This document shows, piece after piece, positions 1 through 64,000 of a stretch of 64,000 nt of DNA. A model generated the notes under the pieces. The model saw nothing but the letters and a program-made list of their open reading frames with translations. It made no database searches and was not told the origin of the DNA. The position numbers and the translations under genes were made by a program. This DNA is from Telopea speciosissima (taxonomy: Eukaryota > Streptophyta > Magnoliopsida > Proteales > Proteaceae): NCBI RefSeq assembly GCF_018873765.1, contig NC_057924.1:4650001-4714000 (forward strand), in the 5' to 3' direction. Numbering within the stretch: the stretch's first letter is position 1; the number at the start of each line of letters is the position of its first letter.

Positions 1-344
1 GTAAAATACTAAAATTGAGGACTATAATGGGGGATCTGGGAGCCCGATGTGTGTGGCACAGCCCAGCAATTTTCAATCTATATATATATATTTTGATAGG
101 TAGCTATTCCATGGGAGGGAGGGAGGGAAGATATGAACCCAAGACCTCCTGGTAGGCTGGGGTTTTACACTCCACATGTCTACCAACTGCCACTAGGCAT
201 TGTTCTCGATCTAAAATTTGACATGTTTATAATCTACATTTTCAAAACATCCAATCGTCAGAATTGTTATTGCAACTTGTTATCACCCAAATGGTTAATT
301 AAGAAGTTGTAATATTCTTTTAATTGCCCTTTTTCCTCTCTAAG
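1..344. other. Intergenic or intronic AT-rich DNA
   Basis: I see no coding exon here. If copy 1 of the NOT9 gene continues to the left, this would be its fifth intron. It contains a short (TA)n run near 80-90 and GGGA-rich sequence near 115-130, and nothing else I recognise. Confidence 0.4.
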
Positions 345-790
345 TAAATGTTTTTATATTTGTAATTTCATTTACTCAAGATATTATTCATAAATAAGCA
401 AATACCCCCCATTTGAATCCAATAAAAATAGTTAAAAAAACAAATTCCAAAAGGATAAAGAGTCAACCCCCCCAATTCAAGAACAAAAACTGGATTTTTG
501 GTAGTAGGTGAAATTTTCAACTTTCAAATGCTAGGGTTTTTCTCAAATCTAAAAATTCTATAAACCTTAATATGGTAAAACATTACTAAAAACCAAAAGT
601 GTGGTAAAATATTCATTTGTTTTGATATATAAAAAAATATTTTCATTCAGAGTGATTTTGATAGCATTCGCGCAGACCAAATAAGGTTTGACGAAACATA
701 ACTTCTTCAATACAAATCAGATTTAAGCAATTTTGGATTTGTTCGAAAGCTGGCTTTGTGTTCTAACTAATACAAAAAGTCTCACGTAAA
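345..790 (-). repeat. AT-rich interspersed repeat, copy 1
   Basis: This stretch is visibly related to 14,480-14,960 (opposite orientation) and 38,500-38,910 (same orientation). All share landmarks such as the stretch reading GAATCCAATAAAAATAG, the tract around AAAACTGGATTTT, and the end near GATTTAAGCAA. No reading frame is conserved among them, so I read it as the interior of a non-autonomous element. Its left boundary coincides with where the other copies begin to diverge. Confidence 0.75.
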
Positions 791-1089
791 AATAAAATCA
801 TTTGAGTAGTCAAACTTCTTAAAGAACAAGAACATCTCTCTAAATCAAGAGCAATTTAATTACTTATAGATAAGATCATATTTTCTAAGAATAGTATAAA
901 CCAAATGTATGTTTTGATTGTTTCAAACTTCTAATAGCTTGCTTCTTCAATTCTGTTTGTCTTCTAGTTCTTTGCTGATTTTTGATGACTTGATGTGGCT
1001 TAATGTTGATTTTTGATGATATAAGCTATATATTGTAGCATACTAAAATATTGTAGCACACTAAATAATGTTGGAAAAGGGGGAAAATA

Positions 1090-1206
1090 AAAAAAGCACT
1101 TGAGAGCGCCTTGGTCGCCTTGGTGATGCCTAGGTGGGCGGCTTGTCGCCTAAGCGCTTAGGCACCTCTCCACCGCCTTGGGTCACTTTGCCGCCTTGAC
1201 AACTAT
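1090..1206. mobile_element. End of a hAT-like element with GCCTAGGC word array
   Basis: The segment is packed with variants of GCCTAGGC in both orientations (GCGCCTTGG, GCCTAGG, CGCCTAAGCGCTTAGGC, CCGCCTTGG). It finishes with CCGCCTTGACAACTATG. That terminus is the inverted form of the CATAGTTGTCA end of the element at 25,678. Only one terminus is clear; the other end may be truncated or may lie in the AT-rich sequence to the left. Confidence 0.5.
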
Positions 1207-1795
1207 GGTGTCGTATCGGAGGGGTGATTTAAGAGATGTATCGTATTGTAACGGAGAGACGCAAGATACGCATGGAAATGGTCAAGAAATTCATGGATGT
1301 GCTTATGATACATATAAAATACAGTTTTGAAGAATAAAACACCTTATTATGCAATATGTAAATATATATCAGTTTGATGCAAGGATTTAAATCGTTTACC
1401 TATCTAGTGGTGCATAACACAAAAAAAAAAAAAAAAAAAAACAAAAGTAAAGAAAAAAAAGGGAGATCAACAACTTTACCACTTTTTTGCCCAAATCTGT
1501 TTCAATCTGAGATTTGAACATTGTAAGTCCCCAAAACTTGTTGAAATGGTGAAGATTAGAGGTGTTTCTCTTACTCGTATCAAAGAGAAGAACAAGTTTC
1601 CAAGGCCTTCGGTCACTCTCATTTTCGTATCTCACTCATGGTTTTTGTTTCGCAGATTTAAAGGAGGCATATCTTACTTGTATCAAATTGTATCAGTCGA
1701 TACAAACTTTTAAAAAAAAAAATAAGTATCATAGCGGTAAGCATCGTATTGATTCCCACCAAGACCGATACGTATCGGCCGATACAATATGATAC
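1207..1795. mobile_element. Non-autonomous element with CGATACGTATCG words, in NOT9 copy 1 intron
   Basis: Variants of the word CGTATCG/CGATACG recur at 1,209-1,275 and 1,735-1,795, including GATACGTATCGGCCGATAC. The middle part from about 1,395 matches 59,700-60,100 in NOT9 copy 2, so that portion was present before the duplication. Open frames in it (for example on the minus strand near 1,396-1,635) are conserved only because the DNA is duplicated. They resemble no known protein. Confidence 0.6.
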
Positions 1796-2005
1796 CTACC
1801 TATTACTTAAAATCCTGGTGAAGCTAGCTCTATCAACAATCCTTGTTCAATCTGTGGTGTCAAATTTAGGAATGCTGATATTCATCATACTCCTACAAAC
1901 TTACTAATTGTACTTTGGAATCGCATATGATTATAACCAACCATTATATATAAATAAAACAATACCATACCCAAAGTAATATATAGAATCATCTGTCACA
2001 TTTAC

Positions 2006-2112
2006 CTTTACAAGGGCACCAATAACACCCAAGCTGGTAAGCCTCAGATATTCGAGTGGCCTTGTCGCATCTTTTGTATCGAGGAAAGGGTAAAGATACA
2101 CAGGTATATGGG
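2006..2112 (-). CDS. NOT9: NOT9 copy 1 exon 5
   Basis: This exon of 107 bp follows an acceptor reading TTGTGCAG and ends at an AAG|GTAAAT donor. It encodes (A)[10 protein letters not shown]... through [14 protein letters not shown], the best conserved block of the family. The split first codon joins exon 4. The paralogous exon is 60306-60412. Confidence 0.88.
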
Positions 2113-2540
2113 CTGCACAAGAACAAAACAAAAATTTGTCAGTTTTCCATTTCTATTTAAGGGAATAATGCAACAAATAGATACTTATAGAATTCACAGA
2201 AGAAACTTCTTCCTTCAAAATACTAAGAAATTAGTAAGCAATATCTCAGTAGGAAACCCATTAAATATGTCAAGAAAGATAACAGGAAGAAATTACCATT
2301 TAGGAACAATGTCCTTGTGTCTGCATGAGAAGCTATACACTGTAATAATAAACAAAATCACAGCAAGTGAAAAATAAAAGCATCAGTTGCTTGTGCAAAA
2401 TGACAAAGGCGGGAGTAACCAATAAATATAACCATATTGCATTCATAAATTTCGAATGAATGAATTCCAAATGCAATGAGAATTAGATGAGGAAGTAGCA
2501 CGAACATCACATCACTTAACCTACACTCAATGACTTCATG

Positions 2541-2579
<39 letters not shown>

Positions 2580-5500
2580 TCTCTCTCTCTTACCCTTTCA
2601 ATCACTTCCCCATGTGTATTGAATGTTTGAACATCTTTCCTGTAATGTACAACAGTACTACCCCATCTTAATATTACTTGACAAACTACCACAGCTACAA
2701 GGTGCTTCGCTATAACTTATAAAGGGCGTACCAAGTGCACGAGGCTCCCGCCATTGCGGGTTCTGGGGAGGGTCATAATGTACGCAGCCTTACCCCTGCT
2801 TTCACAAAGAGGCTGTTTCCAGACTCAAACCCATGACCTCTTGGTCACAATGGAGCAACCTTCGCCATAGCTTATGTAAATGATAAAATGTATGCAAATC
2901 AAATAAAGAATGATGTTTATCAGATTCAAGCTCTGTTCATTTGCAGAACAGAGGAGATGAAGCCGTTTCATATAAGATGAAGAAAGAGATTTAACAGGTC
3001 ATATCAATTAGCAAAAGCACATAATCTGAATAGTTTTTTGTCAGGAAAAGCTACTACAAGTGGAGTTAGAGCAACTTAGTGCTCATTCCCAAGAAGGAGA
3101 ACCCCGAGGTAATGTCTGATCTCCGCCCTATTAGCCTATGCAATTTTGCTTATAAGATTATGGGGTTTCTCAGCAGATACGAAGGTTTCTCGGGTCAGCT
3201 TGTTAATAGGCAGAAGAGCTGTTTTGTTTTGAGTGGTATGGCATCTCCTGCTAGGGCCTGCCTAGTAGGGGAGATTACAGGTTTCCCAAGGAAGTCTCTC
3301 CCTATCACCTACTTGGGGGCACCTCTCTACTCGGGAAGGCTGAAGATTTGTCTGTTTGATGGATTGATTGATAAGATTAGAAGCAAAGTTGCAGGCTGGC
3401 AGGGAAAGTTGCTGTCCGCAGGTGGCAGGATCACTCTTTTAAAGGATGTACTGTCTTGGATCCCTATACATGTTCTTGCTATGTTGGCTCTGCCTAAAGC
3501 GATCACTCGACAAATTTATGATGTTTTTGCTGATTTCCTTTGGGGCAGTTCGGAGTGGGGAAAGATAAAGCACTGGGTTGGTTGGCAGAGGGTCTGCAGG
3601 CCGCTTGAGGAAGGTGGTTTGGGGATTAGGCTGCTAGAGGATGTAGGCCTTTCCCTCAGGCTTAAGGGTCTGTGGAGGGCCCTTGCGGAGCGGTCATTAT
3701 GGAGTGATTTCTTTAAGGCCAAGTTCTTTAAGAATCAGCATGTGGCACTTTCAGAGGCGGCTGGGAATGGTTCGAAGTCTTGGCGGAACACACTGGATCA
3801 CAAGGATCTCCTGTTGAACAACTCTAGATGGTTACTAGGGGCAGGTAACATTTTCTTTTGGTTGGATAACTGGATGGGTTTTGGCCCGCTTATAGACACA
3901 GTGGATAATGGGCTTGTGGTTGATGTGGGGCTGCGGGTGAAGGATGCCATTGGTGAGGATGGTTCCTAGAGGCAGGATGTGCTAGACAGCATAGACTCAG
4001 ACGCTATTAGAGAGTGTATTTCGTCAGGCTCCTTCTTTTTGTCTGACTGCAAGGACGTGTTGGTTTGGACCCTCTCTAGCAATGGGTTGTTCTCTACCAA
4101 GGCTGTTTGGAATGCGGTGCGGGGTGGGGCGCCAATGGTTTCCTATGCGAAGTGGATCTGGAATCATATACTCCCAGTGAAAGTGGGTTTTTTCTCTTAG
4201 CAGCTTTTGAATGGGAAGATACCCACTGATGACTCCTTGATGTCACTGGGCATCCCCCTGGCTTCAAAGTGTTATTGCTGTGGAAGCCCTCGGAGGGAGA
4301 CGACGGATCATTGCCTCGCTGCTGGAGGCACGACGACTAGAGTTTGGGGCTACTTCTCCAGAGTTTTTGACATTGTGCATCTCCCCACCCAGGATGCCAG
4401 AAGCCGAGTTTTACTTTGGCAGGGGTTGGCGGGCGGCCATTGCCTCAGTGCATATATTACAGGGATTCTGCCATCTTTGATCATTTGGGAGCTCTGGAAG
4501 GAAAGGAAAAACAGAAGGCACGGTGAAAAGAGGCGGACAGCTAGCTCCATAATTGAATGCATCAAAACTTGGGTGAGGGAACTACCCTATCTGGCCAAGG
4601 TAGGCACTCACGGGTCTGCTAGGGATGGATTAGTATTGCAGTGTCTTGGTTTGTCGGCACCCGCCCTCAGGAGGAAACGCCCTATCCCAGTATACTGGTG
4701 CCCCCCTTTTGTCTCGGTTAAGCTGAATGTGGATGGCGCTTGTCGTGGTAACCTTGGCCTAGGCGGCGGGGGAGGGATCATCAGGGACCGACAAGGGGAA
4801 GTCCTGGCTGCTTTCTCTAACTTTTATGGCCCTTGCACTAACTCACTGGCAGATCTAAGGGCTTTGAGGGATGGACTGAAATTGTGCAAGGGGATGGGTT
4901 TTATGGATGTGGTGGTTAATTACTTAATTGTGATTCAGAGGCAACTATCAAGGTAGTTAATTTGAAGAGGTGTAGCTTGTAGGGAGGATGGTACTATTAC
5001 AAGGAGATTCAGGAGTTAGTGGCTTCCACGCGGGCTTGCGTATCATTTGCTTTCAAGGAGAGCAAAAGAGTAACTGATTGGTTTGCCAATCTTTCTTGTG
5101 ATACAGAGTCATCTGCCAAGTTTCAGCCTGGGAGCATGCCTTTGGGACCTTTTCAAGCCATTCTCTGTGAGGACAAGGCTGGTTTACCTCCTACGAAGTT
5201 AATGGCTATTTTTTCTTGCTCTTGTATGGGTTGGCTAGGCTATCCTAAGTGGTGTGTCCTCTTTGTGTCGTGGGTTGGGGTAAGGTGGAATGTCGCCCCC
5301 TGTATTCTTTATTAATTTTCATGATTCTAATAAAAGCTTAGGGGCCAGACTGGATCCTAGGTAATATTCGGGGGGGAAAAAAAAAAGTGGAGTTAGAGCA
5401 AGGAGAGAGCCTTATGAGAGCAGTAGTCCAGGTATGGGCGTGTTAGAACCCAGCTCCCTAAATTATTTATCTTGTAACCAAAACAAATCTAAGCCAAAAA

Positions 5501-8500
5501 AACCCAAAATTGAAAGGGTAATTTATGAAACACCCCCTGAAAATGGAACGAAACTCAGATCACCCCCTCTACACTAACGGTGTTAGTCTGTTGTTAGTTA
5601 TTGGTGTAAAAGGACTATTTTATCCTTGTACTAAAACATTAGAATTAAATTTACAATACTATCCTTTCCTTCATCTTCAACCTAAAATACCCCACTGCCT
5701 CTGCTTCACCCTGGCAGCACCACCGCCGCCGCCTCTGCTTCCCTGAGGAGGTCCAAACACGACGACCCTCGACGGAGGAGGACCAAAAACAGAGTGAACA
5801 TGGCCATGGTGTCGCCGTCTGGACTTCGCATGAAAGCAAAGCCCAGTGCCACCCAACCAAATGAACCACCTCTCTACAAAATTTCATCCAATTCTAGTAC
5901 CCCTCTTCCCCTCCTACCCATCCATCTATTCATCTCCACAAGACTGAACTTTTTAATTAATTTTGTAGGCCTAATTTCAAAGATTGACCGCGAAGAACTC
6001 CTCCACCTCCTCTTTTGTCTCCGTCGCCGTCTCTGTTTCCCTCTGATCAATCTTGGTATGAGGCTTATAACCTCTTCCCTCATGATCTTCACCTGCCCTG
6101 GAGAAATTTGGAGAAGCCTTTCCTGAATGCTAACTCTCTTCTTGCGAATATCATCCTCCGGAATGAAAACTGAGTGACCCAAGAATCTCAGATTACACAA
6201 CAGAAATTCGAAATGGGTCTTCTAGATTAGGCACACAAAGTTAATTCTACCAATGAAAACCCAAGAATCTAAGATTACACAAACTCTAACATTCATCCAG
6301 AATCATAAAATGGATCAAGCGGAACTCAAATTCGTCAAGATTCAAACAACCTCCAATTCAAAACCCCAAAGAAATCCTAAAGAAGTTCAGCAAATCAAGA
6401 CTAGACAGAACTCGAAAGCTAAGAATCAGAACCCAATAACAGTCATCAATTCCGACGGTGGTGGTTGTTAAAACCCTAACTCCATTCGGTTTAGCAATTT
6501 GGGGAAGAAGGAGAGGAAATATTCCCTCTCCGATTCCTTGTTTTAATTTAAAAAAAAAAAAAGAGTACATGTTGGGCTTTTTAGATTCAAGGGTAAAATA
6601 GTAAATATACTCTGCTCAAGGGTAGTTTAGGGTTTTCAAAAAATTTAACTAGCTGACTTCATCAGTTAACAGTGTAAAACTAACAGTAGGGTCTAATCTG
6701 AGTATAGGGCTCTAATATAGGGGGTGTTCTGAGTATTTTCAAATAAGAGGGGGTGATCTGAGTATCATTCCATTTTCAGGGGGTGTTTCGTAAATTACCC
6801 AAATTGAAATGAAACTTACAACTAAGTTGCATGAACGTAACAGAGAATTTTGATTTCATTAAATCATTGTGAAAACTTAAGTAACCAGTAAACACAGCAT
6901 TAATTTGAAATCATCTTTTATGAGAGAAATGTCTACAACCTCAAGGAATGCAACAATGGTAAGTTCAAAGATTGCAAAGCACAAATAAATGTGAGAGGAT
7001 AACTTATTGACATTAGAAGGAAAAATCAACCTGAAGAAGAGCAAGTGCATTACAAACTCGGTTAGATGCTCCCAATGTTAGGGTTGGTGAAAGACAATGA
7101 TATATTGATATTATCTCCTGCATAAGCATTAATCAATAATCATCATATCAAATCAAGTAATATAAACCCTGAATGCAGGGAGACAAATACACAATTTCAT
7201 CTACTTCAGTTCATTATACAAATAGAATGCTCTAAAACCTAAGGTAGACAAAAATCTCACACAAGGTACAAAAAGCAGATACAGGGGATAACTGCAAGAT
7301 GCAAACAACCCCCCACCCCAAAAAAAAAAAAAAAAAAAAAACTACACGTAACCAACAAACAACAGCTGCAGTAGGAATGGAAACTTCTGGGTTCAGTTGA
7401 GACTTACCTGCTTGACAATGGTTTCTTTATTTTCAAGTTGATATTGAGGCTCATGTCCGACCTTCCTGGGGTGGTACCGCCGCCACCCAAGGATCCTCCC
7501 TCTCCCTCCCTTTCATCTACTCCTACCTCCCCCCCTGCTGGTCCCCTACTCCCTGGCCTGTCTTGGTCTTCCCTTTTTGGCAACTCCCAGTCTCCTTCTG
7601 GAGATGGCCTTCGTTTACATTTTGTTCCCCTCACCTTTATCGGTTCCACCAAGGTTGCCTAGTATGATTCTATCCTCCTGGTCAATGATGCTCGCAAATG
7701 GGAAACCTGCCTTGTTAGGAATTTTATTGGTAGGTGTCCCCCCTTCCCCATAGTCAAAACCTCTCTTTCCAAGCAATGGAAACTTCTGGGTTCAGTTGAG
7801 ACTTACCTGCTTGACAACAGTTTCTTTATCTTCAAATTTTCTGATGAGTTTGACAAATCTCGTGTTCTTGAAGGTGGTCCGTGGAATGTTGGTAGGAAAC
7901 CAATCTTCCTCAGGCAATGGGATCAATACTTGCAATTCAACAAACTCGACCTTAGCTCTATCCCTCTCTGGGTTTCTCTGCCAGGGCTTCCGCTGCACTT
8001 TTGGTGTGAGGATGGTGTCAGCATGGTGGGCTCTATCCTTGGGATGCCTCTCTACTTCGATGGAGGAACAAAGAAAAAGATGGGCTCGCGTTCGCGAGAA
8101 TCTGCATCGAAGTTACCGCTGATGTCCCTTTACCATCCTCTATCACTGTCACTGATAACGAAGGGTTTTCCTTCTAGCAACCCGTGAACTTTGATTGGTC
8201 TCCCCGCTCCCCATTGTGCTTCCAGTAAAGTCTTTGATCACTACCATGGTAAATGCCAGCCCCTACCTTCTCCACTTTCCATTCCCCTTACTTCTGGAAC
8301 CCTCCCCCAACCCTCTCTTTAACCCTTCAACCCCATCGCTCCTTCAACTTCTCTTACCTCTGCCATCGCCTCCCCTGGTAAATCTATCTCGGGCTTTCAT
8401 AAATCCATTACCTCCCTCTACCCTCCTCCCTTGGTGGTGATGGTGCCCCCTCTTCTTCCCCCTCTCGAAGTCGTCGCCAGCGTCGGACTCGTAAAACTGT

Positions 8501-11500
8501 TCGCCGCCATGTCTCCACCTCCTCTTCCCCGGTCTCCCCCTTGCTTCTTCCTCCTGTCCGTTGGTCTCTGATGACCTTAGGACCACTGGCCCTAACCGCT
8601 TCCTCCCCTTGGAATCTTTGCCTGATTCTTCTACTGTTCCGGCCAACCCAGCTTTTCCTTATGAGGCGCTGGTGTTGATCCCTTCCATCGACGTCGTGTC
8701 CTCTCCCAGGCCTGACCTTTGGAGCCTGGGGATTACCAATTTTCTCAAAGGGCAAGTGAAATCTTTTTTGGCCCCTCGTCCCTCTCTACCCCCAATCACT
8801 TCTTCCCCTAACGCAACCCTTTTTGTGGGCCCCCTTGTGGTCCCTACTCCTCTTCCCTTTCCCTCTATGCCCCGGCCCACCTCCCCTTCCTCTATGGCTG
8901 ATCCTGCTGGACTTAATGGGCCTGCTAACTCTTGCCTTTCGACCCATTGCTCTAACCCTCCTCTCCTAGCCCACCCTCGTTTGGGCCTTAACTCCAAGAT
9001 TGGTTCACCCCCCTCTGTGCCCCAGCTTATTGCCCCCCCCCCACCCCTTCGAGTCTTTCGCCGTTGCAACCCCAGCTCCCCTCCTTTTCCAAAGAATCAC
9101 CCCTACATAACCTACTCCCTTCCCTGTCTGGAGAAGGTTTTGCCTCTGAACTTGGATAGCAGAGGTCATGCATTCTGCCGCGAGACTATGGACCCGGGAT
9201 AGAGTGAGTTCGTCGAGGCTTCTTTGGGTATCTTTTGCAGTCCAGGCATTTCCCCTTTCTTTAGCGCATTGTTTTTGTTGGGACTCTTGCCCTCCTTTTT
9301 GCTAGTCCTTGCCTTTTTTGGTAGGGCTTTGTAATTGGTTTGTGCTTGTTTGTATCCCCTCCCCCCTCCCTTTTCTTTGCTTTGGTAATGAATTTTTTAT
9401 TCATCCAAAAAAAAAAAAAAAAAACAGTTGCAGTAGGCTATAAATTCCTGAACAAACATTTTAAGAAGATATAACATAGTATATTCTCAGAGAGAAAAAA
9501 ATATCACGAGGATGAAAGATAGGATAAAATTGTACATGCAAGATTTCATGAGATCATTATACTACCACAACGGTACAACCCAGAGCACCTGCCTCATAAG
9601 AAAAAACCCTAGTTCTTTCTTTTTCTTTTTGGGCAGGGGAATTGGGGGGGGGGGGGGGAAGGTTAGATCAAAAAAGACACGGAATGTGAAAATTTAAAAA
9701 ATATATGGCTTGAGCAGATTATTTCCACAAGTGACACGTCCACCTCTATTCAATCCAGTATATTTTGAACAAATTACAAATTCAGGGCTGGTATAGTTTC
9801 TATCAATGGACCCCTGATAAGAACATAATCACATGTTGCATTGAATCCCAAAGTAATATTGGATAGAAATGGACATTTGAACAAGAGAAACAGACCATGC
9901 AAGTTCTTTGTACTTCATTTTTGGGAAAGTAACCTGTGCATCCTCCATTCATAAGATGGGATCATAACACACTGGTATGACTAGAAACAGCCCATGTACC
10001 ATGCTACCCTTCCAATGTGCAACATATACCTTTCTAATGAAACGATAAAAATGCAGGATTAAGATAAAAACCATCATTTCTAGTCAATTCCCTCCCACTT
10101 CTCTATTCAATAACTTGTCCAGGGATATCGATGGAATATAATAAAATAGAGCCACTTTGAGGTTCCCAATGAAATGAGGCATGGAACGGAGCGTGGACCA
10201 ATTATAAACCATAATCCCAATGCGCTGACATTAGTCTGAAGCACCTACTCCCATTCTCCAAGATAATCCTTTCCAAAACGTACACCAAAGACCACATGGA
10301 ATGATCACATCCATAGACACACTTCGCTACATAGATAGCTTTGTGTCTCCACCAATAAATATATCAGCAAGAAATGCAATTAGGTGACCTCCTTGCAAAT
10401 TTCAAAGAAAGATCATGCCCTAAACATAACCACAGAGGCATAAATCAGCACAAGGACGACAAAATAGATTCCATAGGCCTATGTCATCTACTTCCAGGAG
10501 CTGTAAGCAATACTCAATGCACTAACAGGCATGTAATAATACACATTAGTTTACAAAATAACCCAATAATAAAATGAAGGACCCTTTCTTTTTTACTAGA
10601 ATTGAAGAATGGTATTTTTCCAAATCATTCATACTGCACAAAATCCTCACAAGTTTTTATGATGCAGAATTTCAGCAGAAGAAAGAAGATAAAACATGCC
10701 AGAATAGCCTGTGGTTTAGTCTAGTTCAATTCTGAACCAATTCTTTGGTTCAAATTGGGCCTGAGTTTCTGTTCATGTGTTGCTATTCACGATTACAATT
10801 CATGCCCAGTTTTTATTTTCTTATATTAATTGTTATTGAGTGTTAGTAGTTGGCAGGATTAGGGACTCCATGAGTCAGCCTTGTTGTAAGCTGTATTCCT
10901 TAATTTTATGCAGGGTTTTAATTAGTTAAGACCACTTCAATAACAAGCTATTGGCTACAGGAGTTTTAAGCTTAATATGAGTTTGTTTTTGAATCTTCCA
11001 TATAAGGTTGTAAGGAACTTCAGCCCTGCACACGAATTTATGAATGAAGATGAAGATTCAGTAGTTGTTCTGCTGCAGATTCAGCATACGATCAGGTGGG
11101 ATTACTGGTTCATATCCTTTTTTTCTTTTCTCCATCTATCAGGTTAGTTTTCTGCAACTTTTCTTTACCCCGGGCAAGTTAATTCTCTCTCTTATCTTGA
11201 TTCTATTTGCTTTAATTTCATACTGTTCTGCTAATCAGTTTCAGCCTTAGTTTATCTTTATTTTCTATTCTGTTTTTCCTGTTTCTTATGCTAGTCCAGA
11301 ATCCAGATCTGTTTTAAACCATAAAATACCATCGATATCTAGGAGTCCTACATCTATTCCGTTTCCTCTAATTCTCAGTTTCTGGTTCAGTTTTCTCAAT
11401 TCTGATTTCAGGCAACTGATAAGCTCTCTTATTGCTGTTATTCCATTACATCAGATCTATATCAGATTCTGTTTTGAATCATTAAGAACCTGCTATCGAA

Positions 11501-14500
11501 TTCTGGTTTCTGTAAGAATTTTAGTTTATCTTAAGAAGGGTTTCTCCTATATTTAAAATCTGACCATTCAATTGCTTCCAAATTTTGATGGTTTGTTCTC
11601 TATACCGAATAGAGAAATCAACTCGAATATTAGGCCAATCGGAACTTTGCTGACTAAGATATTTGACTTTCTCTTTGGTGACTTGTTTCCTAATTTCCAG
11701 TGATTGTGGTTCATTTCGGCTTTGTACAACCCTAACCTTAGATGCCCTTATCACCATTATTTTCATTTTTGAAGAAATTAAGGGCAGTATTACGAATTAC
11801 ATGAGAAGTCAGAAAGGATGATAACTCCCAAACGATCTTATCACCTTCTAAAAGGAAACCTTATTTTGCATGATGTGGATACCCATTCAAACCATTCCAC
11901 CAGCTGAACCCATAATTCCTCCAAAATACTAGTGGAAAATACTTAGCTAACTTGTGGAGTCTGATTGCCTCCTTGTTTCAAGACCAATAAGGTTTTACTT
12001 CTTGCAATGTTTTTTAAACTCTAGGCACAAGTGCACAATATAAAACTCTCCAAGAAAATAGTTCCTACTAATCCTAATTGGTGGATTTTGGGAATATAAG
12101 AAGTTAAGAACTAAGCAGACTATCAACAAAATGTACAGTGAAGTGAAATATGTGATAGTAGAACAAAAAAGAAATAATTTTACTGAATTGATTTAAAGAA
12201 AGAACCAAAAAATAGGATGAGATACATCCTCCTGACAAGAAAAGGTATTTCGCTACGAAAATGGCAAAGTGGCTAGTACACTCTTGCCCAGCTCCCCAAA
12301 AACAACGTTCGACTTGCATGTGTTAAGCAAGGTTCAAGAACTCGTCTCGAGTACAGGTTTCGACCTAGCCAAAAAGCGAGTTGGGCCGAGATCTTAGCAA
12401 GTTGGAATACAGCCTATTTTGGGCCATTTAAACACAATGGCACTATCAGATTTTGAAAAATCAAAGTCCAAATAGGAGTTTCGCTTAGTGGGAAACCAGG
12501 ACAAACACTTTTTTTTTTTTTTTGATGAATAAAAAGTTCATTAACCAATGGAAAGAAGGGGGGAGGAAAATACAAGCACGAGGTAAGAACAAAGCCTTGC
12601 CTAAACAAGGCGAAGACCAAAAAAAAAGGGGAAGATCCCCAACAAAAATAGCGCACTAAAGAAAGGGCAAGAACTAAAAACCAGCGAAAGCCAACCAATG
12701 CGAAGTGAACTATCCAGGATCCACTCTTTTTCGAAAGTGAGATCACTACCGGCTTGTTGAAGAAGCCCTTCGGGCTCCCTAAATGCAGCCATGATCTTAT
12801 ATCCGATACCACCAGACGCGCCCCTGCCTCTTTCGCAGTCAAAACTCTCCTCTCCAGTGGGACCAGCCGGGCCAGAAGCCTCGTTTCCTTCCACTAATTC
12901 AAGCGATTCAGTCAGTAGTAAAGTCATCTCACTGAACATTGGATTATTTACAACCTCGTGAAAATAACAACGCAAAATCGAAAGTCCAATATAGTTGTTT
13001 AGCCTCATCTTCCTCCCCTTACGAAGAAGAAAATCCAGTGGGTTGTTTTGAAGACTTATAGAGCTAGTGCCGGTTTGGAACACCAGCGGTGACCGAAGCA
13101 GCACCCTTTGGGGGATGGTTTCTCGATCCGATCTCTCACTTGAAGAAAGATAGCCACTATGATTAGTATAAAATACGAGATTATGAGAGACTTCTTTTTT
13201 CAGTAAACTGAATGACTTCCATTTTCCCTTTACTAGTAGGGGCCCAGCCCTGCTCGGCTCCGCTTACAGGTGCGGATCCTTAGCCAGTGCTACTCCTAGG
13301 TATAGATATGCTATCGGATTGATCTGCAGGCGGGCTGCAGCTAGTGCTTCTTGCGCTAGACGGAATGAACCCATTTCACTCGGACGGATAAGAGATGAAT
13401 GCAGGACTGATTGAATACCTCGTCAAAGCCGGGAATTGGATCATCTTGTTCGAGATGCACCTAACATACCCTTCGATGCAATAATAGCTTCAATGGGGCC
13501 ATCTTGATCCAACAACCCAGGGAATAACAGGAGATTACGGCGGGTCTGGTGCCCACCTCCATGGAGCAGTGAAACCGATAATTGATACCCAATCCCCGAG
13601 GCTCATTCTCAGAACACACTCCTTTGATCGCTTTTTCTCATTAAACAAAACAGGTGTTGAGAGGCTTGGAAGTCGACGAGTAGGGGAAGCACCGGTTCGG
13701 CCATGCCAGACGTTCGAGAAGCCGTTCAAATCGAATCGAGACGGACGCTTTGACTCATGCTTTGGAGCCGTTTTATGGCAAGACGGCCGAGTGGTCGCGT
13801 ACCAAAGTGAGACGTTCAATACAGCCGTCTTAAACTATCCCACGTACGAGAAGGAGATGTACACGATAGTCTTGGCGTGAAACTGGAGGCACTATTTGCT
13901 CGGGAAGGAGACGCTTTATGAATAGGCCACTCTGATCACAAGCCCCTTTAGTATCTACAGATGCAGTCCAAGCTTCAGGAGGCGCGTCATATGAAGTGAG
14001 TTTCAGTTCCTGCAACGGTTCGAGTTGGTGATCAAGTACAAGAAAAGAAGGGCCAACGACATTTTCTGTCCAAACCCCCAGTAGTTGCCGCAACTGCTGT
14101 TTCTACCACTTTATTGGACTTCGGGGACCTTACGGCGGAGTACTCGGAGGGACGTCAAAAGGCGTCTGGGAGAAGACGGCCCGACTACAGACGGCAGATG
14201 GCTATAGCCGGCTAGACGACTTACTCTCCAAAGACGGCAGAGTATGTCGGGCAAAGAAAGGCGTCTCGCAGTCCTTCATGACGCCAGAGTTGGATTACAC
14301 TTTTGAGTGGATCAAACTCTGGCTCACCTGGAAAGGCATTCTTATTGGCCCAGGATAGAAGCAGATGTCCAACGGTGATGGGTTGTCACGACAGAGGGCA
14401 TAACCTCTGATATCCGAGCTTAGAGGCAGAATCCTCTCTGAGCAGAGCAAGGAATAGGCAATGTAGGGACAAACACTTACTTTGTTTTGAAAGCTTTCCA

Positions 14501-16894
14501 ACAAGTCCAAGATTGCTTAAATCTGATTTATATTGAAGGATTTATGTACCGGTCAAACTTAATTTAGTGTGCGCGAATGCTGTCAAAATCGCTCTAAATG
14601 AAAATATTTTTTGGACATCAAAACAAATTAATATTTTACTGCACTTTTGGTTTTTAGCAATATTTAACCATATTAAGATTTATGGAATTTTTAGATTTGA
14701 GAAAAATCCCAGTATTAGAAAGCTGAAAATTGCACCTACCGTCGAAAATCCAATTTTTGTTCTTGAATTGGGGGGGTTGACTTTTTAACCTATTGGAATT
14801 TGATGTTTTAACTATTTTTATTGGATTCATATAGGGGGTATTTGCTTATTTATGAATAATATTTTGAGTAAACGAAATACAAATACAAAAACATATTTGC
14901 ATAAATAAGTATCTGTCTGTCCTGGTTTCTGGCATGCATAAGTGTCTATATACCAAGGTTTGCATAAATAGGTGTCTGCATACCAAGATTTCCCACCAAG
15001 ATGACCAAAACCACAGAGATCTTGCCTCTCGGTCGAGATCTGGCACTCATATAATTGTGTTTGGGTCGAAATCTCAGTCGGGTCGAGATCTCGACCGAGT
15101 TGGGGTAAAATGGGATCTCGTCTCGAGCTTTTGAGATAGCGAGATATTGTCGACATCTCATGAGTTCTTGCACCATGGTGTTAAGCATATAGCTAGCATT
15201 CCTTCTGACCCAGGATCAAAATCTTCTTTTGAGTATGATTGGGCCCTGCAGTGGTAGAACCTGGTGAACCGGGCATACTCCTTCACATTTCTTCTCGTAT
15301 GATTTTTGCTACTTCGTTTAGTTTAGTGATTGATATCAAAGAGAGTCTAAGTCTAGTCACTCAACTAATCCACACATGGAGTGGTAGTTTGCCAAAAAAT
15401 AGTACATAATATACAAAAATGAGGAAAATAATCAGCATAAATTCAGAGAACAAAATTGAAGGACTTGTTTGGCAACTGTCTAGAACATACTTTGATAACA
15501 AACTGACCATATTGTAGCTTTACAATTTTGAAACAGAATTGACGAAGGGTTATGGACGTACCTGTAAGAGTACAGCAATAGTACCAAAAGAATTCCACAA
15601 CAATGGGGCCAAATCTTGAAATATTTCCCTTTTCTAAAAGAAGAAGAAAAACACAAGTTAAAGCCCATCACAGAAAATTTAAACTTCAATTTATGTCATA
15701 GTTGTCAAAAGAAAATGTTCACGGCAGAATTCAATCAACCACTGTTAACTTACAGATGTAGAAGAAGAGGTCTTCAATTATAAATGAATACAAACATCCT
15801 ATAACTGCAGGTTTTAAATACAAAAAAATAATAATAATAAAATAAAATAAAACCACATAAATTGAATATCCCTGCTTGCAATCTTAATTAAGCAACTGGA
15901 AAGGTATTAACAAACACAACATGATGAAAATCTCTGGGTAAAGCACCATAATAGGTTATTATATAAGTAATATTGAAACTCACGAACAGAAACTGCATAA
16001 GATACCTCACAACGAATCGGTTATTCTAGATTTATGCATGAAACATACTGCAACATAATAACACTACAACCAATTGAAATGTATAACTAAAACAATCTTG
16101 CAAAAGCCACATGCAAGCATAAAAGAGTATCAACATGTTTCCTAATTTCATGTCCTTTAAGGCTTGAATGAAGTCATCTAGAGTTGTCAAACAAGTATAA
16201 AGATGGAACTTTGAGTCTAGCATGGATGAGCCGCAGTAACAGATATCTGAAATATTAATCTCCAGACATCGTAAAATGCTTTATCCAAGTAGCCAACAAG
16301 TAAAGCAAGTTAATCCAACTGAAGCATTGTAGAAAACAGAAACCGATAAACTAAAACAGATCATTCTTCGATGAGCTTGCAATCGATGAATCTACCACTA
16401 ACGATTTTCGGAATGAACATTTTTGCCACATATAAAACATTCTACGATGACTTTAAAAGAAACGAAAATTGACAATTCTTTGAGGTCTTCGACTGAGATT
16501 AAAATTGATAATTCTTCAAGAGGCTTTAAGATTTCGATAAGAGAAGTGGCATGGGACCCTTTTCCTTGTTTTTCAAATGCCCATTAAAATTCCAAAAATA
16601 AAAAATAAAAAAACCCTAGCAATTCAACTCAGCTATAAACAAAGGACAGTCTTGAATTAAAACGATAATAATCAGGTGGAAGAGGGTTGGGTGAACAAAA
16701 CCAGATGGGCATACCTTAGAGAGTTCAAGAAGTGCATTCTCTCTAAGATCAGGGTTACCAAGCTCAAGCACCAACTGCTCGGCAGACGCCATTTTACAGT
16801 CCTTATTGGCCTGGGCAGAGTTGGCGCTGGCAGAATTGGAATTGGGGCCGCTGAAGGGAGGATCCAGAGAGAATGATGGAGGACGGATAGACAT
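2006..16894 (-). CDS. NOT9: NOT9/CAF40 (CNOT9, RCD1-like) copy 1, exons 1-5, 3' part outside window
   Basis: NOT9/CAF40 is the armadillo-repeat subunit of the cytoplasmic CCR4-NOT deadenylase, which shortens mRNA poly(A) tails and docks regulators. I rebuilt five exons with GT-AG borders: 16715-16894, 15562-15633, 7031-7117, 2297-2339 and 2006-2112. Together they encode about 163 residues in one continuous frame. Diagnostic stretches include the start of the family core ([20 protein letters not shown]), then [31 protein letters not shown] and [17 protein letters not shown]. The family is usually about 300 residues, so the remaining exons should lie left of position 1. Introns are large because of inserted transposons. 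Several normally conserved residues differ, so it may be a diverged paralog or a decaying copy, although no visible exon contains a stop. Confidence 0.85.
2297..2339 (-). CDS. NOT9: NOT9 copy 1 exon 4 (43 bp)
   Basis: This tiny exon is flanked by TTACAG and GTAATT. It encodes [14 protein letters not shown] plus one base of an alanine codon, matching the family block CVASHPDTRxLFLNA. The paralog at 60597-60639 reads [14 protein letters not shown]. It is far too short for ORF-based detection. Confidence 0.88.
2543..2590. repeat. (CT)n microsatellite
   Basis: About 24 CT units with one interruption (CTCACTCT). The paralogous position at 60,840 has only about four units, so the tract expanded or contracted after the NOT9 duplication. 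Confidence 0.95.
3060..3074. repeat. Target-site duplication, left, of LINE 3075-5386
   Basis: GTGGAGTTAGAGCAA here is repeated exactly at 5387-5401, directly after the poly(A) tail. NOT9 copy 2 near 61,160 carries the same sequence once, uninterrupted. Confidence 0.95.
3075..5386 (+). mobile_element. L1-type LINE, 5'-truncated and internally deleted
   Basis: The element starts inside the reverse transcriptase ([20 protein letters not shown]) and ends in a short A-run after an AATAAAA signal and a GGGGCCAG... tail also seen in the LINE at 38.9-45.5 kb. It is bracketed by a perfect 15-bp target-site duplication. The catalytic centre of the RT is missing, because sequence jumps from the NFAYKI block straight to the [15 protein letters not shown] block. 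The unoccupied site survives in NOT9 copy 2, so insertion postdates the duplication. Confidence 0.93.
3077..4956 (+). pseudogene. LINE ORF2 remnant: RT thumb, zf-RVT, RNase H
   Basis: Three consecutive open pieces cover the post-catalytic part of plant L1 ORF2. They run 3079-3969 ([49 protein letters not shown]), 3979-4200 and 4207-4956. The last contains the zf-RVT cysteines ([15 protein letters not shown]) and an RNase H start ([12 protein letters not shown]). In-frame stops at 3967 and 4198, a further stop at 4954, and the loss of the RT core with its FADD motif make it inactive. The protein parallels the longer copy at 43218-45264. Confidence 0.9.
5516..6800. mobile_element. Pack-MULE-like element with 9-bp TSD
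   Basis: Long terminal inverted repeats begin GGGTAATTTA(T/C)GAAACACC at both ends and stay alike for about 53 bp. They are flanked by a perfect 9-bp duplication, AAATTGAAA (5507-5515 and 6801-6809), the signature of Mutator-like elements. There is no transposase. The interior contains GC-richer, gene-like DNA including a GT47 fragment. The right terminus has an extra subterminal repeat of ACTCAGA(T/A)CACCCCCT. The element sits in NOT9 copy 1 intron 3 and is absent from copy 2. Confidence 0.9.
6045..6186 (-). pseudogene. Captured GT47/exostosin (KATAMARI1/MUR3-like) gene fragment
   Basis: On the minus strand the frame reads [17 protein letters not shown], followed by a stretch ending [13 protein letters not shown]. 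This is the typical C-terminal helix region of plant GT47 xyloglucan galactosyltransferases, Golgi enzymes of cell-wall synthesis. Only about 45 residues match; upstream and downstream sequence does not continue the domain. Sitting inside a TIR element, it is best read as a captured exon piece. Whether it is expressed cannot be told. Family assignment rests on remembered motif similarity. Confidence 0.65.
7031..7117 (-). CDS. NOT9: NOT9 copy 1 exon 3
   Basis: This exon of 87 bp lies between a TTATGCAG acceptor and a CTTCAG|GTTGAT donor and is in phase 0. It encodes [11 protein letters not shown]... through [12 protein letters not shown]. It is one codon shorter than copy 2 (62909-62998, 90 bp), having lost 3 bp after the CLS/SLS position, and so keeps frame. 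Confidence 0.88.
7376..9423 (+). mobile_element. L1-type LINE carrying ORF1 only
   Basis: The element is bounded by an imperfect 14-bp duplication, ACAGCTGCAGTAGG (7362-7375) and ACAGTTGCAGTAGG (9424-9437). It ends in a poly(A) tail after GGTAATGAATTTTTTATTC. It contains a proline-rich start, a DUF4283 domain and a long Ser/Pro-rich tail, then goes directly to a 3' UTR. The endonuclease, RT and RNase H are missing. A piece of ORF1 (about 57 bp, ACTTCTGGGTTCAGTTGAGA...) is present twice, at 7,384 and 7,786. The first copy lies upstream of the ORF1 start, as in an aberrant 5' joining event. Confidence 0.85.
7453..9202 (+). pseudogene. LINE ORF1 (DUF4283) pseudogene
   Basis: Starting with [16 protein letters not shown], the frame proceeds to a DUF4283 RNA-binding domain near 7,780-8,120 ([54 protein letters not shown]). 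A very Ser/Pro-rich tail follows. Frames shift several times (stop at 7660; breaks near 8,120-8,190), so no intact protein is made. ORF1 proteins of plant L1s coat the LINE RNA. No CCHC knuckle is visible here. Confidence 0.8.
9438..12320. other. NOT9 copy 1 intron 2 sequence without genes
   Basis: No exon or recognisable domain is seen. There is a G-tract near 9,640-9,658. The segment 10,780-11,120 has LTR-like composition but I find no matching partner. The piece 11,640-11,830 is repeated at 18,400-18,582. Confidence 0.5.
11640..11830. repeat. Interspersed repeat, copy A (partner 18400-18582)
   Basis: Both copies share the same succession of phrases, for example TTTGACTTTCTCTTTG, CCTAATTTCC, CATTATTTTCATTTTT and TACATGAGAAGTCAGAAAGG. 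Open frames on the minus strand are conserved only as a result of the DNA similarity. Its element class is unknown. Confidence 0.8.
12740..13620. other. Organelle-like (probably mitochondrial) DNA segment
   Basis: This stretch is unlike its surroundings: near 50 percent GC, with few homopolymers and phrases such as GGGGCCCAGCCCTGCTCGGC that are typical in style of plant mitochondrial spacers. A 167-codon frame runs on the minus strand at 12,601-13,104, but I do not recognise a gene in it. The mitochondrial origin is inferred from composition and memory of style, not from an alignment. Exact limits are uncertain. Confidence 0.45.
13640..14335 (+). pseudogene. Ty3-gypsy polyprotein fragment (RNase H onwards)
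   Basis: The frame reads [19 protein letters not shown], then [17 protein letters not shown] and, after a stop, [10 protein letters not shown]. These are the signature blocks of the RNase H domain that follows the reverse transcriptase in Ty3-gypsy elements. Downstream text ([13 protein letters not shown] spacing near 14,235-14,265) fits the linker before integrase. Several stops and frameshifts break it. No LTRs accompany it. It lies next to the organelle-like stretch and inside the nested LINE. Confidence 0.75.
14479..14960 (+). repeat. AT-rich interspersed repeat, copy 2
   Basis: This is the reverse-orientation relative of 345-790 and 38,500-38,910. It is the internal part of the MULE-like element at 12,330-15,178. 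The conserved start TTTGTTTTGAAAGCTTTCCA follows immediately after the LINE target-site duplication. Confidence 0.8.
15562..15633 (-). CDS. NOT9: NOT9 copy 1 exon 2
   Basis: This exon of 72 bp runs from a TTCTTTTAG acceptor to a TTACAG|GTACGT donor. It encodes the 24 residues [20 protein letters not shown] plus VLLQ, which are identical in type to the family core. It is phase 0 at both ends. Confidence 0.92.
15634..16714. other. NOT9 copy 1 intron 1
   Basis: An AT-rich intron of about 1.1 kb with GT-AG ends. I see no inserted element in it. A (TAA)n-like run lies near 15,825-15,850. Confidence 0.7.
16715..16894 (-). CDS. NOT9: NOT9 copy 1 exon 1 (start)
   Basis: Sixty codons from ATG at 16892-16894 to an AAG|GTATGC donor. 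The N-terminus [16 protein letters not shown]... is a short variable, Ser/Asn-rich leader. It leads into [19 protein letters not shown], where the conserved armadillo core begins. Family members usually have [13 protein letters not shown]. The start matches the family's usual leader length. No promoter motif can be assigned with confidence upstream. Confidence 0.88.
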
Positions 16895-17260
16895 AATCAG
16901 GATTCAGCAGAGGCGTCGCGGTTGTATCACTTCATGTGAGGAATGACGACCATTACATGTTATAAGAGAAGAGCAACAGAACAGTTACAATCTCAAAAGC
17001 GATTTTTTCGATGTCCAGTGAGGAAAGCAAATGTGCAAGAACATGATAAACTCATAAATGGAAACCGGAATCAGGAAATCAATACTGTCAACTGACTGAG
17101 GCCTAATACCTATGGCCCAAGTTCTCTGTGGAATGCGGATATAGACGATTCACCACTGCACCAGTGTGGGGTGCAAACTGCCTGCCACACCAATAGTCAT
17201 TCTGAAAAAGGCATCATCCACACAAAGCCCACATATTAAGAGTAAAAGAGGAAACATAAT
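16895..17260. other. Upstream region of NOT9 copy 1
   Basis: This is the probable 5' UTR and promoter of the minus-strand gene. No clear TATA box or other motif stands out. The boundary to the intergenic transposon zone is the hairpin element at 17,261. Confidence 0.4.
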
Positions 17261-17414
17261 TAAAAAAAGGGAGAATGTTCTCTGTGCCGCAGCGCAGGCT
17301 GCGGCCAGGCACATAGGCAGCCTGTGCAGGAGGGCAGGGTGGTCATTGCGCCCACCCCCATGTGTCTGGGCACAGCCTGCGCTGCGGCACAGGGAACAGC
17401 GCCCCTTAAAAAAA
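17261..17414. repeat. GC-rich hairpin MITE
   Basis: Two inverted arms of about 39 bp (17,276-17,314 and 17,360-17,399), reading TGTTCTCTGTGCCGCAGCGC and its complement, enclose about 45 bp. A-rich and T-rich flanks extend the symmetry. Base composition is far above the surroundings. The Cys/Ala-rich open frames on both strands are by-products of the palindrome. Confidence 0.85.
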
Positions 17415-18399
17415 TCTCTGTGAGAAGGAAATTACACTCTAGCGTAATGGGGAAGCTTTTTCCTAAAATACTTTTAAAATATTCCAAAAAAAGAGGCAAG
17501 TTTCTAAATCAGCATGTCTAGAGTTTTGTCATGTGGATGAGTAATGCGACAATTTCAATGGTGCGGGTATCTCGGAAATAGTTTGCATCCATTAAATGTC
17601 AAATTTTAGTATCAAATTCAATCCTATATCTTCCATATATCTTCATACAGCTCCTAGATATTCTTTTTTTTTTTTTTATTACATTTTATGGCTTACCCTT
17701 AATAGTCCTTGCATCCTCTTGGTTGTCTTGACGTCTTTAATGCTTTATTTTACCGTTTGATAAACTCCGATTAAGCTTAAAACTGGCCAGGTGAGCAAAA
17801 GACCTTGGGGGTCTCCAAAATTTCAGCACTATCCGATTTTCCATGTGGCAAATACTTGTGTAGTCCAAGAAAATCACTTCCAATCTCAAGAATAGCTCAT
17901 CATTTCTCTAATCGATCATTTTTTCCCATCACATCAAGGATTCAATTGTATGCTCTAGCCACTGTATATTTTCTATATCTTTTTTTTTTTTTTGGGGGGG
18001 GGGGGGGGAGGAGGACTAAACTCCCTCTCTAAAATCCCTCTTCCTAAAGATTATTAAATCTTTAATCTTACCAATTGTGTGACAGTCAAATATAAATCTT
18101 CCTTTTAAGGATTACTAAATCCTATAATCTTACCAAGTTTACAATGATTGTATACAAATAAAAACTTTCCTTTTAAGAGCAATTAAATTCTTCATTTCTT
18201 TGTATAAATAGCCTAGAAAAGATACTCTAGCATGCTAATATATTTCGTGCAAATTAAATCCCTTCATTTTAAGGTTAGTACGGAGTTATGCACCTTTTTA
18301 CTGTCATGTTAATGGAAGTCTCATGTTTTAGTACTTAGAGATGTTCCTAGTTGTGATAAAAATACAATCCATGTGAAAGCGTCTAGAAAAGAAAAAGGG
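17415..18399. other. Intergenic AT-rich DNA
   Basis: No gene found. It contains a T-run joined to a long G-run near 17,980-18,008 and a repeated phrase, TTTTAAG(G/A)(A/T)T, near 18,040-18,180. Confidence 0.4.
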
Positions 18400-18582
18400 A
18401 GGGACTTTGCTGACTAAGTATTTGACTTTCTCTTTGTTGGCATGTTTCCTAATTTCCTGTGATTGTGGTTTATTTGGGCTCTCTACAACCCTAACCCTTA
18501 GGAGACCTAGAATCCCCATTATTTTCATTTTTTAAGAAATAGAGGGCAGTATTACAAATTACATGAGAAGTCAGAAAGGATG
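18400..18582. repeat. Interspersed repeat, copy B (partner 11640-11830)
   Basis: Same phrase order as the partner. It ends two bases before the first TRIM LTR starts, at AGTCAGAAAGGATGG. The TRIM may therefore have inserted at the edge of, or within, this repeat. Confidence 0.8.
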
Positions 18583-18703
18583 GTGTAACACTCCAAGAAG
18601 ATGACATAGTACCGGCTCGCTTGGGAGATCGTTGAGGGGTCCCCGCCAAGAGACGGCTTAGTACCAAGGGGTTTGGGAAATCGGTGAGAAGATGCAAAAC
18701 TTA

Positions 18704-18746
18704 GTCCCACATCGGCTAGGGAGGGAAATCTTGAGCTATTGATAAA
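18704..18746 (+). promoter_or_regulatory. snRNA-type USE plus TATA-like box in TRIM LTR1
   Basis: GTCCCACATCG at 18704-18714 matches the plant snRNA upstream sequence element RTCCCACATCG exactly. TATTGATAAA begins 22 bp downstream (18737). A USE-TATA gap of about 23-26 bp is the arrangement known for RNA polymerase III U6 promoters in plants. Function is inferred. Confidence 0.6.
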
Positions 18747-19039
18747 GAGTAGCCTCCTCTACTTGGAATGATGCGTTTTAAAGCCGTGAAACCCATTGGG
18801 GTCAAAGCGGACAATATCATGCCAAGGGAGGGGATGGGTCGTTACAATGGTATTAGAGCAAACTCCCGACACCAGTGGTGGGGCCACAATAGGGACCCTG
18901 TGCTTGTAAGGGGGGAGAATGTAATGCCCCAAGAAGCCGACGTAGTACCGGCTCGCCTTAGAGATCGTTGAGGTGTCCCCACCAAGAGACGGCTTAGTAC
19001 CAAGGGGTTTGGGAGATCAGTGAAGAGGTGCAAAACTTA

Positions 19040-19082
19040 GTCCCACATCGGCTAGGGAGGAAAATCCTGAGCTATTGATAAA
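19040..19082 (+). promoter_or_regulatory. snRNA-type USE plus TATA-like box in TRIM LTR2
   Basis: The same GTCCCACATCG (19040-19050) with TATTGATAAA at 19073-19082. Motif and spacing (22 bp) are unchanged from LTR1 even though neighbouring bases differ. Confidence 0.6.
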
Positions 19083-19338
19083 GAGTAGCCTCCTCTACTT
19101 GGTATGACACGTTGTAAAGTCGTGAGGCCCATTGGGCCAAAGCGGACAATATCATGCCAAGAGAGGGGCTAGGTCGTTACAATGGTATCAAAGCAAACTC
19201 CCGACACCGGTGGTGGGGCCACAATGGAGGCGTTGTGCCCGTAAGGGGGGAGAATGTAACGCCTCAAGAAGACGGTGCAGTACCAGCCTGCCTGAGAAAT
19301 TGTTGAGGTGTCCCCACCAAGAGACAACTTAGTACTAG

Positions 19339-19690
19339 GTGTAACGTCTCGAACCCTGTCCGGGTTCTAGGCATTGTTCTCGCAAGCACCGACCCAGAAG
19401 GTTACAATCTTGCATTAATATTAATAAATAAATCCTAGTCTCGCTTACAACGTAGCGGAAGCATTAGATATTTGATAACAATTCAAGTCAAATGTATACA
19501 CTGGTGGCAATTATCTACAAAGTTGTACAACGAAAATCTTGTTCATTCCTTCATCAACATTAAACATTTTGAAATAACATTTTTCTCAAAATATCCCTCA
19601 TACTCTGAACTTCTAATGTTACCCACAGTTCGAAAAATCCGGAGTTGTGTAAGACTCCACCGACTCTTCATCTGAAAAATATCAACATAT
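19339..19690. repeat. LTR-like sequence split by the copia insertion
   Basis: It starts TGTAACGTCTCGAACCC right after the truncated TRIM LTR and continues beyond the copia element at 25,548 (GGTGAGCTTACGCCC...). The pre-insertion junction reads CATATATAGGGTGAGC. The style resembles LTRs of large plant gypsy elements, but I find no second LTR or coding region, so the class is open. Confidence 0.4.
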
Positions 19691-19695
19691 ATAGG

Positions 19696-20024
19696 TATTG
19701 AGAGAACAACTAGTTGATTAATGCTTAAGTGATTAATCCTATCACTTAGCCCTTTATTTATAGTAATAGAATCAAAGAGTACAACTCCTAATCAAAGTAG
19801 GAGTGCTAATAACAGAAATAGAAACAACTAGGAATGCACACTCCTAGTCAAACTAGGAGTGCTCCCCTTGTCTATTCTAATAGAGATCGACAAGGGGAAA
19901 AATACAGAAATAAAAGCCAATTACAGAATAATAAAAACAGAAAATAAAGAGGGAGAAAGTGGGAGATAAAGTGGGAAAAAGGACCAGAATACCCCTACGG
20001 TATTCTGGCCCATATGTTCTAACA
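19696..20024 (-). repeat. Copia 3' LTR
   Basis: 329 bp, preceded (on the minus strand) by CTTGAGGGGGAG. It ends in ATA where the other LTR has ACA. Confidence 0.93.
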
Positions 20025-20031
20025 CTCCCCC

Positions 20032-23000
20032 TCAAGTTGGTGCAAAGATGTCGCACATGCCCAACTTGGCTAGAAAAGGACGAAACACTTTGCCACTCAG
20101 ACCCTTTGTGAACACATCAGCCAGTTGATCAATAGACTTCACATAGGGAACACAGATAAGTCCAGCTTCAAGTTTCTCCTTGATGAAATGTCGGTCTACC
20201 TCCACATGTTTTGTACGATCATGTTGGACAGGATTATGAGCGATGCTTATGGCCGCCTTATTGTCACTATATAACATCATTGGAAGTTGGACAGCAACCC
20301 CAATATCTTGCAACAACCCTTTAAGCCACAACAATTCACAGATGCCATGCACCATTGCACGGAATTCAGCCTCAGCACTGGACCTAGCCACCACATTCTG
20401 TTTCTTACTAAGCCAGGTGACGAGGTTACCTCCTACAAAAGAGCAATATCCAGAGATGGACTTCCGATCACATGAACCAGCCCAATCTGCATCAGTGTAT
20501 GCTTCAACCTTCAGATGACCATTGGAAGATAAAAGAATTCCTTGTCCCGGAGCAGACTTCAAGTATCGTAAGATGCGAAGAACCACCTCCATATGAGAAG
20601 AATAAGGGTCATGCATAAACTGGCTGACCATACTAACTGCAATGGCAATGTCTGGCCGAGTGTGAGATAGGTAGATAAGTTTGCCGACCAACCGTTGATA
20701 ACGACCTTTGTCAATTGGTGTGCCTTCTTTCTCCTTGAGTCTTGTCGTAGCTTCTATGGGAGTGTCTGAAGGATGACACCCTAGCAGCCCAGTTTCAGAT
20801 AGTAGATCCAGGACATACTTTCTCTGAGACAGAAATATGCCCTTTGAAGAGTGAGCAACCTCTATCCCTAGAAAATATTTTAGAGTCCCCAGATCCTTAA
20901 TTTCAAACTCACGGCCAAGAAACAGCTTCAACCTTTTTAACTCATCACCATCATTGCCGGTCACTACAATATCATCAACATAAACTATGAGGAGAATAAC
21001 CCTATCACCCATACGTTTGATGAACAAGGTATGATCAGCATTGCTTTGCTGGTAGCCCATTGAAAGCATAGCCCTGTGAAATCTACCGAACCAAGCTCTT
21101 GGTGACTGCTTCAAGCCATAAAGTGCACGCTTCAGTTGACAAACCTTACCCTTGGTAGCAGGACTTGAAAAACCGGAGGAATGTCCATATATACCTCTTC
21201 TCTTAGTTCACCATGGAAGAAGGCATTCTTCACATCCAAGCTCAAGATCCCATCCAAGGTTCACAAGACAGATAGCAATACCCTGGCAGATTGAGTTTTG
21301 CTCACGATGCGAAAGTCTCCTGGTAGTCAATGCCATATGTCCGAGTGAAGCCTTTAGCAACTAGACGTGCCTTGTACCGATCCACTGTACCATCTGCCTT
21401 CTACTTGACCACAAACACCCATTTACAACCCACTGGTTTTTTCCCTGGAGGAAGAGCTACAAGATCCCACGTATTGTTTTTGTTCAATGCTCTCATTTCT
21501 TCCAACATTGCTGCCTTCCACTTCCCATCTGTAGATGCTTCCGGCCAATTTTTAGGAATGGAAACAGAAGAAAGGAAGGAAACAAAAGTACGAAAAGAAG
21601 GAGAAAGAGAACTATAAGAAACAAAACAGGAAATAGGATGTAAAGTGCAGGTCCTGGTACCTTTGCGATGTACGATGGGTAGATCAGAAGAGGAGGGCTC
21701 ACCAGGAGGAGGATCTCGGATCTGAGGCGGCCCGGATGGGTATCGGTCTTTGATGAGGCGATTCTGCCCTCTGTTAGAACATCTCCGGTTATAAGTGAGA
21801 ATGGTGGAATTGTCAATGGTCCTCTGAAAGTTACGAATGATCCTCTGTACTGGAGTCAGCTCCCCCTGAGTAGGAACATTACCACCACCTATTTCCAAGG
21901 TCTCCCCGTGTACTGGAATCCCCCCAGGTGAAGGGACAGCAGCCTCGGGAGGCTGGGCAGCAGCCATGGGAGGCTGGACAGCAACCTCGAGAGGCTGGAC
22001 AGCAGCCTCGGGAGGCTGGACAGCAGTTATGGGAGGCTGGTTGGTGGCTATAGGTGATGCTGGGAAGGGAAACCCAAGAGGAAGAACTACATCTTCACTA
22101 GAGTGCTCCCCCTGAAGAGGCGGGGAAGAATAATAGGAAAGGGTTTCATGGAAAACCACATCCATACTGACCATAGTATGGCGGGTAGGAGGGTGGTAAC
22201 ACTTGTAACCTTTCTGGGTTGGAGAATAACCCAAAAAAATACACCTCAACCCCCGGGGTTCAAGTTTGCCAGGGGAATGAGTATCCCTAGCATAACAGAC
22301 ACAACCAAAGACCTTGGGAGGGACCACAAAAGAGGAATCACCAAGTAAAAGGTCAGCGGGGCTACGGGAATCCAGAACCCGTGAAGGTAACCTATTAATA
22401 AGGTAATATGCAGTGAGAACAGCATCACCCCAATATTGGGATGGAACATAGCGAGCAAACGTTAAAGCTCTGGCCACTTCCAACAAGTGGCGATTCTTTC
22501 TTTCAGCCACACCATTTTGGGCTGGGGTATCAACACAACTAGTCTGATGTATAACCCCATGATCAGCAAGGTACTGTTGAAATTGGGATTCTTTATATTC
22601 AGTGTCATTATCACTCCGTAAAACCTTAAGAGTGGCCTGGAATTGGGTCTGGATCATTTTATGAAAATGTTGAAAGCAAGAAAACACTTGGTTTTTAGAC
22701 TGAAGAAGATAAATCCAAGTATTACGAGAATGACAATCAATAAATGAGACAAACCAACGGTGGCCAGAAATAAAGGTCTTACGATTAGGTCCCCAAACAT
22801 CCGAATGCACTAAATTAAAGCAAGAAGAACTCCCTTTATTTGATAAAGAAAAAGTTGCACGTGTCTGTTTGGCCAGAACACAAGCCTCACAAAAAAAGTT
22901 ATCCTTATTACATTTGGTGACTAAAGAAGGAAATAAATGTGCTAAAATTCCTAATGGAGGGTGACCTAATCTAGAGTGCCATTGGTAAAGTTCAGAAGAG

Positions 23001-24496
23001 ACCAAGGAGTTCTGATGTAGTGGAGAAGTTACCGGTGGAGAGAGATGACCATCATCAACCAGATACAGCCCACCGTGAACTTTACCCAATCCAATCGTCT
23101 TCCCAAACGCCAGATCCTGAAAAACACAATGGGAAGGAAAAAAGGTTACCTTGCAGTTAAGATCACAAGTAATACTACTAATGGAAAGGAGGTTAGTAGT
23201 AAAATTAGGGATATGTAAAACAAAAGACAAAGGGAGGTTTGAAGTGCAGTTGATGATCCCTTTTCCAGAGATAGAGGAAAGGGAACCATTAACCACTTTG
23301 ACCTTGTCTTTCCCAGAAGTGGGAGAGTATCTATAAAATAAGCTAGAAGAGCCAGTCATGTGATCCGTAGCTCCAGAATCAATTATCCAGGGATGGGAAG
23401 CTACAGAAGCACAATGACCACCAAAAGGGATACCTGACCGGGCAAAATAAGAACCTGAAGGAGCTGAGGAATTGGCAGTAGCAGCGGAAGTAGTAGAGGC
23501 CGCAGCAGCGGAAGACCTTAGTACACGCAGGAAAGCCTGTAGATCATCCTGGGATAGACCAATGTCCGTAGCTGGGGCTGTAGCAACAGATTCAGATTGA
23601 TGTGCCTTGCTCTTAGGTTTTTTCTTGGCAGCCCGCTTGGCTTCAAAGTCAGCCGGTTTCCCATGAAGCTTCCAGCATTTGTCCTTGGTGTGATAAGGCT
23701 TGTGACAGTGGTCACATGTAATAGGACTGGAAGTAGAACTACCAACAGATAACGTACCAATAGGGGCAGCAGTAGCCGGGGCAGCAGTCTGGAGAGCTGA
23801 TCTGTCCAAAATAGGAGGATCTAACATAGCAGCCCTGCGATTTTCTTCTGAAGAGACCAGGGCATAGGATTGTTCAAGTGTGGGAAAAGGTGAATGGCCC
23901 AACACTTGAACACATATCTGGTCATAGTCAACATTCAACCCAGCCAAGAAGTCATAAACCCGAATCTTGTCAACATGCTTCTTATATGCAACTATGTTGG
24001 CAGCGGTATCAGGGTGATAATCTGAAAAATGGTCCAATTGCTGCCAGAGGCTGCGAAGAGTGGCATAATATTTAGACACAGTTAGGTCCCCTTGAGTAGT
24101 ATGAAGAACCTTCTTGCGAAGCTCATAAACCTGGGCATCATTACCAAGCTGCCCATATGTCTCCTTACACGCTGCCCAAATCTGAGAAGCCGTATCAAGT
24201 AAAAGAAAACCCTGTGCAAGATCTGAAGTCATAGAACCAACCAAATAGGACATAAGAAGACCATTGTGGGCTAGCCATTTAGTCCGGGCAGCACCAGGGG
24301 TAGTCGGCATAGGAATAATCCCATCAATATAATCAGTGAGGCCACGACCAGCAATAGCAAAAGAGGCTGATCGAGACCATAGAAGATAGTTGCTACCGTC
24401 TAACTTGATAGGGTTAGGGTGGAGATCACGAAAATCAGACTTGTCATTGGTAACCTGATCAGATGTGGCAGTGGAGATATCAGTGGAGTCACCCAT
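20032..24496 (-). pseudogene. Copia gag-pol polyprotein, broken in RT
   Basis: The first open part (24496-21401, 1031 codons) has a UBN2-type gag and a CCHC knuckle (CDHCHKPYHTKDKC, about residue 260). It then has aspartic protease (WIIDSGATDHM, about 369), integrase zinc finger (HSRLGH...FFCEAC, about 505-540), the DDE core (SDVWGPN, LRSDND, NGVAERKNR, about 565-665) and the RT start (KPVGCKWVFVVK). A stop and frameshifts interrupt about 290 bp of RT. The second part (21114-20032) carries YVDDIVV and RNase H (YTDADWAGS, RSSAEAEFRAM, DNKAAISIAHNP), ending LGMCDIFAPT. Retrotransposition would need help from another copy. A proline-rich linker is made of short tandem repeats. Confidence 0.93.
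21928..22050 (-). repeat. Minisatellite in the copia pol linker
   Basis: About five copies of a 24-bp unit with the core GGGAGGCTGG(A/G)CAGCA, coding for AAVQPPE-like repeats between integrase and RT. It keeps frame throughout. Confidence 0.85.
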
Positions 24497-25201
24497 AGTG
24501 CAGAGAGGAGCTGATCAGCAGAGAAAGCCACTGAAGAAGCCAAACTAGGGATGGAAAACACACCACCCAAAAAACCAGCAGCAAATAAGGAGCCCTCTCC
24601 AATATTGATTAAGTTAGGGTTTGGAAGAAACCCAAAAAAGCAATCGATGGGGGGAGAGTAAACCAAAACTATACTGCAGATGAAGCCAGGTGAAACAGTC
24701 CAAGAGCCTGCAGGGTATGCCTTTGATGAAGAATAAAACCAAAAACAAACAGCAACTGTAATCAGCCCTAATCACAATATCGATAAGGCTCAAGGTTTTG
24801 TTGTAGGAAAAACCTGAAAATAAGAGATTGAGTAGGAGAAGGGGTCTTCAGTACCAATATGAGGCTGGAAAACAGCAGTCCAGTGTCGCAGAAGTGCTCC
24901 AATATAGGGAGAAGCAGTCCCAATAAACTCAGGCCTGATCTGCAATAAAATATGGAAGCTCCAATTTCCGCAAGAGGGAACCTGCAGCAGCCATCGAACA
25001 GGAAAATTAGGTCATGAATTAGGAAAAAAAAAAGAGGAGAGAAGGGGCAGCAACTAGATCATAAGATCACCTCTGTAGTGCTGCCCTTAGAAAAGGAGAA
25101 GAAGCAAGGAGAAGGAAGAGAAAAGAGATTGAGAGAGAGGGGAAAGAGAAGAGAACACGATGGGAGGGTGGGAAAAAAAATTTAGGTTAGATCAATTCGT
25201 A

Positions 25202-25213
25202 GCTGTGATACCA
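25202..25213 (-). promoter_or_regulatory. Copia primer binding site
   Basis: On the minus strand TGGTATCACAGC directly follows the 5' LTR. It differs by one base from TGGTATCAGAGC, the complement of the initiator tRNA-Met 3' end. Confidence 0.9.
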
Positions 25214-25542
25214 TGTTGAGAGAACAACTAGTTGATTAATGCTTAAGTGATTAATCCTATCACTTAGCCCTTTATTTATAGTAATAGAATCAAAGAGTAC
25301 AACTCCTAATCAAAGTAGGAGTGCTAATAACAGAAATAGAAACAACTAGGAATGCACACTCCTAGTCAAACTAGGAGTGCTCCCCTTGTCTATTCTAATA
25401 TAGATCGACAAGGGGAAAAATACAGAAATAAAAGCCAATGACAGAATAATAAAAACAGAAAATAAAGAGGGAGAAAGTGGGAGCTAAAGTGGGAAAAAGG
25501 ACCAGAATACCCCTACGGTATTCTGGCCCATATATTCTAACA
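25214..25542 (-). repeat. Copia 5' LTR
   Basis: 329 bp, about 98.5 percent identical to 19696-20024 by eye. Confidence 0.93.
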
Positions 25543-25677
25543 ATAGGGTGAGCTTACGCCCAGTGAGGTATACATGATCTTATACACACAAGCATTCAAA
25601 AGAAAATTAAATGAAATGGAGACATAAACGACACTCCATTAAACTTAATTCTTTATTTAATTAGGACAGGTCTTGAC

Positions 25678-26212
25678 CATAGTTGTCATGGCGTCGCCAT
25701 GGCAACGCCATGGCGTCCTGGCGCTGGAGAGGGTTGCATGGCGACCTACGCCATGGCGACCCTCTTTGATTTCTTCTTCCTGTCTCTCTTTCCCTCTTCG
25801 ATTTCTTCTTCCTGCCTTCGATTTCTTCTTCCCTCTTCGATTTCTTCTTTCCCTCTTCAATTTCTTTCGATTTCTTCTTTCCCTCTTCGATTTCTTCTTC
25901 GATTTCTTCTTCTTGTCTTCTTTCCCTCTTCGATTTCTTCTTCCTGTCTTCTTTCCCTCTTCGATTTCTTTCGATTTCTTCTTTCCCTCTTCGATTTCTT
26001 CTTCGATTTCTGAATTTTCTTCTTAAAACTTGAGAAACAATAGAGAAAAAATAAAACATGGCTTGAGTATACATCTATTAACACATTAAAAATAGAGAAA
26101 ATAAAAAATAAAACATGGTCGACATGCTCGCCATGGCAACGCCATGGCGGGCGACATGTCGATATATCGACGTGACACCCCTCCACCGACTTGGATCGCC
26201 GTGACAACTATG
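25678..26212. mobile_element. hAT-like MITE with GCCATGGC words and TTCGATTTCTTC minisatellite
   Basis: The terminal inverted repeat CATAGTTGTCA(T/C)GGCG is flanked by a perfect 8-bp duplication GTCTTGAC (25670-25677; 26213-26220), as in hAT elements. Both ends are built of GCCATGGCG variants in both orientations. The centre (25,770-26,015) is a degenerate tandem array of TTCGATTTCTTCTTCC-like units. Lys/Arg/Glu-rich or Phe/Ser-rich open frames here come from this array and are not genes. Confidence 0.85.
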
Positions 26213-28532
26213 GTCTTGACTACTTAGTGAACTACCATACTGCACAACAGTTGAGGGTGGTAGTCGACTACATACATTCCCAGGCACTGCAGCCTGGCAT
26301 TTATAGATGCGCTCCACTCCCATGTGTCTAGGAACCGTAGCCCTGGAGGAGGACCCCTCATCTGTATAAACATCATAATAGACGTGCTTTACTCCCATGT
26401 GTCCAGGCACCATAGCCCTGGGGGAGGACCCCTCGTCTAATCTCTCTCTTTTAAGGCCCTCATCCAGTACATAACCCCCTACTGGAAAGGGGTGGTAGCC
26501 ACATGGATATTTTACATACTACCATAACCATGCATACATACTTCTTTTTCATTCACATTCTTCTTTTCTTTCTTCCTCTTTCATTCCATATTCATTCGTT
26601 ACTTTCACATGGTATATATATTAAATCATTCTCAAACATAGATCAATATATAGTACAAATAATAACTTCATTCCACATTCATTTTCCACATGCATCTTAT
26701 CATTTCATATGGACATTTCATAGTATACATTAATCAATATACATGTACCGTCATGTTAAGCATTCAGTTTAGATGGAACGTAATAACACTCATTAACATA
26801 CAACATTCAATCATTTCACCACATTTCATTTATATATTGTAGCACAATACTTAGTCATGATTCCCTCACATCATTCAACTAATGCATATAACGTTATACA
26901 TTACATAATCATGCTCCCTCACCTTGCTTTTAGTATAATTGTTTAACTTGATATATATATGTGTATCATCCAATGATTTCAGCACCACCCAAGACTTGAA
27001 ATCCCTGCTACTCTTCCCAAACCTTGCCATCTTCCTTTGCCAAATGTATATTGCAGCAATAAGCATCTTCCAAATTCAAGCTTAATTGAAGTACCACCTC
27101 CTCAAAAGTCCATCAGCAGCTCCAGTTCCAAGAGTCTCAAATTCCAGCTTCAATTTATGTAGCCTTTAAGAACACATTTCAGATTCTGTTTCCAGCCCTT
27201 CAAATTTCTCCATTCCTCCACTTCTACCACCACTCCCACCACCCCACCTACTACTCTTGTTTCTCCTAACAACATTCTCCAATTTACGCCAATCAAACTG
27301 GATAATTAAATAGGATTTCAAGTTCTGAACAGAAAACTTCTGAAACCTAACAACATAAACCATTGTAGTTTCTTAAATAGACTTTCAAGTTATAAAACAA
27401 ATGGGACTCGAACAACATAACAGTAATTTCCATAGTAGACTAGTAGTTTCTAAACACCCCTCCAATACCCAAGAGCCTCAATTGCCCCTTGGGTATTAAA
27501 ATTTCTTCAAAAGGGACTTTGAAATTACTGTTAGTTTCAGAAATCTGGTGATGGGTGTTTCCCAAATCAGAAAAATTACCACATCCCTGACCGAAAAGAG
27601 ACACAGAGTTCATGCCTTGTCGCAGAAAGTTAGAAACCAGAGAGAGTGAGAGAGAAATGGTGAGGATTGAGGAATGGTCTTTGCGATGGCAAGAGAGATG
27701 CTGAGGAATGGTCTTTGAGATGGTCTCTATATCTGTAACGAGTCACTCCTTACCCAAAAGAGATCCGTTTTTATTAAAGTTTTGTGAAATTACTACCTTA
27801 CCCATAAAAAATCGTTGTTTACCACGTGCTCATTAAAGAGCAGCGCAAAATTGGAATGAAAGTAATTTCAATTTTGAAATTGAAAGGGGTCTTCACCTGT
27901 TTCAGAATTTCTATTCCATCTTATTTCTATTTCACTGAAATAATGTGCAAAAATCAAACCAAACAAATTTCCAAAATAGAAATGACCCATGAAATTGAAA
28001 TAGAAATCATACCAAATCAGGCCTTAGTCTTCTATCAATACAACTTCTAATTCCATGAACATCCATATCATTCCCTTCTCAATTGAGCAACACAACATTA
28101 TTCTAATCTATTCTTGACTCAAAAATATGAAAAATCATCTCAAATTCTTCAATAAAACTTCCTGTGCAATCCTTGCTCTCTCTCAAATGTCCCTTCAAAT
28201 GTTTGGACCATGCTTCAATCACTTTCAATTCAGCAACCCAGATTCATAAATCTTCCATTAATTCCTTAGACTAACAGCAGCTTCCATCCCAAACTTCTTG
28301 TTCTCTAATTCCAGAGCTTGCTCAACCGAACTTGTTTGGGTCCAGAATTTCATAAATCCTACTGATTTTTCCATTTCCTACAGAAGCTCCCATCAATTTT
28401 ACACACCCACAGCATAATCCTTCATCTCTTTCTTCTTTTTCTTCTTCCTTTTCCTCTTCTTTTCTTCTCAAATTCCAAAACCAATTTGTTTTGCTTGCTG
28501 AGAATTGTTAATTTATTCCTCTAATCTCCAAA

Positions 28533-28535
<3 letters not shown>

Positions 28536-28570
<35 letters not shown>
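28536..28570. repeat. (TA)n microsatellite
   Basis: Seventeen or so uninterrupted TA units. Confidence 0.95.
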
Positions 28571-28576
<6 letters not shown>

Positions 28577-28739
28577 TAGTTAAAGCTAATCTAATCTTCT
28601 TCTATATTAAGTACCCCTATTAAACCCATGTGATAATCTAAATATCAACTCTCTCACTAATCCCATTATCTCATGATAATCCTTAGCCAAACCTTATTTA
28701 CGAGTTGATTTCAGCACCTTATGACACCTCATAATCCTT

Positions 28740-29075
28740 AAGCTATGTGGCTTCCTACCTCAGCCATGTGGCTGGCTTTGAACAGCCACCACTTCCTTGC
28801 CCATGCACAGCCTCATAGGCCACCTCCTCCTTCCTCAAAACGATGTGGCTGTTACTCCATTTGCCACCTCTACCTAGCTAGCCATGTAGCTGGCTCTCCA
28901 TTGCCACCACCACCACCTTGCCATGCCATATGGCTGGCCTCCTATTGCCACATCCTCCTTATATGATTCACCTTCTACTCGTCTAAACATGTGGCTGGTT
29001 AAGTCTTGCCACCTCCACCTCTCCCATGCACATGGTGGCTGTCTCCACAGCGACCATGTGGTCCTATAGTAACTT
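28740..29075. repeat. Degenerate ATGTGGCTG / GCCACC repeat cluster
   Basis: About six loosely spaced units combine CATGTGGCTG and TTGCCACC; the two words are near complements. It looks like a degenerate satellite or another palindromic-word array (core CCACATGTGG). Short open frames rich in Pro/His are by-products. Confidence 0.65.
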
Positions 29076-29938
29076 GCCACTACAAATCTTCACGTTTAGC
29101 TGATAATTTAGTCATGTAAATGAAAAAATAATTCCTTTCGACTTAAAGGGAGTAAATCTAAACCAAGAATTCCATGCAAACCATTTTCTACACTTATTAC
29201 CTAGCTGCTATATAAGCATTACATTCTCAATTTTAAATAGTCACACTTAATTAAGGCCAAGTACTCAATTTAATCTTCCTGAACTTATTTTCAAATTATC
29301 TCTCTAGCTGCTATATGAGTGACCCTACCAAACATAAATTTCCATGTCAACAAGTACTATTCATATCAATGAATGGTACAAATCGAAATTACGCCATTAA
29401 TAACCTCAGATCACCATTTCTAGCAGTGAAGGGTACAAATCAAAAGTAACCCACTTAAAAACCTCAATGGATCAAAATACATAAACAAATTAAACAGACT
29501 TCCTAATGACTTAACGTTAAACAGCCCAAACTTTATTGCAGTTTGGTTCAGTCCTTCAACGAGAGGAAGCCCAAAAATTGAAACCTACCCATGATAAGCC
29601 ATATATAAGGTGTAGTCAATTACCCAATTAGAAGTAGATAGATTCACAAATATGAATAGCTAATAGACCTTAGGGATGAGGAATTTTGAAAAGAAAGTCC
29701 ATAAAATGCAGAAGGAAACTTACTTTACTGGCCCTAGCATGAATTCAATGGATGCAGCAAAGATACTTGAACAGAAAAAGACTCCAGGTTTGCCAAAACA
29801 GATACCATTGCTTGATCCAAAGGAGAATGCATCATATTGGAAGAGATCATTAACATCCAATCTTACAACAGTGATGAACTTCTTTGCGCATGTTGCATTT
29901 TGGTCATCTCCTAATACACCTGATATACTCAAAGCATA

Positions 29939-31864
29939 TTACTGCTTCAATGAGCCATAATACCGGACCAAATGGGCACTGGAATAACACCTAATCAGTT
30001 TTTTTTTGGGCACAAATTTGAGGAGTCTTTTGAAACATTCCGATTCAGACCCCCCATATGCAAGCAAATCCACTATCAACGATGCAGTCTTTGCATCAGG
30101 TAAGAAACTTCTCTGAGACATTTCATTCAGAAGCTCAAATGCCTTATTGGTCTCTTTCTTTTGAAGAAATCCTTGAACCAAGATATTATAAGTCACATTA
30201 TTTGGAGGACATCCTTTTTCTTTCAATTTCATGAACAAATCCCAAGCTTTGCTCAACAAGCCCTCTTTGCAGAGTCCCTTGATCATTGTGCCATATGTCA
30301 TAATATCAGGCTCCAAACCTTTGGAAGTGATGGAGTTGAAAAATTCTTCGGCCTCTTTCGGCATGCATGACTCCCACATTCTGTCAAGGAGGACGCTGTA
30401 AGTAAGAATATCAAGGTTTTTAGAATCTATTCCATGAAACAGTTTCAGCGCATCATCAACACGCCTGCTTTTGCATAGCCCGCTCATCAATATAGAATAG
30501 GTGTGTTGATTTGGGTTGTGCCCGTGAACTTTAATTTCTTTGAAAACCTTCAGCGCATACCCAACTTGACCCGCAAGGAAAAATCCTTGAATAAGAGAAG
30601 TATATGTAATAGTGTCAACGATTATTCCTTTGTGGGGCATTTCTTTAAAAAGCTGGAAGGCTTCATTCATCCTCTTGCACTTGCAATAGCCGTTAATTAG
30701 TGAACTATAGCTAATGGTGTTGGGCTCATATCCCCAACTCATCGTGGAAGTAAAAAAATTTCATTGCCTCATCCATTTGACCCAGTAAACAATATCCATC
30801 TATCAATGCAGTGCATGAGATTAATTGGGCTCCACACCATTCTGAATAATTAAGTAAAAGAGTTCACGAGCTTCTTTGGCCTTCCCTTCTTTACAAAGAT
30901 CAGAAACCACTGTATTGAAGGTAAAAATATTTTGTGAAATTCCCTCTTCCAACATCTCATGGCACAGCTGGTTGGCTTCCTTCCACTGGCCTTAATTGTA
31001 TAGACCATGAAACAAGGAATTGTAAGTAAAACCATCTGGCACCGCACCTTCTCGAAGCATTATATTGAACATGATACGTGCTTCCTCCAACCTCCCCCCT
31101 CTGCAAAAACCATTTATCATTATGTTAAAAGTTACCGTATTTGGTCTAATTCCATGATTCATCATTTCATCTGAAAGGGATGCAGCTTCTTTCCACTGCC
31201 CAAGATTACACAGAACATGAATCACAGAGCTGTAAGTAACAACATCAGGTGAGATGCCTCTGCCCTGCATTTCTATGATGGGGTTCATGGCCTCGTTTAC
31301 CAGCCCCACTTTGCAGAGAACGTCAATGATCGTGTTAGACAAGATTAAACCTGGATTACACCTGCCATTCTGCTCTATCCTCTTGCAAAGCCCATTAATT
31401 ATTGTTCCATAAATGACCTCATTACATGGATACCCAACTCAACTATTTTGTAGAAAAACTCCAGTGCTTGGCCGATTTCATTCTTTAAACAGAGCCCCTT
31501 AATCGAAGTGCTTAATGTAACGACATTTGGTTCATAACCACGTTTCAGGATGCTCCCCAATACTGAGAAACCAAAATCCAAAATCCACCAGACCCAGACA
31601 GACATAGGCAATTGATTAAGATATTCAGAGTACACAAATCGGATTGAATTCCAAAGGAATCCATCTGTTTAAACAGGAATGAACTGTGGGATACTCTTTC
31701 ATCTTAGAAATGGCACCTAACAGATTATTGAAATCCTGAATCGATGGGAAAGGTTGCTTACCGACCAAGCCGTCAAAGAAAAACAATGCATCATCAAGAC
31801 TCCTGAAAAGGGAACCTGACGGTGGGTTTTGTGTTCTAATAGATTTTACCAGCAGAAGAAACAA
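29939..31864 (-). pseudogene. Restorer-of-fertility-like (RFL) P-class PPR pseudogene
   Basis: Minus-strand fragments spell a P-class pentatricopeptide protein, a family of organelle RNA-binding factors. The N-terminal block SLDDALFFFDGL...PSIQDFNNLLGAI is typical of the Rf-like clade. It is followed by many 35-residue motifs such as PDVVTYSSVIHVLCNLGQWKEA, PNTVTFNIMINGFCRGG and PNTISYSSLINGYCKC. The last 267 codons (30742-29939) are uninterrupted and hold about seven motifs. Upstream, stops and frameshifts near 31,000, 31,390 and 31,630 plus missing motifs break the frame. Any mitochondrial targeting peptide is lost or unclear. Confidence 0.9.
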
Positions 31865-31869
31865 AATGA

Positions 31870-32720
31870 TGGCAAAACACGGTTTAAAATACTATCATCA
31901 AGCAGGCATCCACATCGTGAAGAGGAAGGAAGAGGAAGGAAGAGGAAAGAGAAGGAACAATCTGTAACCCTTTTGATTTAGATAGGGAAGAGAACCTGCA
32001 ATTCTAAGCAGCCTCCAACTTATTTCATTTGAAACAGAATAAACAATTCGTCTGTGTCACTATATAATTTCAATGCTGCTGCTGCTTCTTCCTGTCAGCA
32101 ACCTCTCAAGCCCCAAAACGTGATCATTGAACATGGTTTCAATGCCACTCTCTAATTCTCCCATCCCTCTCTTGTGCTTAACCGCTTTAATCCTTGATAT
32201 ATATAGTGTTCCATTCTCCACCCCAAAAGAATTCGTCTGGTAACTAATCGTAAATCACTAAAACCTACAACATATTTTGGACGTTCTTGAGAGTTATGGC
32301 TCCAAAGTTTGCAAGCAGCTAAATCTGTTTTGGGGAAGGTTTTCCGTTTTCGTTTACGTCCGCATTCCGAAATCGAAAGCTTTATATACAGGGGGTGGGT
32401 TTTGGTATTTTAAAAAAGAATTATTTATAGGGACAATATCTTAGATTTTTTTCTTTTTTGTTAAAATCTTAGATCCATTAGGTAACAACAAAAATTACAA
32501 GATAAGTAGTTTCAATTTGTTTTACATCCACTACTTTCCATTTTAAAGAGATTTATTCAATTCCCAAAGTTGATTATAACTCATGCCATGCAAGAAAAAA
32601 ATAAAATAAAATTTCCAAAATTGCCCAAAAAATCTGTTCCAAATTCTCTATCGTTTTGTTTTTTTTTTATTGTTTCTCTCACTCTTGTTTTTTGTTTGTT
32701 TTTTATTTTTATTATTATTT
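31870..32720. other. Intergenic DNA upstream of the PPR pseudogene
   Basis: It contains GGAAGA repeats at 31,920-31,955 and low-complexity A/T tracts. No gene or element is seen. Confidence 0.5.
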
Positions 32721-32724
32721 TTTT

Positions 32725-33444
32725 CAACTGAGTTTCCTTCCACCCACGGTTAATGAAATCGGAAGGGTATTTTGGAACATACAAAAATCCTAGGAGGGGT
32801 TTGTGAACCAGGATGATTGGTGAACATTTCTCTCTTTTTTTTTAAATATGTTTCTATTATTTTCTTTTTTTTTTTTTTTTTCTTTTTTTTGGGTAAAATT
32901 TTCAATTCTTTTTTATTCCAACAATTAAATGTATTTCCGTTTGGACTCCAGGCTATTTCTACTCCTACAACTAAGGTGCACTCTCTCCTCACCCTCCGCA
33001 CTTTTGCATCCCATCCCTACTCCACCTCTTTGCAGCTCCCTCCAACCCTTGGGCATCTTAAACCTGTATCCCTCGCTCCTACTCTAGCGCTCAGACAGAT
33101 GGGGCAAAATGACCACACCACCCCCCATGACATGTGAAATGACATCCTTGTTGATGATTTCATGAGCACTCCCATTGGCCCCCATGCGACAGGGGCCATG
33201 CTCCCCCATAGATTAGTTATATAAATTTACCATTTTATAGTTTGGCTTCGAAATTTTTATAAATAATCTAAGGACAAAGTTTTCCTCCACTCGTAAAGGA
33301 CGGTTCACCCACCATCCTAGGGGTTCACAAACCCCACCTAGGGTTTTGGAATGTTCCAAAATACCCTCCTGATACCCATTCCCGCCCTCTCCTGCCCCTC
33401 GGTGAATGGGATCCCATTCATCGTGGGAGGAGGGAAACTCGTTC
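32725..33444. mobile_element. Non-autonomous TIR element with about 95-bp inverted ends
   Basis: The left arm (AAGGGTATTTTGGAACAT..., about 32,725-32,823) and right arm (about 33,292-33,444) are inverted copies with one indel block. They share GAGTTTCC near the tips and GTGGGTGAAC/GATTGGTGAAC at the inner end. The middle includes a T-run near 32,865-32,890. No transposase is present. I could not settle the target-site duplication, so the superfamily is open. Confidence 0.75.
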
Positions 33445-34360
33445 CATAATCTAAACATGCCTCATTTGTCCAATGGTAATTGTTGCTCATGTGACACAAT
33501 AAATGAATCACATAAGAAGTCCTCAATATGCTGCCCATACAAATAACCTTTTGCCTGTTTAGTACATTTTCATTTCTTTTAATACTTTAAAATTTTTTTA
33601 GATAAATTACACTTGGGGTACTTAACATTTAGAAAAATGATGCCTGTGCATCTTACATTCGATTTATTATGTTTGTGGTGCCTTTCATTTCATAAATATT
33701 ATGTTTAGAGTACTTCATTTTTCATGACTTTATATTTGAGATCTTTTTTTTTCATATTTTTTATTTTTCCTATAGATATTGTGTTTGATTTTTTTTTCTA
33801 TTTCTTCTCCTGCCGACCTATCCCAACACCCACCCGCATTGAGAGAGAGAGAGAGCAAAGGGTGGGTTGCTGGAGGGGTTGCAGGAAGGAACAAAGGGTG
33901 AAAGGGTTGGAGGAGGGAGAAGAGGTTGGGGGAGGGGGAGACAACAAAGGGAGGGGAGGGATTGTGGGGTTCCACAAGAGAGAGAGAGAGAGAGATGGAT
34001 GGTGGGAGATTAGGGTTATGCTTGACAAGGCTCTGCTCATTAGAGGCAGTGTGTTGACACTGCTGCATTTGACTCTCTCCAATAGAAAGGCAATGCTCAT
34101 TCAATTGGAGAAGGAGATAGTGATGGTGGGAGGAGTATTGGAGGTGGTGATACGTGCAAAATTGGAAATATGAAAAAGATATCTCAAACATAATATATCA
34201 AACATGATATACATTAGGCGTAATTTCTTCAAATGTTATGTATCCCAGGTGAAATTTACCAATTTTTTCCCATCTCTTCTATGAAAAATTCCGGATAAAT
34301 GCACAACTTTCGAAAATTTCATAATACTTCAGATATTTTAAAGGAGAAAGTTTTCCATAC
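33445..34360. other. Intergenic DNA with GA-rich tracts
   Basis: (GA)n runs near 33,840-33,855 and 33,978-33,993 in a purine-rich block. Open frames of about 150 codons on both strands are low-complexity and have no recognisable domain. Confidence 0.5.
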
Positions 34361-34366
34361 ATCCAT

Positions 34367-34483
34367 CTAGGGGTCATAAATATCTGCCTCATATTGTGCA
34401 TGGTAGATATCACCTTCTTGTTCCTGATACTCTTTGGAGACCTTCCGAATGCCATCATCAAGGGATTCAGGCTGAAGTAAAAC
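34367..34483 (-). CDS. Possible terminal exon of an unidentified gene
   Basis: After an acceptor-like AAAAGAAG the minus strand reads 38 codons to a TAG. The text VLLQPESLDDGIRKVSKEYQ is followed by an acidic tail ending YEADIYDP. Composition and amphipathic spacing look like true protein rather than chance, unlike nearby frames. No upstream exon was found within 3 kb, and I do not recognise the family. It could be a retained gene scrap. Confidence 0.3.
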   Translation of the reverse strand, partial: VLLQPESLDDGIRKVSKEYQEQEGDIYHAQYEADIYDP

Positions 34484-36784
34484 CTTCTTTTATTATAAGC
34501 TAACTGGTCACACAGCATGGCGTGTACCTGCACTCAAACACAGCTGCATGCAAAATAAGTGGCACCCCCCCCCCCCCCTCAAGAAAAGATCAGGGGTGTA
34601 TGAGCACGCGACCAGTTACCGTTCCTTTTCCCACCAATTATATTTTCACAACTTTAGTCACAGACACTGGACGTAGCCACTTGATCCCAGTCTCCCAGAG
34701 GCCGTGGGCCCTTGACCCATTCCTCATGGGTGCATGTTGCATCGCATTAAATCGTGATATACTGATTTCGATCTTGATGAGCAGATGCCACGTTTGGATG
34801 TACCCACAAGGCTGCCAAGAATCCCTCTTTCAAGGGCATCCTTAACAAGGGTCCATCCAGCTTCGATATTGTTAGAACGTCAAGCCAAAAAAAGCATCAA
34901 AGCTACCTCTAATTGCAAGAGGGAAAAACAAAAAAAAAGAAGGTAAAAGTCGATATTAAAGTGGAAATTCAAATAATCATTTTTTTTGGGTGCAATACAA
35001 ATAATCATTAAATCATATGATTGTAACAAGTTCAACACATTACTAAATAATTTTCTTTTTCAATAATGGTTTTATTTAAAATTATAATAATAAAATATTA
35101 TAAGAGTTCTATATAAGTTACACATCATGAATTCATGATCACAAAACTTTTCTTTTTCTTTTCAGAATTGATTTCCCTTGGGGTTCTTCTAGGTGTCATT
35201 ATGTTTGGTGAAATATAGTGCTTAATTATTTGCCACTTGACAGTACATGGGTCGGTTCATGTGATAAAGGACCTCACATATATAATGGTCAAATTTTAGC
35301 CTAAGGTAATTAAGGGAAGTTACTTAAACTTTGATTCAAAGTTTTAGGTAAAATTATTAAAATGCACCAAATGGAGATAATATAAAATACAAAATAACAT
35401 CTTTTGTAATTTTAGCTACTGCCTCTACTTATTTGAAGTTGAAATTGTATAAATGAGATACCTAACTGGTCCTCTATCACATGTACTAACACATGTAGTA
35501 GCATGTAACAAATAGTGAAACATTATACTTCACTAGGAATAGTGACTGGAAAGAAACCCTTCCCCTTCCCCTTCCCATCCTCTTACTAGCACCCAAATAG
35601 AGCCCTGTACATTAAAACTCTTAATAAAACCTCTACCCCATCTCAACTGCCACACAGTAGATATTAAAATATCATAGATGATGTATATCATTGTTAAAAA
35701 AAAAAAAAAGATGAATTATTATTCTAACAAGGGTTTATTATTTTTTTAAACATCACAAGGCATATATTTTGTGATGTAGATAGATGATATGCCCATTCCA
35801 ACCATTGATAGAGAGAACATGGTCTAGATTAGCCACATGTCAAATATCAGTCTAAATCAATTAAAAATACCACCTTGTATTGGCATGCATTCCGTACATG
35901 ACCTACTCTAGACATTACTGTGTACTCTCCAACTCCTAAGAGAAAATGGATGGGTTACATTAAATGATCCATAAAAATGGATGGCTCAGATTGCCTACTG
36001 ATTTAGAAATATCACATTCCATAACAACCAAGATATTTGTTCTGAAAAATCAACGTGTCAAGGAAATGAATCACTCCCTATAGGTTTAGATAGGATGAGT
36101 CATTTAGAGGTATATATCTACAGGAACTATTAAGTTGGACGAAAAATATCTGCACATACAACTAACATATAGATGAAAATTTCCAAATTGCACCCACCAA
36201 GACAGGTAAGCAATGAGGGTAACCAACCCCTCCCAGTTAAACTAGCAAGTAAGCCATTTCACTTCCAACCTCACACATTCAATTTCAGTTTATAGGGTAG
36301 AGAATCCAGACTTGTGCCCTCCAAAAAACAAGGAGATTAAGGGCGTTAGATCAGGGTAAAAAAGTTGTCCAACTCTATACTTCATTAAGAGGTCCATTAT
36401 CATGTCAATGAAACAGTTTCAGTTTTGAGCACCAATGATAAATTAGTCGGTTAGAAGTACAGCATATGATAATTGGATAAGGATATAACATGATCTTTCC
36501 TATGCTTCTTCAGTGCCTGGATTATGTTCAATTGTTGTCAGCTGCTGGAACATTATGAATCAATAGTTGCAAACACCGTTTGGTGGTTGGATCATCCTGG
36601 ATGCAATAAACATGGAATAAAGATCACTAACAAAATGATAAGAAGCCTCAAGGTACAATCAGAAGGCCGCTGGTCAAGGTATCTACTGGACTACCACAAG
36701 AATTTCAAATTGATATCAAGATTATTCAACTTATACTTACACTTGCCGCTTTGATCACCACTGAGCCGTGACAAAGAAGTATAT
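34484..36784. other. Intergenic AT-rich DNA
   Basis: No gene or element recognised. It contains a C-tract at about 34,567-34,580 and scattered A-tracts. Confidence 0.4.
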
Positions 36785-36828
36785 GGAATCATTATCTGAT
36801 TATCCATAGACAATCAGATAATGATTCC
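36785..36828. repeat. Perfect 17-bp inverted repeat
   Basis: GGAATCATTATCTGATT and its exact complement are separated by 10 bases (36802-36811). It could be a hairpin MITE relic. There is no terminator context. Confidence 0.8.
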
Positions 36829-37469
36829 TGTTTACAGTACCGATTATATAATAGATTCAGCCACAGACTCTTGGGGTTTGAAGCTGCAGTATGTTCATAA
36901 ACTACACCCACAAATGGTTGTTACAAGGTATTCCCCTACTCAACTCACCAAAACCTCAAAATGAATGGTGCACCCCCCCCCCACCCCATGGGGCCCTTTA
37001 ATATAATAGCTTCAGGCATCAATCCATGGTTGGTTTTGAAACTGCGGTAGCATTTTAGTTTTGGTGGTTTTTTTAGTTTATGTTGTTCGGGTTTATTTAA
37101 TTAATTAATTTTCATCATGAAATGATGCTTTTTTTAATACTAATTTTTCCTCTGCTTTAAATATGAAGGCAGTAAGAATTTTTTTTTATGCTTTTGTGTT
37201 TAGGTTGGAGTGTAATTTAATTTTAACTATCTATTATCATGAAATATTTCTGTTTTGATACTTAATTTTGTGAGTGTGCAACGAAGGAGGCTTTTACCCT
37301 AGTTGTAACAATCATTTTGGTGGATATTTCTGTGCACTGACCAAAATGAAATTCTCAAATATTTCAGTCATTTTGTTCAGATATTTTGGTCCAAATTCAG
37401 TAAATATGTAGGCACATTCCTGTAGAAACCAGACAACACCCTCTCCATCACTGCTAACACATCCAACAG

Positions 37470-37640
37470 TTAGTTTGATATGTCATTTTCTGGTAGCTCT
37501 ATTTGTGATACTGCTGGCAAGCTTGTGTTCGGGGCTGTTATCTCTCATATCTGGATGGAACGGAATCTTCGAAGATGGACCTTCAACTCCCAGTCCATTG
37601 ACTTGATTTGGAACCCAATAGAAATGTGGAAGAACTTAAG
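37470..37640 (+). pseudogene. L1 ORF2 C-terminal fragment
   Basis: SSICDTAGKLVFGAVISHIW and WMERNLRRWTFNSQS match, nearly word for word, the minus-strand LINE at 45,850-46,010 (CTICDTVGKLVFGSAIYHIW). So a scrap of that family lies here, directly joined to an RTE LINE. Confidence 0.8.
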
Positions 37641-37659
37641 AACCTGTGGTTTATCTTGG

Positions 37660-38215
37660 CTAACCAAGTTGTTTAATAAGATTATGAGCACAAGGAAAAT
37701 GCTAGATGAATGAAAGAGAGGTATTGTGGTTCCGATTTATAAAAATAAAGGTGATGTTCAAAGTTGCAATTACTATAGAGCCATAAAATTAATGAGTAAT
37801 ATTATGAAATTATGGGAGAGGGTTATTGCAACTCATCTGAGACGAGAAACTATCATTACGGAGAACCAATTTGGTTTTATGCTAGGAAGATCTCCCCCCC
37901 CAGAAGCTATTTACCTGGGAGACCCATAGAAAAATTTAGAGATTGCAGGAAGGATCTCCATATGGTCTTTATAGACCTAGAAAAAGCATATGACAGAGTC
38001 CCTAAAGAGTTAATCTAGCAAGTACTAGAGAAGAGAAGTGTTTCATGTAAATATGTGGACATAATTAAAGAGATGTATGATGGTGCAGTGCCAAGTGTAG
38101 AACAATTGGGGGAGGAGGTAGTGAATTCTCAATTACAATTTGGTTACATCAAGGATCAGCTTTAAGCCTTTGTTTGTTTGTGTTTATCATGGATAATTTA
38201 ACTAGAGACATTTAA
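37660..38215 (+). pseudogene. RTE-type LINE reverse transcriptase fragment
   Basis: The frame-shifted text reads [69 protein letters not shown] and SCKYVDIIKEMYDGAV. These are fingers and palm blocks of plant RTE reverse transcriptases. Stops at 37,711, 37,927 and 38,016 and a short C-run insertion near 37,897 break it. It stops before the catalytic YADD block. Confidence 0.85.
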
Positions 38216-38224
38216 GATGAGGTT

Positions 38225-38460
38225 TCGTCATGCAAAAACAACTCGGCTGAAACCGAATGAAGCCGAAACCGAATGAAATCACTGAGATATCTCGGTTTCC
38301 TGCGAAACCGAGACAAGTTAAGCAAGGAGTTCTAAAATTTCACGGTTTTGGTTGGTTTCAGTGGGTTTCAACTAGTTTTGACCATGTTTCGGTAGTTTCG
38401 ACCAGAATACCTATATAAGTGTCACTTATCCCCATCGAAACTTGAGGAAACCTGGCTGGA
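38225..38460. mobile_element. Element end with GAAACCGAG / CTCGGTTTC words
   Basis: Variants of CCGAAACCGAG, TATCTCGGTTTC, GGTTTCA and TTTCGGTAG are packed here. Near 38,315 lies AAGTTAAGCAAGGAGTTCT, which echoes the boundary of the MULE-like element at 12,321 (TGTTAAGCAAGGTTC). To the right follows AT-rich core copy 3. Confidence 0.55.
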
Positions 38461-38499
38461 AACCAGGACAAGAACTTATTTATGCCAAAAACCATATCA

Positions 38500-38910
38500 G
38501 ACACTTATTTATGCATAATATATTTATTTAAGATATTATTCATAAATAAGCAAATACCCCACTATTTGAATCCAATAAAAATAGTTAAAAAATAAAATTC
38601 CAAAAGGAAAAAAAGTCAACCCCCTAGTTCAAGAACAAAAACTGGATTTTCGGCGGTAGGTGAAATTTTCAACTTTCAAATACTGGGGTTTTTCTCAAAT
38701 CTAAAAATTCCATAAATCTTAATATGGTAAAACATTACTAAAAACCAAAAGTGCGGTAAAATATTCATTTGTTTTGATGTTTAAAAAATTATTTTCAATC
38801 AGAGCCATTTTGACAGCATTCGTGCGCACCAAATTCTTTGACCGGAACATAACTCCTTCAATATAAATCAAATTTAAGCAATCTTGGATTTGTTGGAAAG
38901 CTATCAAAAC
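38500..38910 (-). repeat. AT-rich interspersed repeat, copy 3
   Basis: Same core as 345-790 and 14,480-14,960. Its inner end (about 38,850-38,902) is repeated in inverted form at 45,468-45,540, on the far side of the LINE. Confidence 0.85.
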
Positions 38911-38926
38911 AAAGCTTTTCTAACAA
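38911..38926. repeat. Target-site duplication, left, of LINE 38927-45465
   Basis: AAAGCTTTTCTAACAA here and AAAGCTTTCTAACAA at 45466-45480, a 15-16 bp duplication with one T of difference. Confidence 0.85.
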
Positions 38927-39061
38927 TTTTTATTTATTTATTATTTATTTTTATATCTTTTTATTTTTTTATTTTTTTATTTTTTCGATTTTGTTAGATG
39001 CACGTTAGCATCTAAGTTGGCTCTGCAGGTGCACGTTAGCATCTAAGTTTCGTAGGGTTCG

Positions 39062-40793
39062 ATGGCTGATCCTCCCGCCGCAAGGGGGGATCGTCCACCG
39101 GATCCACATAGGCCGGCAGCTTCTGGTGGTACAGCGGCGCGCTCCTTTGCCTTGGTGGTTGCGACATGCTCTTCCTCTGTTGTGAGGACTCCGACGATTG
39201 CTGTTATTCCTGTTAAGACTCCATCGCTTCACATGGGTACTCCGGCGATCTTCTTCTCAGATGCAGAAATCGCCATGTCCGTGGAACCGCTTCAGATGGC
39301 CCTTATGGCGAAGTGCTCGTTTGGGAGACCTACTTTATTTGATGTGAAACGATCCTTGCAGTCTTCCTTCCATCTGACGGCCGATGTGCAGATTTCATCT
39401 TTGGAACCGCGGCACCTGCTTCTGCATTTTGTCAACCACTCTGACTTCGTGCGAGTTTGGCTGAAGGAACAGATGGTCGTCAAAGGATTTACCTTCCGCT
39501 TCTTCAAGTGGACAAGGTTCTTTAAAGTTGGGTTGGAACCCCTGATTGTTCCTGTTGGGGTTTCCTTCCCTAACTTGCCGATCAACCTTTATCACGGGAA
39601 TTTTTTCCGCTCTGTGGCTGGTGCGGTTGGGAAGGTATTGAGGGTGGATGGGGCTACAACAAGTTGCACGAGAACGGTCGCGGCCAGGGCTTGCGTTGAG
39701 GTTGATGTTTGCTTTGTGCTCCCTGAGCGGATTTGGATTGGCTGCGGCTCATCGGATTTTTACCAGAAAGTAGTTTTTGAGCGTTTACCATCCTTCTGTG
39801 TGGCTTGCTCCAAGTTGGGGCATGTTAAAGAGCATTGCCATAAATGGCTCAAGGGTGGAACGATGAATCAAAGGGCCTCGACGGCCCAGGGGAAGAATCA
39901 GCAAGGGGAAGGCTCGGCAAGGGAGCTACCAGGGCGTATTGGTGAGTCGGCGAATGACAAGGAAGTGGTTGCGGCTGTTGGGTCTGATTCAGAGTCGGTT
40001 GCCCTGTATGTTAGTAAAGGGAAAGCGCCTTTGGTGGAGGATCATGGGGAGGGCCTTAGTAGAGGGCGCGAAGTGGTGCGTGGGATGGAGTCTGGGGTCT
40101 CAACTCCGGCTGATCCAGCTATGGCTCTGGCACTGCAGGGAGCCGTGAACTTGGAAGAAGGTCGTCGTTTGTAGCGCCCTACAGGCAAGATGTTGGAGCT
40201 GCGGCAACATGGGTTGAGGGCGACTAGGTCCACAACAAGTGATTATGATTCGGCGTCTGTGTCGGAGGGGGAGTAGTGGATAGAGGAGAGCCTTATTGAC
40301 GGCTTGGTGGTAAGAGCTCCTTTTCCTGCTGGCAGGAGGAGAGGGGTTGATTCTGAAGGTCCCAAGGGTAGGTTTAGTGAGGTGGGTGCTAATCCTTCTA
40401 CTAAGGATGATAGTTGTGAGGGACTGGTTGTTGCAGACTTGGGCTGGAAGGCCCCTTTGGATGAGTTGTGCATGTCAAGCCTTGCCGTGGACAGATCTTT
40501 TAATGCCTTTCTTAAGCATTTAGCTGAGGAGAATGGTTACAGTAGCTTGGTGGTGGCTCCGCTCAGTCCATCAGATAAAAGCTATAAAGATTCAGACCTA
40601 CCTGGTACTTCGGAGCCCAAAAGGATGATTACGAGGTCTATGGAACCCGCACCTCCCCCACATGAAAATAGCCTCAGTATGAGGGCGGCCATTAGGCTGC
40701 CAAAATGCCCCAGTAGAAGACTAAAAAAATTCCTAAAATGCCCGTGTAGTGTAATATTTACAAAAAATACCCGGGTGGAAATGCCCTGGTTTT
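39062..40793 (+). pseudogene. LINE ORF1: DUF4283 and CCHC knuckle
   Basis: The start MADPPAARGDRPPDPH... is followed by a DUF4283 domain (residues about 65-215, e.g. CSFGRPTLFDVKRSLQSSF and VWLKEQMVVKGFTFRFFKW) and then a zinc knuckle CVACSKLGHVKEHC (about 255). The first 370 codons are open to a TAG at 40172. The tail continues in shifted frame to about 40,793 with another stop at 40,273. ORF1 proteins bind the LINE RNA. The start has a full N-terminal domain behind it. Confidence 0.88.
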
Positions 40794-40819
40794 GAAATTT
40801 AATAGTTGGTCCATTCTCA

Positions 40820-41125
<306 letters not shown>

Positions 41126-41129
41126 CTAT

Positions 41130-44100
41130 TCTGAAATGTGAGGTTTGGGGAACAAGCCGTCAAGGCGTTTGAGATCGATGATTGTGTCGGATAAGGTGGA
41201 CTTGGTTGCGATTGTTGAGCCAAAAATTCCTTTCGCTAAGGCTTTACAGATCTCGAGGAAGATTGGGATGGATGAGGTGTGCTCTAGTGGGTTGGAAAAT
41301 GGAGAACGACTTTTGAGTGTTCTGGAAAAAGGAGTTGTGGGTCAGGATAGTCAAAAGTCACGATCAGTTCATCACGTTGGAATGCACTCTTCAATGCTCC
41401 TCTATTATTTTATTTTCTTTTGTGCATGCCCACTGCTCGGTGGGGGACCGTAGGCGCCTTTGGGATGGTTTGTTATAGGTTGCTGCATCATCTAATCTAC
41501 CCTAGGCGGTTGGGGGGGGATTTCAATGCTGTACTAGATCCTACTGAGAAGGTTGGGGGGAGACCGGCGTGCCCAACCTCTCTTGAGGATTTCGGGAACT
41601 TTGTGAGTGCAGCTGGCCTATTTGATGAGGGCTTTCAAGGTAACTCTTTCACTTGCTCCAATAATCAAGTTGGTGGTGGTAAAGTAGTGGCTCGGCTGGA
41701 TAGATTTTTATTCAATGGGATTTGGGCTAATAACTTTGCCATCTCAAAGGTTACTCACTTAAACAGGACGTGCTCAGATCATGCTCCCATTCAGTTGTTG
41801 TGTGATACGCAGGTGGTGCAAAGGTCCTCTTGCTTTAAGTTTCAACAGATTTGGCTTTCTCATCCGGGCTTTAAGGATTTTGTTTTGGAATGTTGGTCGA
41901 CGCCGGTCTACAGGTCCCCGCCGTACACTTTGTTTGCAAAACTAAAAAATCTTCGAATTCAGCTTCGGTCTTGGAACAAAATAGTTTTCGGCAACATTCA
42001 CCAAAATGCTTGCAATGCGGAGGATAGGGTGTGCAGAGCGGAGATGGAGTTTGATCAGAATCCGACCAGTGCCACAGGAGGGGAGTTGTGTGAAGCTAGG
42101 AAGGCTCTAAATGAAATTCTTCAGCTGGAGGAAATTTTTTGGGGACAAAAATCTAGGGTAAGATGGCTGCAAGAGGGAGAAAGAAACACTAAATTCTTTC
42201 ACACTATGGTCAATGTGCGAAGAAGAAAGCAGCGCTTCACCAAAATAAAAAATAGCTGTGGTGATTGGGTGACAGATGACTCGGGCATTGCAACAGAGGC
42301 TGTTAGATTTTTTTTTGACATTTTTACTTCCCAAGGCTACCAGCAGGATGAGAGTATGTTGCAGGACATCCCCTCAATCTTTGAAGAGGACAACAGATTC
42401 CTTTTGTCTTCTCCTTCCTTGGATGAGGTTAAGAAGGCCGTGTTTGGTCTATCGGCGGATAGTGCCCCAGGCCTTGACGGTTTCACAGGTTACTTTTATA
42501 CTGCCTGCTGGGAGATTATTGGCAATGATGTCTGGGAGGTGGTCAAAGATTTCTTTGCAAGTGGCTTCCTTCCGCGCTGTTACACATCAGCTAATCTGGT
42601 TCTTATTCCCAAGAAGGACAACCCAGAGGTAATGTCTGACTTTCGCCCTATTAGCTTGTGCAATTTCTCTTATAAAATAATTGCAAAAATTATTTCTCTA
42701 AGGCTGGCATCCTTACTCCCCTCTAATATATCGGAGGAGCAAGGTGCGTTTATCCGGTGTAGGAATATTCACGACAATGTTGCACTGGTGCAAGAGGTAG
42801 TTCAGGACATTAACAAGGGTACCCGCGGAGGTAATGTGGTTCTGAAGTTGGATATGGCTAAGGCGTACAACCGCTTAGAATGGGTTTTTTTGAACCAAGT
42901 CCTGAGGAAGTTTGGCTTTGCAGAAGACTGGATTAATTTAATTAAGAAGATGACGGAGAATTGTTGGTTCTCTGTGATTCTTGATAATGGTCCTTCAGGA
43001 TTCTTTAAATCAACCAAGGGGGTGCGTCAAGGTGACCCCTTGTCTCCGTCGCTCTTTATTATTGCGAAGGAAGCCCTTAGTCAGGGGTTAAGAACACTTT
43101 TTGTTGAGGGTAGAGCAAAATTTTTTCAGCTCCCACGAGGTTGCCCGAGAATCTCGCATAGCTTATTCGCTGATGACACAATTATCTTCTCAAAGGGGCT
43201 TAAATCGTCATTGAATCATGGGCTTCATTGCTAAATACGAGGACTTCTCTGGGCAGCTTGTGAACAAAGATAAGAGTTGTTTTGTTATGAGTGAGAAAAT
43301 TGCGGATCACAGACACCGCATGGTGGAAATGGTTACAGGATTCTCAAGGAAGAAACTACCAATTCTTTATCTAGGAGCGCCGTTGTACACAGGGCGGCTT
43401 CGCATCAATTTTTTCGACGATTTCCTGGTGAAAATGCGACAGAGAGTTGCCGGCTGGAAAGGGAAGTCGTTGTCTGCAGGTGGGAGATTGGTCTTACTCA
43501 AGCATGTTCTCTCCTCAATGCCAATCCATATTATGTCAACTCTTGACATCCCCAAGACGGTGATAAAAAGATTTCATAGTATTAGTTCTAACTTCCTTTG
43601 GGGTCACTCAGAGTGGGGGAAGCGGCACCATTGGGTGGGTTGGGAGAAGGCCTGTAAACCGTTCTCTGAAGGCGGTTTGGGAATTTGCCGTTTGGAAGAG
43701 ATGAGTCTAGCGTTGCGTTTAAAGGGACTTTGGAGGACATTGTCTTGCAATTCATTATGGAGTGCTTTTTTTAGAGCAAAATTTCTTAAGAACGAGCACT
43801 TCACTCTTGCAGGGGGGAGGATGACTAGGACGATCTCGGGGAGGAAAGTCTTAATGCACAAAGAAACGCTTATTGCTAAGTGTCAGTGGCTTATTGGAAG
43901 AGGGGATATTAGCTTTTGGCTGGACAATTGGTCAGGATGGGGTGCCCTAGTGGATTTTGTTGACGAGGCGATTCATCTTAATTTATCTCTTACCATCAAA
44001 GAGGTGCTGAATATGTCTGGGGAGTGGAATCAAGAGGTACTGGCTAAAGTTGATTCTAACCCTGTCAGGGACAGTTTGACGTCTGGCAAGTTTGCTCTTT

Positions 44101-45264
44101 CTGATAAAGAGGATAAATTGGTGTGGACCCCGGCGAGAGATGGGTGTTTTTCTACCAAATCAGTTTGGAATGAAATCAGAACTACTTCCTCCACTCCCTC
44201 TTTCGCCAAATGGTGCTGGAATCATTCGATTCCCACCAAGATTGGCTTTTTCACTTGGCAGGTACTATGGGGGGGGGGTCCCTACAGATGACGCCATCAT
44301 GAAGATGGGAGTGTCCCTAGCTTCAAAATGCATGTATTGTGGACAGCCTAGACGTGAATTGGCAAATCACTGCTTGGCTGCAGGTGGGACAGCCTGGAAA
44401 GTTTGGGAATTTTTTTTAACCTTGTGTGAGGTGGAGGTTGTTCCAGGGCACGATGTGAGAAGCAGAATCTTGTTTTGGCATAGGCACGCCAAAGCTTATA
44501 GCCTCGGTGGCATGATTATTGGTTTGCTCCCTTCATTCATTATTTGGGAATTATGGAAGGAACGAAATAATCGCAGACATGGAGAAAAAGCACGTCCGGC
44601 CAGCCGTATCATTGAGGTAATTAAACTCTGGGTCAAAGAGATTCCTTATGCTCCCACGTTTAAAAAAGCCCCTTCGTTCAAGGCATCTCTGCTTCTCCAG
44701 TTTTTTGATATCTCTCACCCTCCTACTATTCATAAGCCGCCAATCCCGGTATACTGGTGTCCTCCATTTTCTTCAGTAATGCTTAATGTGGATGGTGCTT
44801 GTAAAGGTAATCCTGGAGTTTGGGGGGGGGGGGGGAGAGGAGGTATTGTTAGAAATATGGAGGAGGCCATTATTGCTGCAATTGCTAATTACTACGGGCC
44901 GTGTACCAACTCGCTGGCTGAACTTTGTGCTTTAAGAGATGGTTTAGTGCTGTGTGCAAAGTTGGGTTTTGAGGAATTTCATGTCAAATCAGATTCTGTA
45001 GTTACTGTGTTATGCGCCTCGAAAAGGAGGTGTAGTTTTTGGGAAGGTTGGTACTGGTTCCAGGAAGTCTTGCAGCCGATTGATTCTCTTAGACCGATGA
45101 TCTCCTTTACTTACCGTGAAGGCAATAGAGCTGCGGAATTTTTGGCTAATTTAGCTTGTATCTCAACATCGGACTTGGAGTTTTATGGTGAATTGCACAT
45201 CCCTCAGGGTTTGCGTCAAATTTCTAGGGAGGATGCTCTAGGTTTTCCAGTGCTGAGAAAATAA
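41130..45264 (+). pseudogene. LINE ORF2: endonuclease, RT, zf-RVT, RNase H
   Basis: The endonuclease is split: NKPSRRLRSMIV...VDLVAIVEPK near 41,145, then GGDFNAVLD, ARLDRFLFN and CSDHAPIQL from 41,510. RT spans 42,590-43,200 (LVLIPKKDNPEVMSDFRPIS, LKLDMAKAYNRLEWVFL, GVRQGDPLSPSLF, SLFADDTIIFSKG). After a frameshift at about 43,220 the next part runs to 44,291 and breaks in a G-run. The last part (to 45,264) has zf-RVT (CMYCGQPRRELANHC) and RNase H (LNVDGACKGNPG, YREGNRAAEFLANLA). The FADD centre and RNase H acidic residues remain. About three frameshifts separate the pieces. Confidence 0.9.
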
Positions 45265-45467
45265 GAGGTCTTTGTTGTTGGTGGTTTTTCTGGGGGTGAG
45301 CTCTTCTCTTTGAATGGTTTAGTGGTCTGTTATTTTTTCGGGTTGGGGTAAGGCGGGAATATCCCCCCCTTGTACTCTTTTATTCTTGAAATTTTGTTTT
45401 AATAAAATCCTAGGGGCCGGCCCAAGTCCCAGATAATATTCGAGTTAAAAAAAAAAAAAAAAAAAAA

Positions 45468-45540
45468 AGCTTTCTAACAAATCCAAGATTGCTTAAATCT
45501 GATTTATATTGAAGAGTTATATTCCGATCAAAGTTAATCT
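45468..45540 (+). repeat. Inverted arm of the AT-rich repeat
   Basis: AGCTTTCTAACAAATCCAAG and what follows is the reverse complement of 38,830-38,902. Before the LINE arrived these arms lay about 10 bp apart as a large palindrome. Confidence 0.8.
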
Positions 45541-45559
45541 CATCAGCAGATTTGGGATT

Positions 45560-45822
45560 CCATTTCTTTTTAGATTAAAGCTAAACTTAGCTCGACTCCC
45601 CCCTCCACTTGTATTGATACCCCAAGGAACAGGCTCATTGTTGTTTCCTAGGGGTTTACCTCTATCTCTCTTCGTGCTTCTGACTCCTCGGTCTGAGTCT
45701 ATGGCTCTTTTGTATTTTCTTTTTTTCTTCTCCTCTCCCTCCTAATTTGAGGGCTGCTGCATTTCCCTTTTTTTTTGGTAATGAATTTTTTAGTCACTAA
45801 AAAAAAACAAAAAAAACAAAAA
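45560..45822 (+). mobile_element. LINE 3' end, plus orientation, joined tail-to-tail to the next LINE
   Basis: GGTAATGAATTTTTTAGTCA followed by an A-rich run matches the 3' tail at 9,390-9,420. The upstream part (CTCTTTTGTATTTTC...) is 3' UTR. It ends in A-runs broken by C, exactly where the minus-strand LINE begins. Confidence 0.7.
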
Positions 45823-45849
45823 AAGGGGCCTATGAGGGATAAGGCTAAG

Positions 45850-48427
45850 CTTGGAGGATACATCAAAAGAGATGGCTTTCCAAATCAAATCGAAAGACCA
45901 AGAGTTGGAGGTCCATCTCCTAAGATTCCTCTCCATCCAGATGTGGTAAATAGCAGAGCCAAACACAAGCTTTCCAACAGTGTCACAAATAGTACAACTA
46001 GGGAAGGTCATGTCCAACCAAAGCCATTCTCTATCAAAGGGAAAGGGTCTCCTGCAACGAGGCCAAATGGTCGAAAGGGCTTTTCTCCAGATGGTGGAGG
46101 TAAAGGGGCAGACAAAGAAGAGGTTGGCAATGTTCTCGGAATCATTCCAACAGAAGATACATGAAGGGGAGGCAGGGATGTTTCGGTGGAGAAGGCTTGG
46201 GTTGGGAGGCAAAGGCTACTAAGGGTTCTCCAGGCTATGAAGCTTTGGTGAGGGATGAGGCTTTTGAACTAGACTACATTGTGCCAAGGGACAAAGGGCC
46301 CAGGGTTTCGAACAAAATTCCAAGCTAATTTAAAGCTAAAAAGGCCGTTGGAGGAGGGAAGCCAAATAACCTTATCCGCATGAGCTGGGGGGGAGGGGGT
46401 AGGGGGCAGGGACGGCCAGATCTGGGAGAGAATAGGGATATGGAGGGTGGGGGGGACTAAGAGCCATGAGAAATGGAGAGGGGGGCAGATTTGGGAATGC
46501 CAGAGGAGTATATCGACCTGATCCCAAAGACATTGTAGAGGACTCCTAGAGGGTGCCTGGGATGAAGCCAAAGGGAGGTGGATGATCTGTCTACAATAGT
46601 AGAGGAGGTGGCTCTAAGGGCAAGGGGGCGAAGGAGAAGAATCTTACGCCAGACCCAAGAAGAGTCAGAGGGGATGGGAACAGTCCAAATGGAATCATTT
46701 TTGAAAAGATGGAAGTAAACCCAGTTGACCCAGATGGAGTCATCTCTAGAGGAGATTTTCCAAATGAGCTTCAGGATACCCGCAGTATTGGAATTGCGGA
46801 TGTGACGAATGTGCAGGCCCCCTTCAGATTTGGGGAGACAGATGGACTTCTAGCTAATTAGATGGAGAAATTTGGAAGTTTCTTTCCCTTTCCAGAGAAA
46901 AGCACAAAAAAGGTTTTCCATAGCTTTGATGGTGGCTTTAGGGATACCATAAATGCCACACCAACAGATGTAAAAAGATTAGAGAACCGAATTAATGCAT
47001 TCGAGTCTGCCAGCATAGGAGAGGAGTTTGCCTTTCCAGAGCTGGAGCCACTTGCGAATATTGTCAAGCATAGGAGTACAATGGTGACTGGAAAGCTTAG
47101 CTGGGATGAGGGGAAGGCCCAGGTATTTGACAGGGAGGGCTCCAATGGAGAAGCCAGTCAGACACAGGAGGGCGTCTCTGTTAGAGTTGGTGATTCTAGA
47201 GAGAAAGATTTTGGATTTGAGGAGGTGGATGCGGAGGCCAGAGAGATTCTCAAAGAGTTGAAGGGAAGACATGACGGCAGAGATAGAAGAGGGGGAGGCC
47301 TTTGAGAAGATCATTGGGTCATCAACAAAGGCCAGGTGGGTAAGGTTGAGGTGTTTGCATTTGGGGATAGGGGAGATTAGGTGAAGGTCAATTTTGATTT
47401 GGAGGCTCCTTGAAAGGATTTTCAAAGCCAGAGAGAAGAGGAAGGGGGAAGGGGGCAACCTTGGCAAATACCAGCTTTGGAATGGAAGAATCCGGGGGGG
47501 AACCATTAATAAGAGCCGAGAAGGAAGGGGAGGAGATGTAAGCGAAAATCCAACGGACAAAAGTGGGGGGAAACCCATTTGGGAAAGCACATCGCAGATG
47601 AAATCCCATCGGAGGGAGTCAAAAGCTTTGTGGAGGTAAATTTTCATAAGGGCCGTAGGTGAATGACATATACGATCAAAACCACGCACAATTTCAGAGC
47701 AATGGATGATATTGTCTGCAATACTTCTGCCATCAACGAATGTAGATTGATTAGGACTAACTAAAGAAGGGATGACAAGCTGAATCCTATTAGCAAGAAT
47801 CTTTGCAATGAACTTGTAAAGAAGATTGCAAAGAGAGATAGGTTTGAAGTGACAGGGAGGAAGCCCCATCTTTTTTAGGGATGGGGCAAAGGAAGGTCTG
47901 TTTGATCTGGGCAAGCTGGTTGGGGTTAAAGAAGAAGCTACGGATTGATGAGATCTCCTTTAATAGAGTCCTAGCAACTAAGGAAGAAACCCATACTGAA
48001 GCCATCAGGCCCAGAAGTCTTGTTGAATTTATGGGAATGGATAGCCCTGAAATTTCATCATCAAAAGGGATGGCAAGGAGGGAGTCAGCCAGGTGGGAGG
48101 GACAAACTTGTTGTGAGGTCAAGGGGGAAGGGAGAGGGAGGGGGAGGGGGGATTGAAGAGGGAGGAGAAGAAGGAGATAGTCTCAGACTTGATGTCTTGG
48201 ACGGAGGAGAGAGGAGACCTGTCATGAGCAAGGAGCAAGGTGATGGAATTGGAGTTCAACCTGGCTCTCAAGGAGCGGTGAAAGTAAGCCGTGTTGGAGT
48301 CTCCAAGCTCCAACCACTTAATGCGGGATTTTTGGCGTATGAAGCTTTCTTCTTGGATAGAAAGGGAGGAGAGCTCCTCGGAAAGCTTTTTCTCCTCAAT
48401 AGCAAGCGTGGGGTTGAGCGAGTCCGA
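45850..48427 (-). pseudogene. Minus-strand LINE ORF2, 3' part (RT, zf-RVT)
   Basis: RT blocks: QTFLCPIPKKDGASSLS, PISLCNLLYKFIAKILANRI, PNQSTFVDGRSIADNI, SLRWDFICDVLSQMGF and the catalytic-site remnant LAFVDDPMIFS. The conserved KIDLHKAFD reads KIYLHKAFD, losing the first catalytic aspartate. Then LPVKYLGLPLIPAKLS (thumb) and zf-RVT/C-terminal blocks FICPF-like and KLVFGSAIYHIWMERNLRRW. Broken by several frameshifts. Confidence 0.88.
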
Positions 48428-48435
48428 TCGGAGCG

Positions 48436-50789
48436 TGTTAGAGTTATTGGAAACTATGTAATAAGGGTAGTTTAGGAACTAGCCTTTTGTCTAGTTGTCC
48501 TATTGTGTATTTTCTAGCTATTTTCCTTATTTACCTTTTACCTCCCTAGGGAGGTGTATGTAATTGTTCTTCTCATTAATGAATCGATATAGCTGTGTTG
48601 AGAACTAACTCAACACACAACACTTGCTACTGTAACACCTCTTCTCTTCTCCTCTCTTCCCCTTTCTTCTTCTTTTGCTTGCAGCTGTAACCTGAAACTG
48701 GACTTGGTATCAGAGCAAAACCAGGCTTGAGAGTCTTGTTCAGTTCCTGGTTCCTATTCTTTTCTTCTCTTTGAAATCCTAGGGCATCAAGGATTTCAAG
48801 GAGGAGATTCCAATGTAAAGATTTGTTAAAATAGTATGAAATAGGTTCTTTATAACCTATTTAGAGGATTGAAAGTACTACTTGAGCTGTGTTGAAGCTC
48901 TTTGGAAGATTTGGAGCTCACCCAGCTGCTGCCAGGATTACCGCCAGCTTCAAGTTGCAGGTTCTCTACCTCCCTCTCTCGGCATGTGTTTGGGTATTAG
49001 ACTGGACTACTAGAATCGCCTAAGGATCCTTATAATAACCCCTATGTCTCTCCTTGCTGATTGAAGGAGCTCTATGAGCATAACTCCTTTTCGTGGGATC
49101 CCATTTGCTGCCCAGGTAAAGCCAAGAATGCTCTGTTTCTGTCTTTCTTGCATTTGGACTGCTACATGCTGCTTCCTTGGTTGAGAAATACTTATGGACA
49201 TCTATTGTGAAGCATTTGGACTTGTTTAAAGTTGGTGCTACTCCTTGGACAGTATTAGAGTGAAGTGTAAGCAAGGCTGTTCTTGCTTTTCTCTCTTTGC
49301 TGAAATTTGATTATTGGGTCGGGTTCCATATTTGGGTTGAGTGTGTACTCCCCACTTGTCTTTGGTGTTCTTGTTTATGGTCAAATGCTGCTTCCCTTAC
49401 AATATGGTTGATCCGGATACATTTGTACTTGGTTCGGCTGATTCACAGCCCACTATAACACAAATAGTCCCTCCGATTGTTTATGAGAACTCACACAGTC
49501 ACACCCATAGATTTCCATCGTGAAGCTTGGTAACACTAAATATTTGAATTGGTCACATTCAGGGAAGCTTTCCCTTAGGAGCAAAGGGAGGCTTGGGTAC
49601 ATTACTGGTGCTATTAAAGTCCCAGAAGCTGGATCTCCTACTTATGAGAAATGGGAGACCGAAAATTCCCTTGTTATGACCTGGTTAATCTTCTCCATGA
49701 AGCCTGAGATTGGAAGAAGGTTTATGCGTAAAGAAACTACCAAGGCAATTTAGGACAGTGTCTCCCAGACATTTGATAGAGTGGGGGACTTTGCCAAGGT
49801 TTATCAACTTCACCAAAAAATTATTGCAATGAGGCAGGGTGATAGGACCATTTCAGAGTACTATAATGCTTATATTAGTCTTTTGGAGGAGTATGACCAC
49901 TACATGGATCTTCAATTGACCAACTCAGAGGATGAAGCAAAGGTGAATCACACTCTTGAGAAGGAGCGTGTCTTCACTTTACTTGGTGGCTTGAACCCTG
50001 ATTATGAACCAACCAGGCTCCAGATTTTAGGCCGGTCCCCTTTGCCATCTTTTGATGAGGTCTGTAGCTACCTATAGAGTGAGGAGACTCGGTGTGTTGC
50101 TATGGAGCTAGCATCAGCATCGTCTCTTGTAGCTAGATCCAGTGCAAAGACTGAATTTAGGGCTATGGCTCATGAAGTGTGTGAACTCATATGGTTGAAA
50201 AGACTAGTTCAGGAACTGGGGTATGACACTGAAGGCCCTATGAGACTTTACTGTGATAACAAGGCAGCCATTAGTATCGCCCACAATCCAGTGCAATATG
50301 ACAGAACCAAGCACATTGAAGTTGATCGACACTTCATCAAGGAGAAGATAGACTCTGGCTACATTTGCACTCCTTTTGTGAAGACTGGTGATCAATTGGC
50401 AGACATCGTCACTAAGGCACTTGCTTCTCTTCATTTTGGTACCCTCCTATGCAAGCTAGGAATGCATGACATTTATTCACCAGATTGAGGGGGAGTGTTA
50501 GAGTTATTGGAAACTATGTAATAAGGGTAGTTTAGGAACTAGCCTTTTGTCTAGTTGTCCTATTGTGTATTTTATAGCTTTTTTCCTTATTTACCTTTTA
50601 CCTCCCTAGGGAGGTATATGTAATTGTTCTTCTCATTAATGAATCGATATAGCTGTGTTGAGAACTAACTCAACACACAACACTTGCTACCGTAACACCT
50701 CTTCTCTTCTCCTTCTTCCTCTCCTCGCTTCCCGTTTCTTCTCCAACCTTCTTCTTCTTTTGTTTGCTGCTCTAACCTGAAACTGAACT
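48436..50789 (+). mobile_element. Internally deleted Ty1-copia, nested in the LINE
   Basis: LTRs at 48436-48704 and 50496-50789, both starting TGTTAGAGTTATTGG. They are nearly identical except for an indel of about 25 bp in the pyrimidine-rich end. The tRNA-Met primer site TGGTATCAGAGC lies at 48705-48716 and the purine tract TGAGGGGGAG just before the right LTR. The flanks GAGCG and GAGCC fit a 5-bp target duplication with one change. Gag is joined directly to the end of RNase H. Confidence 0.9.
49402..50488 (+). pseudogene. Copia gag fused by deletion to RNase H
   Basis: From MVDPDTFVLGSADSQ the frame (with stops at 49,521 and 49,751) gives a UBN2-type gag: KLGNTKYLNWSHSGKLSLRS, MRQGDRTISEYYNAY and LGGLNPDYEPTRLQILGR. 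At about 50,100 it jumps to SSLVARSSAKTEFRAMAHEV, DNKAAISIAHNPVQYDRTKH and the terminal LGMHDIYSPD. The nucleocapsid knuckle, protease, integrase and RT are all deleted. The resulting 128-codon RNase H frame is intact. Confidence 0.9.
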
Positions 50790-50799
50790 GAGCCGGGAT

Positions 50800-51950
50800 T
50801 GAACAAGGGCGAGATCAGACGGGCAAGAGGAGATAGGGGACGGGATATTGCCAAAGGTGGAAAGGTTCCAACTTTTGAGGGCAGACTTGGTGAGACGAAG
50901 CTTTCTAGTAAAGGCAATAAGAGGGAGGGAGGGGCAAAAAATGGGAGTGCGCCAAGCTTTAAGGAAGGTGGGGAGGAACAGATGATGGGAGGTCCACATG
51001 TCAAAAATTTGAAGGGATTAGGGTCGAAGGAAGAATAGAGCTGGATAAGAAGGTGGCAAGGGCTATGGTCAGACAATCTTTGGAGTTGGAAATTTGCGTG
51101 GGAATGAGGGAGCCAAACTTCATTGATAAGGAAACGGTCAAGCTTGCAAGCTATCCGGTCATTGCCCACTCTCCGATTGTGCCAAGTAAGGGGGGATCCT
51201 GACCATTTAAGGTCGTCGATGCCAAGGTCCTCGATGCAATGATTGAAGGCATTAACAAAAAGAAGATCGAGAGGACGCCCTCCAATTTTCTCGGATTGGG
51301 ATCTGACAAAGTTGAAGTCACCACCCACTCCCCAAGGGAGGGCGTCCATCCCAAATTTAAGGAGGGAGACGTCGGCTCAAAGGGATACACGGTTGGCAGC
51401 CTTATTGCAAGCATAAACCACCGAGAGGAAGAAGGAGATGGAAGAGTTAGGGATGGATAGGTGGAGATGAAGAAGCTGGGAGGAGGAGTGGGAAATAGAG
51501 ATATGAATTTTAGAAGGGTCCCAAAGAATCCAAATACAGCCATTAGGAGAATGGTTGTAGTTGGATAGAAAGGACCAAGAAAGGGCAATAGAGGCTGCAA
51601 TCCAAGAAACATTCTCTTGAAGGACACGAGTTTCAAGAAGAGTGCAAAAGGAGGAATGAGTGGATTTGATAAGAGATCTGATATCATGGTGCTTAGCCAA
51701 GGAATTGAGGCCCTTGACATTAAATGAAGCCAGCCGACATGGGAAACTAGATGGTTTAGGGCAAGGATTTCCTGGGGGGGGGGCACTCTTGTACCTCCGG
51801 CGGAAATAGGCAATAAATGGACGACGAACAAAAGGCCCACAAGAGGGGGAGACCTGACAGAACCCGGGGGAGGGGTAGGAAACTCATTAGATAAAGTTAT
51901 AGAACCAGGGGAGGTGGAGCCGGGGTGGGTAATGGATGCGTCGGGGTGCC
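50800..51950 (-). pseudogene. Minus-strand LINE ORF2, 5' part (endonuclease)
   Basis: APE-type endonuclease blocks appear in order on the minus strand: FCTLLETRVLQENV, GCIWILWDPSKIHIS, GVGGDFNFVRSQSEKIGG, LTWHNRRVGNDRIACKLDRF and LQRLSDHSPCHLLIQ. These include the catalytic GDFN and SDH motifs. The enzyme nicks target DNA for LINE insertion. Frameshifts divide it. ORF2 is cut at 50,790 by the copia insertion. Confidence 0.88.
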
Positions 51951-52221
51951 CGGAAAGGCTAGGGAAAGGGGTATCCGGAAGGGGAGGGATAAGAGAATTA
52001 GAGCTGGATCGTGTTAGGGAAGGCAAGGTGATAGGGTTAGGGTAATGGTTATGGTAGAGATTGGCCGGAGGCAGAATGATGGGGAGGTTATATGAGAAAA
52101 AGGATTGGGGTTCTGGTTGGTAGGTAGATGGGTTGGGTTGGGTTGGGTTGGGAGAAGCTGTTACGAACTTGGGTAGAACTCATACTCAAAAGCTAGCCGT
52201 TAAGGAGAGGGTACCCAAGGA

Positions 52222-52264
52222 CCTATTAACCCACCCACATCCCCATTCATATCCGATGTGGGAC
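52222..52264 (-). promoter_or_regulatory. USE plus TATA-like box in left TRIM LTR
   Basis: On the minus strand GTCCCACATCG (52264-52254) is followed after 24 bp by TTAATAGG (52229-52222), a U6-like USE-TATA spacing. Confidence 0.55.
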
Positions 52265-52500
52265 TATTTTTTCTGCCTTATGCATGGATATCCCAACAAT
52301 CTCCCCCTCCACGCGGAGGGCAAACGTGGAGCTTGAGATCCCGATCTCCCCTCCACGCGGGAGTTGACGTGGAGCCTGAGATCAAACCCGAGAATCCTCG
52401 GCCAAACGGGAATTTCCACGCCCCGGCTCTGATACCACTTGTTAGGAACTTGGGTAGAACTCATCCTCAAAAGCTAGCCGTTAAGGAGAGGGTGCCCAAG

Positions 52501-52545
52501 TACCTATTAACCCACCCACATCCCCATTCATATCCGATGTGGGAC
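52501..52545 (-). promoter_or_regulatory. USE plus TATA-like box in right TRIM LTR
   Basis: Same motif pair and 24-bp spacing as in the left LTR (USE 52545-52535; TTAATAGG from 52510). Confidence 0.55.
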
Positions 52546-52589
52546 TACTTTTCTGCCTTACGCATGGATATCCCAACAAAAGCATGGGC

Positions 52590-54262
52590 TTGATGGGTGG
52601 TATGGGTGGGCCTGATGGGCTGGGGGTGGGCTTGATGAGAGGAGGGTTTAATAGGAGGGGCGTAGGCCTCAAGGGAGGTGGACCTGCAAGGAGGTTGGAT
52701 GGGAGATCTGTTGGCCTGGTAGAGAGAACACGTGGATAAAGGGTTTAAAGAAGGACCGATTGTAGAACATGAACCGCGAAGGGGGGATTTCTCGGGATGC
52801 GATGGAGGGTTAGGCAAAAGGGGGGGGTAACAGAGAACTAGAAAAAGACAAAGTGGGAGGTCGTCTGCAGGAAGGGGAAAGGGGTTGGGAACAGGTGGTT
52901 GCTGGAGGCATGTGAACAGGTAACAGGGGGGAAGGTTGACAAACCTCGCGCAAGAGAGAGATGCCTTTCATGAGAATAGCTTCTGGGGACTGATCAAGAC
53001 TGAGCCACAACTGTAGCAGAGTGTGGGGAGGCCTATAGAGTCAGGGGCCTCCTCTTCGACACTACGAGGGAAGCAGAGGATTCAATTGATCTTCCAAAAG
53101 CAGCATTGGGGGCATTTCAAGGCAAATGGTGCTGCAGAAGAGCCCTAGCAGAGGCTGATGACGACTCTGCCATCTGAGAAGCAGACGCTCTAAGGGAAGC
53201 AGCGGAGTTCAAAAAGTTCGCATCATCCAATCTTTGGGGATTGCTGAGGATCTGATCTGCTAGAGTAGCAGCAGATGGCAGAGCCAAATCATCTGAAGCA
53301 TTACTAGCTAGAAGGGCCTCGGGAGCAGGAGACGGGGGCACCTCCCTGCCTGGAGGAGAACCAAAGGCGGGAAGGTCACGGCGGCGATGTCTGTGATGGC
53401 GGCGAGATGCTATTCTTCCATGGCTTGGAGGTTTGGGGGAGCCAAAAGGGGGTGGAGGTGCAGAGTATCGAGAAGAACCAGGAAGATGCTCAGTTGGTGA
53501 AGAAGTGTGAACCGAGAAGGCATTCGAGTCTGAAGGAGCTTGCGGGGGAGCATCGAGAACTGTTGGTGACGCCAAGTCTACTGGAGGAGCATCAGGAGCA
53601 GCGAGTTAAGCGGAGGAGAGAGGGGTTTTACCAGAACAATCTCTCGACTGATGTCCAAAAACCTTACAATAGAGCAGTGTGGAGGGAGCCAATCACATTT
53701 CACCGGTTGTTCGAAGCTAAAGCCATCTTCTTCCACAATGGAGATGGATGATGGAGGTAGTCAGTCAGCTAAGACATCAATACAAATTCGAGCAAACGAA
53801 AGTCTATCCATCTTCAAGGTGTGAGCGTTGGAGTAGAGCGGATAGCCAATGACCGAACCTATTTGGCTTAGGCAGTCTTGGCTCCAGTAATGCAGGGGGA
53901 GACCAGGGAGGGAAATCCACAAGGGAATAGAGCTGAGGTCTGTGGAGCAGAATATAGGGGTCCCGTTGGCGAAGGAAGATAGGTTTGGTACCAACAATCC
54001 AAGGAGCACCATCAAGGGCGCGAGCTTTCACATCCTCAGAGAAGAACTTGAAGATAAACACACCATTGTCAAGAAGGAAGATGTCCAAAGACCCTTGAGC
54101 TTTCCATTGCTTGGAGAGGGAAGCTTTGACGATGTTGAAAGAGGGTTTGGAACCCAGAAAGTGGCCAACCAAGTAGGCTTGCCATTTGGAGATTTCGAGA
54201 GAAAGAAGATTGTTGGGGGCAGAGGGCAAAGGAAGAGCCATTTTCGATTGAAGGTTTGACAT
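52590..54262 (-). pseudogene. Minus-strand LINE ORF1 (DUF4283)
   Basis: It begins MSNLQSKMALPLPSAPNNLL at 54,262. The DUF4283 domain follows (AYLVGHFLGSKPSFNIVKAS, SKQWKAQGSLDIFLLDNG, GAPWIVGTKPIFLRQRDP). A decayed CCHC knuckle (YCKVFGHQSRDC, first cysteine lost) lies near 53,650. A Ser/Pro-rich tail runs to about 52,590, then the TRIM. Stops from about 53,800 onwards break it. Confidence 0.85.
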
Positions 54263-54482
54263 AATGAAGGGTAAGACCGAAGGTGGAGGAGGAAGGTGGC
54301 TGAGAGAAAAGGGAAGACCATGATTTTGGTCTAGCGGGGGTCACAAGGGTGGTGGTGGAGGCGGCGATGACGGGGGTGGTGGTGGTGGTAGTGGAGGTGG
54401 TGGGGTGGCAGTGGTGGAGAAGGTGTTGGCCGGAGGTGAAGATGGTGGGGGGGAGGTTGAGGAGAGCTCATCTCAAATCATA

Positions 54483-54922
54483 ACTGCCAATTCTAGATTT
54501 CATGTCTTGAACCCATATTACAACACCATGCAATAATTTATTCTTAAAATTAAGGTCATATCGTCAACCAAAGAACTCAACATTTTAGCTATATTAAGAT
54601 GACCAACTTGAAAGACAGTAAAGTACTTGATGAATTCCCTAACCAGAAATTGCTTGGGGAAAATAAGTATGCAATCATATAAGCTTTGATTGTAACAGTA
54701 TATCACCACTAATCTTAAGGACACAAGAAGGATGACACATCAGAATCAACGAGTTTTATACAGATACAAAGCAAAAAATTGATAGGAAATTCTACACACC
54801 ATGGACAACAATTCACCTGCAAAGCTCTAATTGTGTCAAGCATGAGAATAGCAACAAACAACAGGGAAAAGGAAAAACCAACAATATAGAAGAATTCATT
54901 AGTTTCTCAAAATTGCACTTAC
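54483..54922. other. NOT9 copy 2, last intron or 3' sequence
   Basis: Between exon 8 and the LINE I searched for the expected terminal exon (family pattern DDPTTRRWLQQLL) on the minus strand and did not find it. The exon may lie beyond the LINE or be lost. Confidence 0.5.
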
Positions 54923-54992
54923 ATGAAGGCAACTATTGAAGGTTGAATCCCTAAACATTTCCGGAAGGCAAGTTCTTAATGCATCACAAATG
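54923..54992 (-). CDS. NOT9: NOT9 copy 2 exon 8
   Basis: 70 bp, acceptor TGAGACAG, donor CAT|GTAAGT. With two bases of exon 7 it encodes [20 protein letters not shown] and SCLH, matching the family block xACDALRxCLPxxLRDxTF. Confidence 0.83.
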
Positions 54993-57900
54993 CTGTCTCA
55001 GGGAAAGTAAAAAATAGATCATGGTCAAGTCCATTATATGCTGCCTACGGATAAACCAGAAACGAAAAAGATAAAAAAAAGGGAAGGGCCGGGGGAGGGA
55101 GAGAGAAAGAGGTAAAAGAAAATGGCCCAATATAGCTAAGATAAGCACCAAATAAGATGTTAATGAACCTTGGATTATCTGACAGTCTAAGATAACAACG
55201 AATGATATATTTCAGCAGACGAGGAGAGGGCTGCTTGGCAAGATACTGAACCACGGTTCCCAAAACACCAGTCACGTTAACAAACAGCTCTGGTTTTGTA
55301 AAAATATAATTCAGCCCCATATCATGCAGCATAATTTTTTGAACTATAAATGTAGCCACCTGTAAGGTCAAGTACAACAACTTAGTAATCGACCAATGCA
55401 TTACACACACCCCAAAAAAAAATGTGAATTGACTGAAGGGGTTACTGATAAAAAGCAAGAAATGCAACTAAGCCATAAAAACCAAAGGTAGACAATGTGG
55501 GTCCACAAAAGGTGTTCTCTAAAAAAAGGATGGATGAAGTGGCACTGCCTGTTCAGGAATTTTTTTGGGGAGCGGGAAGTTTGATCCTCCTCCATTGTGA
55601 GGAATGGACTGAACTTTTTCAAAAGGGCAGAAACTAGAAGGGGGTCACGAAGGGTGCAAAACTGCAAACTGTTGAAAATCACAACCAAATCTCAGCTGAT
55701 GGTGGATATGATTGTCCTAACCTTGTCCAAAACTGTGACCTTCAAAAAGAATTATGGGTTGGAGGGATCGATGATATTGAGCCTCTTTGGGATGCTAAGG
55801 TTCATCATCCCAATTAATGTCTCTATAATGCAGATGTTCCAGGATCCCTCTGTCTTTTAGGCAATTGACCTAAAGAACCAAAGCCTCTTTGGGATGCTAA
55901 AGTTCATCATCCCAATTAATGTCTCTATGATGCAGGTGTTCCAGGGTCCCTTTGTCTTTTAGGCAATTGACCTAAAGACCCAAATCCTACCTTATACACA
56001 GACTCGATAATCAAGCACACACAATCATGCCCATGAACTTGAATACAAGAAAATAGAACAAGAGAAAAATTGAATACAACGGCAAGAAAGCAATACAAAA
56101 TAGGAAGCACTGACAACAGAAATAGAAGAGACCATTAACCTTTCCATTGCATGCCAAAAATTCTTAACTACAACGGCACCACAATCATTCCACACTGATG
56201 AGTTTTGACATTCCAATGCTAGCCCCGCAAAGAGAAGTGACAGGAATATCCGTATAATGCTTCAGAACTCAAAGAAACATTGCGTATGCAAATCCATGCA
56301 TGCCTGACCACCCTTTGAATTGAATGTGGACCTTCAGAAGAAGAAACACCACGGTCCCAATCTTGCAAGGACAATGAGGATGAAGTGATCCTCTGGTTGG
56401 GCAGGTATTATCAGGTCTCTTTATTTTCCTCTCTTATCCCATCTACACAAATTTTCATTTCCTAGTTGTTGTTACTCAGTAGAGAGAACCTTTCCAGGTC
56501 ACTCCACCCCAGGTGTGGGAAGAGCCTTTAAATTTCAACTACCTCAGCAGCTAAGTTGCATTCTCTCATTGGCCCTCTTTTGTTTCCCAGCAGTAAATCC
56601 ATTTAGGACCATAAGTAATCTGAGAAAGATGGAAATGAGTGTTCAAGGTTCATCAGAAACTAGAGGCATCACCAACATAAATGACATCATGAACCCAAAA
56701 AATTATGCCACATATTTTTCCCACTCTAAAAAGAGATGCCTCAATAAAATGACAAAATTTAAGGGGATTAATAGTTTTATCCATACATAGTAACCTGCAG
56801 CCACATCAACAACCACATTTTATATTTATTTATTATTTTTTTTTTGGGGGGGGGGGGGGACCATAGAATATTTTGAAAGTCTGAGAAAAAAGAATTGCAG
56901 TGGAAAGTGAAGCAAGTTATATGAGTCAGAAGAAATGCTGTGACTCACTGTTTTTGAAAGCTCACTACCAAACTTCATTGCGCACAGGCACTTAGGGATT
57001 ATTTCCGTAGAGAGAAGGAAGCTGATAACTTCTGTATCATCAACCTGCAGAGGAGTGCAGAACTTTTATTTTGTTATGTGCAATTAAATGAATACTATAA
57101 ACAATAATGAACAAAATATTACTAGTGATACATATTGGAAAAAATCTTCTTCAGGCATCAGAGAACTGCATGTGTCTGGGTGATTGTGTTGCATGTATGT
57201 GTGAATGCGCATGTTAAGTGTAAAATAGTTGAACAATAAGTATTAGTTGTTCATAAAGAAACAATTAAACAGAGAACTAAGAAAGTAGACTATGATTTTG
57301 TTCCAATATGCGTGCTGCATGAGCCTTGTCATAAGGAGTCGGGCACATACTCAAGTGACTTGAATGCAATTCAAATTTCTGCAAGTCAAAAATAACTGTA
57401 TTTCCTAAATATGGCTTATTCTGGATTTAGCTTGGTTTAGGAACTATATCCCATTTGGCTCTAGGGGGAAATTTTCTATAGAGTTATACTATCATGGAAA
57501 TCTCTGGAGTACATGGAAGAAAGGTCCAAGATTTCAGTTCGACTGAGATTTCAACCCAGGTCAAAACCAAAATATACCACTGAAACAGCAGAAATATACA
57601 ACTGAAATGACTGAAATGACACCGAAATATGGCCCATTTCGGTGAGAAAACCGAAACAACAAAGACCCCTCAATTTGCATGCCATATTGTTTCGACCAAT
57701 GTTGAAACCGAAATAGGTCGCCAAAATTTCAACATTTTGGTCGGAATTTCAAATGTAAGGGGAGAAAGTCGGATCTGAAGGGAGCACAAGAGGACAGCGA
57801 ATAATAACCATTAATTGATTATGAGTGGCGCAGCAAATTAGGTGACCAATCACGATTGCTTTAGAGGCATTTCATTTGATTATGTAAAGAGAGAATGGTG

Positions 57901-60900
57901 GCAGTTGGTGAGATCTAGACCTCATTAGGAGATAGTGAAGCTCGAATGGATGTCTCCACCAACAAGATCTATGAAATTAAACTTTGATGGGAGTAGATTG
58001 GGCAATCCAGGCCCACCTGAAATTGTAGAAGTTTTTGGAGACCATAAAAGGAAATATACTCTTGGCTTTTTCTGGAACCATTGAGGGGGGTTCCAATAGA
58101 CTGGAAATCAATGCTATTATTTGGGGCTCATCAATCTATGCTACAAATAATAGCCGTGGACTCATCTTACCATAGAGTTTGTTATAATATCAATATGGTA
58201 GATGGTTGTCTCATAATAAAGAAGTCCATTGGAAGCTGGTCCATCTAATTTGGAGAGCCAGATTAGATGCATATGCGAGTAGGGGAGCATCTAGTTTTCT
58301 TAGTGGCCTAGAATCTCTACCTCCTTGGCAGATGCTTTAGCTTGAGATAGAGATGTGAGGGAGGAACCTACATCAATACCCGATTTTGTGATGTGAGGTC
58401 TTTTTGGATAAAAGACGGCACCCCTAAGGGGTAGTTGCTATGTATTTTGTACTGTTTTGTATACATATCTATCTCAGTTCGTGCATACAGCTTTCTTGGC
58501 TGTGTTCTATAAAAAAAAAAGGTTAATTTATCAAGGGTCACCAAATCTAATCTTTCAGCCACTGTCAAATTCTTCACTTTCCAGGTGTTCAATTTTTTCT
58601 ATTCAAAACAAAACTACTAAACACCAATGAATGCATCTTTGGTGTGTTGTGAACTTGTGATCCTACAGCAGAGATTAAAGAAATCTTTGTTTAAAGGTCA
58701 ACATTCCCCTTGGAGAGAGACTGAATAAAGGAATGCAAAAAATTTTTAAAGAAGAATGTTCAAGAAATATCCCAAATTGCTAGACTGAACAGGCACCTGT
58801 TAAGTCCATCTGGGATATTGCCCAAGCTTTCTGTAAAGCATGATATTTAAAGGAGTTCCATCCATGGTACAAGGTTTCGATGGAATTTCTCGAAACCAAC
58901 GGAAATATATCGGTTTTACAGGCAGTCAAAACAAAACAACCTGCAATACTGAAGGATTGCAATTTTTCTAACGAAATTTCGGCCTGTTGTTTTGTTTCTC
59001 CAATATTTCAGTCGAAAATATTCAAAGCCTTTGGCATAAATTTCGACGAATTTCGCTCATTTGGTCTGGTGTCGGCAGTGAAGGATGAAAAACCCAATTT
59101 TTGTGCTTTCTTGGCCGAATCACTGTTATACACGGTTGGAACAAGTACTTGGGCAGTAGACGAGTGCAGTGGAAGGAACAATTTGCTGCGTTGTTGGAAG
59201 CTTTGTGCAAGATTCAAAGTTAGTGGTACATCACTTTCCTCGTTAGATCGTTTACTTGTTCCTACTAAACCTTGACCATCAAACTTCTAACAATTCCATC
59301 CACTTAGCTAGCTCAGGATCTCGTAAAGACCCACTAGCCCAATTTCTAACCTGAATCTGTAATTTTCATAAACCTGAGAATACACATACATACCAATCTT
59401 AAGAAAGCCAGCATTTGTAACCTGAATCTTCAATTTTCATAAACCTGAGAATTGGGTTTCCCATAAACACAAAATCCATAGCCTTGATCCTCAAACAAAT
59501 TCTCAAATTAAGAATCCAAAACCCTAACCCTAGTTCTATAAGAAACCGGATTGTATCCCTTATTATTTCTTAAACCCTAGTTTTTTTTTTTTTCAAAAGG
59601 TTTAACATAAAACCAAAAACTCATTATGGTTAGGGAAACATCTCTCCTGCAGTGGGTGCTTGTATCGACCAATACAGACTGATACAAGTAAGATATACTT
59701 ATCTAGTGATGCACCACCACAAAAAAAAAAGGTAAAGAAAAAAGAGATTTAATCACCAAAAAAAAAAATGAGATCAACAACTTTACCACTTTTTCGCCCA
59801 AATCTATTTCGATCTGAGATTTGAACATTGTAAGTCTCCAAAACTTGTTGAATTGGTGAAGATTGGAGTTGTTTCTCCTACTCATATCGAAGAGAAGAAC
59901 AAGTTTCCATGGCCTTTGATCACTCTCATTTCCGTATCTCACTCACAGTTTCTGTTTTGCAAGTTTAAAGGAGGCATATCTTACTTGTTGACTGCATCGG
60001 TCGATACACACTTTTATTTGAAAAATAAGTATCGTAGCGGTAAGCATCGTATCGATACCCACCGAGACCGATACTTTTCGGTCGATACAATATGATACCA
60101 ACCTATAATTAAAACCCAGGTCATGCTAGCTCTATCAACAATCCTGGTTCAATCTGTGGTGTCAAGTCTAGGAATGCTGATATTCATTATATTCCTACAA
60201 ACTTACTAATTGTACTTGGAATCACATATGATTATAAACAGCCATTATATACAAATAAACAATACCAGACACAAAGTGATATATAGAATCATCTGTCACA
60301 TTTACCTTTACAAGGGCACCAATAACACCCAGGCTGGTAAGTCTCAGATATTCCAATGGTCTTGTCGTATCTTCTGTACTGAGGAAAGGGTAAAGATACA
60401 CAGGTATATGGGCTGCACAAGAATAAAACAAAAAATTGTCAGTTTTCCATTTCTATTTAAGAGAATAATGCAACAGATAGATATTTATAGAATTCATAGA
60501 AGAAACTTCTTCCTTCACAATGCTAAGTAATTCGTAAGCAATATCTCAGTAGGAGACCCATTAAATATGTCAAGAAGGATAACGGGAAGAAATTACCATT
60601 TAGGAACAATGTCCTTGTCTCTGAATGAGAAGCTACACACTGTAATTTAAAACAAAATCACAGCAAGTGAAAATAAAAGCATCAGTTGCTTGTGCAAAAT
60701 GACAAAGGCAGGAGTAACCAATAAATATAACCAGAATACATTCATAAATTTCGAATGAATGAATTTCAAATGCAATGAGTATTAGATGAGGAAGTAGCAA
60801 CACCATCACATCAATTAACCAATACTCAATGACTTCATGAGCTCTCTCTCTTTACCCTTTCATTCACTTCCCCATGTGCATTGAATGTTTGAACAACTTT

Positions 60901-62998
60901 CCCGAATTGTACAACAGTACTACCCCATCTTAGTAGTACTTGACAAACTACCACTGCTACAAGGTGCTTAACTATAGCTGATGTAAATGATAAATGTACA
61001 AGAATCAAATAAAGAATGATGTTAATCAGATTCAAGCTCTGTTCATATACAGAACAGAGGATATGAAGCCGTTTCAATAGAAGACAAAGAAAGAGATTTA
61101 ACAGGCCATATCAATTAGCAAAAACACTTAATCTGAATAGTTTTTCAGGAAAAGCTACTACAAGTGGAGTTAGAGCAAGGAGAGAGCCTTATGAGAGCAT
61201 TAGTCCATGCCATGACTGCTATACAATTCTACCATATCTTCTTGTCTTATTTTTGGGTCCAGATTGAATGAAGTCATTATTAAATTACCTATCAGTCCCT
61301 AGTTAGTCGAAATTAGGGGTATTTTCTGTCATTAATTAATGTTTAGTAGGGTTTAGGGCCAAAGAATAGCCTATAAAGCTTCAAAAGAGTGTTCGTTCTC
61401 TTTTTATCATATCAATAAAACAGTAGCAGATTTTGCTATTTTCCCCTGAAGTCTTCAGGCGTTTGAGACTGGATCACTGTGTTTGTTTGATCAAATTACA
61501 AACTGTGACAGAGCAGACCTGCAATCGTGACCAGTAGAGAAGAAGAGGGAAGAAGATGGAGAAGGAGAAGAGAAGAGAAAGATGGAGAAGAGAGATCGAT
61601 AGAGAGAGCAAGGAAAACTCCCTCACAATTTTGAATAACTGAATCGTGAGGAGAGACATATTACTTATATTGACTTAAATCACTTTACAAGAGTAAATAC
61701 CCAAAACACCCTTAGTACAGAAAATAAACTAGAAATATAAATAAGATAGAAACCAAACCAAACAGCCCCAAACTACTAATTCTAATTGACATCCTTAACA
61801 CTCCCCCTCAAGCTGGAGCGTAGACATCACCAAGAACCAGGTTGGAACAACCATCCAAGAACTGAGGTCGAAACAGGGTTTTTGGAAAATCGATTTTAGG
61901 TGGGGATAGAAAACACTTCAACCATCAAACTTGCAAGCAGCCAAACTGTAGCACAGCAGGGAACCCTAGTCCTTCATTATAATATGACTAGGGTTCAGGC
62001 AATATAAGGCAGCATATGGTTGCTGTGGACCACGATAAGAGAGAACACAGAAGGACCTTCAAAACTGCAGGAGCGGGGAAGATCGTAGATCAGGTTTCTT
62101 GCTCTGATACCGTGTGAGAGTGCAGACCTGCAATCGTGACGAGTAGAGAAGAAGAGGGAAGAAGATGGAGAAGGAGAAGAGAAGAGAAAGATGGAGAAGA
62201 GAGATCGATAGAGAGAGCAAGGAAAACTCCCTCAGGATTCTGAATAACTGAATCGTGAGGAGAGATATATTACATATATTGACTTAAATCACTTTACAAG
62301 AGTAAATACCCAAAACACCCTTAGTACAGAAAATAAACTAGAAATATAAATAAGATAGAAACCAAACCAAACAGCCCCAACTACTAATTCTAATTGACAT
62401 CCTTAACACAAACCACTACTACTAGATTTTCCTTTCATTCGCTACTGTTCTCGCTTTGGATAGGGATGTAAATGGATAGTTGAAAATCCGTATTCGAGTC
62501 GTGTTCATATCTAATTAGGGGAATCCGTATTCGAAAAATGGGTTTCTGGAAACTATCTGAATCCGTTCGAAATCTAATCGAATGCAGATACAGATATTTC
62601 AGTTTCAGACTGGATGTTATCCGATCTGTTTAGGTCCGATTATAAAAATATGACTAAATAATATTTTATAATACTAAAATATTGCTAAGTTGCATGAATG
62701 TAACAACGAATTTTGCTTTCATTATATCATTCAGAAAACTTAAGTAACCAGTAAATGCAGCATTAATTTGAACTCATCATCCAATAAAGTAGAGGTTTTA
62801 TGAGAGAAATGTCAACAACTACAAGGTATACTACGATGGTAAGTTCAAAGATTGCAAAGCACAAATAACTGAGAGGAAAACTTTTTGACATTAAAAGGAA
62901 AAATCAACCTGAAGTAGAGCAAGTGCATTACAAACTCGGTTGGATGCTCCCAGTGTAAGGGTTGGTGACGAAAGAGAACGATATATTGATATTATCTC
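54923..62998 (-). CDS. NOT9: NOT9/CAF40 (CNOT9, RCD1-like) copy 2, exons 3-8; 5' part outside window
   Basis: Six exons with GT-AG borders keep one frame: 62909-62998, 60597-60639, 60306-60412, 56949-57044, 55169-55359 and 54923-54992, about 199 residues. Text includes [103 protein letters not shown] and [16 protein letters not shown]. These form the armadillo-repeat core that binds partners in CCR4-NOT. No stop is seen, but substitutions at usually fixed places (for example [18 protein letters not shown]) and the missing last exon leave function uncertain. Exons 1-2 should lie right of 64,000. Confidence 0.87.
55169..55359 (-). CDS. NOT9: NOT9 copy 2 exon 7
   Basis: 191 bp, acceptor CCTTACAG, donor CCAAG|GTTCAT. 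It encodes [20 protein letters not shown] to CYLRLSDNP, covering the last armadillo repeats. The middle, [20 protein letters not shown], is less conserved than in typical plant NOT9. Confidence 0.88.
55781..55984. repeat. 102-bp tandem duplication in NOT9 copy 2 intron 6
   Basis: Unit 55781-55882 is repeated at 55883-55984 with about five differences (GCCTCTTTGGGATGCTAA... to ...TGACCTAAAGA(A/C)CCAAA). Confidence 0.93.
56949..57044 (-). CDS. NOT9: NOT9 copy 2 exon 6
   Basis: 96 bp, acceptor ACCTGCAG... reading CTGCAG|GTTGAT, donor ACA|GTGAGT. It encodes 32 residues, [20 protein letters not shown] through SELSKT. Phase 0 at both ends. Confidence 0.9.
57540..57750. mobile_element. Word array with CCGAAATTTCGG variants (NOT9 copy 2 intron 5)
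   Basis: Repeated GAAATGACACCGAAATATGG, CATTTCGGTGAG, AACCGAAACA, GTTTCGACC, CCGAAATAGG and similar in both orientations. No terminus is resolved. The sense of the word matches 38,225-38,460 and 58,866-59,060. Confidence 0.5.
57880..58520 (+). mobile_element. 5'-truncated LINE: RNase H remnant and poly(A)
   Basis: [20 protein letters not shown] near 57,973 is the first strand of a plant LINE RNase H domain. Later scraps include [12 protein letters not shown] and [22 protein letters not shown] text, with frameshifts and stops. A 3' UTR ends in an A-run at 58,510-58,520. It differs from the L1 families elsewhere in the window. Confidence 0.75.
58866..59060. mobile_element. Word array with TTTCGA / CGAAACC variants
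   Basis: GGTTTCGATGG, TCTCGAAACC, AAATATATCGGTTTT, ACGAAATTTCGG and TTTCGACGAATTTCG recur within 200 bp. An open frame of 131 codons (58,880-59,275) crosses it but shows no domain. Confidence 0.5.
59640..60110. mobile_element. CGATACGTATCG-word element, paralog in NOT9 copy 2
   Basis: The left end TTGTATCGACC and right end CGTATCGATACCC plus GGTCGATACAATATGATACC enclose the sequence that matches 1,395-1,795. It was in place before the gene duplicated. Confidence 0.65.
60306..60412 (-). CDS. NOT9: NOT9 copy 2 exon 5
   Basis: 107 bp, same borders as copy 1. It encodes (A)[18 protein letters not shown] then [17 protein letters not shown]. Confidence 0.9.
60597..60639 (-). CDS. NOT9: NOT9 copy 2 exon 4 (43 bp)
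   Basis: Encodes [14 protein letters not shown]. Acceptor AATTACAG, donor G|GTAATT. Confidence 0.9.
61203..61503. other. Copy-2-specific insertion, LTR-like, hosting a TRIM
   Basis: Similarity to copy 1 stops at about 61,203 and resumes at about 62,692. This stretch has a CCTATAAAGC box and an AATAAAAC signal 40-60 bp further on, like an LTR. It continues after the TRIM at 62,414 for about 45 bp. No second LTR is seen. Confidence 0.4.
61504..62408 (-). mobile_element. TRIM / deleted copia, 905 bp
   Basis: LTRs 61504-61800 and 62113-62408 (TGTGA(C/G)AG...CCTTAACA) differ at about eight bases and one indel by eye. A perfect 5-bp target duplication CAAAC flanks the element (61499-61503; 62409-62413). 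On the minus strand a CGGTATCAGAGC primer site (62101-62112) and a CTTGAGGGGGAG tract (61801-61812) border a 312-bp interior. The interior's end reads LGDVYAPA, a copia pol C-terminus, so it is a deletion derivative. Absent from NOT9 copy 1. Confidence 0.93.
62459..62685. repeat. Degenerate CCGTATTCGA word repeat
   Basis: GGGATGTAAATGGATAG, then CCGTATTCGAGTCG, CCGTATTCGAAAAATGGG, CCGTTCGAAATCTAATCGAA. This is a style common in plant genomes as hAT-like MITEs. Boundaries unclear. Confidence 0.5.
62909..62998 (-). CDS. NOT9: NOT9 copy 2 exon 3
   Basis: 90 bp encoding [20 protein letters not shown] and [10 protein letters not shown]. It has the full family length of 30 residues. Borders are TTATGCAG... 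reading GCAG|GAGATA and CTTCAG|GTTGAT. Confidence 0.9.
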
Positions 62999-63205
62999 CT
63001 GCATAAGCATTATTCAATAATCATCATATCAAATTAAGTAATTTAATCCCTGAATGCAGGGAGACATACACAATTTCCTCAACTTCAGTTCATAAATCAC
63101 AAATAGAGTGCTCTACAACGTAAGGTAGGCAATAGATCTCACACAAGGTACAAAAAGCAGATACAGGGGATAACTGCAAGATGCTAACACCCCAACCCAC
63201 CCCAA

Positions 63206-64000
63206 CAACAAATTCAGCCTTATTCCAACTTAATGGGGTCGGCTAAATGGATCCAAACAAAACAAAGTAGGGGGGAAACTGAGGTCTAAACAAAAGAAAG
63301 GGTAAAGAATAGATGGGGAAAAGAGGGATGAGAAATGAGAAGAGAAATGGAAAAAAAAAAGGAAAATGACAAATGAAAGATGGAAACTGAAGAGAAATAA
63401 GGAAAACAAGAAAGAAAGTTGAAAGTAAGAGGAAAGAGGCACAGCCCAGCAAGTCAGGAAAAACTCAGTTAAATGGGGTCTGCTACATGGATCCTTGCCC
63501 TCCAAAAGGCTCTATCTAAGGTCATATTTGGTAAGAGACCTAGACTATGCATGTCCTTCACCAGGAATTCTCCTATGGTCATTTTAGGCCTGCCCCTTGC
63601 CCTTTTTGCTCCTACAATCATAATCATATCACTCCTCCTTACTGGGGTGTCCCTAGGCCTCCGTTGAACATGGCCATACCACCTCAAACTACTCTCTCGA
63701 AGGCCGAAGCTTGTCATTGATCGTGGCAACCCAAGTCAACTCTAATTGCTAATTCCTGCCTTTATCCTTCCTAGTTTTTCAGCGCATCCATTTTAACAAT
63801 AGATACGGGCTTAAGGCTTGATCCTTGATGTAAACAAATCGTAATTGGGAATTCCTTGCCCTAACCTTCCAAAGATCTCACACTAGTCATCACGCCCTTA
63901 TACATATCTTTCATTACATCCACATATTTACTCGACACTCCTCTCTTCACTAGGACATTGTGGATTAAATCTCTAGGGACTCGGTCATAGGCTTTTTTCA
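63206..64000 (-). mobile_element. RTE-type LINE, 3' part, running off the window
   Basis: On the minus strand KAYDRVPRDLIHNVLVKRGV and SSKYVDVMKDMYKG (63,900-64,000) belong to the RTE reverse transcriptase, and SSLRWYGHVQRRPRDTPVRR to IHVADPI (63,729-63,469) to the typical RTE C-terminus. The 3' end reads GGCTGAATTTGTTG, as usual for RTE elements. A low-complexity purine-rich piece (63,255-63,465) separates two copies of an AATGGGGTC(G/T)GCTA(A/C)ATGG phrase. It is inserted where copy 2 similarity to NOT9 copy 1 ends. Confidence 0.85.

Follow-up and report, generated by a model that had tools for sequence, protein, structure and literature searches.

Short words that recur on both strands beside transposon termini, and that change from one element to the next, raise the question of what keeps a word uniform within an element and what replaces it in another. 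The 64,000-nucleotide stretch analysed here (C9:4650001-4714000, the window) poses this question repeatedly. The initial annotation proposed that at least seven places share one architecture, each with its own short palindrome. Genome-wide counts were obtained by searching the 823-Mb assembly (1287 contigs).

Word arrays and elements in the window

The number of word arrays exceeds chance. With 250-bp intervals and a non-simple 6-mer present in at least two copies on each strand, 60 intervals reach a threshold of at least five copies, versus 4.6 per dinucleotide shuffle. Of the initially noted places, 38226, 28751, 57526, 25551 and 59851 are ranked by this test; places outside that list are ranked as well (21801, 27776, 6776, 25301, 33451 and 52176). 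Individual arrays show a 9- to 79-fold enrichment of their word, with the caveat that the words were picked after inspection.

The description of the words as strict palindromes did not survive. Exact copies of the named words are few: GCCATGGC occurs five times in the window, whereas GCCTAGGC (at 4757, outside its own array), CGATACGTATCG (at 1766), TCGAGATCTCGA (at 15083) and CTCGGTTTC occur once each, and CCGAAATTTCGG and CCACATGTGG not at all. A near-palindrome scan, which also lists low-complexity and unrelated places, finds only 15001-15200 and 25601-25850 prominent among the noted arrays; the remaining arrays are half-words in both orientations. Strict palindromy was dropped as the defining feature, because exact palindromes are rare and half-words on both strands are the rule.

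Two elements in the window are complete, as defined by an exact 8-bp duplication and inverted termini matching at 12 or more of 14 positions. Each of 10 Markov shuffles contains none. The complete elements and the nested insertion are as follows.

12328-15177, plus strand: complete hAT-like element with GAGATCTC-type words, termini CAAGGTTCAAGAACTCG / CATGGTGCAAGAACTCATG and duplication GTGTTAAG
12511-14466, no strand assigned: later insertion within the 12328 element, with flanking GGACAAACACTT repeats at 12499-12510 and 14467-14478
25678-26212, plus strand: complete hAT-like MITE with GCCATGGC words, CATAGTTGTCA at both ends and duplication GTCTTGAC

Both complete elements have termini of the CATRGT/CAAGGT type and are hAT-like, including the 8-bp target-site duplication that is a hAT feature. 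The ends of hAT elements start with CA or TA, and short inverted termini of this kind are represented here by CATAGTTGTCA, CAAGGTTCGAAAACTCGG, CAAGGATTTAAGTATCGG and TAGGGATGTAAAYGGAT. Subterminal motif repeats are present in the core, GATAC, AGGCG and hAT-gene families described below and are putative counterparts of the transposase-bound repeats of hAT elements. A hAT transposase gene with the PF05699 dimerisation domain accompanies TAGGGGTGTCAATGGG-ended elements; none was linked to the CATAGTT, CAAGGTT or GATAC families of the window.

Three other places are less complete.

57520-57760, no strand assigned: ATTTC/GAAAT word-rich member of an old dispersed family, ends uncertain
58863-59060, plus strand: CGAAA/TTTCG word array with left terminus CATGGTACAAGGTTTCG
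62461-62660, plus strand: fragment outside the initially noted list, with terminus TAGGGATGTAAATGGAT and few ATCCG words

A genome search for the family at 57540 gave 106 candidate places, 40 of which were scored. Two more copies of the word-rich region at 57515 lie just beyond the window (C9:4644523 and C9:4596302, 89% identical). The right end of the 58863 element was not found in the window. CATGTGG/GCCAC words are dense on both strands at 28740-29060 (79-fold over the rest of the window), and neither a hAT terminus nor a duplication was recognised for this array in the window. The 62461 fragment resembles a complete element elsewhere, L072:629-1086, in which a TAGGGATGTAAAYGGAT terminus is followed by TTCGGA words and the duplication is CTCTTAAT; an empty site for the fragment was sought near 6700 and not found. 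The proposed common architecture is upheld in part: the arrays are real and two elements are complete, 28740 is unproven, with no terminus recognised, 57540 and 58866 are incomplete, and 1207 and 59640 count as a single duplicated locus.

The window contains a Copia-type polyprotein, PPR repeats and a LINE with DUF4283, a combination that suggests a plant genome. The Copia-type element (19698-25542) lies directly beside the 25678 MITE, and its repeats (19698-20024 and 25216-25542) are 98.8% identical, which indicates a young insertion. A tandem repeat at 18584-19335 consists of 2.2 copies of a 336-bp unit with 87% matches. Near both ends of the window lies a segmental duplication (1397-7439 / 59696-63212) with blocks that are 86-90% identical.

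One core under three word sets

A single core of ∼415 bp is found with three word sets: AGGCG (348-1207), GAGATCTC (12328-15177) and GAAACC (38229 onward). The corresponding features are listed here.

348-1207, minus strand: AGGCG/CCTAGG-type word element; core 348-751, spacer, array about 1097-1207, ending in CATAGTTGTCAAGGCG at 1207
14480-14943, minus strand: core arm within the 12328 element, shared with 348-751 and 38474-38914, often paired as a foldback elsewhere
38229-38914, plus strand: left part of the third core-bearing element, with left terminus CATGCAAAAACAACTCGG, GAAACC/GGTTTC array and first core arm
45466-45538, minus strand: fragment of the second, inverted core arm, beyond the intervening LINE (about 38930-45466)

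The core at 14480-14904 matches 348-751 at 88% and 38523-38914 at 90%. A second end of the 348-1207 element was not found within the window. In the GAAACC-word element, the foldback core is interrupted by the LINE at 38930-45466, which contains DUF4283 and reverse transcriptase pieces and is bordered on either side by similar short sequence.

A genome search with the core yielded 3631 candidates. Forty were scored, and many are inverted pairs that form a hairpin. Relatives of the 12328 element with the same ends occur in L087-L115. Word type is cleanly split in 30 core loci. In 23 of these, the flanking arrays contain 3-13 GAGATC words and 0-5 GAAACC words, whereas the other seven contain 7-13 GAAACC words and no GAGATC, with both sides in agreement. 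GAGATC is confined to one side in three of the 23 loci (L086, L097 and L105). One of these, L086, is the window element, whose second array has been severed by the nested insertion. The initial annotation held that words are uniform inside an element and different between elements, and these data agree: the switch occurs even on the same core.

Duplications flank half of these loci, being exact in 8 of 30, matched at 7 of 8 positions in 5 and at 6 of 8 in 2. Paired ends with a duplication were not found in the other 15 of 30 with the two end patterns used; ends were missed, or flanks were shifted by one (L102). Complete relatives of the GAAACC type were read by eye in L090, with ATACTAAT on both sides, and in L104, with GTTACACT/GTTGCACT. 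AGGCG words with the CATAGTTGTCA terminus occur on the same core both at 348-1207 and at L055:149-1147, the latter being complete, with AGGCG-type words at both ends and a duplication of 7 of 8. On a tree of 48 core arms (36, 8 and 2, plus 2 unlabelled), much of which is weakly supported, the word labels require three changes. This is the minimum possible; shuffled labels require 11.4 on average, and none of 200 shuffles is as low.

One explanation for this pattern is that words are rewritten in place, such that all copies in both ends change together by gene conversion, biased mutation or selection and no ends are exchanged. The presence of GCCATGGC and CCTAGG/CCTTGG words behind one 11-bp terminus is in keeping with this idea. 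However, GAGATC and GAAACC elements are about 92% alike in their core, whereas their arrays and adjoining segments hardly align, which fits replaced ends. We consider rewriting in place rather doubtful, and exchange of ends would be the preferred account.

The core-bearing elements also have the very stable fold of hATpin elements, as judged from 999 nt of L095 (z −20.4 versus 20 shuffles). For the 147-bp element in L051 with seven flanking bases, z is −3.7. The stable fold makes hairpin small RNAs likely, as might be expected if a host factor, such as a silencing or replication protein, reads the arrays while the transposase binds elsewhere. This argument concerns the core rather than the words, and a host factor would account neither for the element-specific words nor for the presence of arrays on hAT genes. 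Such a role for a host factor therefore seems highly improbable.

Different words behind shared termini

The terminus CATAGTTGTCA, reported earlier as common to two of the places, is indeed present at 1207 (minus strand) and at both ends of 25678-26212. A further copy, at 15697, is without an array. A genome search for the 25678 family gave 1871 candidate places, and all 40 that were scored match. Paired CATAGTTGTCA-type ends with a duplication of 7-8 of 8 are present in 27 of 30 fetched loci (window copy included), and 26 of the 29 other copies have the same anatomy as the window copy; among the 30, paired ends with a duplication are lacking in L064, L067 and L084. With lengths of 489-546 bp, inverted termini, high copy number and no transposase, the family has the features of MITEs. 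The same is true of the complete 147-bp member L051:2036-2182 (duplication ATGTAGAT).

Within this family, the number of words behind the terminus is graded. The distance from the terminus to the first fixed sequence (n = 27) is 8 bp in one copy, 16 bp in 11, 23-28 bp in six, 32 bp in one, 38 bp in seven and 46 bp in one. These steps are mostly word units, for example GTCCTGGC and GTCGCCATGGC, and at the right end GTGACGCC is added in most copies. One terminus thus fronts differing numbers of words. The suggested spread of words by slippage or gene conversion accords with these gains and losses of units next to the terminus, which could arise by slippage or by recombination among words.

Word identity behind the terminus also differs. 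CGCCAT makes up 206 of 300 CGCC/GGCG sites in the 27 copies, and CGCCTA or CGCCTT none. In the three AGGCG-type arrays (window, L051 and L055), CGCCAT is absent despite the same 11-bp terminus. Genome-wide, CATAGTTGTCAAGGCG has 2603 sites versus 0 for its reversed control, CGATACGTATCG has 970 versus 28 for its reversed control, and TCGAGATCTCGA has 509 versus 121 for control. An IMG/VR scan for CATAGTTGTCANGGCG returned 31 stretches. All of them lack a CATAGTTGTCA/TGACAACTATG pair within 3 kb, and they were taken as chance matches.

The gain and loss of units could also mean that words are by-products of slippage in old MITEs, with no binding role, each founder having expanded a different seed. 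Indeed, the 25678 element also carries an ordinary (TTCGATTTC)-type microsatellite. Yet the words adjoin termini, on both strands and at both ends, and word type is exclusive for each core copy. In addition, hAT transposase genes end in arrays as well, like known binding sites. These observations make a pure by-product unlikely. In the three families tested, the arrays have shared termini and target-site duplications that simple-sequence expansions would lack.

GATAC words form another family, represented twice in the window.

1209-1820, no strand assigned: GATAC/GTATC array of 14 words, 17-fold over the rest of the window, element ends not resolved
59640-60115, no strand assigned: GATAC/GTATC array of 10 words, 15-fold over the rest of the window, duplicate of 1209-1820

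Independent insertion at 1207 and 59640 was considered and rejected, since 1397-2720 and 59696-60982, at 87% identity, are the two copies of a duplicated segment. Among 22 GATAC loci, the 8-bp duplication is exact in seven and matched at 6-7 of 8 positions in five; paired ends with a duplication were not found in the other 10. Termini in this family are CAAGGATTTAAGTATCGG or CATGGTTTAAAGTATCG, and L052 contains 42 GATAC/GTATC words within 803 bp. In L055, the AGGCG-word element (149-1147) and a GATAC-word element (1156-2724) stand back to back on either side of a common target, GCGGGAAC, and in the window these types of word are likewise adjacent (1207/1209). Possibly, AGGCG and GATAC elements have a common target preference.

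Transposase genes provide a separate view of the arrays. A PF05699 profile search gave 1799 candidates, of which 150 were scored, all above the cut-off. On contig C1, the first 100 listed sites of the 16-bp terminus TAGGGGTGTCAATGGG were compared with the 18 listed hAT dimerisation domains below 81.9 Mb. Six of the 18 domains face an identical TAGGGGTGTCAATGGG located 873-1064 bp downstream, versus a mean of 0.017 and a maximum of 2 in 20000 rotations. The genome-wide count for TAGGGGTGTCAATGGG is 918 versus 1. The six domains correspond to L116/L120, L124, L125, L126, L127 and L128.

We read 11 3′ flanks of hAT genes, five of which (L124-L128) were chosen because TAGGGGTGTCAATGGG is present. 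In the first six flanks, AAACCG or GGGTC arrays precede an identical TAGGGGTGTCAATGGG at the ends of L116/L120 and L119/L121, and the other four (L117, L118, L122 and L123) have no array within 0.9-1.1 kb. The words behind this common terminus are of the TGACCC, CCGACC or AAACCG type. AAACCG and GGGTC counts are 15 and 0 in L120, 0 and 10-11 in L124, L125 and L126, 0 and 13 in L127, and 3 and 1 in L128, which is degenerate. Some hAT transposase genes therefore have word arrays of their own, in line with a DNA-binding protein that recognises them.

The L127 array bears again on rewriting in place. It can be aligned with L121 and L124-L126, yet it has no CCTGACC (4-9 in the others) and 11 copies of CCCGACC (3-5 in the others), as rewriting would produce. 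The difference is partly T versus C before G and partly one lost base, and it is possible that CpG decay in a lineage other than L127 explains part of it.

Proposed word recognition and known systems

The explanation we favor is that the arrays are probably binding sites for the BED fingers of transposases, carried by non-autonomous hAT-type transposons that include MITEs and hairpin derivatives. Judged from sequence, the terminal bases would be the site at which a hAT transposase cuts and joins, and the array just inside each end would be a row of sites for the BED zinc fingers of that transposase. Palindromic words would suit paired fingers, and each transposase lineage would have its own word. 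Recombination or slippage among adjacent words could add and remove units and keep an array uniform, and ends with good words would preferentially be copied on. Occasionally, an element body might gain ends from another word family and so come under a different transposase. The CATAGTT families would likewise have a transposase partner, and words would co-evolve with the DNA-binding protein. The observation behind the initial annotation is partly confirmed, being largely real, and its interpretation is partly supported.

Published excerpts on other hAT elements bear on this proposal in both directions. Ac transposase binds subterminal AAACGG, of which three copies are required (PMC3260210). 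The Tag1 motifs AAACCC and TGACCC and the Herves motif CGATTCAT are bound by transposase (PMC3143072). In Hermes, a pair of BED domains binds a quasi-palindrome cooperatively, and in Tol2 AAGTACTT follows the terminus (PMC10368747). Against a binding-site reading, the excerpts state that AAACGG-rich Ds-like elements showed no excision when tested and that hexamers alone are insufficient for mobility (PMC3260210), and that no BED domain was bound at the Hermes right end (PMC10368747).

A bolder proposal, which we advance tentatively and think somewhat more apt to fail than to hold, is that wholesale word replacement changes hAT specificity. Bodies would swap word codes, so that several parallel word languages exist behind near-identical cutting ends, and an array would, through its length and purity, serve as an affinity dial by which a MITE could follow whatever transposase is active. 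Joint change of a transposase and its binding sites is difficult to observe, since the sites at both ends have to be altered without loss of movement. Here a core with three word sets, a 16-bp terminus combined with different words on transposase-bearing elements, and graded array lengths in a young family all occur in a single genome, which makes joint change directly testable. Matching of words may also pair orphan MITEs with their own transposases.

Subterminal repeats and hairpin hAT MITEs are already known. For a core shared by three word sets, a terminus combined with several words and a graded series of word-unit states, searches of open-access literature, mostly at the level of titles and abstract openings, turned up no recognisable precedent. 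The hATpin elements of Moreno-Vazquez, Ning and Meyers (2005) are, going by the title, reportedly MITE-like hAT elements of diverse plants with very stable secondary structure; to the extent that a title permits comparison, the core elements here are similar in being hAT-like and in folding very stably.

Other comparisons draw on the accessible portions of the cited papers. The SIRC (short interrupted repeat cassettes) of Arabidopsis resemble the arrays in having short repeats and a proposed origin in MITE interiors, but they are direct repeats of 10-29 bp, and the portion available describes no element-specific both-strand words linked to hAT ends (PMC10342631). Hermes and Tol2 share a palindromic motif arrangement just inside the terminus, and their cooperative BED binding would be a putative parallel; they have few motifs per end versus up to 42 words per element here (PMC10368747). 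Arabidopsis Tag1 and the Anopheles element Herves have short subterminal motifs bound by transposase, and TGACCC and AAACCC of Tag1 resemble the TGACCC/AAACCG arrays of the TAGGGG-terminus hATs described here; the two Tag1 motifs are reported for the two ends of one element, whereas here each array read has one dominant word (PMC3143072). Maize Ac/Ds offers hAT membership, 8-bp duplications, heterogeneous non-autonomous elements and subterminal AAACGG bound by transposase, binding being putative for the words in this study. The Ac/Ds family has one word, whereas several are present here, with AAACCG close to that of Ac (PMC3260210).
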